Shown one piece after another: positions 1 to 64,000 of a DNA stretch of 64,000 nt (its first letter is position 1; every line of letters begins with the position of its first letter). The position numbers were made by a program, and so were the translations under genes. Where the stretch lies: assembly GCA_963920765.1 (NCBI GenBank), contig OY987245.1, positions 21,158,727 to 21,222,726 of the forward strand, read 5' to 3'. This stretch comes from Ulota crispa (lineage: Eukaryota > Streptophyta > Bryopsida > Orthotrichales > Orthotrichaceae). Below the pieces are notes generated by a model that worked only from the letters and a program-made list of their open reading frames with translations, was not told where the DNA came from and searched no databases.

Positions 1-65
1 CGACGTTGGGGCTAGGACTGGTACCGTCATCCACATCCGGGGAAGAAGGGTGAGCACCAAGAAGA

Positions 66-935
66 ATGGAAAAGCCTCAAGGTAATGAATTTCATATCAA
101 GGAATCAAAAATAGCGGAACCGGATAAATTTTCCAGAAAGAAGGGTAACGAGGTGTACTGGTGGCTTGCACAATTGTGTTTGGTATTTCGAAGTAAACCA
201 CGCACTTATAATTCTGATGCCGATAAAGTTGCTTATGCTCTTTCATATATGACAGGGGCTGCACAAAATTGGGCGATGCCATTTTTGCATGCCTTTAATG
301 AAAGACGTGATCATGAGCTGTTGACGAACTATGCTTTCCGGAAATCCATTATTGGGATTTACGGTGACTTGGATAAACAAGCTAACGCAGAAGACCGTTT
401 AGGTCGGCTTAGGCAAATCGGTTCGGCGGCATCATATATTTCTACGTTTAATGAATATACCGCTTAAGTTGAATGGAATGAAACTAGCTTGGTGGCTCGA
501 TTTCAAAGAGGACTCAAAGATGAGATCTTGGATTCCATAGCTACCGCAGAGACCCAACCACAAAGACTTCAAGATTAGATGGTAATGGTGTCCCGAATTG
601 ATGAGAGGCTATTGGACTAACGGCAAAATCGACGGGTACAATCCGGTTCCCAAAATGTTAGAGTTCCAACCGCTCCTTTCCGTGATCCAAGTGTGAGGTC
701 TCAAGCAAATTCGGGCCCAGTGCCTATGGAGCTTGGCGCGACTCGAGCCATGCAGGCTTTGGCAAAAACGACAGGAGAACGGCTAGAGTATCAACGCCAG
801 GGGCAATGTTGGGGTTGCGGCAAATTAGAACATATCAGAGCTAATTGTCCCACAAATTCCTCTAGGCCACTTTCAATCTCGGCGACCATGAAGATGGAAA
901 AAACAGCCTCGGGAAAAGAGGAAACCCAAGGTTGA
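66..935 (+). pseudogene. gag of the chromovirus (broken)
   Basis: The first open stretch runs from an ATG at 66 to a TAA at 465. It carries the capsid-like segment typical of plant Ty3 Gag (Tyr/Ala-rich helix, then LTGAAQNW-like wording seen here as MTGAAQNW). The reading continues in the same direction through two more stops near 576 and 617. A CCHC zinc knuckle (CWGC-GKLE-H-IRAN-C) lies at about 808-850. Gag packages the element RNA. All three stops are consistent with single C-to-T changes in Gln codons. Confidence 0.85.
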
Positions 936-1084
936 GTGGGAGGATTTAGTACCCGGGCATTGTCTAGACGGCGGCGGCTACAATCCTGAAGCAAAGCACG
1001 AGCACAAAATGGAGAGATGATGAGCTTGATCATGAGCAATGTTTGCAATGGAAGGAACTTTTAGTGATCCACGAGGATCCGAGA

Positions 1085-1480
1085 AATGTATTGACTCAAT
1101 TGTCTCTACGGGCTACCTTGGATTCGGAGGCCCATGTAACATTGGATGCCACAATCAACTCCATAGCGGCCTTTACCATAGTGGACTGAGGAGCCACAGG
1201 AATCTTTATATATCTTAGGTTTGCAAAAGAGTGCAATGCAATCCTAAAACTCAGGGGAGCACCAAAAGAAGTCTAGGTGATTGATGGCCGAATGATTAAT
1301 TCTGGGCTTATTACACACTAAGCGGTGGTTGAACTTGTAATTGGGAGTCATCGTGAGAAGTTGGTGGCGGATATCACCAATACATGAAGGTATCCATTTA
1401 TTTTAGGCATCCCTTGGTTGATTTGTCACGATCCAACTATTTGTTGGTCACAAAAAAGTATAATATTCAATTCAGGGTAT
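1085..1480 (+). pseudogene. Retropepsin-like protease region (broken)
   Basis: A VD-stop-GATG string at about 1180-1200 corresponds to the D(S/T)GAT active site of retroviral-type aspartic proteases. The downstream ILGIPWL string (about 1400-1420) is the usual C-terminal hydrophobic signature of Ty3/gypsy proteases. Four stops interrupt the region (near 1187, 1273, 1319 and 1385), so no active protease can be made. The catalytic serine or threonine position itself is a stop codon. Confidence 0.8.
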
Positions 1481-1639
1481 TATGGAGCAAATTGTACAAT
1501 GCTTGAAATAATGAGCCTCCATTCCGGAGTTGGGAATGATGCTTGGCGACGGTCAACGGATGATAGGATTACCGCGAGTGCACTGCATTCACAAAGCAAA
1601 GTTCACGAATGAAGAATCAAAAAAGAAATTAGCGAAGGA

Positions 1640-1945
1640 GGAGGCGCCGTGGACCTTGCAGGCATTGCGGGCCTTGCAGGCGTTGCGGGCCTGTCGGGGC
1701 CTGTAGGCAACCCGGACGCTAGCCCTGCGGTCCTGCCGGGATTGCCGGGATCTGCCGAGCGGGCCCAGGCAGTGAGCCCCGTCCCGCCACTCGGCAAATC
1801 GATGCCAGCTACCGGCTGCGAGCTAGCGGCTGAGGGCACCCTTGCCCCGATATCTTCCCTAGCACCCGGCATAGGGATACCGGGTGCAGGGGCCGGTAAG
1901 GGGCTTAGGGGTACAGGGCCCGGTAAGCCAATGAAAGGTACCAAG
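1640..1945 (+). other. GC-rich Gly/Ala/Pro linker between protease and RT
   Basis: About 300 bp of clearly GC-rich sequence sits inside an otherwise AT-rich element. It encodes a low-complexity Gly-Ala-Leu-Pro-Val chain with repeated GLAG/GLPG-like words, and no domain is recognised. The same frame continues into normal pol sequence (residues such as HSFVSAAIF and EEYRDLSGAFSE), so it is part of the polyprotein reading frame rather than an out-of-frame insert. It could be an expanded hinge or captured GC-rich sequence. Confidence 0.6.
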
Positions 1946-2189
1946 CCCGTTACAAGAAACTTAATTGTTCCAACGCACTCCTTTGTATCAGCAGCTATTT
2001 TTCGTTTCTCGGCGAAGGATGCGGAGATTTATGCACTTGATATTTCCGAGGTGAGTCTTTCTAGTACAAAGAATTCTTCAATTCTAGAGGAATACCGCGA
2101 TTTGAGTGGAGCTTTTAGTGAGCAGGCATCAAATGAATTGCCAAAATACGGCGTGGCGGACATGAAGATTGAATTCTAGTAGAGCCTGG

Positions 2190-3027
2190 AGCCACGAAAG
2201 ACTGATCTCCGACCTATGTCACCGGCGGAATTAGAAGAGCTTCGCAAGTATTTAGATGAAAATTTGGGGAAGGGATGGATTTGACAGTCCAAATCTCCGG
2301 TATCGGCACTAATTGTATTTGCTAAGAAGAAAGATGGCTCCATCAAAGTTTGCGTGGATTATCGAAATTTGAATAAAGTCACAATCCAAAATTGCTACCC
2401 GTTACCCCTTACTCCGAAGCTCACATATTAGTTGGTGGGAGCAAAGATTTTCACTAAGTTGGATATAAGACAAGCGTACCATTGAGTGCGGATGGCATTG
2501 GGACATGAGTTCAAAACAGCATTCAAAACACGGTATGGATTGCTTGAGTATTTAGTAATGCCTTTTGGATTAACCAATGCGCCTGCCCAATTTCAATCTT
2601 ACATGCAGGAGATCTTTGGAGATCTATTGGATATTTCCGTAGTAATATATTTGGACGACATCCTCATTTTTCAAAAAATTTAGAAGAACATGTACAAGTC
2701 AAGCGGGAAGTTCTTCAACGATTGAAGAAACATAGACTTTATGCCAAGGAATCAAAGTGTCAGCTTCATTGTCAATCCGTCGGGTTTTTAGGAATGGTAG
2801 TGTCTGCTAAAGGGTTGGAAATGTGCCAGGACAAGATTCAAACCATTAAAGATTGGCCCACACCAAAAACCGTGAAGGAAGTACAAGCATTCTTTGGCTT
2901 TGCCAATTTTTATCGGCGTTTTGTATGTGATTATTCTAAGATTGCCGTTCCCTTTATCATGCTGACAAAAAAGGATAAAAATTTTGAATGGACCATAGAA
3001 GTGGACCGGGCTTTCATGAAACTTTGA
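2190..3027 (+). pseudogene. Reverse transcriptase (broken)
   Basis: The order of RT motifs is clear: a VCVDYRNLN segment near 2350, FTKLDIRQAYH near 2450, [13 protein letters not shown] near 2560, the catalytic YLDD at about 2650, and the thumb/connection region with FLGMVVS and FYRRFV. Stops fall near 2281, 2428 and 2483, and one base is missing near 2670, just after the YLDD box. RT copies the element RNA into DNA; this copy cannot do so. Confidence 0.93.
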
Positions 3028-3039
3028 TCAAGATTTCTC

Positions 3040-3500
3040 CAAGCACCGATATTGCTTCACCATAATTTTGAACGACCCTTCATTGTAGAGGCGGATGCAT
3101 CCGATGTGGCAACAACAGCTATTCTTTTGCAGCACGGAGATGATAGGCATCTCCACCTTTGTGCGTTCTGTAGTTCAAAGATGTCTCCAGCAGAACAAAA
3201 CTATGATATCTATGATAAGAAGCTCATAAGTACAATTTTGGTGTTTCAAGACTGGCGGATATATTTGAAAGGATCACCGCATCAAACCTAGGTATTCTCG
3301 GACCACAAAAATTTGGAGTATTTTCTTACTACAAAACAATTAAACCGACGCCAAACTCAATGGTCTGAATTCCTGTCTACTTTTAACTTTGAAATTCACC
3401 ATCGGGCGAGATCGCTAAATGGAAGGGCAGACATTTTTTTTAGACAAGTGGATATCACTGAGGGACAAAATAAAGAAAATCGACCCTTACTGCGATTGGC
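3040..3500 (+). pseudogene. RNase H domain (broken)
   Basis: The string FIVEADASD at about 3080 is the first catalytic Asp block of Ty3 RNase H. The later SDHKNLEYF (about 3298-3325), preceded by a TAG near 3289, and the RRQTQWSEFL block are the usual tail of the domain. One stop separates the two halves. The domain would degrade the RNA strand during reverse transcription. Confidence 0.88.
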
Positions 3501-3734
3501 TGCGTTTGAGTCTCATAAATCGGTATGGGCGGATGTACAGATTATAGAACAACTTAAGATAGCGTTGCAAGAGGATGCCACACTACAACCACTATTGTCA
3601 TTTTTCAAAGACAATTCCAAGCAACCTCCCCAAGATATACGCCGACGATTTCAAGGATACACATTGGATGATGGAATCCTTCGCTTTAAGGATTTGATAT
3701 ATGTACCAAACGATGAGGAATTCAAGCGGCAAAT

Positions 3735-4413
3735 TTTGTAATTTTGGTATGATGCACTAGCCGCGGGACACCAAGAGAGAGCTAAAACTTTGGATTTGGT
3801 TAGCCAAATTTTTTATTGATCCACATTACGCCGCTATGTTCACCGGTACGTTGAGAGATGTGACTTGTGTCAACGGTTGAAATCAACTCACCATCCTATA
3901 TATGGACTAATGCAACCAATTCCGGCCGGTCATGCACCATAGAAAAGAATTTCTACCAATTTCATAGTAGAATTACCATAAAGCAGTGGACATGATTCTA
4001 TCATGGTGGTGGTCGATAAAAACACAAAACTAGGCTACATTATTTCTACAAAGGAAATGGTTACCTCCAACGAGACCGCTTCATTATATCTACATAATAT
4101 TTGGAAGCTTCATGGCATACCAGAGGAGGTAATTTCGGATCGTGGGCCAATTTTTGTCTCTAAGTTCATGAGAAGACTTTGCAAACTCCTTAGGATTTGG
4201 CCATCTCTAACCACGGCTTTTTATCCTCACGCGGACGGGCAAACCGAAAGAGTAAATCTAGTGCTTAAGTAATTTTTTCAAACTTTCACTACAACCCGGC
4301 AAGATAATTGGGCCGATCTCCTCCCAATAGCAGAATTTGCGTATAACAACGCAAGTCATTCTGCAACAGGGTTCTCTCCTTTCTATGCCATTTATGGTTA
4401 TCATCCGGCATTT
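3735..4413 (+). pseudogene. Integrase core (broken)
   Basis: A GH...CDLCQ block (about 3765-3880) is the remains of the zinc-binding N-terminal region. The catalytic core carries Asp in MVVVDK (about 4003), Asp in VISDRGPIF (about 4132) and Glu in DGQTERVN (about 4240), the D-D-E triad with normal spacing. Stops fall near 3739, 3819, 3941, 3978 and 4270. Most look like Trp or Gln codons changed by a single transition. Confidence 0.9.
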
Positions 4414-5058
4414 TTGGTTTCTACACCAACCACATCTACAATGCCTGCGGCGGAGGACCAAGTGCAACACCTACAACAAGTCCACAAAGAACTTAAGGTC
4501 ATGATAAAAATTGCAGGGGAGGACGCGAAACGCAACTATGATTGCGGGGTACAATTACAACCAACATTTCAAATAGGCGACAAGGTTTTTTTTTGGCACA
4601 ATAATATAACAACAACAGAGCCGTCTCAGAAACTAGCCCCAAAGTTTTTGGAACCATTTACAGTAATTGCTAAACTCTCCGATGTTATTTATCGCTTACA
4701 ATTACCAAAAACATTGCAGATTCATGATGTGTTCTATGTCTCTTTGCTTGAAAGATATCGTCATGATTCCATTTCGGGACGACGCCAATTACCACCTCCA
4801 CCGATTACCACTCCTGATGGAGATGTTGAATGGGAAGTCCACAAAGTTTTTAATTCACAGATTTTTGGTCGGGGAAGAAGATTGCAATATCTAGTCTCTT
4901 GGGAGAGCTACGAACTAGAAGAGAATTCTTGGGAGCCAGCGGCGAAATTAGAGAATGTACCACTAGCGGTGGCAAAATTTCATAAGAAGCACCTTGGGGC
5001 GCCGGCACCGAACCGTAAGAAAACTCTACCTAAAAAAAGAGATAATGTTACGAACTAG
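4414..5058 (+). pseudogene. Integrase C-terminus with chromodomain
   Basis: A 214-codon open stretch carries the GPY/F-like end of integrase (KLAPKFLEPFTVI near residue 80, then LQIHDVFYVSLLERY) and a chromodomain at about residues 137-195 (EVHKVFNSQ, LQYLVSWESYELEENSWEP). Chromodomains of this kind are thought to steer integration to marked chromatin. This is the least damaged part of the element and marks it as a chromovirus. It ends at TAG 5056-5058. The apparent start codon is only the first Met after the last stop, not a real translation start. Confidence 0.9.
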
Positions 5059-5859
5059 TTCGTAATAACGGTTACGCTGGTTAGAGGTTGGTTACCTTTC
5101 CTCTTTCTTTCTTAAACCAAGTGAGGAGGTTTGTTCTTCACTTGACATTTTGCTTAATACAATGGAATATTTTCAATGTCACTTTTGCGTCTCTTAGTGT
5201 TTGTTTCTACATTACGTTATGATCTCAAAATAGGAAAGAAATGTCGACTCTTGATCTTGTATCGTAACAAAAAATGTGAAAGAGAATGAGGTAGATATCT
5301 TTGGTGGAAGTAGTTTTAGAAAAGTACTAAAGTAATTTGCATTTAACTTAAAATTTTAGGTGGAATAACCTCAAAATGATGATAAAAGTAAGTTATGGGG
5401 TCTAATGGAAGTAGGCCCAGCCATGTGAAAGAGTATGAGCTGACCCATGTATCTAAAATTTTTAGGATATTTCCAAACCTTCTGGAGTGTAGTAGAGAAT
5501 TGGAGGAAGAGACCAAAATGTGGCATGAGCCATAACTCATTTTGTATATTAAATTTTGAGGTGAAATTTGTTGAATTTGTTTATCTTTGTATGAGGTTTT
5601 TGAAAATTCTATGCTTGCTTGACATGGAGTTAGCATTCAAAAGTTTTGCACGTTTGAATGGAGAAGGTTTGTTGCCTCTTATTTGAAAGGAAGGAGATTT
5701 TGATCAACTATAAAAACTAGACGGCTTGATAGTTTGCTACGAAATCTTGAGAGAGTGAAGATCATTGTATAAACTTTTTAAAAAGTTGTCAAATTTGAGA
5801 TTTGGAGTTTTGAAGAAGAAAATATAAAGGAGCAAAGGCTTAGAAGTTGCATGTTTTTG
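5059..5859. other. AT-rich sequence after the chromovirus, possible 3' UTR/LTR
   Basis: No gene is visible. The position directly after the polyprotein stop makes a 3' UTR or the start of a 3' LTR likely, but no second copy of an LTR is in the window to prove it. A purine-rich GTGAGGAGG at about 5121 could be a polypurine tract. Confidence 0.4.
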
Positions 5860-6400
5860 GTGAAAGAGAGGCTGTAACTTTAAAGAGTCATAACCTCTTG
5901 TCAAGTTGATGTTATCTTTTGAAATTTATACAAATGATAGCTTGTAAAATTGCCTTTTTGAATTGCTATTATTTATGTTATTTGAAAGATAATTGAAAAA
6001 GTTATGTTAAGTGGAAGTTAAGAGGTTAGTTGTCTTTTTACAAGAAGAGGACCGCAACTTTGATGAGCCATGACTTTTGTTTGTTTAAATTTTTCTTTTG
6101 AAATTTTTATGGATGTTAGCTTATTGAATTAGATTTTCAAATTGATATCACTCAAGTCTTTTGGAGGATTTTTAAGAGAGTTATGATCTATAGAAGTTGA
6201 GAGATTAGGTGTCTTTTTCAATTAAGATGTCTGAACTTTGATTTGCTATAACTTTTGGACAAAGTTTTAATTTTTAGTAGAGTTTTTAGATGTTGTACTT
6301 GATAATGTCAGGTTTTGAATTGCTATCTCACTTGTGTTTTGAAGTTATAATACAAAAGTTATGGAGCTTTAAAACAGCAATGGTTGGTTTGTCTAAAAAT
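5860..6400. repeat. Degenerate tandem repeat, unit about 170 bp
   Basis: Three diverged units follow each other. Each contains a CTGTAACTTT / GCAACTTTGATGAGC / CTGAACTTTGATTTGC-like start, a TTTTGAAATTT or related middle and a GAGAGGTTAGGTGTCTTTT-like end (at about 6020-6040 and 6205-6220). Identity between units is moderate, so the array is old. No coding potential is seen. Confidence 0.55.
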
Positions 6401-6489
6401 GAGAGAAAATCTAATTTTGTTTCTTTTCAATTTTGAATAATAGTATAGTTTGAAGTGAAATTTGGAAGTTTTGGTTGAAGAAGAAAACC

Positions 6490-6740
6490 GTGACTATTTT
6501 AGAGATAATGTTATTTCTAGAATTTTCATCTAGAGTTTGAAACTTTAAAGTAGATAAGTGTATCCATTCTAGAGACAAAGTTGTCTCTAGAATACTCATC
6601 TACACTTTGAAATAGACAATTGTGCTCATTCTAAATAGAACATTTTCTTTAGAATTTCTATCTAGAGTTTGTGGTAGACGACTATGCCTATTTTAGAAAA
6701 AACATTGTCTTTAGAAATTTTATAAAGAGCCTGCAGTAGC
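6490..6740. repeat. Tandem repeat, unit about 62-72 bp
   Basis: Four copies are anchored by TATTTTAGAGATAATG (6495), CATTCTAGAGACAAAG (6567), CATTCTAAATAGAAC (about 6628) and TATTTTAGAAAAAACATT (about 6690). Each is followed by TCTAGAATTTTCATCTAGAG-like sequence. The units carry small internal TCTAGA palindromes. Confidence 0.6.
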
Positions 6741-6839
6741 TAGAGGTTATTTTGGAGAGCATGTCTTTTTAAAAACTCTTATTTGGAACCCGCAATTGAA
6801 AAGTCCAACTACATTAAATTGCAGCCATATATCCCGCAA

Positions 6840-7880
6840 AAACTCAAAGCAAGTTCTTTTGTACCCAATACCGTGATCAAGCTAGATTGGCCCCAATTTG
6901 AAGGAAAGACTACCGTGATCAAACTAAGCTGTTGTAAGAGCAAGGCTGCCAAGCACTACGACTATAAAAATTCGAGAGCTAGATTGTGGGAATTTCGAGA
7001 GCCAAGACTATTATGATCAATGCTACGGCTATGAGCATTTGATAGCTAACTATGGGAATTCCGAGAGCTAAAGTTGCGTTGACCGAGAGCTAACTGCTGT
7101 GAGAATTAGGTTGTTGTGAGAGCAATGCTACTTTGATCGAGAGCTAGGTTGATGTAAGAGCTAGGCTGCTGTGATTGAGTGCTAGGCTGAGGAATTCTAA
7201 GAGCTAGGATGCTATAAGAGCAATGCTATTGTGAGCAAAAAGTAATAGCGGCGACTAGGCTATGGGAATTCCAAGAGCTTAGGCTGCTTCAATCAAGAGC
7301 TAGGCTGCTGCAAGAGCTAAACTATTGTGAGAGCTAGGCTGTTGTGATTGAGAACTAAGTTGTGGGAATTCTAAAAGCGAGGCTGGTGTGATTGAGGCTA
7401 GGCTGTTGTAATAGCAATGCTGCTTTGATCAAGAACTACGACTGTAGAAATTTGAAAGCTGGCTGCAGTGATCAAGGCTACGGTTGTGGGAATTTGAGAG
7501 CTGGCTATGGGAATTTTAAGAGCTAAACTGTAGGAATTCTGAGAGCTAGGCTGCTCTAAGAGCAATGCTACTTTGATTGGGAGCTAGGTTGTGAAAATTC
7601 TAAGAGCTAGGCTGTTGTGATCAAGTACTATACTGTTGTAATCAAGAGGTGAGAGCGTAGGCTGCTGTGATTGAAAACTAGCTATGGGAATTCTGAAAGC
7701 ATGCTATGGGAATTTTGAAAGCATGCTATGGGAATTCCAAGAGCTAGACTGCTGTAATCGAGCACTTTGCTACTTTGATCGAGAGATGGCCGTGGGAATT
7801 CTGAACGCTAAGCAATGGAAACTCTGAGAGCTAAACTGCTGTGATCAAGAGCTAGCTGCTATGATCAAAAGCTAAGGTGG
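6840..7880. repeat. About 1-kb minisatellite of short GAGCTAGGCTG units
   Basis: Dozens of degenerate units of about 20-25 bp are mixed. They are of three kinds: GAGCTAGGCTGCTGTGATC, GTGGGAATTCTGAGAGC and AGAGCAATGCTACTTTGATC. The units interleave rather than forming one clean period, as in an array that has been amplified and shuffled many times. The array follows two other tandem arrays and no gene lies in it; the short open frame at 6783-7016 is an artefact of the repeat. Confidence 0.8.
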
Positions 7881-9215
7881 CTATGAGAGCCAATCAGCTG
7901 TGAAACCTGGCCGTTGGTTCTGAAAAGAAGACATGGCCATCAGTTGAAAGACTCTAGTAGCAAAGTGAGGCCTCGAGATGGGAGAATCTCTGAGCAAGGT
8001 GACTTCTCAGAGAACTGCTTATTGAATTAAGAAAGCTGGCCAATCAAGGCTGAGTTGAAAGGATTCTCAAAGAGCTTACTATTATGACTTGTTCTGGTAC
8101 TGAAGTTCTGATAGTGACCGGTAAGCTAATCTAAAGGGAGAGTTCTTTCTGCTCACTACGGAGGTCTAATGACCAACTAGACAATTTGAATGCTAACTGG
8201 GACTTCTAAAAAGTGTAGAAAAGCGGCATCCCCAATCATAATCTAACTTCCTAGGGGTTAGTGTAACCAAATGCAATGGAATACTTATGCTCTAACTAAG
8301 TGCAAGAGAGAGGGTTCCACTAAGGATAAGGCACAAGAGGACTCAAGACAAATGGCTAGAGACTTGGCAAGGTACAAGTGAGAGTGATGGATCTAAGTAA
8401 TGATGAAAAGAGACAAGTGATCTAAACATGAGAAAGTGATGATGTGTAAGGATACAACTATATAAGTGATGGTAAATGATGATGAAAGTGATGGTTTGGA
8501 AGGAGGTGGGCTTTTCTTTATACATTTGGGGAAGGACACCTCAACCTTCTACCTAGGAGATTCATAGATCCCTTGAAATCTACCCAAAATCTAAGAAAAC
8601 CCAAAATGGATGAAATCTGGATGAAATCTCTATAACTTTTTGAGCATAGCTCTAAACAACAAATGAATAGTGGCATTGGATTTTTTGGCTCCAAACTAGC
8701 TAGTTCTGGTTGTTTACACTTCCAATTCTAAGCTACAAGGTGTCGGGAATCTTCAAAAAAGGGTAAGGAGTAGATGGATGAAAAATCCAAAATTGGAAGT
8801 TCATTTCAAATTGTGAAATTGATTTTTCGAGGTCTTCTAGTATTGTCAGGGGGGGTTGGAAAGCACTCCTTGCTTCCATCAATTAGGCTCTAAATGGATG
8901 ATATTTTGAAATTGGATGTTGTGCAAGTTCTTGAAATTAATTGGATGTTGTTGATCGGAGCCTTGCTACTATCAAATCAACTTCAAATTTGAAGGAGTGT
9001 CTTAAATCCTTGAGAAATCCTTCCATGAATTTTGGTGGCATTTTACTGCTATTTTTCAACTTCTTTTTACCGGGATTGAAAAGTACCTAGCGGAGTTGAT
9101 TGCTTAGAATCGCACTCTCTAAGGAGTAAAAGGTATTTGAGAACCTTGGATATAGACGCACTAAATGATATAGTGATGTGAACTAGGTTATGTGGCCCTT
9201 GACCATGGCATAACT
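7881..9215. other. Repeat-derived sequence without a gene
   Basis: There is no credible reading frame on either strand. On the minus strand a 5'-CCTAGGTAGAAGGTTGAGGTG-like stretch and a following AT-rich leader look LTR-like (rich in AAGG and TCTAAG words). The region probably belongs to the adjoining retroelement remnants. This is an impression, not a proven boundary. Confidence 0.3.
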
Positions 9216-9218
9216 AAT

Positions 9219-9440
9219 CTACTCCTAAATTAACCCTTTCTAATTAGGATAGTAAAAACTTTTGGAGAAGATCTCAAGCCTCATGTAGTATTTCCTAAAC
9301 TAACCCTCTCTAATTAAGTTAGTGGAGACTTTTGGAGGAGATTCAAAGCCCCATGTAACATAATTAATCTACTTTTAAACTAACATTTTCTAATTAAGTT
9401 AGTATGAACTTTTAGAAGGAATTCCGAACTCCATGTATGT
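9219..9440. repeat. Three-copy tandem repeat, unit about 70-78 bp
   Basis: Copies begin at about 9222, 9291 and 9370. Each has the order CTAAAC/TTAACCCTCTCTAATTA, then AGTTAGT..GACTTTTGGA, then GCC/TCATGTA. The last copy is the most diverged. Confidence 0.7.
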
Positions 9441-9660
9441 GTTTCACTCAAATTAATTAAAAACTACTAAATCTCACTAAATCACTCCTAATAACTTATC
9501 AAATGGAGGGAGGTAAATAGCGTAGTACTACTCAATTAGTCTAACTAATTTAAATCAATATAAATGGCTATTTTACTTATATGAATGTAATTCTATAGCT
9601 AAATAAAATAAAAAGAAATTCAAGACTTTTGGTGCTAAATTTGAGACTCACACCTTGTTC

Positions 9661-10363
9661 AATGTTGTAAAGTCTCGTAATGAAAGTAATAAATCTTTCA
9701 CTTCGTCTCGTAAATTGTAATAGAATTGGTTTATAAAAGCTTGCTCTCCCTAATTTATATTACATGCTAGCTAGCAAAACTTCAAAATAAAAACTGATGT
9801 TAAATATTGTCCTTATCATAAACTTCGGATTTTTATTGTTCGAAAATGTATTTTGTCATATTTGCCAAATGCTTCTTCAAAAGCGTCTAGAAATGCTTCA
9901 AGATTGTTGAGTATCAAAGAGTTCTTCTCATAAAGCGGTGCAAATCAAAAAAGCGTTTGTTCAAATAATAATGCCCCGCCAATCATAAACAAGCTGTATC
10001 TGTTGAATATCGTTGAAGTTAAAGGAGTATAATCAATCAAATTTAGTTGACAAAACCACAAAATTTAGAACCCGTGCCGTTAAATTTTTCTGAAATATTA
10101 ACTATGAGTTCTTTGCTTTTGCTAGAATTTGAAGCCTAAAGCGTAAAGTCTAAAAGATTGTTAGCTTAAATAGCTAGTGTAGGTGTAATAACAAGTTATC
10201 GCTCCATAGGCTGTTGTAGTTTTGCTTCAAGGTTAGAGAGTCTTGCGTTGAGATTTTCGATCTGTTTGAACATTTGTTGGCGTTTTAGACTCATAGAGGT
10301 AATCGCAGACATGATAGCGTTGAGCTTTGAATTGTTTATAATAATTTCACTTCCTTCTGCCAT
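9661..10363 (-). pseudogene. Second Ty3-like gag remnant
   Basis: Read on the minus strand, an ATG at 10363 opens a 55-codon frame ending at 10196. Its product begins MAEGSEI and forms a coiled-coil-like segment (RQQMFKQIENLNARLSNLEA). Beyond the stop the three frames carry, in broken form, capsid-like words of Ty3-type Gag (EKFNGTGSKFCGFVN, FAPLYEK, NNLEAFLDAFEEAFG, TIKIRSL, NQFYYNLRDEVKDLLL). Several stops and frame changes interrupt it, and the match fades near 9661 with no pol behind it. This is a different Ty3 lineage from the element at 1-5058, in the opposite orientation. The family assignment is from memory of the Gag word pattern. Confidence 0.7.
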
Positions 10364-10464
10364 AATGAACGCGTATTGGCCTAGAAATATATGCTGACAA
10401 AAATAGTTTGATTGTAAACACTCGGAAGAAAAAAATGAGTAAGTTGTGCTAGCAAAAAAACGTC

Positions 10465-10780
10465 AACTTAGAAGTGGGTAATCCACAATTTCTAAGACAC
10501 CTTGCAATTTTCAAATAGAAGAGTAATCCACGTTCTATTCAAAATCAGAAAGTTAGTAATAACAGACAATAACAAAAACTTAGAAGCGAGTAATTTACAA
10601 TTTTTAAAATACTTTTCAATTTTCAAATAGAAAGTAATCCACGTTCTACTCAAAATCGCAAAGTTAGTGAGAGCAGAAAATACCATTAATTTAAAAGTGA
10701 GTAATCCACAACTCCTAAGACACTTTGCAATTTTCAAATGGAAGAGTAATTCACACTCTACTTGAAATCAGAAAGTTTTG
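10465..10780. repeat. Three-copy tandem repeat, unit about 112 bp
   Basis: Copies start at 10465, 10577 and 10688 with AACTTAGAAGTGGGTAATCC-like sequence. Each contains GCAATTTTCAAATAGAAG and a TCCACGTTCTA-like block. They sit in the leader between the LTR-like promoter and the gag remnant. The 81-residue minus-strand frame here is only the repeat read through. Confidence 0.85.
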
Positions 10781-11054
10781 ATGATGTTGAAGGTAGGCTT
10801 GACAAACTATCAGAGACAGACTTAAAGACAAAAACAAAGTAGAGAAGATAAAGAATCAAGACAAAAACACAGATGTGTATTCAGAACCCAGGTTAGAGAG
10901 GTATATTAGATAGTAGCAATACAAGACAAGGTTAGAGAAATATATTAGATAGTAGCAATACAAGGCAAGGCTAGGACAGAAAGTTAAAGCATGAATGCTA
11001 GAGACTAAGACGGCAAGATGAATTGTCAAGATTGAGGAACCTCTCAGCATTAAC

Positions 11055-11153
11055 TCCTATATATACCTAAGGATTGGAACTTCCAACCTTCTATAGTCTC
11101 CAACCTTCTAGAAGCTTCTGGGATCTTCTAACTCTCTAGAACCTTCTACCTTC
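11055..11153 (-). promoter_or_regulatory. TATA box and heat-shock-element cluster in LTR-like region
   Basis: A TATA box lies at 11055-11064 (minus strand). About 40 bp upstream of it (11106-11118) is a perfect TTCnnGAAnnTTC array. Further TTC at 11126, GAA-cc-TTC at 11139-11146 and TTC at 11151 extend it, though the spacing is not regular. Trimeric alternating GAA/TTC blocks are the binding sites of heat-shock factors. Function is inferred from the motif only. Confidence 0.55.
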
Positions 11154-11210
11154 TAGTACTTTCCATGCTCCGTGCATTGGTAAATCCGTTCATATCCGTG
11201 ACATAGACAC

Positions 11211-11376
11211 TAGTTGATTTAGATACATCACATCAAATATTTGGTAGTTTCTAAAATACTTAATGGTCTTTCCAAAAATTGTCATCCCCTTTATTAAAAT
11301 TTCTTGTTTAAGTGGAAAGACCATTAAATATTTTGAAAATTTGCTAACATTTGATGTGATGTATCTAAATCAACTA
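11211..11376. mobile_element. Palindromic MITE, 166 bp
   Basis: The left end reads TAGTTGATTTAGATACATC and the right end is its exact complement at 11358-11376. The arms stay similar inward for about 60 bp (AATGGTCTTTCCA against TGGAAAGACCATT). No target duplication is obvious. It abuts the outer end of the LTR-like region at about 11202-11210. Confidence 0.8.
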
Positions 11377-11597
11377 ATGCCCAAACCATAAAAATGACAA
11401 AATTTTATAAATCTTTTTAAAATTGTGCCCAACTTGTAATTATTTTGAAACTGCGCCCCTATCTATAATATTTTACATTTTTATGCTCCTATTTTCCTTT
11501 TAGATGGTTGGTTTACGAGCCGACTACCTTACAAATTGACTCGTAAACTGGTGTTGCTAATAGAACTTGTAAGATTTAACCTTGGCCTCACAATATA

Positions 11598-11923
11598 AGA
11601 TAGAAGGCTCAAATTGTGTTAGGACATTATAATTGCTCACCTCCCCAAATAAACTCTATCTGTACATGTTCTTATCATAACCTTTTAGTAATGTTTAGTA
11701 GATGTACATTTAAGAAGGTGTACGGTTTTAGAGCCCTATGACCTTTCCACTTCAAAATTTCATAATTAATTTCATGAAGCTCCAAAAAATGTGAAAAAAC
11801 TTGGGTTAGATGCCAATTCTTCTTGTCTTTCAAGGAAAATTTACTGAAAATTATTTGAAGACGTTCCACCTGCCCAAAATTCGGTTTCAGCCCTTAGATG
11901 GTCGGTTTATGAGCCTCTTACCT
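11598..11923. mobile_element. TA-flanked MITE, AGGTAG family C
   Basis: The element lies between TA (11596-11597) and TA (11924-11925), with ends AGATAGAAGGCTCA and TGAGCCTCTTACCT. It is a reverse-orientation relative of the copies at 55540-55811 and 59409-59735 (shared GCCCTTAGATGGTCGGTTTA, the CCTTTCCACTTCAAAATTTC stretch and GGGTTAGATGCCAA). A truncated right end of the same family lies at about 11500-11531. It stops immediately upstream of the eL42 promoter. Confidence 0.75.
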
Positions 11924-11929
11924 TAGCGG

Positions 11930-12130
11930 AGGCGATCGATCGACCCACCTCGTCCACCCTACATTACTGACCGGGTCGGCCCGGGATCACCCCCTGATTC
12001 GGCGCGGGCCACCCGTTCTCGGCTGCGAACCCTAAACCCTGCGATAGGTCCGCAGGCTCTTCCTTTTCGTGTGCAGGGGCCGCGGAGAGTTGCATTGCGT
12101 CGCAGCAGGAGCTTTCACGTCGTGGCCACC
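11930..12130 (+). promoter_or_regulatory. GC-rich promoter and 5' UTR of eL42 with telo-box
   Basis: The base composition switches sharply to GC-rich just past the transposon end. AACCCTAAACCCT at 12028-12040 is a telo-box, which in plants is a usual element of ribosomal-protein gene promoters. A GGCCCG/GGCCC-like site II word lies near 11977. A strong start context (GCCACCATGG) follows at 12125-12134. A second TTAGGGTTAGGG word lies in intron 1 (about 12237). Confidence 0.7.
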
Positions 12131-13410
<1,280 letters not shown>

Positions 13411-14022
13411 AAAATTCGCTTGGTGCGCCTTTCTGCTTGGATATCGGAAATTGAACTGGATATCAATTTGTACCTCATTTTTCTTAATCCACATCTGAGA
13501 TTTGGGTTGGACTTCTGCTGTTCATGTGTATCGGTGTCTGTTATTTTTATTCTGATTCCTCCGGAATCTGATAATTGATGTATCCTCTGTGGTGGAGGTC
13601 CTCGTCTGTGCTATTTGTGTGTTGCAATCGGCTGGTCCCACGTTGGGTCCTTGTCTCTTCGTAGTGAAAACGTGTTCGTATCGAAATGGGTTTTGTAGAA
13701 TTTTCCGTGTTGATAGCTCCACAGTCAATCATGCGAAAGATGAAAGCATGCGAGCATTTCAATTTTGATCTTCGGGGATAAAAACCTGAACTTAAAAACG
13801 CTGAGCTCGATCATCCCCTCATTCAAATTGTCTTTGCAAATGTGACAATGGCAGCCCGCAGGTTTGCATGTTTTAACATCCAAATGACCAAGAGATCTAG
13901 ATTGGGCAGAATGGAGATTTTCTTGTGTCAAATTTATATTTTATGATTTGAACTTCACATGCGATGTTCTTTATCATAGTGATATAGAATTTGGATCGTA
14001 GCCTGCTCAACTTCCGAAGCAA
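13411..14022 (+). other. 3' UTR of eL42 and flanking sequence
   Basis: The first few hundred bases are moderately GC-rich and likely 3' UTR; composition then drops towards the transposon at 14027. No further gene is supported. The open frames on the minus strand here have no recognisable content. Confidence 0.5.
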
Positions 14023-14026
14023 TTAA

Positions 14027-14319
14027 CCCCTCAAGGCCCAGGCAGCGTATTTTGAGCTGTCTGGTGATTTTGGGCAGGTCACAAATAATGGGTTTTGTAT
14101 TTGTTTTTTATTTTATTTTCACACATGAAGTACCCAGGAGTAGCTTTAAGGTCCAACAATTTTCATAACTTTTGACTACATGGTTCAAAAGTTATGAAAA
14201 TTGTTGGACCTTAAAGCTACTCCTGGGTACTTCATGTGTGAAAATAAAATAAAAAACAAATGTAATACCCATTTTTTGTGACCTGCCCAAAATCACCAGA
14301 CAGCTTGGGCCTTGAGGGA
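14027..14319. mobile_element. TTAA-flanked foldback MITE, near-perfect hairpin
   Basis: The element sits between TTAA (14023-14026) and TTAA (14320-14323). Its ends are CCCCTCAAGGCCCAGGCAGC and GGGCCTTGAGGGA. The two arms, each about 130 bp, are nearly exact complements around a short centre at about 14170, including the TTTTATTTTATTTTCACAC runs and the TCCAACAATTTTCATAAC core. Such a transcript would fold into a long double-stranded hairpin. It belongs to the TTAA group by its ends. Confidence 0.9.
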
Positions 14320-14365
14320 TTAACTTCACTTGGACCTCTTAGTTTTTCTAAACCATGAACGTATA

Positions 14366-14474
14366 CACTACAAGAAACCATGGTATTCTTAACAGAAAAA
14401 TGTGACCTAATTTACAATTCACTGTAGATTAGGTCACATTTTTCTATCAAAAAGACCATGGTTTCCCCATAGTG
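14366..14474. mobile_element. CACTA-type mini-element, 109 bp
   Basis: The ends are CACTACAAGAAACCATGGT and ACCATGGTTTCCCCATAGTG. The flanks are ATA at 14363-14365 and ATA at 14475-14477. A CACTA terminus with a 3-bp duplication defines the En/Spm (CMC) superfamily. The inner arms (AAAAATGTGACCTAAT and its complement) also pair, so the whole copy is a hairpin. Confidence 0.9.
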
Positions 14475-14662
14475 ATAACTTGAATTTTGGTCAAAACAAA
14501 GTATCCCTCTAGAAATGGACTTTGTTGTAATACCTCGGAAGGGTTGGTGTTTTATTTTGGCAAGGAAATATGTTCACCAAGAAACCATGCACCACCATCT
14601 TGCGTTTAGGTTGCCAGGCCCCTCAGCTTGGTCACTTGTAAGTGCATGCAACTATCTAGATA

Positions 14663-15029
14663 AGGTAGTTGCCCCCATAAGCGTGAGTTTAAGCACTTTT
14701 GCATGGTTAGGGTAGTTGGACAAGCGTAAAAATTATATTATTAGATTGAAAACAGAGAACAAAAAACATTAGTTTAGTTTGGGAAGTTATCCACATAGTC
14801 ATGTGTGTGTGGGTATTTTCCAAAGTGCTACATCACTGAAATTGTAAGCACCATGTGTAAGAGATGCTAAAAACAAGGCTTATTGGTTCTTAAATAGTGA
14901 GATGGGTACTCAAAACCGTCATACCAATCACCCATAACCATTACTTAATTCACTCATAAGCATTTGTTTTTTTAATTATGATGTCAGTGACGCCCATGGG
15001 GACGGTCACCCTAATGGGTGTGGCTACCT
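14663..15029. mobile_element. TA-flanked MITE, AGGTAG family D
   Basis: TA at 14661-14662 and 15030-15031 flank ends AGGTAGTTGCCCCCATAAGC and GGGTGTGGCTACCT. The body matches 57574-57967 in the opposite orientation (AACTAATATTTTTTGTTCTC against its complement, CACTATTTAAGAACCAA, CCCATGGGCGTCACTGA). TA target duplications point to a Tc1/mariner-like mechanism. Confidence 0.82.
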
Positions 15030-15031
15030 TA

Positions 15032-16564
15032 CAAGGATTTTGGATGGTTTATAACTTGGATGCCACTAGTTTGTCTGTTTGGAACTTTGTTGTTATTGCA
15101 AGCCCTTAAAATTTTGTTTATTTCAATAATTATTGATGAAAATTGCTGTAGTAATAATAAGTATTTATATTTAGTGTAAAATGTCACGAAATTAGTCTGG
15201 AGTAATTTCAATGCAATATTCAATGTAGTTGTGTCATGTTAAAAAAAACTCCAATTTGATAGAAATTTCCGTTGTAGACCTGAGGCAGATTTTGATAAGA
15301 TATATTGAGGATAGCATTTAGTCATCTAGTGTCTTCGCTACGTATGCAATGTTCTGTCCAAGCGGTGTAGGAAGAATTGCTCACACTAACTATTTCTATA
15401 CTGTACAGTACATCGGCCTTGCTAGGGAGATTGCATACCCAAAATTGCTTTAGTAAACATTAGAAAATTGATACAGTAATCTATAGTATTTCTTATGTTC
15501 CAAGCACTTTGATCAACCAAAGATATCTTAGCATGTTAAACTGAATATTGTAGTTCAATTCTATACCACTCTCTAAATAGTGATTATGAATACAAGCAAC
15601 TTAGCACAAGTAATAGGATGATCTTTCAGTTGTTCCTTTCCAAAGCTCTACCAATCATTTTTGACTTTGATACAGTGCATGACACTTATAACCAACAACT
15701 CCCAATTCAAGTGTTTAAGGCATTGTTAAAAAAAAAGTTATCAAAAATTTGAGTCCATCAAGATGAAGCTTAGGGTTTGTCTCACTTGGTGGTGGAGTTA
15801 CTTTTGAGCTAATGGATATATGTGTTGTGCCTTAATATTTCTTGTTTGGCCAACAATTGTTGATTATAAGTGCCATGTACTATACAAAACAAATAATAAC
15901 AATGTAGCGTCTTCTTGTCCAACGTTTCCTCCAAATGTACAAATGGCATAAAGCATGAGTTCAAATTAAAGATGTGAGGCTCCAAGACAACATCAAAAAC
16001 TTGCCACATGACATAGATTAGAGACATTGCTTTAGCATGGTTGGAGATGAGCCTTGCCATCAATTGGTGGTGTAAAAAATTAGACCGGTTTTTCTCAATG
16101 CTCACAAGTCTCGTTTATTTGTCTTTAAAACCAAATTGGTAATTTTCTTCTACTGCCATTATTGTAAAAGTCAATTACCTCCAAGTTGGGCTTTTCACAT
16201 GTTAGAATCTTTTAATGCCACACAATTATCATTTTGGAGCCTAAAGTATCAATTTTTTGATGTGTTGTTTGAAAGGATGGCATTGTAGCCTTGCATCATA
16301 AAAAAGAGAAGCATCCTCCAACTTTTTGTATTTGAACTCAAATAGATATTGAAAAGTTTCATATCCTTCACAAATTATTGACATTGAGCAACACTAGATT
16401 GTCCTTAAACACCAAAAAGTAGAAATTAAAAGTAAGATTGAAACAATCATTTGAATATAAAAGACTAAGAGAAAGTATATGGATGGAAAACAATTGTGAG
16501 AGTAATGACAATTATAGCTCCCAAATCTATAGTTTTCAACTCTTGTTAATGGTCCAATTGTACT
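15032..16564. other. AT-rich intergenic sequence
   Basis: No gene is seen. The only long open stretch (minus strand, about 15809-16105) shows no recognisable motif, and its composition matches the AT-rich background rather than the genes. Inverted-end elements were not recognised here. Confidence 0.5.
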
Positions 16565-16568
16565 TTAA

Positions 16569-18340
16569 CCCCTTAAGGCCCAAGTGGACCCTCGGGGGCT
16601 AGGTGGGGTTTCAGGCATGTACTTATAGCTAAACTACTTTGTGTAATTTTTTGAAACTTTTATGAAAGATGGGGAATTCAAAGACCTATGTGGGCATCTA
16701 ACTTTTTCTTCATTCCAACATTTATTGAAGAAGTTGTGCATGAATAACTAAAAAACAAGGGAGAATTGGGCAGCTAAAAAAAAACTACATTTAAAAAAAA
16801 TAAAAACCTAAAATTGGTTCTTTACATTTTATATATGAACGAAGCTTTGAATCATTCAGTTCAAATGGATGAGATGAAAATTATGAGAAGTTTTAGTTTG
16901 CGGGTAGGTATGGGACTCCCAAACCTCCATTCTTTTTGCCCTTTGTAAAATTTGGTGCTTTATCTTTTTGAGCAACTTATGTATTTTTTTTTTTACTTTT
17001 ATTTTCCCCAAGTTGTAGTACATTAAGATTCCTTGGTTTTCACCATTTGGATCACAATAGTTCAAATTTCTGAATTTTACGTATACCCTCCAATTTTGCC
17101 TAGTGTATATGCAAAATTCATGACCTTATGGCAATGCAAGATTTTACAAAGTATGATTCACACCTCCAATTCATTTGAAATTTCTCCCACACTTACCTAA
17201 CTTGGTCTTCTACATGGGAAGAAAAAACCTCAACTTTGCGTAGAGCAATTCTTTTGATATAGGAGTTGTCAAAGGCTTCTAAAATATTTTGGCAGCAAGA
17301 AAAAAACTTTTTCTTCACTTTAGATGTCAATATCTCACTCCTCTACTTTTAGAATGAATTGATTTTTTTACACAAGTACCTCCTATAGTCTAGGGCAAGA
17401 TCCTACAGTTGGGTTTTTGAAAAAAGCTTTTTTTCCTACCTTTCTACTGGTGATTGCAAGAAATACTAGTACTATTTTGTGTCTCCATGCTCTCTTGGGG
17501 GTGCTTTTTGGCTTGTAACTTTTGCTCAACAAGTTCTTTTGAGCTGAAATTTTAGAGGAAGGTACATAACATAGTTACAAACCTTCCAAGATTTTTGGGG
17601 GTTTTTTTATATTATTTTATTATTTTTAAACAGCCCCCAAATAGGTGTCTACCTTGGCCATTTTGGGGTTTTTAGTACTATTTTGGGTCCAAAAAAGCAA
17701 ATCTCATGCCACAAATCAAGGAAGTTGTTCATCATAGAGCATCACATGAATGTCTAGAAGGATTCTAGGAAATTGTGAATTCTCTACCTTCTACATGCTC
17801 TCAAAGTGGGCATCCTTTGGTCAAGCATTGGAGAAAGAAAACAAACTTCCCCAAAAAACATCATTTCAAGTGTCTTGAATAGAGCAAAAATGGCCATTTT
17901 TGTTTTATTTTTTGGGTTTTTTTTGTAATTGTTAAAATTGAAAACATGGCAGCCTAGAAGTTTTGGTAATTTCCACTCCACATGCTTGCGTAGTACTCCC
18001 CTCCATTAACTTGCCACATAGTACCACCGACCACTAACATCATTTGAGGATGTGAATTTTTTTTGTCCATCCATTCATTGAATTGCCATTATTGATAATT
18101 GGCCTTCCTAAATGACATGCCATGTGCCTTGTTCCCAATATTTTTGGGATGGGAGGGACGGTTCACATTTCTATTGCAAGGATGTTGTGTAGTACTTGCA
18201 GTGCTACCCATATTACACCCAAAAAGAGGCATTTTGAGACAAAAACATGAAATCTTTCTTGCAATCACCCCTACTCATTCCCCCAAAAGTGGCAGTTTTG
18301 AGTGACTTTCACAAAAAAAAGGAGCTTAGGCCTTTAGGGG
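16569..18340. mobile_element. Large TTAA-flanked element with an internal insertion
   Basis: TTAA at 16565-16568 and 18341-18344 flank ends CCCCTTAAGGCCCAAG and AGGCCTTTAGGGG. The body matches the outer element at 40788-42661 (CTAAACTACTT, AAGTTGTAGT.C.TTAAGATTCCTTGG, CCACACNTACCTAACTTG, TCCTACCTTTCTACT). This copy is interrupted by a foreign 822-bp insertion at 17449-18270. No transposase frame is seen in it. Confidence 0.82.
17449..18270. mobile_element. 822-bp insertion inside a TTAA element
   Basis: The ends are GGTGATTGCAAGAAA and TTTCTTGCAATCACC(C). The 5-bp word CTACT occurs at 17444-17448 and again at 18271-18275. The homologous element at 40788-42661 reads straight through (TTTCTACTCATTCCC, about 42588-42602), giving an empty site. 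Superfamily uncertain. The small hairpin at 63839-63913 has a similar terminus. Confidence 0.8.
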
Positions 18341-18468
18341 TTAAATCCATGTTTATCCATCTACATCCCTCTAACTCTCCACCAACTACTTAGTATTGTT
18401 TATTTTAAAACTAGGCAGTGACTTGAAACCTCATCTTATGGAAAATGGCCTAGTAAAGTTTGTCTTAA

Positions 18469-19006
18469 CCCCTAAATGCCCAATGGGGTAAGGGCAAAAA
18501 ACATATTCATTAAAGAACAATACCTTTGTAACTTCAATCAAGTATGCTTCAAAAGAGAAAACAAGAATTATGAGGTTTGGTAATTAATCATTGAGTCAAA
18601 CATTCAAAAAAAGTTAAGGATTTTTATTTAATGAATTTAGAAGCATTTACCATTTAATATTCATCAAAATTACAAAATTTATTCATAGATATTACAATTT
18701 GATATGATTGGTTAAAAATAGACATTCTATCCTAAAACTCAAAAATGAAATATTTTTGAAGGAGAAAACATCATTAGTTTCCCAAAATAGTAAATTTTGT
18801 AACACTAGCAAATATTGAAGTGTATCTTTAAAAAATTCTCCTTGGTGGAGTTTAACTTGGATTGACATGCTTCAATTGGGTTGGAAAGTAGACTTGCTTT
18901 CCCATATAGAAACAAATTTTATTTTTTCAAAAAATGTTTTTTTTCATCTCAGGCAACCTGGAAAAATTGCCAGTGACCAAAAAATGGTCAATTGAGCATT
19001 TAGGGG
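18469..19006. mobile_element. TTAA-flanked MITE, 538 bp
   Basis: TTAA at 18465-18468 and a mutated TTGA at 19007-19010 flank ends CCCCTAAATGCCCAATGGGG and GAGCATTTAGGGG. A sister copy is at 28289-28829; shared words include AGTAACACTAGCAAATATTG, TTTAATGAATTTAGAAGCAT and TTCTCCTTG.TGGAGTTTAA. Confidence 0.88.
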
Positions 19007-19488
19007 TTGAATATCTAAAATAGTAAAACAATTGCTAATTTTAAGTAGTCATTAATTACTTCCCAATCACACCAAACTTTCCTCTATTTTTAGATACTTC
19101 ACTTTCAAATCCGATAAGATATTTGGCTATTTCTACCGCCTCACTTTTCTATTAAACATTTGTTCCCTTCCAATTTAATTATAAATTTCTAGGCCTTCTT
19201 TTGGTGTCCTCTTTATAAATGAGCATTCTTCCTAAAATCATTAAAATTTTTATAAGAATTCAAGTAATTCAAACCATTATTAATTGTGTTGTCAATACAA
19301 ATTTAATATTGTGATGATTACATTTTTTCTTTGTGGCACTTTGGTTTTTAGTGTGACCATAAATTTCTTTGCAAGCACAAAGTGCACTACATTCCTACAT
19401 ATATGAGACCATGTAATTTTTTTATTGTTTTAAACGTGCCTTGACAAGTCTATTAACTCCTTCAATTCTCATTATAATTATGCACTTC

Positions 19489-19774
19489 CACTACAAGAAA
19501 AAGGTCCATTTTTGACTCAAGATTTTAACTACCAAAACACTAAGACAATTATACTTTTGTGACTAGTATTTATGACCACATGTAGTCATAAATAATTTAA
19601 TTTATGACTATGTGTAGTCACAAATTAAATTATTTATGACTAGATGAAATTATTCAATCATAAATTAATTATTTATGACTACATGTGGTCATAAATACTA
19701 GTCACAAAAGTGTAGTTGTCTCAATCTTTTTTGTAATCAAAATCCTTATTAAAATATGGCCCTTTTTCTTGATG
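19489..19774. mobile_element. CACTA-type foldback element
   Basis: The left end CACTACAAGAAAAAGG repeats the terminus of the element at 14366. The right end GGCCCTTTTTCTTGATG is its imperfect complement, with the last bases changed. Between 19555 and 19712 are long complementary stretches built from TTTATGACTACATGTAGTCA-like words, so the element would fold into a branched hairpin. The 3-bp target duplication is not clear. Confidence 0.72.
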
Positions 19775-20684
19775 AATTCATCATTAGCACTTTCACTTCC
19801 ATCTACCATCTCAAGAATATATACCATTTTCTTAGTATCTTTTTATATATTACCAACAATTAACTATGCATATCTTACTACATTAGGTTTATTTTTCAAT
19901 ATCAAAAATAAAATAGTAAATTTTTCCATATAATTATCAAATCTACTAACACACTGACTAGCTATGTACCTACAAGGAAGTCTATAGCTAAGCACAAATT
20001 TAAAGCACTTAGTCATCCATCTTGAATCCTCTCCCTCCTTCAAAACATGCATTTGTCTAAAAAGAAGTTACACAAAATGCTCCATTCTCTAGGTCCTTTT
20101 ACTTATTGCAACAAATACATGCCTAAAGGAGAAGAAATTGGGTTGGTTGACTATGTGAATGGGTGTATTAAACACTTTGTTTGAAAGTTGACTAATCAAA
20201 AATCCTCAACATGTACAATAAGTAGCTATATTACAAAAAGCTTTGTCTCTATTACACTAGCTTGCTTTTCAAGTAAGGTACCTAAGCTTACTCAAACTTC
20301 CTAATGATAACATCTTTTAATACAAAAACCTTCTCCCATGCATTCCAAAACCAGTAATTATGCAATTAGAGAGTATTTAATGAAAGAGGGTTGAGTTTGA
20401 ACATCAAAAGTAGAAGGGACTTATTTTGTGGTTTTTGTGCTATTTTAAAAATACAAAAATTGCAACAAGGACCAATTTTACAAACAAGAAACAGTTTTAC
20501 AAACAAGAATTGATTATGCAACAAGGACCAATTACCATGTAGCAAAATAAGTCTCTATCATTTATAAAGTTTCAAACCGTGCAAAGTGCCACCTATTTTG
20601 CCCCGCATGGCTACAAATCTTGCCCTAACAAGCTCAACCTACAGCCACTTACATGGTAGAATAGAAGGCTCTTTGCATGCTCTA
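19775..20684. other. AT-rich intergenic sequence
   Basis: No gene or clear repeat boundary is seen. A short direct repeat (ACAAACAAGAA...ACAAACAAGAA and GCAACAAGGACCAATT twice) lies at about 20461-20535. Confidence 0.5.
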
Positions 20685-20686
20685 TA

Positions 20687-21099
20687 AGGTAGTGTGCTCT
20701 AAAATGGCTCCCGCATTTTGAACCCTCCAAGTAGGTTGTTGTGAAATGGTGCAGTGGGTGTTCTTAAATTTGCCTCTTACATTCATTGAATGTGTGGAAG
20801 AAAAGTTGTTTTTAATTGCAAGAGCCAATCATTCTCCTTGTTTTCCCAAATCTCTTCACAACTTGCAAGTGAATGGTTCTTGGAAGGTCTAGGGTCATAA
20901 ATAGGAACCTATGACACATGCACTTTGAAAATTCATAAGTAACTCAAAAATACTTCAAAAAACATGAAACAACTTGTGTTACATTCTACATCATTCTATT
21001 CTCTTTGTCTAAAAAATGAAGTAAAAATCCTCCCATCTACAGAAGATCATGAAAAAAAGGAATGAGCCCTTAGATGGTCCGTTTTTGAACCTCCTACCT
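20687..21099. mobile_element. TA-flanked MITE, AGGTAG family C
   Basis: TA at 20685-20686 and 21100-21101 flank AGGTAGTGTGCTC and GAACCTCCTACCT. The right end repeats GCCCTTAGATGGTC of the other family C copies. It ends about 80 bp before the GC-rich promoter of the dehydrogenase gene. Confidence 0.72.
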
Positions 21100-21179
21100 T
21101 AATACAAAGCCTTTGAACCAACGCTTTTTTCTTGACAAAATTTTGCAAGATCTGACAAATTTCAGCCCCTAAATTCTCT

Positions 21180-21692
21180 TCCCTCCCTATATCCTCTAAA
21201 TAAGACACCGAAGTACCGAAGTACCGGAGTAGTCTCTGTCACTCAGAAAAAACGCTGCTTTGAACCCAACAGAGCAGGCCAGGGACCGGCTGGAGGCCCC
21301 GGAACCGGCCAGGCCAGCTCGAAAATACAAGCGTCCCAACCGCCAAATCTCTGCTTTTCATCCGAGGACATGCATTTCCACCACTTGTCATGCACACAAA
21401 GCTCCTCATAACAATCTCAGACGTCGGGACTGTTATGAACCAGCCACGTCCACCGCCATGCAAAAACACCCGTCGTCTCGCTTCCGACGCCGCCATGCCC
21501 CACCCCACCAGCAACAACCCTCGGCTCATCTGCAAATCTGCTCATCTGCTGTGCCTTCAAATCCCTGCTTCTATCCACCGCTTCTCTCTCTCATCTCCAT
21601 CACAAACACCAGCTTTTACATACAGCGCAGCTGAACTGAGCAACATTCTATCGTAGCTGGCAAGATCGACATTGTTGCAGTACTCATCAGTT
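21180..21692 (+). promoter_or_regulatory. GC-rich promoter and 5' UTR exon of the dehydrogenase
   Basis: Base composition rises sharply at about 21240-21600. CTATATCC and CTAAATAAG words near 21187-21205 are possible TATA elements. A three-times ACCGAAGT-like tandem (ACCGAAGTACCGAAGTACCG) lies at about 21208-21228. An ACGT-core word (CCACGTCC) lies at about 21444. A good donor (GTAAGT) at 21693 and an acceptor at 22328 imply a 636-bp intron in the 5' UTR. The long open frames inside this stretch are rejected as coding because they end at the donor and do not join the dehydrogenase frame. Confidence 0.55.
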
Positions 21693-21892
21693 GTAAGTCT
21701 CTCTGCCCACATTCACAATCAGTCACTTCTTCCCCAATTCCCTCTTCTGTGTCAAACTCCGCATCTCCACTTGCAGATTCTTTACCCTTTTTCCCCTTCT
21801 AAGTTTTGCCCTTTTCACAATGTGATCTATCAGACAGTCTTTGCTGCAGTCAGTGCATGTATCCCTGCTCAGTCTATCGATTCTTGTCTTAA

Positions 21893-22132
21893 CCCTTAAA
21901 GGACCGAGCTATTATAATACATAGTATGTATTTTGTACGCTGCTGTATAACTGGCATTTGCTACCAACAAAGAGTTTTAACTTGAGATCCTGACTACCTC
22001 ACTGAAACAGCATTGATCTATATTCTAACTTCTTTGTTGATCTCAAATATAATAAAGGTGTGGATGCACTTCAAATACAAGAAAAGTACACCGTATTGTA
22101 CTGGTCGCAAAGGGCTGCTCGGTTGTTCAAGG
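21893..22132. mobile_element. Decayed TTAA MITE, family B, in the 5' UTR intron
   Basis: TTAA at 21889-21892 is followed by CCCTTAAAGGACCGAG. The body carries the family B core in common with 27110-27335 and 46860-47093 (TTTGTTGATCTCAAATATAATAAAGG and the complement of CTTGTATTTGGAGTGCATC). The right end (GGTTGTTCAAGG-TTCAA) is degraded. Because it lies between the inferred donor 21693 and acceptor 22328 it would be transcribed and spliced out. Confidence 0.7.
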
Positions 22133-22335
22133 TTCAATACTGCGTCTCGATTTTAGTCATGTACTTGCAGAGCAGTGGCCGCTTTAAACCGAGAATCACT
22201 GTTCTTGTGCAATACTAGGTTTAGTGCTGTTAGAAAGTGGTGAATGAAAGCAAAATGACAAACGCCGTGGGTCTTTTCTTTGTAGGAAGGTGATACTTTA
22301 CACCAGAAGTGAATTTGGTGATTTTTAGGTATACA

Positions 22336-25300
22336 ATGGCGGAATTCCGGCCGGCACAAGAGCAGGAGCAGCATCCCGGAGAGGAGCATTTGATGCAGCC
22401 GGTTCCACGTCACTGTGGCGACAATTACAAGGCCGCTGGCAAGCTACAGGTGCGTACTACGCCATATTCATTAAATTGGGAAAACCAGATTCCCAAGTTG
22501 TACCCTAATGCTCAGTTTAAGGTTGTCACCTTAATCCCAAAATGTTACAAAATTCCCAATTTAATGAATATGGTGTTGTAGAATAGGAACTTAAAACCCT
22601 GCCTTTTCAACAGCCAGTGCGATTGTTGATTGTTCTGACTTTCTTTATAGGGCATTGTGTACGTCGAATGTGGATGGGCTGTGAATTGTGGGTCATAAAG
22701 TTTATTGCTTTAATTTATGTTTAGTTTCTTGGGTTTTTCACTGGGGTCACTTGAAAGTTTGGAAGAGTCTACCTAATTTAGCAAATTTTGCATGATTTTT
22801 GTTACAGACTAACAACACCATATTAGGTAAATTGGGAAAAACGATACATTCTAGGACTTTCACTATTTTTGCCATTATGTGTGTATTATCATGTCACAAA
22901 AAAACAAGCGTGCATTTTCTTTTACTATAGTGAAATCTCAGTGATGGCCTCCAAGAACTTTGATAATTACAACTTTTGAGCAACAGCTATGTCTACATTT
23001 ACTGATGTGGGATTAAGAAGGTGGAGTACAAAACGGTTCCTCCGTTTTTTCCGAATTTACCGTAACTCAAAGAAGATCTTTGAAACTCTTTCATAGATTT
23101 TGCTTCAATTTTGAAAAAGCGGACATCTGGCCATATTTAGTGATGGGGAGATTCAATGGTTGCAGGGGAAGGTTGCTTTGGTGACGGGTGGAGACTCAGG
23201 CATAGGACGTGCTGTAGGCGTGCTCTTCACTCGAGAAGGAGCAACGGTGGCCTTCACGTATGTCCGTGGTGCGGAAGAAAAGGATGCCGAAGACACGACT
23301 AAATTACTCAAGAGGTTCAAGACAGACAGCGCTGTTGGGGATCCTTTGGCTATTCCTTGTGATTTAGGGTTTGACGAGGAGTGTCAGAAGGTCATCGACA
23401 CTGTGGCGAAGAAGTATGGTCGTATTGATATTCTAGTGAACAACGCTGCTGAGCAGCATATTGTGGAGAATATCGAAGATCTTACGGCAGAGCAGGTGGA
23501 GCGAACGTTTCGCACCAATATTTTTGCACACTTCTTCCTCGTGAGGTATCAACCCTTTTCCCCTTCTCGCCATAGCCATAGTCGTTCAAAAAGAACCTCT
23601 ACGAAGTTGTTTGAGGTTACCAACTCTGAAACATTTTGCAGGATACTTCTGATAAATTTTTGTATCTACCAGATTCTTTTTCAGGATTCCAATCACATTC
23701 ATAACAGAAGTTATGTCTACATTCTGGCTGATTAACCCCAACCTTTTAAAAGCTTGCAACTGTATAGGAAAGTTATGCATAATCACATTTGGCTGTTGTA
23801 CACAAACTGATATCTCAATTTCTTACAAGGGTACACTTTCTTTTAGTGACGAAATTAGTACCTTTAATAATCTAATTTTTCGGTTTTTTTTTTTTTGTGT
23901 GAATTAGACACGCTTTGAAGCATATGAAGGAGGGTAGTTGCATTATCAACACGACCTCAATAAACGCATTCAAGGGCAACGCACCTTTGTTAGACTACAC
24001 ATCCACGAAAGGTGCCATTCTGGCGTTTACTCGAGGCCTGGCTCTTCAGCTCGTCAAGCGAGGCATCAGAGTAAATGGTAAGTTGATTCGTTAAAACATC
24101 CTTGCACATAGAAAATTTGAATGTATCTGAATCTGCAGCATTATTGTATACACATTGATTTTCCTTGATGTTATTGGGCTAACCTGCTCTCTTGCTATAT
24201 TGTACTAACTTATAATAACTTTGGAGGAAGAAATCCAATATATTACAAGATTTATTCTTCCCGACCAATACTCTAAAGACCCCTACCCTGATGCCGGCTT
24301 CAGGGGCCTGTTTGAAGACCGTCATAAATCACAAACTTTATGACTTTGAGAAGAACAGTTGTGAACTATTTTTTCAAGCCCTATTTTCTCTGAGTCTGAT
24401 CAGTTTTTGGAATTCTCTAGTTGACGATCTCATAGACCTTTTTGTTTTCTGTGCTTTGGATAAGACTAAGCAGATCCTCTACACAAATTTCATTTCAATT
24501 TTGAATATACTGCTTAGATATTTGCAAAGTTAATAAGATTCTGTGGGTAATTTTTTTTGTGCAGCGGTAGCCCCAGGTCCAATCTGGACACCCCTGATTC
24601 CTGCATCAATGGGCCAAGGCGCACCTGACACGATGAAGTCGTTCGGCTCCCAGACACCAATGGGTCGCGCTGGTGAACCAGAAGAAGTCGCCACGTCATA
24701 CGTCTTCCTTGCTTCAGAGGATTCGTCCTACTTCACCGGCCAAACCCTCCATCCAAACGGTTTGTGCTGTTCATTAGCCTGACTTAAAGTCTCTCATGAA
24801 TTGCTACATATCTGGTAACACTGCTTTGCTTGCAATAAAACTCTTCCCAATTGATTAACCCCTTAAGGCCCAACGGGACCAAAACTGTCCATCCTTGTTT
24901 GTAATTTGGGATGTTTGTAATTTGGGATGCCTAAATTTTCTTCATGATTAATTACAATGATTATTATATTCTTAAAGTTCTTGTTGAATTCTTGTTTTAG
25001 TATCAAAAGTCTGATTTTGAAAATGACTAGTTATGGTTTTTCTATTGAAGATTTTGCGCAAGGGTGTCCATTGCAAATCTTCACTTTCTAGTGTTGAGAG
25101 CTTTTGGAAATGAGCCTAAAGTATACTAGAACTTGGAGAAACAATCACATTAGAAACTTGATTTAAAAAGTTGTAGAGTAGCTTTTAAGAAGCCAAAAAT
25201 TGATTATGGTTACACATGTTGTACTTTACATACTCATATATTTTTGGTATCCTCAATTTTAAATTTGAGATGTGAAAAGAGGATTAAAAAGACTTCAAAT

Positions 25301-25574
25301 CACTTTCACAGTTTCAACACCCTCTTGATCAAATGTTATAATCTCTCAATCCATAAGTGATATTGTTGTGTTTTCTTTTCCTATGTGATCTCTAACATAT
25401 CTAGTTTGAAATTACAATTTTTTTTAAATTAATACAACTTATCAAAATGTTAACATTTTGTTCATCCAAGAACAGAATCTGAGATACTCGGGAAAGAGCA
25501 TGGGCCTTGAGGGGTTAACCTACTTTTGACAATCTTATCTGGTGACTGCAGGTGGGATGGTCGTAAATGCATAA
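22336..25574 (+). CDS. Classical short-chain dehydrogenase, glucose/ribitol dehydrogenase-like
   Basis: Five coding exons join in frame to 293 residues: 22336-22449, 23166-23545, 23908-24077, 24565-24759 and 25552-25574. The NAD(P)-binding motif TGGDSGIG is at residues 45-52 and NNAA at 130-133. The catalytic tetrad is N156, S182, Y195 and K199 (YTSTK), with the usual S-to-Y spacing of 13. The N-terminal extension (MAEFRPAQEQEQHPG) and the C-terminal GGMVVNA end match the length and layout of plant 'glucose and ribitol dehydrogenase homolog' proteins and bacterial general-stress SDRs, oxidoreductases often linked to seed or desiccation stress. The true substrate is not shown. No targeting peptide is obvious, so a cytosolic enzyme is likely. 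Two introns and the 5' UTR intron carry mini-transposons; the coding exons are undamaged. Confidence 0.93.
22457..22580. mobile_element. Palindromic MITE in dehydrogenase intron 1
   Basis: CCATATTCATTAAATTGGGA near 22462 is matched by its complement TCCCAATTTAATGAATATGG at 22554-22573. The element begins about 7 bp after the intron 1 donor at 22450. The same terminus occurs at 31581-31838, and a solo end (CACCATATTAGGTAAATTGG) at about 22820. Its body is a hairpin of about 55-bp arms. Confidence 0.82.
24859..25514. mobile_element. TTAA-flanked element in dehydrogenase intron 4
   Basis: TTAA at 24855-24858 and 25515-25518 flank ends CCCCTTAAGGCCCAACGGG and GGGCCTTGAGGGG. It fills most of intron 4 (24760-25551). 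Its full-length relative is at 62566-63614, with the order GGGATGCTCAAC / GGGATGCCTAAA, CAAGGGTGTCCA.TGCAAATC and TTCACTTTCTAGTG. It ends 37 bp before the acceptor of the last exon. Confidence 0.9.
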
Positions 25575-25920
25575 ACTGCGAAAGCTTCAACTTACTTGAC
25601 AGGGGGTGCAAGTCTAGAGTTAGTCAGCTTGAAATCATTTTGTATCTGCTCAACTTTGTGTATGGATACAAATAACTTCCCCTTGGGGTTGAAATTTTGA
25701 AAATTCCTCCTTACTGGATTTCTGAGATTGCCCGCTTGTAATCGCCTCCGTGTAATACAAAACGAGAATATACCTTCTCCAAGAGCTGCGATAGTTCTGA
25801 TTCAATTTTAGGGAGTTTGAGCAGCCTTCTCACTACTAAGACCGCGTATACCGGTGCAGCTGCTTGCACTACTGCAAGATGCTTCTCTCAAAAACCTACA
25901 CCGTTTGTGCAACTCGCGAG

Positions 25921-26069
25921 GAGATTATTTGGGTTTACTACACTACCATCACCACATCCAAAAGTGGTAAAATCACTATAATCACTATGCAATTCTTCAA
26001 AGTAGTAGTTACACTCATTTTACCATTTTTGGATGTGTGATGGTAGTGTACTAAACTCAAATAATCTCT
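25921..26069. mobile_element. Foldback MITE downstream of the dehydrogenase
   Basis: GAGATTATTTGGGTTTACTA at 25921 and its near-complement TAAACTCAAATAATCTC at about 26051-26068 frame arms of about 55 bp (CACTACCATCACCACATCC against its complement). It lies about 350 bp past the stop codon, so it may fall in or near the 3' end of the transcript. Confidence 0.8.
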
Positions 26070-26509
26070 TTGTATAGCTCAGGCGCACTGAAAAGATCTC
26101 TGAAGTTTTGGAACACCGTCCTCTATTTCTCATGCTGTGGAAGCCTCTCTTGCAAAAAAATTGTGATTTGATAGTATGGATAGTTCTGTGGAATAACCCC
26201 AAAACCGCTGGAGTATAATCGCCTTGTGATATCTGTTGAAAAACTACTAACCCCAGTGTATTGCTGAACAAGATTAATAATCAATGAAAGTGAAATTACA
26301 AAATCTTTTAGTCAAGAATTCCTCTTTCTTTCCAATGCTTGTTCAACGTCATCCTCATGCCCCTTCCAGCATACGCTGCAAGGCTCTTAATCGGTGTTTT
26401 ATGAAATCTATAAAAGCCATATTCAGCTGAAATATGCCATCCATAGTCTGTAAACAGTGGTCCAATACATTGACCATATACAAGCATTGTCCTTAAAAAT
26501 AAAACTTCA
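26070..26509. other. Intergenic sequence, no gene seen
   Basis: The interval between the foldback element and the next TTAA element is of intermediate composition, with no recognisable coding content on either strand. Confidence 0.5.
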
Positions 26510-26513
26510 TTAA

Positions 26514-26873
26514 ACCCTTAAAAAGGATTGACTCTGAACCCGTGGCTCAGACCTAGGAGAGTGTGCACTGTTCATGGGCAGTGAACAGCTTGTGGCATGT
26601 GTCCAAGAGAGATAATATTCTCCTCAAAAGAAGGAAAAGTTAATAGTGTATCCTGCCCTCACAATAAGGGCAGCACAGACCTTATACATCTCTTTACAAA
26701 TTGGTGTTTAAAAATATGGAGGCATTGAAAGCAACTATTTTTAGCATTCAATGATGCGGCACATCTCTTTGACCACTTTCAAGAAAAAAATTTGAAAAAA
26801 ATATATTTTTTTACCCTCAGGATGTGTTTTTGGCATTGAACGGACAATTTTTGTCCTCTTGGACGGTTAGGGG
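26514..26873. mobile_element. TTAA-flanked MITE, 360 bp
   Basis: TTAA at 26510-26513 and 26874-26877 flank ACCCTTAAAAAGG and GGACGGTTAGGGG. The ends pair only partly, so the copy is old. No sister copy was recognised in the window. Confidence 0.65.
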
Positions 26874-27109
26874 TTAATTAAGCCCAATATACAAGAAAAG
26901 GAATGGGATTTTGACACTATCTATACCCTTCTCTTACAAAGGTTGACTTTATCCAAGCATCATTGTATTGAAATTTGAGGATCATAAAAAATGCATGATC
27001 ACATAAACAATTCACAAGTAAGTAAATCAACATGAGTTCACATGTCTTTGTGTCATCAAATAAAATAAGTTTTGTGGATAAAATATTCAATATAATAGCA
27101 CAATCTTAA

Positions 27110-27335
27110 CCCCTAAACGACTGAGTGGCCCTTTACGACCAGTACAATACGGGATACTTTTCTTGTATTTGGAATGGATTCACACCTTTACTACATTTGA
27201 GATCAACAAAGAAGTTGGAGAATAGATCAATGGGATTCTAGTGAGCTACTTGAGATCCCAAATTAAAATTTCTTATTGGTAGCAAATGACAATTATACGT
27301 CAGCATATATTCTATGCCCTATGGTCGTTTAAGGG
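27110..27335. mobile_element. TTAA-flanked MITE, family B
   Basis: TTAA at 27106-27109 and a mutated CTAA at 27336-27339 flank CCCCTAAACGACTGAGTGG and ATGGTCGTTTAAGGG. The core (CTTGTATTTGGAATGGATTC, ATTTGAGATCAACAAAGAAG, GAGATCCCAAATTAAAAT) is shared with 46860-47093, 47098-47306 and 55839-56259. Confidence 0.87.
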
Positions 27336-27448
27336 CTAAGGCATGGATTGCTTTATTGCCTATCACTAATAATGATGCTATCAAAGATGGGAAACAAAGT
27401 GTCACGGGCTTGTCGTAAATGGGTTTAAGTGGGGGTATCCACTAAATA

Positions 27449-27588
27449 AGGTAAGAGGTTCATAAAATGACCATGTTCTAATTGCATCTCTTAGAATGAA
27501 TGACATGTTCCTTGAAATATGTAACATTACCAATTTACCATTGATGAGGTAGGTATGGTTGAAGGGTCGGTTTATGGACCTCCTACCT
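27449..27588. mobile_element. Short TA-flanked family C derivative
   Basis: TA at 27447-27448 and 27589-27590 flank AGGTAAGAGGTTCATAAA and TTATGGACCTCCTACCT. The body is far shorter than in other family C copies, so it is an internal deletion derivative. Confidence 0.65.
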
Positions 27589-27590
27589 TA

Positions 27591-28284
27591 GTCACGAATC
27601 CCTTAGGCACGTATGCGTATTCTAATGGGGACCACTTCAGTGGCCCCTTAGTCATTTATCTAATAGGACCTCAAATTTAGAGATTGAAGATATGTGAAAA
27701 TGCTTCTCATGCAGTATATATAAATTCGGGTTTTCATTTATTTGTAATTAAATCCAGTGCTAGTTTTCTAACCTTTTATGATATGGATTTCCAAAATTGT
27801 ACTCTAAAAATGTTTTATAGCTTAGGATGTATAATCGTGTTTTACTTTGAAAACTTGATTTCTCTTGTTTTTTAAAAAAAAAACCATTCAAAAAGTAAGG
27901 CAAAAATCTTACATCACCATCACAATAAAACTTAATATTTTGAACCTTAATGAATGTGAGATTTTGTGAAAGTCATTGATTTTTCAATCCCTATTAATTT
28001 TTAGGTGGAAATTTAAACTACCTGCTTTGTCTTTATTCCATATATGTTGGTAATTGCAATGATAGATCCAGTGTATTGATATATCCATGGAATGCAAGTT
28101 CAAATTTTCTGTTAGGGAACCATCAAGTTAACTATTCTTTTGGATTGGAAAAGTGAAGTATATCCGTATTTATGAAAACCTAGATTATTTCTAATCTTTA
28201 TCAAATCTTGAAAATTCAAAGATGATAGCAATGCACTTAAACAAAACAACCTTTAGTTTCTAAAATAATATTCTTTTAAACCCT
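27591..28284. other. AT-rich intergenic sequence
   Basis: No gene or repeat boundary was recognised between the family C derivative and the next TTAA element. Confidence 0.5.
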
Positions 28285-28288
28285 TTAA

Positions 28289-28829
28289 CCCCTAAACGCC
28301 CAAGGGGGTAAGGGCTAAACATAAACGCATTCAAAAAAAATATTCTAGTAACTTCAACAAAGTTTGTTTCAAAAGAGAAAACAAGAATAATGATGGTTAG
28401 CAATTATCCATACTGTCAAATATTCAAAAAAAGCTTTGTACTCTTATTTAATGAATTTAGAAGCATGTATCATTTAATATTCATCAAAATTACAAATTTT
28501 ATTCACAAAGTTTAAAATTTGGTATGGTTGGTTAAAAATAAACATTCTGTTTGAAAGTTCAAAAATGTAATATTTTTGATGGAGAGAACATCATTAGTTT
28601 CTCAAAATAGTAAATTTTGTAACACTAGCAAATATTGAAGTGTTTGTTTTTGAAAAATTCTCCTTGATGGAGTTTAACTTGTATTGATATGATTCAAATT
28701 GGATTAGAAAGAAGACTTGCTTTCCTATATGAGAGTATTTTTAATTTTTTCAAAAAATAATTTTTAATATTTCAGGCAGCCTGCAAAAAAGGGCAATGAC
28801 TAGAAAATGGTCTATTGGGCATTTAGGGG
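28289..28829. mobile_element. TTAA-flanked MITE, 541 bp
   Basis: Intact TTAA at 28285-28288 and 28830-28833 flank CCCCTAAACGCCCAAGGGGG and TTGGGCATTTAGGGG. It is a sister of 18469-19006 (538 bp) in the same orientation, with small indels and many transitions. Confidence 0.92.
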
Positions 28830-28833
28830 TTAA

Positions 28834-29965
28834 ACAATGTTTATATAAGACAAGGCTACAAAGAGAAAACTCGTTCTTTATATTGTGTGGTTTCCTTTTT
28901 GTTAAATTCCAAATTTTACATAAAAATGCCAAAAGAGTCTGCAGCGTACATGAAATGATGAGAAGAAAAAGCTATGCCTCAAGGTCCATTTTCTTTCTAA
29001 TCTAATGGTATTTACAACCAATTTATCTTAAGAGAAATTTCAACAACATAGAAATACATATAAAAATCACAAACAATAGTCTTCATCAACTTCTAACATG
29101 TCCATTTAGAACCTTTACAAAAAAATTGTTGAAATTTTCCATTAAAGTAAAACATTTACAAGCAACTGCACTACAAGTGGCTTTATCACTATAACATCAC
29201 CTTGATTTTCAACGTTAGCCAACTCAAACTTCCTAATACCCATTATAACGTTGCGTCTACCTATTCAAGGTTCCCTCTCCTTTGGTTCAGATGCCAAAAA
29301 GACAATAAAGCTCCATTGATCTTGTTCAAGTTTTCTCCTTTGCTAGTCTCTCAACCAATGTAACGCATAATTTAGCTCTGTCTCTTCTCTTCAACATAGA
29401 CCCATTCATTTGGTTTAGTAAATAGCCATTGTCCATTGAAGGAAGAATCGAAGTTTTATTTATTTAAATGACATTTAACATTTTTAAAAGCTTTAAATTT
29501 AAGCAAATAAACATACAAATCTAATAACCAAACAATAAAGATAGTCACACCTTCTTCACCCCATTCTCAATCTTTAAAAAATAAGGACGTGACACTCTCT
29601 TCTTGATCTGTAGAAGTCTCATTCTTCAAAATTTGAGAATTTATTTTCTTCATTTTCAAAGGAGAAGAATGGGCATGAAGAAGTTTTAGCATGTGAAGTT
29701 TTTACCAATGCATGACTTTTTTTCATCTTGCTCTTCTTGTTTTCACCCTCCTTGTAGTTGGAAACCTCAACTGAGTATGTGAATGCAGCTTGCTTTCTTA
29801 TTACATCACGTATTTCAAGGTTAAATCATTCTTCATTCTCCATTCTCCATCATCCACAAAAGAAGAGTTGCATCTTCTTCTTAAAAAACTGCTCCAAATC
29901 ACTTGTATTTCCTCTCCACAACTTCTCATTTTTTGTAGAAGTTTCATTCTTGGAAAAGGTTTGAG
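28834..29965. other. AT-rich intergenic sequence
   Basis: No gene is supported. A CACTACAAG word at 29171 resembles a CACTA terminus, but no matching right end was found. Confidence 0.5.
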
Positions 29966-29967
29966 TA

Positions 29968-30412
29968 AGGTAGCCACACCCATCCTTGTGAGGGTCTCCA
30001 TGCCCATGACCTATGCCTCTATCACATTGTCAAGACTAACAAATATTAAAAAAATTGATTATGGGTATCTAAGTGATGGTTGTGGGTGACAAAGTGATGT
30101 TATGTGTGACAAAGTGATGTTGCAAGTGACAAAGTGATGGTTGTGGGTGATTGACATGACAATTTTGAATACCCCGTCTCACTATTTAAGAACCAATCAG
30201 CCTTATTGTTAGCATCTCCTACACACAAATTTACATTTTCAGTGATTTTGAACTTTAAAAGATCTTTGTGAACAAATGCTTACAGTTAAAACTTTGAAAT
30301 TGATGTCAATATTTTTAATTTCCTCTTGCTTTCTCACAACATTTTTTTAAGTTAATCAATTGTTTCACCTACTCCAAAACCCTTATTTTCACTCTTATGC
30401 GTGCGGCTACCT
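29968..30412. mobile_element. TA-flanked MITE, family D, with internal short tandem repeat
   Basis: TA at 29966-29967 and 30413-30414 flank AGGTAGCCACACCC and GCGTGCGGCTACCT. The body shares CACTATTTAAGAACCAA with 14663-15029 and 57574-57967. A GTGACAAAGTGATG unit repeats about four times at 30070-30145, so this copy has an expanded interior. Confidence 0.78.
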
Positions 30413-30433
30413 TACCCCTGATATTGTGATGTG

Positions 30434-30447
30434 CCCCCCCCCCCCCC
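30434..30447. repeat. Poly-C tract (14 C)
   Basis: An uninterrupted run of 14 cytosines stands 20 bp outside the end of the family D element, in otherwise AT-rich DNA. Length may be uncertain because homopolymers are prone to assembly error. Confidence 0.9.
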
Positions 30448-30496
30448 TCTGAAGCAAATGGAAAATTAGTGTACTTATTGAAAGGACGTCTGCTGA

Positions 30497-30730
30497 ATGT
30501 ACGATACAGTGTATTTCTTGGCAGACAGAGATCGATTTTTCCACGTTCATCACTACCGGAGCACCTTCTGCGGAGCTGTTTGCAATCACAGACCAGTCGC
30601 AGGGGCCACTGGCAATGTTTGGGGGAAAACTGGCATTTGCACGGCAAACTTCCATGCTGGCCCGGAATCAAAAAACAAGGCTATCACAAACGAGTTTGCA
30701 GCTACGTTACAAGAAGCTCTGTCCATGTAG
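30497..30730 (+). other. Unassigned GC-richer open frame, possible gene fragment
   Basis: About 250 bp of composition like the genes' exons stands out from its surroundings. The frame starting at 30497 gives 77 residues ending KAITNEFAATLQEALSM, with a stop at 30728. Other frames are open too, so coding is not proven. A TTTCTTGGCAG acceptor-like site lies at 30515-30526. No family is recognised. It could be a captured exon, a pseudogene fragment or regulatory DNA. Confidence 0.3.
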
Positions 30731-30863
30731 CAGTTAGTTGCTCATATTTTGAGTAAAGTATCTACTCAAACTTTCTCAAGGTAGCTTTTCTCAATGTAAA
30801 GGTTCCTTGTTTGCTACCCAAAAAACCAATAAAAGGATTTGCATTCAAAATGGCAAACCAGTT

Positions 30864-30983
30864 GCATTAGAAATAACAAGCAAGATTGCATTAGAAATAA
30901 CAAATAAGTTTGCATTAGAAATAACAAACAGGTTCGCATTAGAAATAACAAACAGGTTTGCATTAGAAAGAACAAACAATTTA
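30864..30983. repeat. Five-copy 24-bp minisatellite
   Basis: Units starting GCATTAGAAATAACAA at 30864, 30888, 30912, 30936 and 30960 differ by one to three bases. Because 24 is a multiple of three, open frames run across the array on both strands (ALEITN repeats on plus, LLFLMQT or VISNANLF on minus). They are a by-product of the repeat. Confidence 0.92.
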
Positions 30984-31430
30984 GTAGTGCAATCTCGTTT
31001 GTTGTTTGTGAATTTTCTGACTTTGAGGCCAACATAGAAGTTAGCCATTAGTGTATTGTTAGCCGGTAAAAATACAAAATTAAATGGTTAAACTTTGAAA
31101 CAAGAAAAAATTGGACAAATATCCAATGCCCACAATTGAGAAAATCTTAACTAAGACCAATTTTGTCTAAAAGTGCGTTCACGTTTTAGTGCTACTCCAA
31201 AACTAAAATTTGTTTGAATCATTCACATTAAAAAAGTATGATTCACACTTTGTCCTAAACAAAATTTGATCAAGTTCTACCTCAATGCAAGATCCCAACT
31301 TTGTTGAATTGTGAAAGGGAAAAAAGAAAAGCTTCAAATATTTTGATATAAAAAATTGGTGAGTTTTGGGCTTAAAAAGTTGGATTTCTAATTTTATAGA
31401 ATTCATATCTAGAGCAAAATTTTACCTGAC
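30984..31430. other. AT-rich intergenic sequence
   Basis: No gene or delimited repeat was seen between the minisatellite and the PIF/Harbinger-type element. Confidence 0.5.
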
Positions 31431-31433
31431 TTA

Positions 31434-32009
31434 GAGCATCTCCACCGGTGGCTCTAGCTCGCTCAAAGTGGATGAAAAGTAGTTAGGCCCCTCTTAGGCC
31501 CCTCTCAAACTCTCTTATTTGGCAAGTCTAGCAAGCCACTCTCCAAGCCACTATTCATGCACTATTCACCCTAAGTTTAGAATGCCATATTCATTAAATT
31601 GGGAAAATATTGGGTACCATTTTGTACCTCACCTTAATCCAAAATAGCCACCTTAAACCAAATTCAAAGGTATTAGATTCAGTTTGAGCCACTAAGATTT
31701 TTTCCCTCGCAAATTCCTCCTCTCAAGTGAGGCCATGTGTACCCAAAAAAAATGTTGGAGCTCAGATTAAGGTGGCCACCTTAATCCTTCAAAAGTCCCA
31801 CTTTGTACGCTTTTTCCCTTTTTAATGAATATGGCATTTTAGTGAGCTTTATTCTCTACTTCCCTAGATAAGTGGTCAACTGCTTATTTATGGGGTGTGT
31901 TTGAGAATAAGGTCACCTTTTCAAAAAGCATGGGTGGAGATTGAGAACCTTCAGGCCTCACCAAACCAAATGGAAAGCTTTGAGCGAGTCTAGACTGGTG
32001 GAAATGCTC
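31434..32009. mobile_element. PIF/Harbinger-type MITE with nested insertion
   Basis: TTA at 31431-31433 and 32010-32012 flank ends GAGCATCTCCACCGGTGGC and CTGGTGGAAATGCTC. The arms pair further (AGCTCGCTCAAAG against CTTTGAGCGAG). A TTA duplication with such ends is the mark of PIF/Harbinger (Tourist) elements. It is interrupted by another MITE at 31581-31838. Confidence 0.85.
31581..31838. mobile_element. CCATATTC-terminus MITE nested in the Harbinger-type element
   Basis: AATGCCATATTCATTAAATT and AATGAATATGGCATT are the ends. Flanking TTTAG words (31576-31580 and about 31837-31841) may be the target duplication. The same terminal sequence occurs at 22457-22580, and a related one at 62286-62535. 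Inner parts (AAAATAGCCACCTTAA, GGTGGCCACCTTAATC) also pair. Confidence 0.8.
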
Positions 32010-32012
32010 TTA

Positions 32013-32440
32013 GGGCATCCCCAATGCAGCCGTAATAAAGGCAGGCAAAAGCTTGTGCAGTGGTTTAAACCGGACTTGAGCAAAAACATGGGCTCCAATG
32101 TAGCAGGTAAACCATACTGTGTTTTTCAGGGCTCCCCAAATAAGAACCCCTCCCTTGCAAATTTTCACTATTTGGAGAGTCCTACATACCACTCCAGCTC
32201 TGACACTGACACAATTTCAGAGAATTTCAAAGAATTTCAAATACTTCTGACATGAATCAGTCACACATAAGCACTTAAAAAATACATAGACTATTAAAAA
32301 CTCATGTTTAGTGAGTATAAGAGCTTGTGTGCACTGGGGCTACTGCACTGGGAAAATGCCCTGCTCTGCATCTAATGCAAAATGACACACGATCTGACAG
32401 AGTTTGGGGAGCTGATATTCCGGCTGCATTGGGGATGCCC
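32013..32440. mobile_element. PIF/Harbinger-type MITE sharing a TTA with its neighbour
   Basis: TTA at 32010-32012 and 32441-32443 flank GGGCATCCCCAATGCAGCC and its exact complement GGCTGCATTGGGGATGCCC. The left TTA is also the right duplication of the element ending at 32009. The terminus is unlike that neighbour's beyond the first bases, so it is a separate family. Confidence 0.9.
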
Positions 32441-32443
32441 TTA

Positions 32444-34590
32444 GACGCTAAAACGTTGAAAAAGAGTGCGTAAGTGAACCAGGACGTTGGATTTGGGCCA
32501 TATTGTATATTATAAAGTATCACTTTTCAGCTTTCGACCAATCAGATTCTGAGATCTCAGTAGGACTTGAAACATGGGACATACCGTGGTGAACCGTCCT
32601 CTTCAATCCTTTCAGCTGCTTTCTCTTCTGAAGTCAGATGGAATCATGGAAGCACATACTCACTCACTCAGCCCAAGTGTTTTTCCAACAAGGCTTGGTG
32701 CTTATCCTGGCTCTATTTGTAAAAAATTCTCTCGTGTTACATATTTTTGAACAGGTAAAAATATTAGCTGGAAAAGTTTTATCTACCCTAAAATATAAAG
32801 ATTCTACAACTGATCAACAGCCATCCACACCGTCCGACTTCCTGTAAAGTGTGCGTAAGGACAACACAAAAGCAAGGCAATGATAAAAATAGATGGTCAT
32901 AAGTAGATATTCCATGGAAAGTGCTCAATTCAAATCCTACCCTCATTGTTGAATGTTCCTCTTTAGGACATTTGAAATTATGTTTCACATTTTGAAAGGC
33001 TATCAATTGACATTAACCCTCTTATAAAATAATGTGTACGAGGCCGTGGGATCTTTGTTGAGAGGCCAAAGAAATAGTTTGAAAATAGGTAATGAAATAT
33101 TGTTTTTTGAAATTTTTGATTGGCAATAGTGTGAAATCTTTAAAGGTCAAGTTCAAAGTTCAAATTTCTAACAATGAACTTCCATGGCCTCATGACTTGA
33201 ACAGCCATATTGTAAAGCTTTCAAAGAGCAAGCCCAAAGTCCAAACCCGTAACATTTGTTCAATTTTCCAATCTAACGGCCAAGGTCTTGACAAAATTTT
33301 ATTAGTTTTTGAAAAGTAATTGACACCCTCTCAAGCATAGTTTGAGTCTTCATTTTTGCTCAACCAAAAACTTCTTTCAAGATGTTGTTGCTTTGAATGA
33401 AAAAGTGATACCATGTAAGTAGTATACAATGACATATTTTGAACTTTGACCTCTAGTATGAAGGGTTGAGAAGCAAGTCTTGATTTCTTGCAATCTCGAT
33501 GGTAAAAATTGACATCCTCTCCACCTTTGACCATAGTGTAAAGTGACCCTAACACACTTATAGCACAAAACTAAACACAAGCCCAGCACCAAGCTCAACG
33601 TGGATCCACTTTGTACGCCCATTGTCCATGATGGCAGAGGTTAGATGGCATGCCATTATGTGGGCCAAGGTGGAAAATTCCAACTTTTTTTTATCAGCCA
33701 GAACATGTGAGCATTTACATATTTATCATCAAGAGATGGAGTTTGGTTTTCTGAGTTCAGATTTGGATTCAGAGACCCGAGTTTAGAGCATCATCAATAT
33801 GTACACTCGGAAAGAGATGGGCCTGCATTTTGCTTGGTGGGAGCCACTTTAGCAAGTGGTTTAGGGGTTTCTAGGGCTCCAACGTCGTCACCAGAACGGA
33901 AATGCCAGACCTGACCCTGTTAAAACCACCTCATGGAGCAACATATTGTCTTGTTTTCCCGTGTCCCAGCTCGTGTTCCCAATGCGCACTGCATTTGTTG
34001 AAAGAGTGACACGTTGCTTGTGATGTCTTACAATAGCTTGCAATAGCTTGCAATTTTTGAGCAACAACTTGCAAGTACTCACATTCTTCTACTACCATGC
34101 TTGAATTGAATCTGCTATGGGAGTTGTGTCAACATTGGGAGGGTCCGGCCGGTGAAAGAAACTGCATACAGTGGTGCTTGGATAAGATGAAGGTATCCGG
34201 ACAGCATATTCCTTTCATGTAAGGAAAACATTCATTGTAACTAAACAAGCTTTTGTAGCTCCCCAACCACCAAGGACAGTCATCTACTTTATCTTAGCCA
34301 ACCGTTTTTCTTTATAAAGGTTCATCTTAGGAAGGCACTACTGTACTTAAGGGGCGGGGAGCGACGCAAGACCGGCTACTTTCGAGTTCCAGTAGCCGAG
34401 TCCCATTCTCAATATACACATTGATGATACACTTAGTCTAAATTCCTCAAGGAAAATACCATTACGGCATGTCATCTAACCCAAGCCGTCTATGACAGTA
34501 TTCACTAAATAGGAGGTTTTAGATATCTCAAAAAAATGGTGAACGAATGGTCGTTAACAAGTTTTCGTTCATGGTGAACGTGAGGTCACA
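32444..34590. other. Intergenic region, no gene recognised
   Basis: Composition is mixed. Parts near 33750-34400 are less AT-rich, but no frame with recognisable motifs was found on either strand. A small perfect stem (CGGCTACT...AGTAGCCG) lies at about 34363-34388. No tRNA-like cloverleaf was found. Confidence 0.45.
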
Positions 34591-34591
34591 A

Positions 34592-34642
34592 AAGTGAATG
34601 ATCCATGAGGACCTCCAGGAGGTCCTCATGGCTCGTTCACTT
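34592..34642. repeat. 51-bp near-perfect palindrome
   Basis: Arms of 14 bp (CCATGAGGACCTCC and its complement) are separated by a single A at 34617. They extend outward to 25 bp with two mismatches (AAGTGAATGAT against CTCGTTCACTT). The base is embedded in other GTGAACG/CGTTCA words at about 34540-34580. Confidence 0.92.
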
Positions 34643-34645
34643 GTG

Positions 34646-35217
34646 AGCAACGTGAAGCCTCTCCCTCCTTGCCTCTTCGGCTAGCTCTAATTGTGTTCCT
34701 GTCGCTCCTGCGCCCGTGCCCGTGCCCATGCCTGTTTGTGTTGTTGCCTGCCTCTTGGCTCTTACTCCAAGCCTTTGGCTCTTGCTTCTCGCCTCTAGAC
34801 AGTTTGGATGTAGAGTTGATTGCCAGGTCAAGGTCATCCAAGGAATTGCGATGCGTGAGAAGCGACAATGGTGGAGTTGAAGATATCTTGATTAGAAGCG
34901 GACAATTGTGGAGACGAAGGATTTTGGATTAGAAGCAATGACGGTGGAATTCAAGGGATCCATACGGAATTAGTGATTGTGAGCAAAGTTGAAAGGATGA
35001 CTCAGGTAGATCACTCTTTGTATGTTTGGGTACCCCACGTGCGGCGAGGGGGTAGTTTATAAGGGGCTATTTACTTCCTAGGCAAGAATAATAAGACCTC
35101 TATAATTATATAATTTGAAAAATTGGCCTATTTTAGGGTACTCTATAATTACTTATAAAGGTTTAGAGATATCCTTTTTTACTAGGCTATTTTATTTATA
35201 AGGGAAAAAATAAATTC
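34646..35217. other. Intergenic sequence
   Basis: The first 230 bp are moderately GC-rich and pyrimidine-biased (CCTGCGCCCGTGCCCGTGCC). Open frames on both strands show only low-complexity content. No gene is supported. Confidence 0.45.
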
Positions 35218-35221
35218 TTAA

Positions 35222-35461
35222 CCCCTAAAGGATGTTGCCTACCAAAAGTGTTGTCTATATTCATAAAAAGATCATTCAGTACCTAAAAAAATGGTTATAT
35301 GACAAATGTCAAAAAAATTCCCCAAAAAATCCAAGTTTATCATAAAAATGTTTATGACTGGTTTAAAATTTACAACTCCAATGGGATTTATGTGCTACCC
35401 AGATACCCCATCCGTATACAACACAAGAAAGAGTACACAATACATCAACATCCTTTAGGGG
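35222..35461. mobile_element. TTAA-flanked MITE, 240 bp
   Basis: TTAA at 35218-35221 and a mutated TTAG at 35462-35465 flank CCCCTAAAGGATGTTG and CAACATCCTTTAGGGG. It is the same family, in opposite orientation, as 46617-46855 (239 bp): the AACTCCAATGGGATT and CCCATCCGTATACAACAC blocks occur there as complements. Confidence 0.9.
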
Positions 35462-35776
35462 TTAGGGAAAGTGATGAGATGAAAGGGAGAGCATGTTCTA
35501 ACTGAAAAATACAATGGAATAGGAATATTTCTCAACCTGAAGAATTCACAAGCAACTACACACAAAAGCAAATCATGTGAAAGAACTTCATGTACTAGAT
35601 TCAAAAGGAAGACAATTCATAATCACTTAAAGAACAAAGAGCTTGAGCCCCAGCATCGGTTGTTTATTTCCATAATCAACTTCACTTGCAACTTCATGGG
35701 CATAGTGAACGTCCTGTCAGATAGGGATTTAGGATGAACCCCAAAAGACTATACTAAATACAACAGCCCCAACAAT

Positions 35777-35970
35777 ATTGCATAGGATACTCTTACGATA
35801 TCTTAACACTTGCTGTTAAGAGGGGTATTAGTCCCAATAGTGCTATTGCATAGGATACTCTTACGATATGTTAACAATTGCTGTTAAAAGGGGTATTAGT
35901 CCCAATAGTGCTATTGCATAGGATACTCTTACGGTATGTTAACACTTGCTGTTAAGAGGGGTATTAGCAA
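35777..35970. repeat. Three-copy 68-bp tandem repeat
   Basis: Copies start at 35777, 35845 and 35913 with ATTGCATAGGATACTCTTAC and differ at only a few positions. Each holds a hairpin (TTAACACTTGCTGTTAA). The high identity marks this as one of the youngest arrays in the window. Confidence 0.93.
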
Positions 35971-36079
35971 AGGAAAATTGAATGTATTTGAACATACCTT
36001 TAGAGTACATTCATCACCTTAATACCCCTTCTAACACCAAATGTGAACATAGCCTTATATATATCACCCCTATATTATT

Positions 36080-36081
<2 letters not shown>

Positions 36082-36137
<56 letters not shown>
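36082..36137. repeat. (AT)n microsatellite
   Basis: About 28 uninterrupted AT units follow the 68-bp tandem array. Length is likely to vary between individuals. Confidence 0.95.
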
Positions 36138-36139
<2 letters not shown>

Positions 36140-36141
<2 letters not shown>

Positions 36142-37695
36142 TAATGTCCCATATTTTTAGGGACCTTATATTACTTATACTAGATTTACCACTTTGAATG
36201 TTCCCTTTATTATTTGTAATTCTATTATAATTTTTATCTCCAATAAATAAAACCCTCCCTATATTATGCCGCACGTCATTTGTAAAATGCGCTAAGTGAT
36301 CTACCTAAAAAGGATGATGAGTAGTCCACTACAATTCAGATATTTAGATGGGTGATCACGAGGACATGGACAGTGGCTTGACTAACTTGTTCACCAATTT
36401 CATTCACCTGAACGAAATTGCCTCTGAACGAAATTGCCTCTGAACGACATATATGAAACCCCCTAATGCACCAAGCTCTGCACTGAGGACTGGGGACTGA
36501 CATCGGTGATATGTTTACAGAAAACGACATAGATTCCGCCTTTCAGAACTTGTTCATTCGTGTTGACCCAGTTGGTGCCCCGAGACCGCAAAAATGCTTT
36601 TGCTTGCGCGTCACGGGCGTGTACGTGCGACCGCAGGGCCTCTCCTTTTTTCTCCCCCAGTTCCCCTATCGCGATCCCCCACTCCAAAAGTTCTGGCCCT
36701 GAAACCAGGCGGTCTCGGTCCCTTTTGTGAAGGGCAGGGTCGCAGCCTCGTAGAGCTCTCAGCTTCTCTACAAAACAAAATAAAACAAGATCAAAAGCAC
36801 TAATCTGCTATTCTGCTTCCTATTTAGGAGTTAGTCAGCTCGATCCTTTACCGATATTCTAGACTAATGTCAGGTTCTCCTAATTCAAAATTCGCTCCTG
36901 ATAGTAACTTTCTAAAATCTTACATGTTCTGGCAATCCTCTGATAGTAACTTCCTAATCTCTTACATGTTCTCGCATCCTTCTGATAGTAACTTCCGAAA
37001 CCCTTCCTCATTCTGGCCGGTGAAAAGGTTAGAAGCTTTTCCACCGTGGCCCCACAAACAAGTACGTGCAGGAAACCGAGCCGGGTCGCAGGCCATGTTC
37101 CAGAGTGGCCAGTCACAAAACCAGCTCCCCAAATGTCAGTGATTCCAGAAATTCTGCAGAAAAGGTCAACTTGGGTTCCATGTTTAGATATTCGGAGCTA
37201 ATAGACACTCGATTTCGGGATGGATTTCGCGTGGTTTAAGCGGGTACGGACACCTAGAAATTTTCACAACGTGCCGGCACGCCAGAGCAGGCGATCCTTA
37301 TGGTATGCGATTTCTCTTGCCACGTGGTCCTGTGAACGGTTCAAGTTTATGGGACTGTTCCGTAGAAGGGCTATTGGGCATTTGGGCACCTCGAGGACTG
37401 GCTTGTACTCAAGCGCAGGATTTTGTCTGCGATTTATGAAAGGCGAACTCACATGACGGTGGTCCGGAATCGTGAAAGCGAGAAATGACAAAGTGACAAG
37501 TCTGTGGTGTAAAATTGTTTGTTGTTCCTGGGGTTTCTCATTTTGGGACCACCATGGAAGCATGTGTTAAGTTATGACTATCTACAACCATTTGGCCCTT
37601 ATTTTTATCCTTTGGATCTAACCGCCTATGCTTGTCTTTTGTGGCATACACTAAATACGGCCAGCCATTGAGGGGAAATCTTCAACCAATGAACA
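36140..37695. other. Intergenic region of mixed composition
   Basis: No gene is recognised. A 16-bp unit (CTGAACGAAATTGCCT) repeats 2.5 times at 36408-36446. The stretch 36500-37450 is closer in composition to the genes, but its open frames carry no known motif. An unrecognised small or decayed gene cannot be excluded. Confidence 0.4.
36898..37020. repeat. Three-copy 42-bp tandem repeat
   Basis: Copies start at 36898, 36940 and 36982 with CTGATAGTAACTT, followed in the first two by CTTACATGTTCT. The period is a multiple of three, so an open frame reads a 14-residue SDSNFL repeat; translation is not supported by anything else. Confidence 0.85.
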
Positions 37696-37699
37696 TTAA

Positions 37700-38620
37700 C
37701 CATTAAAGGACCATGGCCTTTATTTTATCAAAAGACACTCAAAACTATCACCTCTATGGCAAAGAGTAAAAAAGTTTGAAAATCAGTCTTTTTGCCTATC
37801 TAACCGTAGGATCTTGTACTAGACTACTATAAGAATGTGTCATACAAAACTCAAGAACTTTGACTGTACATGTTGGAAGATATTTGCATTTAAAAGGTAA
37901 AAAAACAGCTTTTTTGCACCTTGCATGACTAGATTATTTAACTTTGAACTTTTTTAACTTAAAATTTTCGCACCATAGAGTTTGGAATTCTATTTTTGCA
38001 TGGTGGGAAGTTGAGTTGGTAATCTTGGAAAAACAAAATAACAAAAAATAATTAAATTTCATTCTTTAAAAAAAATTAAGCAGAAGAAGGTATGAGGTTG
38101 AATGAAAACTTAAATTGCTAATAACCCTGAAATGGAATTGAAATGCAATGATCCCAATGGTGAGATTGTTCTAGAAAACAAACTTCACCCTCTCCAACAA
38201 TTTTTTTTGAAAGAATGTTAAAAATGCATTCAGAAATGAAGTTCATAAGTTATTTTTTCAAGAAGATGCTTGAATTGCCCGAAAAACATGATTGTCCATA
38301 AATTTCTCCTAACTTGTCCAAATGGAATGATTTAAAGCTTCAAATGTAGACAAAGATATAATCTATGAGGAAAAAAAATTAATTTTTTTTCAAGTTTTTA
38401 TAAGAATTTTTTTTGCTACCCGGAGTCCCCAAATTTGTGCTTATTTGGGCATAACTTTTTCTCTGTGGCATCAATTGGAATAAAAATTAGATGCCCATGC
38501 AAATCTTTGAATTCCCCATCTTCAATAAAAGTTTCAAAAAATCATGCAAAGTAGTTTGGCCATAGGTACATGCCCAAAATCCCATTTTGTCTGTTGAACA
38601 GACAGTTGGTTCTTTAGGTG
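37700..38620. mobile_element. Decayed TTAA element, about 920 bp
   Basis: TTAA at 37696-37699 and a mutated TTAC at 38621-38624 flank CCATTAAAGGACC and GGTTCTTTAGGTG. The right third matches the inner element at 40881-41824 (GAATTCCCCATCTTCAAT..AAGTTTC, AAAATCA.GCAAA.TAGT, TAGGTACATGCCCAAAAT). Confidence 0.72.
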
Positions 38621-38624
38621 TTAC

Positions 38625-39645
38625 GGGGTTTCAAATATAAAATCTGGCCTACGAGTTTCTCACCTCACAAGAATTCAGGTCACTAGTGAATTATTATTTT
38701 TCACTCACATGCCCAAAGTTTCAGACACTGAGAGTTTGCATAAGTTTGCGTTTAGGGTTTAGCTTTTGCAATAACAATGCTGCAAGAGCAAGACTAGCAC
38801 AAGCACAAGCAACGCAAGTACGAGGAGCAAGACAGGAGTGGGAGCAGGATGGGTGGGTGGTGACCTCTATCCGCATCCACGCTTGTGTCCAAATCGCTAC
38901 TCACGGAAGCCACAAAGGTGGATTTCTAGAGTTCACTCCTAAGGTGAATCACATTAGGAGTGAACTTCAGAGGTGAGTCACCTCCCTGTTCACTAGTAAA
39001 TCCATCGAGATGAACGACGACGTGAGTCACCTAAAAATGTTGATGTTTGAAACCCCCTATTACAACCTCTTAGTTGAAATTTGTTGCTCTACCCAAACTC
39101 AAGGATTTTGGGCATTTATAAGTATATGATGTTAGGTTTAATCACGCAAAGCTTCCAATGCAATTGAGATGTCTAACTCACTCTAAATGAGCTTGCAATA
39201 CAAGGTGGACAAAGAAAACAACTATATACTAGCCAATCTTTAGAGTTTTTTTGCATAGCCAGAAATTGTTTTTTTTCAAATCCAAATGGTGAAATGATGT
39301 TCCCATATCTTCTACAAGTGTAGTTTTTTTCTTAAAAAAAATTACTGAAGCATAAAAAGTTATGCTAATTCAAGCTTTGCCACTATTCATAGTTTTCAGA
39401 TCTTCATGAATAAAGCAAGATATATAGTAAGGAAGATTGATTTCCTAAATGCCATCATGTTCAATAATGAAAAAAATCTTTTGTTGACCCCATGATTCAA
39501 CAGTAAGCTACTAAACTCCATTGATTTAGTATTCTAAAAAAAGTGCTAGTTGCTAATCAAATCCATTACAAATGGCTAAGATTGGCTTCCAAAAAATGCT
39601 AAACAAGAAAACCAAAAATCAAAAAACCATTTACCTACTTTTCTT
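38625..39645. other. Intergenic sequence with a small inverted repeat
   Basis: AGTTCACTCCTAA and its exact complement lie at 38930-38942 and 38954-38966. A GTGAATCAC/GTGAGTCACC motif is repeated around it. No gene is recognised; the GC-richer part at 38760-38880 has an open frame without known content. Confidence 0.45.
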
Positions 39646-39648
39646 CCC

Positions 39649-40143
39649 TTAGTGGGTGAAGATTATCATGACATCTTTCAAAACATTCCCTATGGGTGTA
39701 CATATTTTTGCCATTGCAATTTTGGCCAAATGTGTAAGGTTGTCTCTTGCCATCATTGCAAACCACATACAGTAATTTCCTCTCAAATTAGAGATTGAGG
39801 GGTAAGAGTATCCATTATAGCCTTTTGGTTTGTTGCAATTTTGTCCTCTAGAATCATGTAAAAGAAGTTTGCATAATTCTAAACAGATATGAAGATGCAC
39901 CATTGGCCTTGGTCGCTTTTCACAATTCTTACACTCATGAACATAAATGACAAACATGTTCATCATTATCATATTTAGTAAAAAAACAAAACAAAGTGCA
40001 AAGTCCCTAGCCAGATCTCTAGCCAAACCTCCACCAAGACCCCATGCCAAGACTTTCATCCAAACCCCCACCAAGATTACTATTGAAGCTAATTTTGGAC
40101 CAAAAAAATTCTTCACTATATTTGCATCAAGTTGCCCAAGCAA
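39649..40143 (-). other. Unrecognised 164-codon open frame
   Basis: This is the longest open frame in the AT-rich intergenic DNA that is not a repeat. It has a hydrophobic stretch (FVFLLNMIMMNMFVIYV) and then a Cys/His-containing segment (HECKNCEKR, HLHICLELC). No family is recognised. No promoter or exon partners were found, and composition matches the background. It may be chance, or a decayed transposon gene. Confidence 0.2.
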
Positions 40144-40783
40144 TTTCCATCATTTCAAGCATCATAACTTTTTACCCAAGTGTTCGATTGAAGATTTTTT
40201 TTTTCCCCAACGATATTCATTGTATGTACCTTGTTTCCATATTTCAGAAGAAATTTGACTTCATAGGAACCTACCCAAAATTTCAATTGTGTGTTGAATT
40301 GACAATTGCCCTTTACGGGACTGAATCAATAATTTCTTGTTTGTTATTTTCGTTTGAATAGAGATTGAATTGATTTTTCTGAGTGTAAACGTATTCTCAA
40401 GAGTCTAATTCAATCTGTAGTTAAAAAACATGACTTGTTAATAACTCTTAATTGTATTTTGTGTTTAGAGTACGCATTTTGTTATCATTCTTATATAATA
40501 GCATGAATCCTTCAAATTATGCAAAATATGTAGAAAGCAATTGTTTTTGTAGCCTTCCAAATTCCAATTGCAGATCTGGTATTTTGAAAATAGATTTATT
40601 CATTGAAGATGGTTTTGAAAGTTTACAAGATGGATTACACCACTCAATATTTCCAAGACATATGGGTCTCAAGATAGAAATAGGATTTTATTTACTATGC
40701 TTACTAAGGCAAGCTAACATCAAACCATAGATTCATAGAGTGATTTACAAGCGGAAGGTAAAACATTTATAATAACTAAACAG
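40144..40783. other. AT-rich intergenic sequence
   Basis: No gene is recognised. The plus-strand open frame at about 40452-40730 lacks recognisable motifs. Confidence 0.45.
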
Positions 40784-40787
40784 TTAA

Positions 40788-42661
40788 TTTCTAAAGGCCC
40801 AACTGTCCCCTCGGCAAACCAATAGATATTGGGAATGTACCTCTACCTAAACTACTTCTTGTGATTTTTGAAGTTTCTAACCCCGAAAGGTCCAAGCCCT
40901 TTTTTTTGTGAAAGTCATTGAAAATTGTCATTTTGAGGGGAATTAGGAGAAAAGTAAGAAATAAAGTTTGTTTTGCAAATTCAATTGTAGGATCTTGTCT
41001 TAAACTAGAAGAGGTATTTGTGGGAAACAAATAAGGTCATTCTAGATGGAGAGGAGGGAGATATTTACATCTAAAGTAAGAAAAAACAATTTTTTTCCGT
41101 GTTGTCCAAAAAATTCAGAAGCCTTTAACCACTCTTACATGAAAAAAATTGCTCTACACAAAGTTGAGGTTTATTTTTTCTATGTAGAAGACCAAGTTGG
41201 GTATGTGTGGGAGAATTTTCAAATCAATTGGAACTATACAACACATGCAAAAAAAATAGTAAGTAAAAAGAAGTAGAGAATGAGTTGTGGAATGAGTCAA
41301 AACACTAAATTGTTAAGAATTTAATTATGGAAATGAAAAACGCAAATCTCCACAGTTACAGTGTTGTAGTAAACAATCTACTTCCTTAGGTTTTGTTTTT
41401 TTTTCCAAAATATTGAAAATTATGGAAAATAAAGGACTTCAAAGTTTATTTTAGAGTAGAGGATCCGTAATTGCCCACAAACTAAAACATCTCATAACTT
41501 TCATCTCATTGATTGAAATTGAAAGATTCAAAGCTTCCCACATACACAAAAATCCAAAGAACCAATCTCAAAATTTTATTTTTTTAAATATGATTTTTAA
41601 AGAAGTTTTTGGGCTACCTGGATTGCCCTCCTTCCCTTGGGTAGCAAAAATTCTTGCATGACTTCTTTGTCAAAAGTCAAATGAAGAAAAAGTTAGATGC
41701 CTGCGTAGGTCTTGGAACTCCCCACCTTCAATCAAAGTTTCAAAAAATCACACAAAATAGTCTAGCTATAGGTACATGCCCAAAATTCATTTGTCCCCCC
41801 GAGGAACATTTGGGCCTTTAGGGGTTAATTAAAGTAGGGAATTGTAGGACTTACGCAAGCATCTAATTTTTTTCTTCATTTCCACATATGATGAAGAAGT
41901 TATCAACAATTTTTTGAAACTAGGTGAAAAGGGGCAGTTTGGGCAAGGCCTCTCCTTTGGAAGTGGGTGTTGACTCCAAAAAGGGTTAGCTCTTATGGGC
42001 ACAAGGTGTGGACACTTGGGCACAGGGGAGAGGAGTGGAAAGAGTCCATCTTGGGAGACTCCCAATCATCCATTCCTTTTGCCCTTTGTAAAATTTAGAA
42101 CTTTATATTTTTGAGCAGTTTCTATATTTGTTTTTTAATTTAATTCTTTTCCAAGTTGTAGTGGGCTAAGATTCCTTGGTTTTTACTACTTGGATTGATA
42201 TAAATCAAATTACTATATTTTACAAAAACTCCCTCATTTGCCTAGTGTGTTTGCAAATTTCAAAACCTTTTGGCATTCAAAGAATATTTGAAGTACGTTT
42301 TACACCTCCAATTTGTTTGAAAATTTTCCCACACATACCTAACTTGATCATCTACAACTAAAAGCAATTAAACCTCAACTTTGTGTAGAGTAGTTTTTTT
42401 TTGCTATAAGAGCAGTCAAAGGCTTCTAAAAATTTTGGACAAGAAGGAATTTTTTTTTTTTTTCATTGCAAATGTCAATATCTCACCCCTCTACATCTAA
42501 AATGAAGTGGTTTTTTTCCCACAAGTACCTCCCATTGTTTAGGACAAGATCCTCTAATTGGATTTCCAAAAAATATTTTTTTTCCTATCTTTCTACTCAT
42601 TCCCCTAAAAGTGGTAATTTTCAGTGACTTTTCCAATAAAAAGGGCTTGGGCCTTTAGAGG
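40788..42661. mobile_element. Large TTAA element split by a nested TTAA element
   Basis: TTAA at 40784-40787 and 42662-42665 flank TTTCTAAAGGCCCAACTG and TTGGGCCTTTAGAGG. Removing the inner element (40881-41824) leaves about 926 bp that aligns with 16569-18340 minus its own insertion. Shared words include CTAAACTACTT at the left and TTTCTACT.ATTCCC at the right. The left CCCC is mutated. Confidence 0.82.
40881..41824. mobile_element. Inner TTAA element, 944 bp, nested
   Basis: A mutated CTAA at 40877-40880 and TTAA at 41825-41828 flank CCCCGAAAGGTCCAAGCCC and TTTGGGCCTTTAGGGG. It is the same family as 37700-38620. Its insertion into an older relative shows that at least two waves of TTAA elements were active. 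Confidence 0.82.
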
Positions 42662-42665
42662 TTAA

Positions 42666-44565
42666 AGTGGAAAAAAGTGATAACAGTTTTTAATCTAATA
42701 CTAGTTTTAGAACAATTGCATGTTGTTTGTAAATTGTAAGATTTTAATTATTGATGTGGTCCATATTTAATAACGGAAATCGTATTTAAGAATTGTCAAT
42801 GGCACACAAAAGCATCACAGGATGATATTTTTGCATACTTAAAAAGGGTTGGTCATGATTTTCATAAATATCAATTGCATTATTATTGAGCAAGAGTTTT
42901 TTTGTTTAAATTATTTTCTACATTGACACTTGAAATTTGTTATATAACAATAAAATCCATTATCATAATGATTCAATTTAATTGCTCTTTAGAAGTTCGT
43001 ATTCAAATATGAGGTTTACACAAATACACTTTTTCCATTTTTATTTTTATTTTTATTTACAAAAGATACTTTTTGCTAGATGAAGAATTTGAATTAGTGG
43101 ACAATGAGTACTTTGGAGTAGTATTTTGTATAAGTTTCAAGTTTGATGCTGGGATTTTGTAGTTCAATAGATGGAATGGTTTACAAAGAATAAAATCATA
43201 AAAACATTAAGAAAAATTTGAGCCCTCCCAGAGCTCCCAATATTTGACAAAGTAAGCTATTATTTGAGGGTTAGGCATGCTACTGCAAGAAAAATCACCC
43301 AAATTTATTACTATCTTGTATGAAGAATCTTATCCACATGCATAATCCAAAACAATACAAAAGGCATTGTCCTAGTAAAATTCATAAATGTATTCACTAG
43401 TCATTATCCAAGTACTTCACTCATCTACTTATGTAAAGTAAAGTATAATTTAAGGTCGTATTCTACATTTGTACCCATGGTTTTTGTCCAATTGGGATAA
43501 CATAATAATATAAATTTCATGATTGTAATGAACTCAAAGGGTGAGCAAAAATAGGGAATTAGTAATTTGTTTGCTGTAGTAAGTACTTACCTTGAGATCC
43601 TCTTTAGAGATTGTGTAGGGGCTCTTGGAGGGCTCAAAATTTTCCCTACATAGGTTTGTAGTTTGAGTTCCTAACGTACCTTTATTGAGTTTTTTTTTAT
43701 TAGCAAAGTAGGTCCTTTGAAAAAAAAGGCAAATTTTATTTTGTAAATGAATGTATTTTAATGTCAAGATTACACTTTAAGGTTGTCTTTATAGAATTTT
43801 TTATGGTGTTTGTGTACTCATTTATATTAAAGCAACATTGTTTTGAAAGTCCAGCTACCAATTAATCTAGTAGTTAAACTTAATTTGTGTTTTTGAAGGT
43901 TTATTTTCTTCTTAACATTGTTTATAAGTTTTCAGGTTTGTTCTTAGATACACTATTATGAAGATTTTTTTTGTTTTTAATCAACTACTATTCTGGATAT
44001 TGCTTTAATTGGTGTTTTGAAATTTGAATATAGGTTAAAGATGTTCAACAAGTTTCAAGTTAAAAAGTACATATAACACACGTAGTATTTGTTAAGTTTT
44101 CTTAGATTGCTTCTATTTACATGAGGATGTTTTGGCAATGAAATTTATAGCTACGTTTAAATTTTTCTTTGGTGCAGGTACTCCTTAGCCCTTTTCGTTC
44201 ATTATTTCCCAAGAACTTGGATGGCTCAATTTGCAAACTTGTTGTACTTGGTGAATGAATTTGGTTTTACCGTCGATAAAATTAAATAATCCAAAAATTC
44301 AAGTATCCAAAATATACCTTTAAGAGTTCAAGCAACAATAGAAATTCATTAAAAGAAATTAGTATTGATATACAAGTTTCAATTTAAAGTAAGAAATCAT
44401 CTGATTTTCATTAATGCTTAATATCTCTATTAATGAATCATTTTTTGAACTTGATCATAATCATTAGATTTGCAAAGAAAGTCATGTGACATGTGAAAAG
44501 GTCATTTATGATTACAAGTTTAACAAAAGCAAGTTGCAGTTCTAACGAATGCGAAGGGTATTAAA
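42666..44565. other. AT-rich intergenic sequence
   Basis: About 1.9 kb with no gene and no delimited element. The minus-strand open frame at 43534-43767 has no known motif and background composition. Confidence 0.5.
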
Positions 44566-44883
44566 ATGTAAGGAAATTTTTATAGATACCCCTTAAGTTT
44601 GCCATATTTGTATGGATAACCCTAGTTTTTCAAAAACTGCACAAATAATCTTGGATCATAATTTTCAAGCATCAGTTCTATTGTGCAAGTCACTTCTTTC
44701 TCAATTGGGGCCGGCTGCTACTATTGCACTCCTTAATTTAACATTGGTCATGAAGGAAGTAATGTGCATAACAAAATAAAAGCATGAAAAGTATGGTTCA
44801 AGGATATTTGTGCAATTTCTAAAAAAATTAGGGGTATCTATACAAATATGGCAAACTTTAGGGACATCCATAAAATTTTACAT
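44566..44883. mobile_element. Long-TIR MITE, 318 bp
   Basis: The terminal inverted repeats are about 95 bp long. They begin ATGTAAGGAAATTTTTATAG on the left and end AAAATTTTACAT on the right, and include TTGCCATATTTGTATGGATA against TATCTATACAAATATGGCAA. The short unpaired middle is GC-richer (GGGGCCGGCTGC). Flanking AAA/AAAA is too weak to name a superfamily; long arms would suit a Mutator-like element. Confidence 0.75.
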
Positions 44884-45465
44884 AAAACATATATAAAAAC
44901 TTATTCAACAACATTAAAATTATTCAATGACAAAAAGAAAATTGCAAACACACTACCTAATCCATCATCTTCTTAGTTGAATTTGACAAGTCTTAAAAAA
45001 AAAAAGGCATATGTAGTAAGTGTGACATTTTCATAGATACAATGTTGTTGGATTAAGATAGGTGTACACTATATCCAAAATCTCAGTGTCCATTCAAATA
45101 TTGGTTGGTCCAAAAGTGATAATGATGATAAAAAGTGTCACACTAAGTTTCAATTTATAAGTTGCTAAATACTTAGAAATGCCTATGTGGTGTCTCTTTT
45201 TAAAGTTTTTGGTGTTAGTAGTGTAGGACCTAATAGTTGAATGTAGCAACAAAAACCAATTAGAGAGCCAAATTCCAACTTCTAGTTTGCATAAAACATT
45301 CAAGTATTTGTTTACATTTCTATTTGCTTTTTGCAGCAAAACAACAATGGAACATGCAATTGAACTCCACTAAATAGTGCATTTAGGTTGCCCTACACTA
45401 ATTTCTCAACATTGTACGTTTATATAAATACTTAGTATTACTACAATAGTTTTCATCAATCTACT
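44884..45465. other. AT-rich intergenic sequence
   Basis: No gene or delimited element. The minus-strand frame at 45094-45339 has no known motif. Confidence 0.45.
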
Positions 45466-45467
45466 TA

Positions 45468-45985
45468 TATAAAAGAATACATGAGCATTCCGATTGGCCT
45501 AAAGAAAGTTGTGGATAAACTCACTAATTAGATCAAAGGGTATCTTTTCTTAATTTATAAAAGAATACATGAGCCTTCCAACATGGGAGAGAGGGGTAAA
45601 TGCGTAATGAGGTTTACAATGAGGCTTTACTTTAAATCAAGTTGCTAGCATTTGTGAGTTAACTAGATTGCATTTTTTCTTAATTGGCCCTATTTTGTAT
45701 AGATTGCTATTGCACCCGTTGATACAACATGTACCTAAACTATATTTACATATAAAAGAATACATGAGTGTTTTGATTGGCCAAGACAATGTGCACGTCC
45801 TTCTAGCATAAGACCAACATGAGAGGGAGGGGTACATGTGTAACATGGTTTATAGTGAGGCTTTATTTTGAATAAGGTTGCTGGCATTTGTGGGTTAACT
45901 AATTGTTTCTTTTTTAATTGGCTACATTTTGTGATAAGATTGCTATTACACCCATTGGTACAATAGGTACCTACATTAGTAATTA
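45468..45985. repeat. Tandem repeat of about 200 bp, two copies and a fragment
   Basis: TATAAAAGAATACATGAG begins units at about 45468 (fragment), 45557 and 45751. The two full units share AGGCTTTA.TTT.AAT.A.GTTGC, TTGTG.GTTAACTA, TTTTCTTAATTGGC and ATTGCTATT.CACCC.TTG. Identity is moderate. Confidence 0.78.
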
Positions 45986-46612
45986 CTATAATAGTTTTTT
46001 TTTACAATAATAAAGACAACAACAACAAAAACACAACACAAAAACATATTATCATTCTCTAGGTTGTTCAGCATATCAAATCCTAATATCTAAAAAGTTA
46101 CATGCACCTCCAAGTGACCAAGCATTGAGTTGTGAGGTAACTTTCTAAAAACATGTTTCCACTTGCTTATAGTAAGAGATTATAATTTTTGTTAATAATA
46201 ACAAAGTAGGTGCACAAAAGGCACTTACAACTTGAAAACATTATCAACTCCATTTAGCAAGGATGAATAGTGGTTTTAGTACTAATTATTCACACTACGG
46301 GCAACTTTAGGGTTACTTAAAGTCACCACTATTAGTTAATCCACCCTCTTTGTCTTCACGAACTTCATATGACACCATGGCTAGTATTACCAAATCTTTG
46401 TTTTCCTTAATTTTGGAGTTCAAGATTTTTAGCGAAGAAGTCACCTATGTGATCATGGTTTACTACAATTTCTACATACAAAAACCAATGCTATGTACTA
46501 CCACCAACCCTGCCAACTAGGTTTTTAATTATTAACTCAAGCGGGAATGTCAATTAAAAATAAGCATCTAATACTCACCTAATATCGCTCATAAGAGCAA
46601 GTGTAAACCAAC
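45986..46612. other. AT-rich intergenic sequence
   Basis: No gene or delimited element was recognised before the TTAA cluster. Confidence 0.45.
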
Positions 46613-46616
46613 TTAA

Positions 46617-46855
46617 CCCCTAAAGAATGTTGTTGTTTTGTATACAAACCCATGTGTTGTATACAGATGGGGCATTTGGGTAGCATTTGAATCCCATTGG
46701 AGTTGTAAATTTCAAGTTGAGTCACAGATATATTGTTGGTCAACTAGAAATTTTTGGGAAATTTTTTACATTTGTCATAAAATCATTTCTTTAAGTACTA
46801 AATGGTCTTCATACAAATGCAAAAAACACTCCTAGTAGGCATCATTCTTTAGGGG
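46617..46855. mobile_element. TTAA element 1 of an abutting triplet
   Basis: TTAA at 46613-46616 and 46856-46859 flank CCCCTAAAGAATGTTG and ATCATTCTTTAGGGG. It is an inverted-orientation sister of 35222-35461. Confidence 0.93.
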
Positions 46856-46859
46856 TTAA

Positions 46860-47093
46860 CCCCTAAAGAATAAGGCATCCTTTTGCGACTAGTACAATAC
46901 AATGTATTCTTCTTGTATTTGGAGTGCATCCACACCTTTATTACATTTGAGATCAACAAAGAAGTTAGAATACAGATCAATGCTGTTCTAGTGAGGTAGT
47001 CAAGATCCCAAATTAAAACTTTTTGTTGGTAACAAATGCCACTTATACAGCAGTGTACATATTATGTATTATAGTAGCCTTGTCTTTTAAGGG
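46860..47093. mobile_element. TTAA element 2 of the triplet, family B
   Basis: TTAA at 46856-46859 (shared with element 1) and 47094-47097 flank CCCCTAAAGAATAAGG and CCTTGTCTTTTAAGGG. The family B core (ACATTTGAGATCAACAAAGA) is intact. Confidence 0.92.
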
Positions 47094-47097
47094 TTAA

Positions 47098-47306
47098 CCT
47101 TTAAACGGCTGAAAGGCCCTTTGCAACCAATACAATATGGGGTATTTTTCTTGTATTTGGAATCGATTCACACCTATTACATTTGAGATCAACAAAGAAG
47201 TTGAAGAATAGATCAATGCGGTTCTAGTAAGCTACTTGAGATCCCAAATTAAAATATCTTTTAGGTAGCGCCAGCGTACATACTATGCCCTACGGTCATT
47301 TAAGGG
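47098..47306. mobile_element. TTAA element 3 of the triplet, family B
   Basis: TTAA at 47094-47097 (shared with element 2) and 47307-47310 flank CCTTTAAACGGCTGAAAGGC and TACGGTCATTTAAGGG. It is the same family and orientation as element 2 but diverged from it, so the pair is not a very recent duplication. Confidence 0.92.
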
Positions 47307-47356
47307 TTAAAGTAAAGCAACCTAAATGGACTATCTAGTTTAGGTCTATATATATT

Positions 47357-47445
47357 GGGGCATGATGCTGAACTGCTCTACATGGAGGACATGACTCTGA
47401 ACTAGGTTTACATGTTGGGACATGATGTTGAAGAGGTGTACAGTG
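47357..47445. repeat. Three-copy 29-30-bp tandem repeat
   Basis: Units at 47357, 47387 and 47416 share GGACATGATGCTGAACT..TTTACATG-like sequence. The array lies about 1 kb upstream of the first alveolin-like gene. Confidence 0.75.
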
Positions 47446-47899
47446 TACTGACTGTAGTCGTTGGGGGCATAGCATTCAAACTGGGTATCATAGAGTTGGG
47501 ACGTGGGACGTTAGTGAGAGCCGCCCCCCATAAACATGGCGCAACATTCGGGTATACTATTCAAAAACCCTCCCTCTCCGTGCTGGAACAGCTGGAGGAC
47601 CCGGTTTATAGCATTCACACCTCACATTTTAACCAAATCCACCATCCCACAAAAAGCAATATCCACAGTATGAAAACCTGACAGCCAAGCAAATCTAACG
47701 CTTTCCGGGGAGAGCCATCAGATCTTCGATCTAATTCAGTATTTGGTGGACATTTCACTGTAATGCCACCTCGAACGTCACTACCTCAGGTTTCGACAAA
47801 TAGAAAGGGGTGACTCATCAGCATTCAGTGCCGCGGAATGCCTGGCTTCTGCGACACTTGGACACCTTGTTGTAACGCTCTCACGCACACAGAGGTTCT

Positions 47900-48442
47900 C
47901 TCTCAGCTGGCAAAAAAAAAACATGCCAGTAAAATTGAAAGAAGCAAGCACAGCAGGGAAGGGATTAAGTTATATAGCCAGTTCTCATGGTCGCGCTCTC
48001 CATCTTTTTATTGTGGTTTTGCAGTAGCGGCGTGTGACTTCCATTTAGTCGACCTTCCAAGCCCTTCAGGAGGCTGTTTGCATTGAATTTGTCGTTCAGG
48101 TACGTAATTAGTTCAGTATCTTGTCTAGCCTTCTCTTTCATTGAGAATGGGTAGTGGACCTGTCTGTCAGTTGTTTCTAATGATCGTTATGTCGTTTTCG
48201 AGCAAGATATCAAGATATTGATAGATGTTCCAGACGCTCCTTTGCAATCTTAATATCACCAGTCTTTTTGTTGGGATTTCGTAGCACTTGATTGTCCTGA
48301 TATTGACGCTCATAAATTATAAAGGGTGTATCAAGTCTTGTTGCTAAACTTCTCGAGCGAGAAGTTTTGCTGGCTATTCTTGTTTCGTGCTATTTACAAA
48401 GCTTGTTGTGTCGATTAATTTTAACAGGAGGTGTAAAGCACA
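47900..48442 (+). promoter_or_regulatory. Promoter, 5' UTR and 5' UTR intron of alveolin-like gene 1
   Basis: A TATA box (TATATAG) lies at 47971-47977. A donor (CAG-GTACGT) at 48100 and an acceptor (TTTTAACAG) at 48427 give a 328-bp intron in the 5' UTR. The second UTR piece (48428-48442) runs straight into the ATG. A GGACGTGGG word with an ACGT core lies further upstream at about 47500; abscisic-acid control would be a guess. Confidence 0.6.
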
Positions 48443-50089
48443 ATGGCTACAGCAATGCAGCGTGCTAAGCTCGGAGCCCAGGAAGCCAAGATGGATGGCA
48501 AGGGTGTCGGAGGCCAAGCAGTTGAAGGGCTTGAAAACATGGTAACTGGTAGAGATGATGGTCTACCAGGAAACGCTCGTCCTGGAGCTTATGGCAACAC
48601 TGGAACCGGCACTGGAGCTTACGGCAATACTGGAACCGGCACTTTCAATAACGAAAGAGGAGTGTTTGATCACGATCGTGATCGTCAGGGAGGCGGAATC
48701 CTCGGAGGGTTGACGGGTCACCATAATGGAGGTGGGTTGGGTCACACCGAGGAAGAAATGGCCCGTTTGAGGACGAAGACCCACATCACAGGCGAAGGAG
48801 ATGCGTACTGCCCCAACCCCAACGTCAGAGATTTGGTAAGCAAAAAAAGTTGGCTCATTTGAATGGAAATATGCGTCTGAATTTGTGATTTATCTTTTGC
48901 TTCTATAAATTATTTTATCTATATTTGATGACCCTCTGTTGCACGAGTAACCAGCTCTGCCCTTCGATCATATCCATACATGATACTTGCCTCAAAATAT
49001 AGTTATCATACACAGTACTAAATTCTACATATATTAAGTTTTCTCGACCGATATGTCGCTTTTATCTATTTGACATGATGCTCCCATATATTTGCTGGTA
49101 TTTTGAACATGGATGTCTATAACCATGGACAGTCGTCTGTGAGTGTACATGGCGACATCTCATATATTTTTTGGATTCGAGTACTGTGGTTTAAGTGTAA
49201 TGGTTTTAATGCCTGTCTGCAGCCCAAGGAATTCGAGACAAGGGTGCAAGTTGTCCAGCGGTACCCTGAGATGAAAACCGTCGAGAAGACGGACTTCGTC
49301 AAAGAAATTCACCACGAAGAGCGATTTGTCATCGTTCAAAGGACGAAAGTCATCCACGACGACATCGAACGCATCGACCGGATCCCGGTGGTGCGACAAG
49401 TTCCGAAGACAAGAATCGAAATAACATACCGTGTGGTGCCGGAGGAGCGTGAAATTTTTGACATGGTGCAGCAGGTGGACTATGTTGACGTACCCCGGAT
49501 TGAAATGGTTCCTCGTATTATTACAGAGGATGTCGAGGAGCGAGTGATGGTGCCCACGGTTGTGGAAATGCCAGTCACACGCATGGTGGAAGTGCCCACT
49601 GGAAACTATTGCGAGGCGCCTGTTGGATCGTTCGTTACTCCTGGTGATTTCAACTTGGCTAATCAGCATGGACATCATCTGGGTGGCATGGGTACCGGTG
49701 GTGGTATGGGTACCGGGGGTGGCATGGGTACTGGGGATGGCATGGGTACCCGGGGTGGCATGGGTGGCATGGGTACCGGGGATGGCATGGGTGGCATGGG
49801 TACCGCGGATGGCATGGGTACTGGCGGTGGTATGGCTACCGGTGCTGGCATGGGTCCCGGTGTTGGCTATGATAGAGGTACCGGTGTTGGTACGGGACTT
49901 GGTGCCGGTACCGGTACCGGTGCAGGTGGTCTTCTTCACAGAAACAGATCTAGCAGCTCTACATCGGACGACGATGAGGAAGAATCGGGTGACTACGTTG
50001 GAGGAGCTCTTCCAGATGGAACAACCGGCGTCGCTCCTGGTGGACGTCGCAAGAAGAAAAGCTTGTTGCGTAGAGTTATGCACAAGTAA
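48443..50089 (+). CDS. Alveolin/articulin-like Val-Pro-rich protein 1
   Basis: Two exons (48443-48835 and 49223-50089) encode 419 residues. Layout: a hydrophilic N-terminus (MATAMQRAKLGAQEA) with a Gly/Thr/Asn repeat at about 45-70; a conserved block GHTEEEMARLRT...AYCPNPNVRDL (about 100-131); a Val-Pro and charge-rich domain at about 132-257 (PKEFETRVQV, YPEMKTVEKTDFVKE, then repeated EVP, RIPVV and MVEVP words); YCEAPVGSFVTPGDFN (about 258-273); a Gly-Met-Thr repeat (about 284-367); an acidic Ser tract (SSSSTSDDDEEES); and a basic end (GRRKKKSLLRRVMHK). There is no signal peptide or membrane segment. Val-Pro repeats bracketed by Lys/Glu resemble alveolins and articulins, filament proteins of the protist cortex; the plant function is unknown. 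The GC-rich coding sequence creates long antisense and +1 open frames that are shadows. Confidence 0.85.
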
Positions 50090-51980
50090 AGAACTGGAAT
50101 CTCTTAAGATTCTGGAGTACTGAGTTGTCGTGGTTTCTAGCTGAAGTGGAGGATGATGGCGATGTTGGTGCGAAACCGGATGAAATAACTTGAAGCATGG
50201 CCGGTGTTGGAGGCGGAAGTAGAGGAAGCTGTTCAGAGAATGCTGGCAGCACACTGTGTATTTTAGGGTAGATTACTGTTTCAGTTTTGCGGTGGGTAGT
50301 TGTGGGGTAGCAGAATATGGAGTGTGGATGGACAATTTAATCGTTGTTGTATTGTACACATTCTAAGATTTGTTTGTACAGAATGTTATTCTCATTACCG
50401 TTCTGTCAATTTTCCTTCCTACACCTCGAAGTTTTTTTTTGAACTGTTGGTATTTGAAATAATCTAATGAAAATTTGGTGACATTTACGAACGGCATGGA
50501 CAGTCGAAAGTTCATGGTGTGTGGCTTCTAGGTTTTGGACTGTGAATGTAAAGCTGGAACCTTTCCAGAGAATTGAACTGTGAAAACTTTTCAAATATTT
50601 GTTTTAGAGATAGTAATTTGGCATAAGTTTGTATTTCGCAATTTTTGAAGAGGAGGTAATTGTCATGGCGGTTTGTACTGCTCATAGTTGATACACTGGA
50701 AATAAATATTATGAAATGAGATCAATTGCGTATGCTAGAAATGATGATATTTGAGAAATCAGTAAAATATCGTCGTACAAGCTTAAGTTTTATCACCATT
50801 TGCTTTTGTACTCAAAACTTCGTATGACGAAGTACAATAATAGAAGGGAATTGTAAAAGTTTTTGAACTATTTAACCCTAAGTAATAGTAGTAATGGTAA
50901 CTTACAGAAATCTAAACAAGCTCGCTGTTATACAAATCCCTCGAACATATTATTCGAAGAGGGGCTTCCAAAGTTATTTAAATAGAAATGAATCGTCTCA
51001 TCTGTCTTACAATATCAGAAACTGAATCAGTAGTGCCTTTTTTTTAACCTAAGTTTGTTAATTCAGCTGACTCGACGAATTTGCGTGTGTGGCATTCCAT
51101 AATTAAGTGAATTAGTGTGTCCTGTCAGTTAAAACCAATGTACTTGATGAATGGTAATGGGTTCTAAGTTTGAAAACTACATGAACTGCTAACCATAAAT
51201 GGCGACATACTTGGGCAATTTCGGCTGGTGAATATCTCATGATAACACATTGAACCATTCTGGAATGCACAGGTGTCACAACAGTTTCAAATATAAATCC
51301 GTATAAGCACTCTGCACGAGAACTCTGAAAGCCGCCCAAATACTGATGCAGAGCACCACCTGGCGCTGCTGAGTTGTACTACCTTGTCACACCCCGTCTT
51401 GCTCCATCCCGTGGCTTTACGTTATTAGCACAACCAATCGTGTCAGCGGCGCACTTCACTCCTTCGATTTTTCTACAGTAACTTAGTTCTCGTTTTCTGC
51501 ATTGCAGCATTTGCTATTTTCGATTACATCAGGTAGTTTTCCATCATTTCCAATGTTGTTTCAAGTTCATTTTTTCGAACAAATCAGCGTGAGTTTCATC
51601 TTGGTACCAATCGAGACTACAATGTTGAGGCTTTGTTTGCATGATCTGTCTGAGTTCATGGTTTTTATGTTTTCAAATGTTCATAGTCTTGAGAGCAACA
51701 GGTGTTGGGCTGTTATGTGAATGGTGTCGTTGTAATACGTTGAAACTGCAGTACTATCTTTTCTAACGGTTAGGCTCACATGTAAATGTCGGTTTTTTTC
51801 TGTCATTGATCATGTGAAGTCCATCACATTTCGGGGCATGTCCAAAGAACAGTCAGTGTTTTTCTGAGTGCCTTGTTCTTGTGGTTTTTCTGATTATTTG
51901 GTGATGCTGTTGAAGACGACTTTGAAGCTTATTGCTTATTCTTGTGTGTGTTTTCTTTGTGTTGCAAGGTTTTTTCTTAC
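50090..51980 (+). other. Intergenic region and promoter between the paired genes
   Basis: The first part is the 3' UTR of gene 1 (a TTGTATTGTACACATTC end signal-like word near 50347). The last several hundred bases must hold the promoter and 5' UTR of gene 2. An acceptor (TTTTTTCTTACAG) at 51982 shows that gene 2 also has a 5' UTR intron; its donor is not fixed (CAG-GTAGTT at about 51531 is one candidate). No separate gene is seen. Confidence 0.5.
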
Positions 51981-51998
51981 AGAGTCGAGTGAAGTAGA

Positions 51999-54097
51999 AT
52001 GGCTACTGCAACTGAACGTGCAGCTTTGGGTGCTGAGGAAGCGCGCTTGGAAGGCAAAGGTCCTGCAGGTAGAGCAGCGGACGCGGCCAAAGCTGCAGCA
52101 ACTGACCGGGTCGATCGCCCAGGAATGGCTCCCTCTAATGCTGCTGCTGTTGGAGATCGAGGTCTCCTAAATCACCATCAACAGCTCCATGGCGAAATGC
52201 TGGGTCATACTGAAGAGGAAATGGCGAAGTTGCGAACCCGCACACTTGTCACTCATGAGGGCGAGGCGTACTGCCCCAACCCTAATATTCGAGACCTCGT
52301 AAGTTCCGTTTTCCAATGCTATATTGAAAGTTTGCTTGCCTGGGTTTCACGTTTGACTAACTAGTAACAGTCATGTTTGTGAATATAGCTTGTTTGGTTA
52401 TAGTCATAGTCGTCAACATGGCTTGTGTAGTAATAGCCACAGTAGTCAACATGGCTTGTTTGGTAATAATCACAGTCGTCAATGTGGCTTATTTCTGAGT
52501 CCCAAACTTGTGGTATTCAAATGCTTAGAAGCCTAAAAAGTTCACATTGTTGTAATGGCGAATATCAGAGCGTCAAACCTTTGATGTTTCAAGTGCTGAG
52601 AGTTGAAATAGTACGCTTGTTATAGTTCGGAGAGACTTGGAATTTCATCAATTATATCATAATCAGCTTATGAATGAGTATGATGTTTTGAGTAGTTTAG
52701 CTTGTGCTAACAGTGGTTACCCATATTCGAAAATGCCTACGGTTCTGACAGCTATGAGTCTTTGGTTGCAGCCCAAGGAGTTTGAGACGCGGGTACAAGT
52801 CATCCAGCGCTACCCGGAGATGAAAACGGTGGAGAAGACGGACTTCGTCAAGGAAGTGCACCATGAGGAGCGGATCATTGTTGTTTCCAAGACGAGAATC
52901 ATCTACGACGAGATTGAGAGGGTTGACCGCGTGCCTGTTGTCAAGGAAGTGCCCAAGACTAGAGTCGAGATTGTGTACCGCGTGGTTGAAGAGGAGCGTG
53001 AAGTGACCGAAATGGTCCCTGAAGTGGACTTCATCGATGTGCCTCGAATCGAACAGGTAAAGCCAATTTCAACTTATCATGGAGTTTTTTTTTTATATTG
53101 CTGTTATGTACATGCTCAAACGGTTATGTTTCTTTATAACTACAAATGTCATAGTTTTATTATGTTAATACTAGCTGTTGGTGCTTGCTGCACTACGAAT
53201 TCACCATCAGAATTTTTTAGGATTTTCATATGTTAGCTTGAATGCAAAGCAAAATTTTCAACAAGTGTTCACATTGTATCGATGTGTTAATATCAGAAAG
53301 ACTGAACATGTGATATCACTGAGATTGGATATGTGATGTTACAGAGTGCACTGTGATTTTAGTAGTGTGATAAGTGTACAAATCTTTGCCAGATTAAATT
53401 GAGCTTTCCCGTTTTATTGACACTCTTAGGTGCCACGCGTCATCACCGAGGATGTGGAAGAGCGGGTCGTGGTGCCCGTTGTGAGGGAAGTTCCAGTCAC
53501 TCGTATGGTTGAAGTTCCCACTGGAAAGTAAGTGTTCATCTCACTCTAACAAGTATACGATAATGATTTCTACAGTTTCTAAATCTTGCTGTCATACTGG
53601 TGTGTTTGGAGTGTTCAGCATTGTATAAACCAGGACATGCTAAATCTCAGAGTTCCAAAAACTAGTATAAATCCAAGGTTTTAACTTGGCGGCTGAATCT
53701 GCACAACTTCTCTCATTGTGATGAATGTGAGGTTTTTCTTGTGATTCTGAGTATCTGGGCTGGTTTTTATGTTTTGCGATGTTACAGTACTTTTTCTTAA
53801 CTCAAGGCTGTATTGTATTTATGCAGCTACTGTGAAGCGCCGGTCGGAGAGTTTGTGAACCCCGGAGATTTCAATCTGCTCCACCATGGCCATGGCCATG
53901 ACCACAAGCACCGTCAGCAGGGTGCTCTCGGAAACCTTCTGCAACGAACCACGAGCTCCTCCTCCTCGTCTTCATCGTCCTCCGACGAGGGAACTAAAGT
54001 CCGTGATGGTAGTCTAACGCACAATGCAGATGAAACCATCAGCCCTGGAGGACACAAGAAGAAACCTGGGCTATTGCAGAGGATCATTCATCACTAA
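51999..54097 (+). CDS. Alveolin/articulin-like Val-Pro-rich protein 2
   Basis: Four exons (51999-52298, 52772-53056, 53430-53527 and 53827-54097) join in frame to 317 residues. It is the tandem paralogue of the gene at 48443. It shares MATA.xRA.LGA.EA, the GHTEEEMAKLRT...AYCPNPNIRDL block (about 68-100), the Val-Pro/charged domain (about 101-228: YPEMKTVEKTDFVKE, VPVVKEVPKTRVEI, VPVTRMVEVPTGN) and YCEAPVGEFVNPGDFN (about 229-244). In place of the Gly-Met repeat it has a short His-rich stretch (HHGHGHDHKHR), then a Ser run and DEG acidic tail, and a basic end (KKKPGLLQRIIHH). The N-terminus is Ala-rich and LEA-like. Two of its introns are missing from gene 1. No targeting signal is obvious. 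Confidence 0.87.
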
Positions 54098-55537
54098 AAT
54101 TCAGCAAAGCTATAGTTTTTGCTTTGTCAGTGAATGCTTCAGTCGATGATGGATTTTGTTGTGCTTCAAGGTTTCAATACGCCGTTCTAGCTTTACAACT
54201 TCGCCAGGATAGTATGAGGATTAATAGTATACAGGATGTAGTTCCATGGTGACTAGAACAGCTTGAGATCACCTTTTTTAAAACTTTTTTGTACATTGAT
54301 AACTGTAGAAACTCCAGGTTGTACAATGTTTTTGATCCACAAGAAGACATTCTGTGAGTATTTTGTACAAACTTGTTGATGTAGACAAAGTAGGCATCTG
54401 CCAAATATTAAGTTCTATGCTTGCGACTTGAACCTCTTGGTGTGTAATCAAGTACGAGTTAGCGTTTGCGACACTGTAGGCATTTCAAGATTCAGATATA
54501 CATGTTTTAGAGGTTGTTATAAGTAGGACTTCCAACTCGAGGTTATGATACTCTGCTTAAGTCAATGAATTCATCTTTCAGATTTGGCAAAACATGATAG
54601 TAAACATAGATAATGGTAAGGATTACTTTAGGCCAAAAATGTGCCTAAAAGGAAACAACGAAGGAATTGATGTATGTATGATTGAACTCTTTGGGCATTT
54701 TTAAAGGAAGAGTTTGCATGTGCTTACTAGTGCTAGTGCTGTAGTAATCCTTTTCCATGTAAAGAGTAGTGAGCCGTTGGCGTGTATCGGAGGCATGTTT
54801 CCACCAATTACAGATTAGTTCTTGCTTGACGTTTTTCTGTGCAACCTACAGTTACAATCCATTTGTGAGATGTTCTGCCAACAGATGTCTGTTGATTAAA
54901 ATGAGTGCACAAGTGCCAAACATGTGAATTGCTTACAAATTTTATATCCATAACTCTTAGAAACTGCATACTTGTAGCTGATACAAAAGTGAAGGGAGAA
55001 GTTTGGCTACATGTAGCTACCTTAGTGAACGGAGATTGGTTGCAGTGAAGTAATATTGATCGTCTTGCAGAAAATGGCTGCGCGTCACTTGCAATGAATT
55101 CCGAGCTTTTCATTTCTGAAAAAGTAAAGGGTGTGGTACAAGTACAACTGTTCTTAAGTGGATTGTCAGTTCTCACACGCGGGATCAGGTCACACTAATT
55201 TGTAGTCCCTTTGGCTAAGCAAGATCTTGCAGATATTGGGTGCAGAGATTAGCGTCATCGGGCAGTGCCCCAGTAAGAGTACCACCGGTGGATACATGAC
55301 GGATGTACACTGATGGGTCCATGTAATGATAGGCTTTGCAGCAGTTTTTGAGATCTGATGAATCTTGGTGAAGACCCTATGTTTACACTCAAGAGTTGGA
55401 CACGAGTGGAGCAGTCAGTGATCTCATCAGCAATAATATCATCAAAGTGTGAAAAATAGGTAAATAAGTAAATATAGAAGCCAAAAAACCGTTTTCTGAG
55501 ATATCCTTGAATGAGGGCACTAATTTGGTTGGTAAGT
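54098..55537 (+). other. 3' flank of alveolin-like gene 2, no further gene seen
   Basis: The first 300 bp are likely 3' UTR. The remaining sequence has mixed composition; the minus-strand frame at 54808-55176 (122 codons) has no recognisable motif and no supporting splice sites, so it is not called. Confidence 0.45.
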
Positions 55538-55539
55538 TA

Positions 55540-55811
55540 AGGTAGGAGGCTCATGAATCGACCATCTAAGGGTTGAAACTGAATTTTGGGAGGTGACATG
55601 TAACCCAAGTTGTTTTGTATTTTCTGGAGCTTTGTGGAATTAGTTATAAAATTTTGAAGTGAAAAGCCCATAGGGCTCTATAACGGTTCACCTTCTCAAA
55701 TGTATACTATTTGTAGATTTTTGAAACTTATGAAAAATAGCATGTACACATGAGATATATCTAAGAAGGTGGACCCATTTTGAGCCTGAGCAGAATATGA
55801 GCCTCCTACCT
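55540..55811. mobile_element. TA-flanked MITE, family C
   Basis: TA at 55538-55539 and 55812-55813 flank AGGTAGGAGGCTCATGAA and ATATGAGCCTCCTACCT. Shared family words are CCATCTAAGGG.TGAAAC, GTAACCCAAGTTGTTT and GAGCAGAATATGAGC. Confidence 0.85.
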
Positions 55812-55838
55812 TAGTATGCTCTAAAATAGTTACTTTAA

Positions 55839-56259
55839 CCCTTAAACGTCCCTAGGGCATAGGAGATACATTGTTGTATAACATTTATATGTCCTAAATA
55901 TCCCTAGAACATAGTAGATACATTGTCATATAACCCTTAAACGTCCCTAGGGCATAGGAGATACATTGTCGTAAAACCCTTATATGTCTTAAAAATTCCT
56001 ACTGTAGGACATATTAGATACATTGTCATATAATCCTTAAACGTCCCTAGGGCATAGTAGATACATTGTTGTATAATTGTCATTTTGTATCATTAAGAAG
56101 TTTTAATTTGGGATCTCAAATAGCTCACTAGGACAACATTGATCTATTCTCTAACTTGTTTGTTGATCTAAAATGTAGTAAAGGTGTAAATCCATTCCAT
56201 ATACAAGGAAAATTCCTCATATTGTATTGGTCTCAATGGCATGCTCAAACGTTTAAGGG
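55839..56259. mobile_element. TTAA element, family B, with amplified terminus
   Basis: TTAA at 55835-55838 and a mutated TGAA at 56260-56263 flank CCCTTAAACGTCCCTAGGGC and AACGTTTAAGGG. The left end is followed by a tandem series of about 50-bp units, in which CCTTAAACGTCCCTAGGGCA recurs at about 55841, 55938 and 56036 with diverged units between. After that comes the normal family B core (TGGGATCTCAAATAGCTCAC, ATTGATCTATTCTCTAACTT). Confidence 0.85.
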
Positions 56260-56639
56260 TGAAAAGTTGCTTTGCCTTTTCATGGACTTTTTGAGATAAG
56301 TAAATTTTTTTGTAAAATTTTCAATCAAAGAGAAATACATGCCAAATGTAACACTTTTTCTTTTCTTTTTTTTCTTGAAGCATTATTGAATTGTTGGGTG
56401 AATTTTCAAATTTTTTTGTAGTGAACACATACTCCCTCTCTCCCAATATAAAGCTCCAAATTAGGCATAGTTCTTGTTCCACTAAAAAGCTCCCTTTAGC
56501 TAATTTCAATTTTTGAGAAAGCCATTCTCATGTCCAATGATCTCATGGGTGCAAGTTAAAGCTATTAAAGAGCATTCCTCTCCTAACAAGCTTGGCCTTG
56601 CCCATATGAGGTATCATTGTTGTTACTAATCTTTAAACC

Positions 56640-56955
56640 ATCAATAATGAGGAGCTAGCAACATGTACAAACATGGTCCTTTTTGCATGGAATTTGGGTG
56701 CCCAAATGGCAACATCAAAGCCAAAGATTTTGCACACATTTGGTAGGTGGTACATTGATTCTAGAATGCATGTGTCATTAGTACAAAGTCTAGAATAATG
56801 AGGAGCCGGCAGCCTTCAAAAACTATGCACAAATATGGTACTTTTTGTATGAAAATTAGGTGTCTAAACGGCAACATAAAAACTTGAGATTTTGCAAATA
56901 TTTGGTAGGTGGTATATTGATTCTAGAATGCATTTGTCACTAGCATTATGACTAA
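56640..56955. repeat. Two-copy tandem repeat, unit about 155 bp
   Basis: AATAATGAGGAGC begins copies at about 56643 and 56793. Both contain TTTGGTAGGTGGTA.ATTGATTC and end CTAGAATGCAT.TGTCA. No coding content is seen. The sequence on either side (56264-56640 and 56960-57365) has no gene. Confidence 0.78.
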
Positions 56956-57367
56956 AAACATAGTTAATCCCTCATGGAGAAGTTTTTTGGAGCTTTATAA
57001 TGGGTCAAAGCAAGTATTTGTGACTTGTATGTCTCCTAAATCCATCCCATTGCAACTTTCTAAGAGATGAGTCGAAACCAAAAAGTATGATTGGCTCTTG
57101 CAATAGAATACACCTTTTCTTTTATGTCTAAAGAGGGTCCATTCTTGAGCTAACTATGGGACGCAAGGTTTGGGAAATATTTGAGTTTTTTCACTTGATT
57201 TCCTTCAATTCTTGCAATGAATCGGTTTTTCAAGGAATTGTTTTGGTTGATTTCTGTATTGCATGCTATAAATTTTAAAAAAAGATTTTAACCAAATTTT
57301 TAGCCAATGTTTATAAATTGCAAACAATTTTTACTCATTTCAACTAGCTAGCTTTGAACTAGCTGTA

Positions 57368-58166
57368 AGGTAGGACCACCCATTTCCAATCATTTAAGCT
57401 TGTGCATGAAAGCACATTAGAATAACAATGCAGTGCAAATTCTTCTTTGGTGGCTTCATATGAAAGATTGGGACACAAAAAATTTCAAAATTTTTCACGC
57501 AAAATTGAGTTGTATACAAATTTTGGATTGCATAAAGTGTTCTAAATCCATAGACAATCACTAGTCTCTTCTAAGGTAGTTGCACCCATTAGCATTAGCG
57601 TGACCGTCCCCATGGGCGTCACTGACATCATAATTAAAAAAGCAAATGCTTGTGAGTGAACTAACTGATGGTTATGGGTGACAAAGTGATGGTTGTGGAT
57701 GATTGGTATGACGGTTTTGAGTACCCATCTCACTATTTAAGAACCAACAAACCTTGTTTTTAGCATCTCTTACACATGGTTCCTACAATTTCATCGATTT
57801 AGCACTTTGGAAAATACCCACGCACACATGACTATGTGGATTGTTTCCCAAACTAAACTAATATTTTTTGTTCTCTGTTTCCAATCTAATGATGTAATTT
57901 TTACGCTTGTCCAACTACCCGAACCATGCTAAAGTGCTTAAACTCACGCTTATGGGGGTAGCTACCTTAATCTCAATCATAGCCAAAATACTTCTTGCTC
58001 ACTACTTCTTATTTTTTTTGGGACACATGTCATAACCTCATTAATCTTAATCTTGAAAAGGAAAAAAATGCACATTCCAAGACTTGAAAATAGGTTGGTT
58101 GGAAATAACATACCCTCCAGGTTGAATTTGGATCCTTGGTTGGGAATGGGTGGTCCTACCCTACCT
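57368..58166. mobile_element. TA-flanked element containing a nested family D copy
   Basis: TA at 57366-57367 and 58167-58168 flank AGGTAGGACCACCCATTTCC and GGGTGGTCCTACCCTACCT. It carries the family D element 57574-57967 inside, so it is the older insertion. Its terminal AGGTAGG matches families C and D, but the next bases differ. Confidence 0.75.
57574..57967. mobile_element. TA-flanked MITE, family D (nested)
   Basis: TA at 57572-57573 and 57968-57969 flank AGGTAGTTGCACCCATTAGC and GGGGGTAGCTACCT. It is an opposite-orientation sister of 14663-15029. Confidence 0.85.
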
Positions 58167-58168
58167 TA

Positions 58169-58956
58169 CTTCATGATTGCAGTCATTGCACTCACGGCGT
58201 TGTAACTCGATCAAGCCACTTTAGTTGCGATTAATGACTCATTAAACTTAAGATTTGGTAGTTGATAGTTCAACCTTACCATAAGTAGCTGCAAATTGTC
58301 TAAAAGCATCCTCTCCCACCAGCGTTTCGAACAGTGTTAAAAAAGTTCGTAGGTTGCAAGACAGGCATCCAACAATGCAAGCAAGGAAAAAAAAGTTGGA
58401 TAGAAATGGATGAGCAAATTGTGCACGTTCATTCATAAAATATATTAATTTTAGTAGCTTTCATCCAAAATTTGACAAATTTAGTATTTGTTAGGAGAGA
58501 GACATGGCTACTTCATCTAATTTTCACCCAATTTTTTTAGTGTTCTAGTAACCAATCATAAATCAAGTTAAGATTTAGGCAAAGATTTACCAAAAATTTA
58601 AAGGCTAGTTTGTGAAGAAATATTGACTTCACTTGCTAAAAGTAGGCATTTCTAATTTTCAACCCATAATTCATTGGATTGCACCAGATTTTTTTTAATA
58701 CTTAAATTGTAATATATCACAATTAGTTTCTTTGTAAATTTTGATCAGTTTTTAGCCAACAATTTCAAACTCAACTACTTTTTTGGCAATTTGAACTGGT
58801 TGACAATACATTAAATGTTGATTCTCCCTAGACATTGCTCCCCACACCTAGCCAAAGGGTCATGGCCAGGGTCAAGGGCCGCGGGCTAGGGACTCCTTTA
58901 TTGTGGCATTGGGCAAGTTTTTTTATAGCACCAAGTGCGCCCAATTTTCATAAAGG
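58169..58956. other. AT-rich intergenic sequence
   Basis: No gene is recognised; the short open frames on either strand carry no motif. A slightly GC-rich patch lies at 58840-58900. Confidence 0.45.
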
Positions 58957-58958
58957 TA

Positions 58959-59279
58959 AGGTATATACACCCATAAGCATCAAATTAAGGGTTTTGAACA
59001 TGATGAGTATCAACAAACTGCTAGCAAATTATAGGATCCTATTAGGAACATAAAAATAATGAGTTTGCACATTTGAGTGTATTATTTGGATACTATGAGA
59101 AGTGAGAATAAGTTGTGAATTTTTAAAAAGAAAAATGCCATTGCACCCATAACCACTTTCAAGATTTCATGTTCACATGTTGTACATCCTTGTCATTACA
59201 TCTATCCACTTCCACAGATTTTCCAAGATTTTAGAGGTGGCGGTTATGGAAACACTGGTGCTTATGGGTGTACATACCT
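58959..59279. mobile_element. TA-flanked MITE, family D relative
   Basis: TA at 58957-58958 and 59280-59281 flank AGGTATATACACCCATAAGC and GCTTATGGGTGTACATACCT. The ends pair well over 20 bases; the body differs from other family D copies. Confidence 0.8.
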
Positions 59280-59408
59280 TAAGTCAAGTGCACGTGGATG
59301 GGGGATTTGTTTGAAGCTTGGATTTGACAAATAAAGGAGCCTTTTTGCAAACCCAGTCACAAATAAATCACTTGTTGTGCTCAAAGCTTTGGATATGATG
59401 CGGATGTA

Positions 59409-59735
59409 AGGTAGTGTGCTCATAAATTGTCCATCTAAGGGCTGAAACTTAATTTTGAGAAGGTGAAACTTCTTGAACTATTTTTAGTAAATTTTCCTTG
59501 AAAGACAAGAAGGATTGACATCTAACCCAAGTTGTTTCATTTTTTTTTAAGCTTTGTGGAATTAATTATGAAATTTTGAAGCGGAAAGGTTATAGGTCTC
59601 TAAAACCACCCACCTTGATCCTCAAATGCACCACCTATACATTGTTGAAAGGCTATGAAAACAACATGTACCAGTTGATTACATTTGATGAGGTGAGCAG
59701 TTTTAAAGCCTGAGCAGAATATGAGCACACTACCT
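59409..59735. mobile_element. TA-flanked MITE, family C
   Basis: TA at 59407-59408 and 59736-59737 flank AGGTAGTGTGCTCATAAA and ATATGAGCACACTACCT. It shares CCATCTAAGGGCTGAAAC and the GAAAGACAAGAAGGATTGAC stretch with the copy at 11598-11923. Confidence 0.85.
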
Positions 59736-59910
59736 TATTAGTTAGAGTTAACTAATTTGATCAATCTATATTAATGGCTAGATTCAAGAATTAATGGCTA
59801 CCGTAGATTATCTTGTTTTGTTTGGCATAACTTGTATCCTTCCAACGCACAATAGAGGTCCCAATTGATGGGCCTATCATAGGGCGATGCATCAACTCTA
59901 TGCCACATCA

Positions 59911-60130
59911 CCCCCTATCCCCATGCCCCCTATCCCCATGCCCCCTATCTTGGCCGAGAGAGTGTTGTGGTGCAACTGCCAATGACTTGTTGTTAACATT
60001 TAGTAAAGTGGGTCAATTTAATTAGTTAAGAGAAAGTATGGTGGTGCAACTGTCAGTAAGTTGTTGTTAGCGTTTACTAAAATGACTCAATCTAATTGGT
60101 TAAAAAAAGTGTTGTGGTGTAACTTGTAGT
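59911..60130. repeat. 15-bp array followed by a 74-bp tandem repeat
   Basis: CCCCCTATCCCCATG repeats from 59911 to about 59950. Directly after it, 74-bp units start AGT.TTGTGGTG at 59961, 60035 and 60109 (the third is partial). The two arrays are unrelated in sequence. Confidence 0.85.
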
Positions 60131-60417
60131 GCCCCTTAAATTTTACTTTATTCCATTTATAAATTTAGTTAAACTTGTCCTCTAATCTATTTTACTTTTC
60201 ATCCAATATGAGATTCTTTTATAGGTATTAGATTAGATTATGTTTATGAATATGTATGTATGTTGAAAGAGTAAAGCTTTTTAAGGTTTCATTTAATATT
60301 TATTATTCTTTCTTCGTTTCTCAAGCAAAGTTTTTGCCACAATTTTGCACATTATTCTTGGATAACATTAGAATTGATTTTGTTGTTGCTTTTTAAAGAT
60401 GTATGCCAATTAGTTGG

Positions 60418-60600
60418 CTAACCCACTCCTCCTTGCACTACCATGGCCAAACGTTGAAGCTTATGGACGTTCGCTTGTTTGCGAATCAATTGTTCCGATT
60501 CCGCGCACCTCTTCTTAAATTTCTCCTTCAAATTCCTCAATAGTTGGTATTCCTTCGCTTTTTTTTTTTGTAAATCTTCAATCACCAACTCTACAAAATA
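60418..60600 (-). pseudogene. Coiled-coil coding fragment, possible last exon
   Basis: On the minus strand an acceptor-like TATTTTGTAG (about 60599-60608) is followed by an open frame of about 60 codons. It is rich in Lys, Glu, Gln and Leu (LVIEDLQKKKAKEYQLL, KFKKRCAESEQLIRKQ) and ends GGVG-stop at 60418. The composition is that of a true coiled coil. No upstream exon is proven. It lies about 480 bp downstream (minus direction) of the transposase-like fragment and could belong to it. Confidence 0.4.
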
Positions 60601-60624
60601 TTGAAATAAGAAACAAGACACTAA

Positions 60625-61080
60625 AGGAAAAATAACCTAGAAAATAAAACTAATCAACTACTGTTGGTCCAATCAAGATGATGAAAATTTAAATTTGTCT
60701 AAAGAAATTTTCAGTTTTTTTATTAGTTCTCAACCAACAAGCCATAATTTTTATCAATAAACCTTCAATAATTTTTCTTTCTATACACTAAACAACAAAT
60801 TCTTATGCATAAGACATCTCATAGGTTTGAGGGAACATATGGAGCACAACTTACTTGCATAATTCCACTTAGAGGGCCATGTTTAGAAAATCTACAACTT
60901 TTTCCACACAAAAGATAAAGGGCAGGCCTCTCTAATTCACGTTTTGTCAAAAAATAACAAATGAAGCTAATTTATGCACATTGTGAAAATTTATTTGTGT
61001 TTTGCCATAAATTAACAAGCTTATCTTAATATGCGCATATTTGATATCAAATTAATTGTGACGAGGCATGGAATTGCTTG
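60625..61080. other. AT-rich sequence between the two minus-strand fragments
   Basis: No gene is seen. If the two flanking minus-strand fragments are exons of one dead gene, this would be its intron. Confidence 0.35.
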
Positions 61081-61083
61081 CAC

Positions 61084-61430
61084 TATAATACCCCCTTAAG
61101 CAAGAGGTCAGTCAACAATTTATAATGCTCATCCTTCAAAAGTTTAAGAGCACAGAAGTCGGATTCAACTACGGCCATGTTAGGGAACATGGTGGCTATG
61201 TCACCACAAGAGTTGCGTAGTGACTCAAAGCAACCTTCAACAATCTTCCAAGTTTCATAGAGCAAAGTTGCAATGTTGTCGCAACCATCCAATGATACAA
61301 TCAAAGCCGGTTCACTCAAATATGCAACCTTGAGGGCACAAAATTCTTACTCAATGTTGGCAATGGTTTGCTTGTCCCATGACTGTTGCAACTATGCCAG
61401 AAATTTTATAGCACATCCGTGTATTCATGT
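61084..61430 (-). pseudogene. hAT-like transposase C-terminus, decayed
   Basis: The minus-strand frame reads LQQSWDKQTIANIE, a TAA, then EFCALKVAYLSEPAL, and later FPNMAVVESDFCALKLLKDE and LLTDLLLKGVL-stop. The VESDF..LK.LKDE block resembles the C-terminal dimerisation-type segment of hAT-like transposases, recognised from memory and not by search. The in-frame TAA would be a CAA changed by one transition, and further upstream the frame is closed by more stops. It is therefore a dead fragment. Confidence 0.5.
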
Positions 61431-61858
61431 ATTTGTAAGGGAAAAGTCGACTTAATTATTGCACATGGCTAGAAGTTAATTTGTGCATCTATTTTTAGAA
61501 AACATAAATTAGAGAGGTTTGATATAGGGGCCATTGGGCCAAATGATCAATCATGTGATTCTAATAACAAAATTTCCATGACAACGTAGGAGAGTTGAAT
61601 GGGCAAGAGGTCCAATTATACTATTAACTTACATAATATATTGATTTTCTTTTGGAAACATGTTGCAATTGCACATATAAGACATTAGTGAGAGTATCAT
61701 GAACTTAACACCATGATAAAGACTCAAAACCACGCCAAAGATCTAAAATGACCATTGCACCTAAAATCATTGCAACTAAGGATAGCAACATGAGATATCA
61801 CTAAATAATACAATGATGGATAACGAAAAAAGAATAGAAAATACATCTACATATTTAA

Positions 61859-61982
61859 CCCCTATGTGCCCAAATACACTCTTTTTACATGAAAAATCTA
61901 AACATGTTTCGAAGTTAGCAATAATCGAATATGAACTTCCAAATTAGTTTTATTTATTTATTTTAGTGCAGGTGCTAAGGGG
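61859..61982. mobile_element. Small possible TTAA element
   Basis: TTAA at 61855-61858 is followed by CCCCTATGTGCCCAA. A possible right end AGGTGCTAAGGGG meets TTAT (61983-61986). The pairing is poor, so this is a weak member of the TTAA group. Confidence 0.4.
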
Positions 61983-62285
61983 TTATATATGACTAAACTC
62001 CTAATGTTAATTGGGGAAAAGTTCTCGATTTTGGAACTTCTGAATTTTTCATTTCTAAGAATTTTGAGGTGATTTAGAGTGAATTTTAAGATGATTTCTT
62101 CAAGACCTTACATCAATGATGAAACACCTTGAAGGAATTATCAAAAAATTCATTTTAAATCATCCAAATATTCCCACAAATGTAAAATTTCATTATCCCA
62201 AAATCTATTTTAGGAAAGTGTTTTTCCCAAATTAACAAATTAGGTTCTAATTACATAATTTGCATGAATGTGTTTTTTTTGCTCT

Positions 62286-62535
62286 AAACGCGATATTTAT
62301 TAATTTGGGAAAAATGGTACATTTTGGGACTTTCAGGAAGTGAGTCAGGAAGTTTGAGGTGATCACCTCAAACCGACATGTGCCCTCACTTGAGCGGAGG
62401 GATTTGCGAGAGAAAAAATCTTAGTGGCTCAAATTGAATATGATACCTTCAAATCTGGTTTTAAAGTAACTTTTTGGGTTTGAGGGGAAATAAATTGGGA
62501 CCCTTGTTTTTCCCAAATTAACAAATATCACGTTT
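62286..62535. mobile_element. Palindromic-ended MITE, 250 bp
   Basis: AAACGCGATATTTATTAATT and its near-complement AATTAACAAATATCACGTTT are the ends (29-bp inverted repeats with three mismatches). The GGGAAAAA.GGTACATTTTGG follow-on is shared with the solo end at about 22840. A TTTTTCCCAAATTAACAAAT word also occurs just outside at about 62221. Confidence 0.78.
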
Positions 62536-62565
62536 CTAGTAACTTGTTTATACTAAAGCTATTAA

Positions 62566-63614
62566 CCTCTCACCGCCCAAGGGGTCCAAATTGGGCTTCT
62601 CTAAATTTTAAACAGGGATGCTCAACCTTTCTACAAGATTTTTTTAGTGATTATTATTATTTTTAAACTCTTATTGAAATCTAGTTTCAACATTAGGAGT
62701 CTAATTTTGGAAATGAATTAAAGTGATTTGTCTATTCAAGATTTTGTGCAAGGGTGTCCAGTGCAAATCTTCACTTTCTAGTGCTAAAGGCTCTTGGAAA
62801 TGAGCTTCAAGTACACTAGAACTTGAAGAAAAAATCACATTAAAAATTCAGTTTAAAAAATTTTAGAATAAATTTTGAGAAGCTATAAATTGATTGGGGT
62901 TAAGCACGTTATACTTTACATATTCATATTTTTTTGGTACCCTCAATCTTAGGTTTGAGATGCAAAAAGAGGATTGAAAGGCTTCAAATCAATTTTGCAA
63001 TTTTAACCCCTAAACGACCACAGGGAACCGTAAAGTCTTAGCCGTATCATAATTCTACAGTGACTCAAATCTGATTTTTGCTCTTTTCTTACTGCGGATT
63101 GTGAATCAGAGCGGCTAGATGAGAGCACTTGCTCTTGGCACTCCAGCAGCGGGTTCATTTCAAGGATCCATTGCAGGGTTTTGTAAGTCGCAGATACGCT
63201 CCAGCTACGTATTTATAGCCCACCTCCAATACAAACGCTTTGCAAAGTCGGAAAACCAATCACAGAAACATGATGAACATTGCAAAAGGTGGAGACCAAC
63301 AACAATACACAACCCTCAAAAATTCAAGCGAAACCCAAAACAACATCCCTAAATACGAAAAAAATACCCTATTTTGGCTGCAATAGCACGTTGTGTTGTT
63401 TAGGGGTTAACACCCTCATGATCAAACATTATAATCTTTCAATCCATAAATGATATTGTTGTGATTTCTTTTCCTATGTGATCTATAACATGTCTATTTT
63501 GAATTTGTACAATTGCGCTTCAAAGAAATTTGATATGATTGATCAAAATGCCGGCATTTTGTTCACTTTCAAGAAAATTCTAAGATACTCCAAACTACCA
63601 TGGGCGGTGAGGGG
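62566..63614. mobile_element. TTAA element with a nested TTAA element
   Basis: TTAA at 62562-62565 and 63615-63618 flank CCTCTCACCGCCCAAGGGG and GGGCGGTGAGGGG. Without the nested copy it is about 645 bp and aligns end to end with 24859-25514 (656 bp). Confidence 0.92.
63007..63406. mobile_element. Nested TTAA element, 400 bp
   Basis: Intact TTAA at 63003-63006 and 63407-63410 flank CCCCTAAACGACCACAGGG and GTTGTTTAGGGG. The interior is GC-richer than other copies (ACTCCAGCAGCGGG) and has a 77-codon open frame without motifs. The paralogue at 24859-25514 shows the empty site at about 25314-25323. Confidence 0.93.
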
Positions 63615-63618
63615 TTAA

Positions 63619-64000
63619 TGGCAATGATCAATTTAGTACTCCACCAAATTTCTTCACTGCAAACCACTCCTAGAATTTGTGCCATTCATTTGCAGGGTGA
63701 GTTCCGCAGCGTAATGCTCAATTTTGCGGGTTGTCGTCCATAATCGAGCATTACGGTTTTCTCATCCGGTTTCAACTCTCATCCTCAATTTCTCATCCTT
63801 TCTGCTTGTGATTTATGTCAGGTAACGTTGTCATTGTTGGAGATTGCAAGAAAAAAAGTGCCTCCTCGTCGGGCTCCGCCCTCCTCATTAGCACTTTTTT
63901 TCCTGCAATCCCCTCCTTGGGCATTGCCCTATACTAAACACACTGTTGTCCCAGTTCTTCTGACCATCAAGCCTCTAGAAATTTGGAAAAGAATGCCCCC
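63619..64000. other. Window end, possible promoter-like sequence
   Basis: No gene is complete here. A 10-bp stem (CGTAATGCTC at 63710 and GAGCATTACG at 63746) and the hairpin at 63839-63913 are the only structure seen. The composition rises towards the end, so a gene may lie beyond. Confidence 0.4.
63839..63913. repeat. 75-bp hairpin with GGAGATTGCAAG terminus
   Basis: GGAGATTGCAAGAAAAAAAG and its near-complement CTTTTTTTCCTGCAATCCCC pair over 23 bases around a GC-rich loop (TCCTCGTCGGGCTCCGCCC). The first bases resemble the terminus of the insertion at 17449-18270, so it may be a minimal relative. Confidence 0.75.

Follow-up and report, generated by a model that had tools for sequence, protein, structure and literature searches.

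A swarm of TTAA-flanked miniature elements, very probably of the piggyBac superfamily, in a plant genome

Elements and ends in the window

The window (the whole stretch of DNA analysed, 64 kb) holds 15 elements that could be delimited at both ends, ranging from 217 to 1780 bp and falling by self-BLAST into seven body families. The original prediction of a swarm of TTAA-flanked elements with C-rich ends, at least fifteen in number and with several unrelated bodies, was thus borne out. Its size range of 120 bp to 1.9 kb stood only towards the upper limit (largest element 1.78 kb), the smallest boundable element being 217 bp. Flanking tetranucleotides fitted the expected TTAA or one-base variant on both sides: of the 30 flanks, 24 read TTAA, and each of the other six departs from it at a single position. 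Both inner motifs said to follow the ends often, GGCCCA and CGACC, were found in window elements.

Exact TTAACCCYTWAA ends occurred 18 times in the window, against a mean of 0.15 and a maximum of 2 in 100 dinucleotide shuffles, and all 18 fell on the 15 delimited elements. The looser TTAACCCYT occurred 25 times (2.03 expected, largest shuffled count 5). Genome-wide, the end motif was counted 43,275 times and its reversed-pattern control 1,067 times. A chance origin of the ends is ruled out by the shuffles together with this control. Nine of the 30 TTAACCC sites in the window lacked a partner (9230, 13186, 23732, 26877, 33013, 45898, 50872, 61855, and 62903); these may be chance occurrences or decayed ends.

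Two of the elements are single representatives of their bodies. One of these, 14023..14323 (301 bp), has a long hairpin body with arms at 14055-14175 and 14185-14305 and ends in TTAA-CCCCTCAAGGCCCA and TTAA-TCCCTCAAGGCCCA. The other, 63003..63410 (408 bp including both TTAAs), is nested in an element of family F3 (62562..63618, 1057 bp), which it splits; 24855..25518 (664 bp) is an uninterrupted F3 paralogue. Family F1 comprises 18465..19010 (546 bp) and 28285..28833 (549 bp), the former sharing 15 of the 16 bases after its left TTAA with the transposase-bearing copy L022. Within the larger F2 element (16565..18344, 1780 bp), the segment 17449-18270 looks inserted relative to other F2 copies; its part 17449-17816 matches positions 7424-7792 of locus L012, outside the transposon there. 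The second F2 element (40877..41828, 952 bp; left flank CTAA) was apparently inserted into another F2 copy that runs from 40784 onward.

The shorter elements belong mainly to F4 and F5. Two F4 elements have variant right flanks, 21889..22137 (249 bp) with a degenerate TTGA end and 27106..27339 (234 bp) with TTAG read inwards; the F5 element 35218..35465 (248 bp) has CTAA on the right, also read inwards. An F4-type element, 55835..56263 (429 bp), carries its left terminal region in tandem (55836-56073, 2.5 copies of a unit of about 100 bp). Three elements form an end-to-end chain: F5 46613..46859 (247 bp), F4 46856..47097 (242 bp), and F4 47094..47310 (217 bp), with the TTAA at 46856-46859 common to the first two. 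Such back-to-back junctions numbered 688 across the 275-Mb genome, against about 356 expected under random TTAA choice (21,100 squared over 1.25 million TTAA sites, by hand arithmetic, the site number being extrapolated from 246,603 bases). As this excess is only about twofold, we do not claim a special mechanism of back-to-back insertion.

Target site and its duplication

Three insertions, one of them carrying a transposase, have paralogues in which the site is empty and shows TTAA only once, as the proposed 4-bp duplication predicts. For 63003-63410, four F3 paralogues are uninterrupted and two of them (at L009 and L022) keep one intact TTAA; the uninterrupted site of 24855..25518, at about 25313-25316, reads TTTCAACACC. 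The transposase-bearing copy L073 1629-7184 has its empty site in L018, and the MITE L017 112-1050 in L009, each with TTAA once; L072 also crosses the L073 junction and keeps no TTAA there. These sites came from 31 joined-flank queries (30 for individual elements and one for a three-element chain), of which seven had a match crossing the junction and 24 had none, and three could be read as clean empty sites. Matches for 46856-47097 and 47094-47310 were discarded as self or neighbour, and those for 40877-41828 and L026 8149-9065 were too diverged or ambiguous for the target to be read.

The three empty sites support duplication of the TTAA target on insertion. In the letters alone, a TA duplication at a TTAA target by an element ending in A...T would look no different, so the 4-bp reading leans on transposase identity. 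This ambiguity is what gives room to Tc1/mariner-type MITEs, which would duplicate TA at a strongly preferred T-TA-A and end in ACCC...GGGT, in a genome that does contain mariner-type DDE_3 domains (134 matches). Under that model the outer base should be free. In 37 copies of F4, the family searched for genome-wide with 47094..47310 as query, 71 of the 74 flanks instead retain the outer base, and 30 copies have TTAA on both sides, in line with the earlier observation that the T before TA is retained in nearly all copies. Transposase-bearing copies with these ends moreover encode piggyBac and not mariner, in a comparison that covered the piggyBac-bearing copies. We regard a Tc1/mariner origin as very improbable.

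An origin as PIF/Harbinger (Tourist-like) MITEs, with 3-bp TTA or TAA duplications, appears more improbable still. Harbinger-type DDE_Tnp_4 domains are abundant in this genome (all 150 candidates that were scored matched), and Tourist MITEs use TAA/TTA according to an excerpt of PMC10004981. A 3-bp direct repeat, however, does not yield TTAA-CCC...GGG-TTAA with symmetric inverted ends, and at the empty sites TTAA goes from once to twice, which is not a 3-bp TWA duplication.

piggyBac transposases and their ends

The same genome contains 120 matches to DDE_Tnp_1_7 (PF13843; best E 1.3e-73), a domain found in 0 of 14 control genomes. Compared with solved structures, three of the transposases matched only piggyBac (PDB 6x67/6x68) and piggyBat (PDB 9c0f), with best E per query from 4.1e-20 to 1.9e-29. 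Like these proteins of Trichoplusia ni and Myotis, they combine DDE_Tnp_1_7 with D, D, D motifs and a Cys-rich C-terminal tail. The first two catalytic Asp residues are invariant in 11 aligned sequences. The third (GVDxxDQ) is kept in L019 and L011 and is Asn in L024; three moss pieces in the alignment stop before it. Alignment rows from moss or moss-like sequences are 35-54% identical to P0018 across several lineages, and two searched transposases had 17 and 16 protein relatives. Most matches contain stops, with 10 of 120 stop-free inside the matched stretch, and none could be established as an intact autonomous copy.

The transposase-bearing copies that could be delimited span 5.0-5.7 kb, compared with 2.4 kb given for piggyBac in PMC2874221, and their homology breaks at TTAA-CCC ends. 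L009 and L018 are 90.5% identical across 5,029 bp between unrelated flanks; homology begins exactly at the left TTAA/TTCA and stops one base beyond the right TTAA. The L012/L022 alignments reach one terminus exactly and fall 2 bp short of the other, on its inner side. The anticipated DDE_Tnp_1_7 transposases with these ends thus exist as two paralogue pairs among the 120 domain matches, and with the L073 empty site they place the same kind of ends on transposase-bearing copies and MITEs. Of 26 loci, 12 have the transposase between facing ends of at least 11/16 similarity, against 6 of 26 in a back-to-back control, a difference that is not significant and that we do not rely on as proof of autonomous elements; the control implies that many transposase loci lack clear ends of their own.

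Short C-rich terminal inverted repeats and a duplicated TTAA target are also features of the piggyBac superfamily. Its terminal motif, CC[C/T]T in an excerpt of PMC2872659, fits the CCCTT ends, and the CCCCT ends carry one extra C. Termini likewise bear on Kolobok, the other superfamily with TTAA duplications, whose MITEs would leave the same 4-bp footprint. PMC9587614 gives both that duplication and Kolobok termini of 5'-RR...YY-3', whereas those here are 5'-CC...GG-3', and piggyBac is what the transposase copies with such ends encode. Judged by termini and by these transposases, a Kolobok origin is highly unlikely.

Transposase domain, end sequences, and the TTAA target with its duplication are all direct observations. 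They support the superfamily originally proposed, and we conclude with a probability of roughly 0.95 that the elements are non-autonomous piggyBac members (MITEs) that were moved by transposases supplied in trans, from several diverged piggyBac lineages encoded elsewhere in the nuclear genome. Such MITEs would carry only the C-rich terminal repeats required for movement and would be moved by transposases of elements of about 5-6 kb, with any pairing of transposase lineage to MITE family remaining putative. In established piggyBac chemistry, the element is cut out by a DDD transposase, leaves with TTAA overhangs, and is inserted at a target TTAA opened by a staggered cut. The same chemistry here would leave TTAA on both sides and could permit seamless excision.

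A possible land-plant branch of piggyBac

The genome also encodes a LEAFY domain with the residues KPKMRDYVHC and GAWCQAC, which we take to be moss-type DNA-binding residues; the host is probably a moss. Compared with animal piggyBac, these elements have a plant host, frequent CCCCT ends, and several lineages. In the excerpts available, piggyBac is listed for land plants in a table (PMC4438587), among angiosperm MITEs (PMC10004981), and in a C-Fern repeat table (PMC6890710), and is stated to occur in land plants (PMC2874221). These entries concern the same superfamily in plant hosts and, as excerpted, are lists or counts; none of them presents transposase copies with corresponding ends or empty sites, as are documented here. 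The suggestion that land-plant piggyBac is new or little described consequently holds for "little described" and not for "new". Searches of a CC-licensed library listed no study of endogenous piggyBac elements of mosses. Coral piggyBac-derived CMITEs, as excerpted from PMC2872659, are similar in being TTAA-flanked, in sharing little but their ends with autonomous copies, and in forming tandem arrays. Those arrays are ascribed there to replication slippage, whereas in the chain at 46613-47310 members of different families abut and have the intervening TTAA in common.

On a bolder reading, which we consider more likely than not, the piggyBac radiation in mosses is old and diversified. Several transposase lineages, each characterised by a separate end sequence, would have scattered some 20,000-35,000 elements, most of them miniature, through this genome; piggyBac would then be a leading MITE source here, and a land-plant branch of the superfamily would await description. 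The insect-derived piggyBac is a standard vector for seamless excision. Its use in plants is still limited (excerpt of PMC10794571), and as of 2017 the system was yet to be tested in Physcomitrella (excerpt of PMC5505980). Transposases native to a moss, together with their corresponding ends, would offer starting material already adapted to plants, and the genome supplies a dense natural archive of TTAA insertions in which target choice can be studied. If other bryophytes share such a piggyBac load, the picture of which DNA transposons lie behind plant MITEs would need amending.

Window elements and their copies across the genome

Fifteen elements in the window could be delimited at both of their ends, in accord with the original prediction of fifteen or more elements that carry TTAA flanks and CCCYTWAA termini. 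Self-BLAST, alignments and end listings defined their bounds and resolved seven body families: F1 (18465-19010, 28285-28833), F2 (16565-18344, 40877-41828), F3 (24855-25518, 62562-63618), F4 (21889-22137, 27106-27339, 46856-47097, 47094-47310, 55835-56263), F5 (35218-35465, 46613-46859) and two single elements with no family partner (14023-14323, 63003-63410). The end sequence TTAACCCYTWAA was counted 18 times across the window, whereas shuffles that preserve dinucleotide composition averaged 0.15; the corresponding figures for TTAACCCYT are 25 and 2.03. All 18 strict ends lie on the 15 elements, while 9 of the 30 TTAACCC sites are without a partner end. Element flanks are TTAA (24 of 30) or a one-base variant (6 of 30). 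Most of element 14023-14323 is a near-perfect hairpin (14055-14305; 121-bp arms, 97% complementary, 9 bp between). One F4-type element has its left end region repeated in tandem (55836-56073; ~100-bp unit, 2.5 copies), which is read as the seed of a small satellite. Elsewhere, translations read by eye at 54-5058 resemble those of a degenerate Ty3/gypsy retrotransposon whose C-terminus looks like a chromodomain. Two tandem related genes (48437-50089 and 51993-53236) share ~73% DNA identity over 287 bp, and one contains a repeat at 49680-49867 that is built on a 9-bp unit and rich in Gly and Met.

Searching the assembly (274.8 Mb, 157 contigs) for TTAACCCYTWAA returned 21,637 + 21,638 occurrences, with 545 + 522 for the reversed control. 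Counting two ends each, this extrapolates to ~21,000 elements, or ~35,000 if the window ratio of 15 elements per 18 strict ends holds. The F4 copy at 47094-47310 gave at least 45 genome matches (40 candidates scored of 3,537 at first look). Thirty-nine stretches were taken and two partial matches (L051, L066) dropped, leaving 37; the BLAST interval was too short at L050, L052, L054, L055 and L067, whose flanks were re-read by eye by 1-2 bases. TTAA was present on both sides of 30 of the 37 copies, and the remaining 7 had a one-base change on one side. In none of the 37 copies did the two flanks share a word other than TTAA. Changes affected the outer base at 3 of 74 positions, the middle bases at 3 of 148 and the inner base at 1 of 74. 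If the target were simply TA, the outer base could vary freely, yet it is unchanged at 71 of 74 flanks. Divergence from the majority sequence averaged 5.2% (range 2.1-8.1%), which is no unbiased age, as copies were chosen by query similarity.

Target-site duplication and adjacent insertions

The predicted TTAA duplication is supported by empty sites of two miniature non-autonomous elements (MITEs), where one TTAA became two. Element 63003-63410 is nested inside an F3 copy, with the filled site GCAATTTTAA[element]TTAACACCCTC and empty F3 sites in two other genomic stretches, L009 (GCAGTTTTAACACCTTC) and L022 (ACGGTTTTAACACCCTC); 25280-25350 and L023 also span the insertion point, with the site substituted. 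For the 939-bp MITE at L017 112-1050, the filled site reads TTGGCC-TTAA[element]TTAA-GGTC and the empty site, at L009 8081-8230, reads TTGACCTTAAGACC.

At 46613-47310, three elements of two families stand in an unbroken row, with a single TTAA common to each adjacent pair. The palindromic junction TTWARGGGTTAACCCYTWAA occurs 688 times genome-wide (reversed control, 0). Random choice among an extrapolated ~1.25 million TTAA sites would yield ~356 junctions; the observed number is about twice that, a difference that may reflect only uneven insertion. Among the F4 copies, 6 of 37 adjoin another end.

Transposases and their ends

The piggyBac transposase domain PF13843 matched at least 120 places in the genome (best E 1.3e-73; 116 of 528 candidates scored) and none of 14 control genomes. 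Ten of the 120 matches are free of stops within the matched span. Against solved structures, L024 (4.1e-20), L019 (2.6e-24) and the metagenome protein P0018 (1.9e-29) each matched only piggyBac (6x67/6x68) and piggyBat (9c0f). When six pieces from this genome were aligned with five other proteins, the first two catalytic Asp residues proved invariant in all 11. At the third (GVDxxDQ), L019 and L011 have Asp and L024 has Asn; the remaining three pieces from the genome stop before this position. P0018, P0020 and L011 carry a Cys-rich tail. Protein relatives numbered 17 with L025 as query and 16 with L024, all with PF13843; identity is 45-81% for most, which lie on short contigs, and close to 30% for a few. 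Ahead of the transposase in the L012 element lies a 430-aa Gln/Glu-rich open frame (L012:5563-6852) with no Pfam match, possibly an N-terminal part or a second gene. Two pairs of equally scoring transposase matches, whose members point in opposite directions 15-20 kb apart (C7:18203169-18204302 and C7:18223004-18224137; C2:36765124-36766008 and C2:36779670-36780554), suggest inverted segmental duplications. Harbinger-type transposase domains are also abundant genome-wide (at least 150; 150 of 150 scored), as are mariner-type domains (134 matches).

Ends that face each other and agree at 11 or more of 16 bases flank the gene in 12 of 26 (20 + 6) transposase stretches, versus 6 of 26 for back-to-back controls, by itself a weak link. 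Homology breakpoints are a stronger one, and these, with an empty site, place ends of the predicted kind on piggyBac transposase elements. L009 and L018 are 90.5% identical over 5,029 bp, an alignment that starts exactly at the left TTAA/TTCA and stops one base beyond the right TTAA, with unrelated flanks. For L012 and L022, the aligned region stops two bases short of TTAA/TCAA at one terminus (1530/7492) and coincides exactly with the other (7273/2039). In L073, the transposase lies within a 5,556-bp span flanked as CCTCC-TTAA[element]TTAA-GTAAC, for which L018 supplies a paralogous empty site, CCCCTTAAGTAAC; L072, across the same junction, keeps no TTAA.

End sequences seem to follow transposase lineage. 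Ends like CCCYTCAYYGCC accompany genes similar to the protein P0002 (L009, L018, L014, L017), CCCCTAAATGCC accompanies L012 and L022, and CCCTTTARNGACC or CCCTCTAAC accompanies P0018-like genes (L013, L073). The F1 left end at 18465 matches L022 at 15 of 16 bases and F3 ends resemble L014, a suggestive pairing of MITE families with transposase lineages from sequence similarity.

PiggyBac-type elements in a probable moss

Transposase domain, end sequences, TTAA target and TTAA duplication are all present, upholding piggyBac-type elements in a plant-like genome; this evidence bears on past movement. Most probably, piggyBac transposases have moved, by cut and paste, non-autonomous elements that retain their ends. 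Overhang chemistry and seamless excision would presumably apply here too, and a given transposase lineage may move a given MITE family.

Transposase matches fall on contigs C1 to C11 and MITE copies on most of these, a spread which argues against a contaminant contig. C4 also encodes the C-terminal domain of LEAFY, a streptophyte marker, with residues KPKMRDYVHC and GAWCQAC, which we take to be of moss type.

Land-plant piggyBac elements are already listed, as far as the available portions of these papers go (PMC4438587, PMC10004981, PMC6890710, PMC2874221). In the available text of a P. patens transposable element paper (PMC7466625), 'piggybac' occurs 0 times and mariner elements are named. 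In the accessible parts of three other moss papers, the word denotes 'piggybacking' of gene expression (PMC10619864), an insect vector (PMC5505980) or appears only in a reference (PMC5253467). Among the titles and abstract openings listed from CC-licensed literature, none describes endogenous moss piggyBac, which is weak evidence of novelty. The elements described here belong to a known superfamily and are notable for their host, load and lineage diversity.
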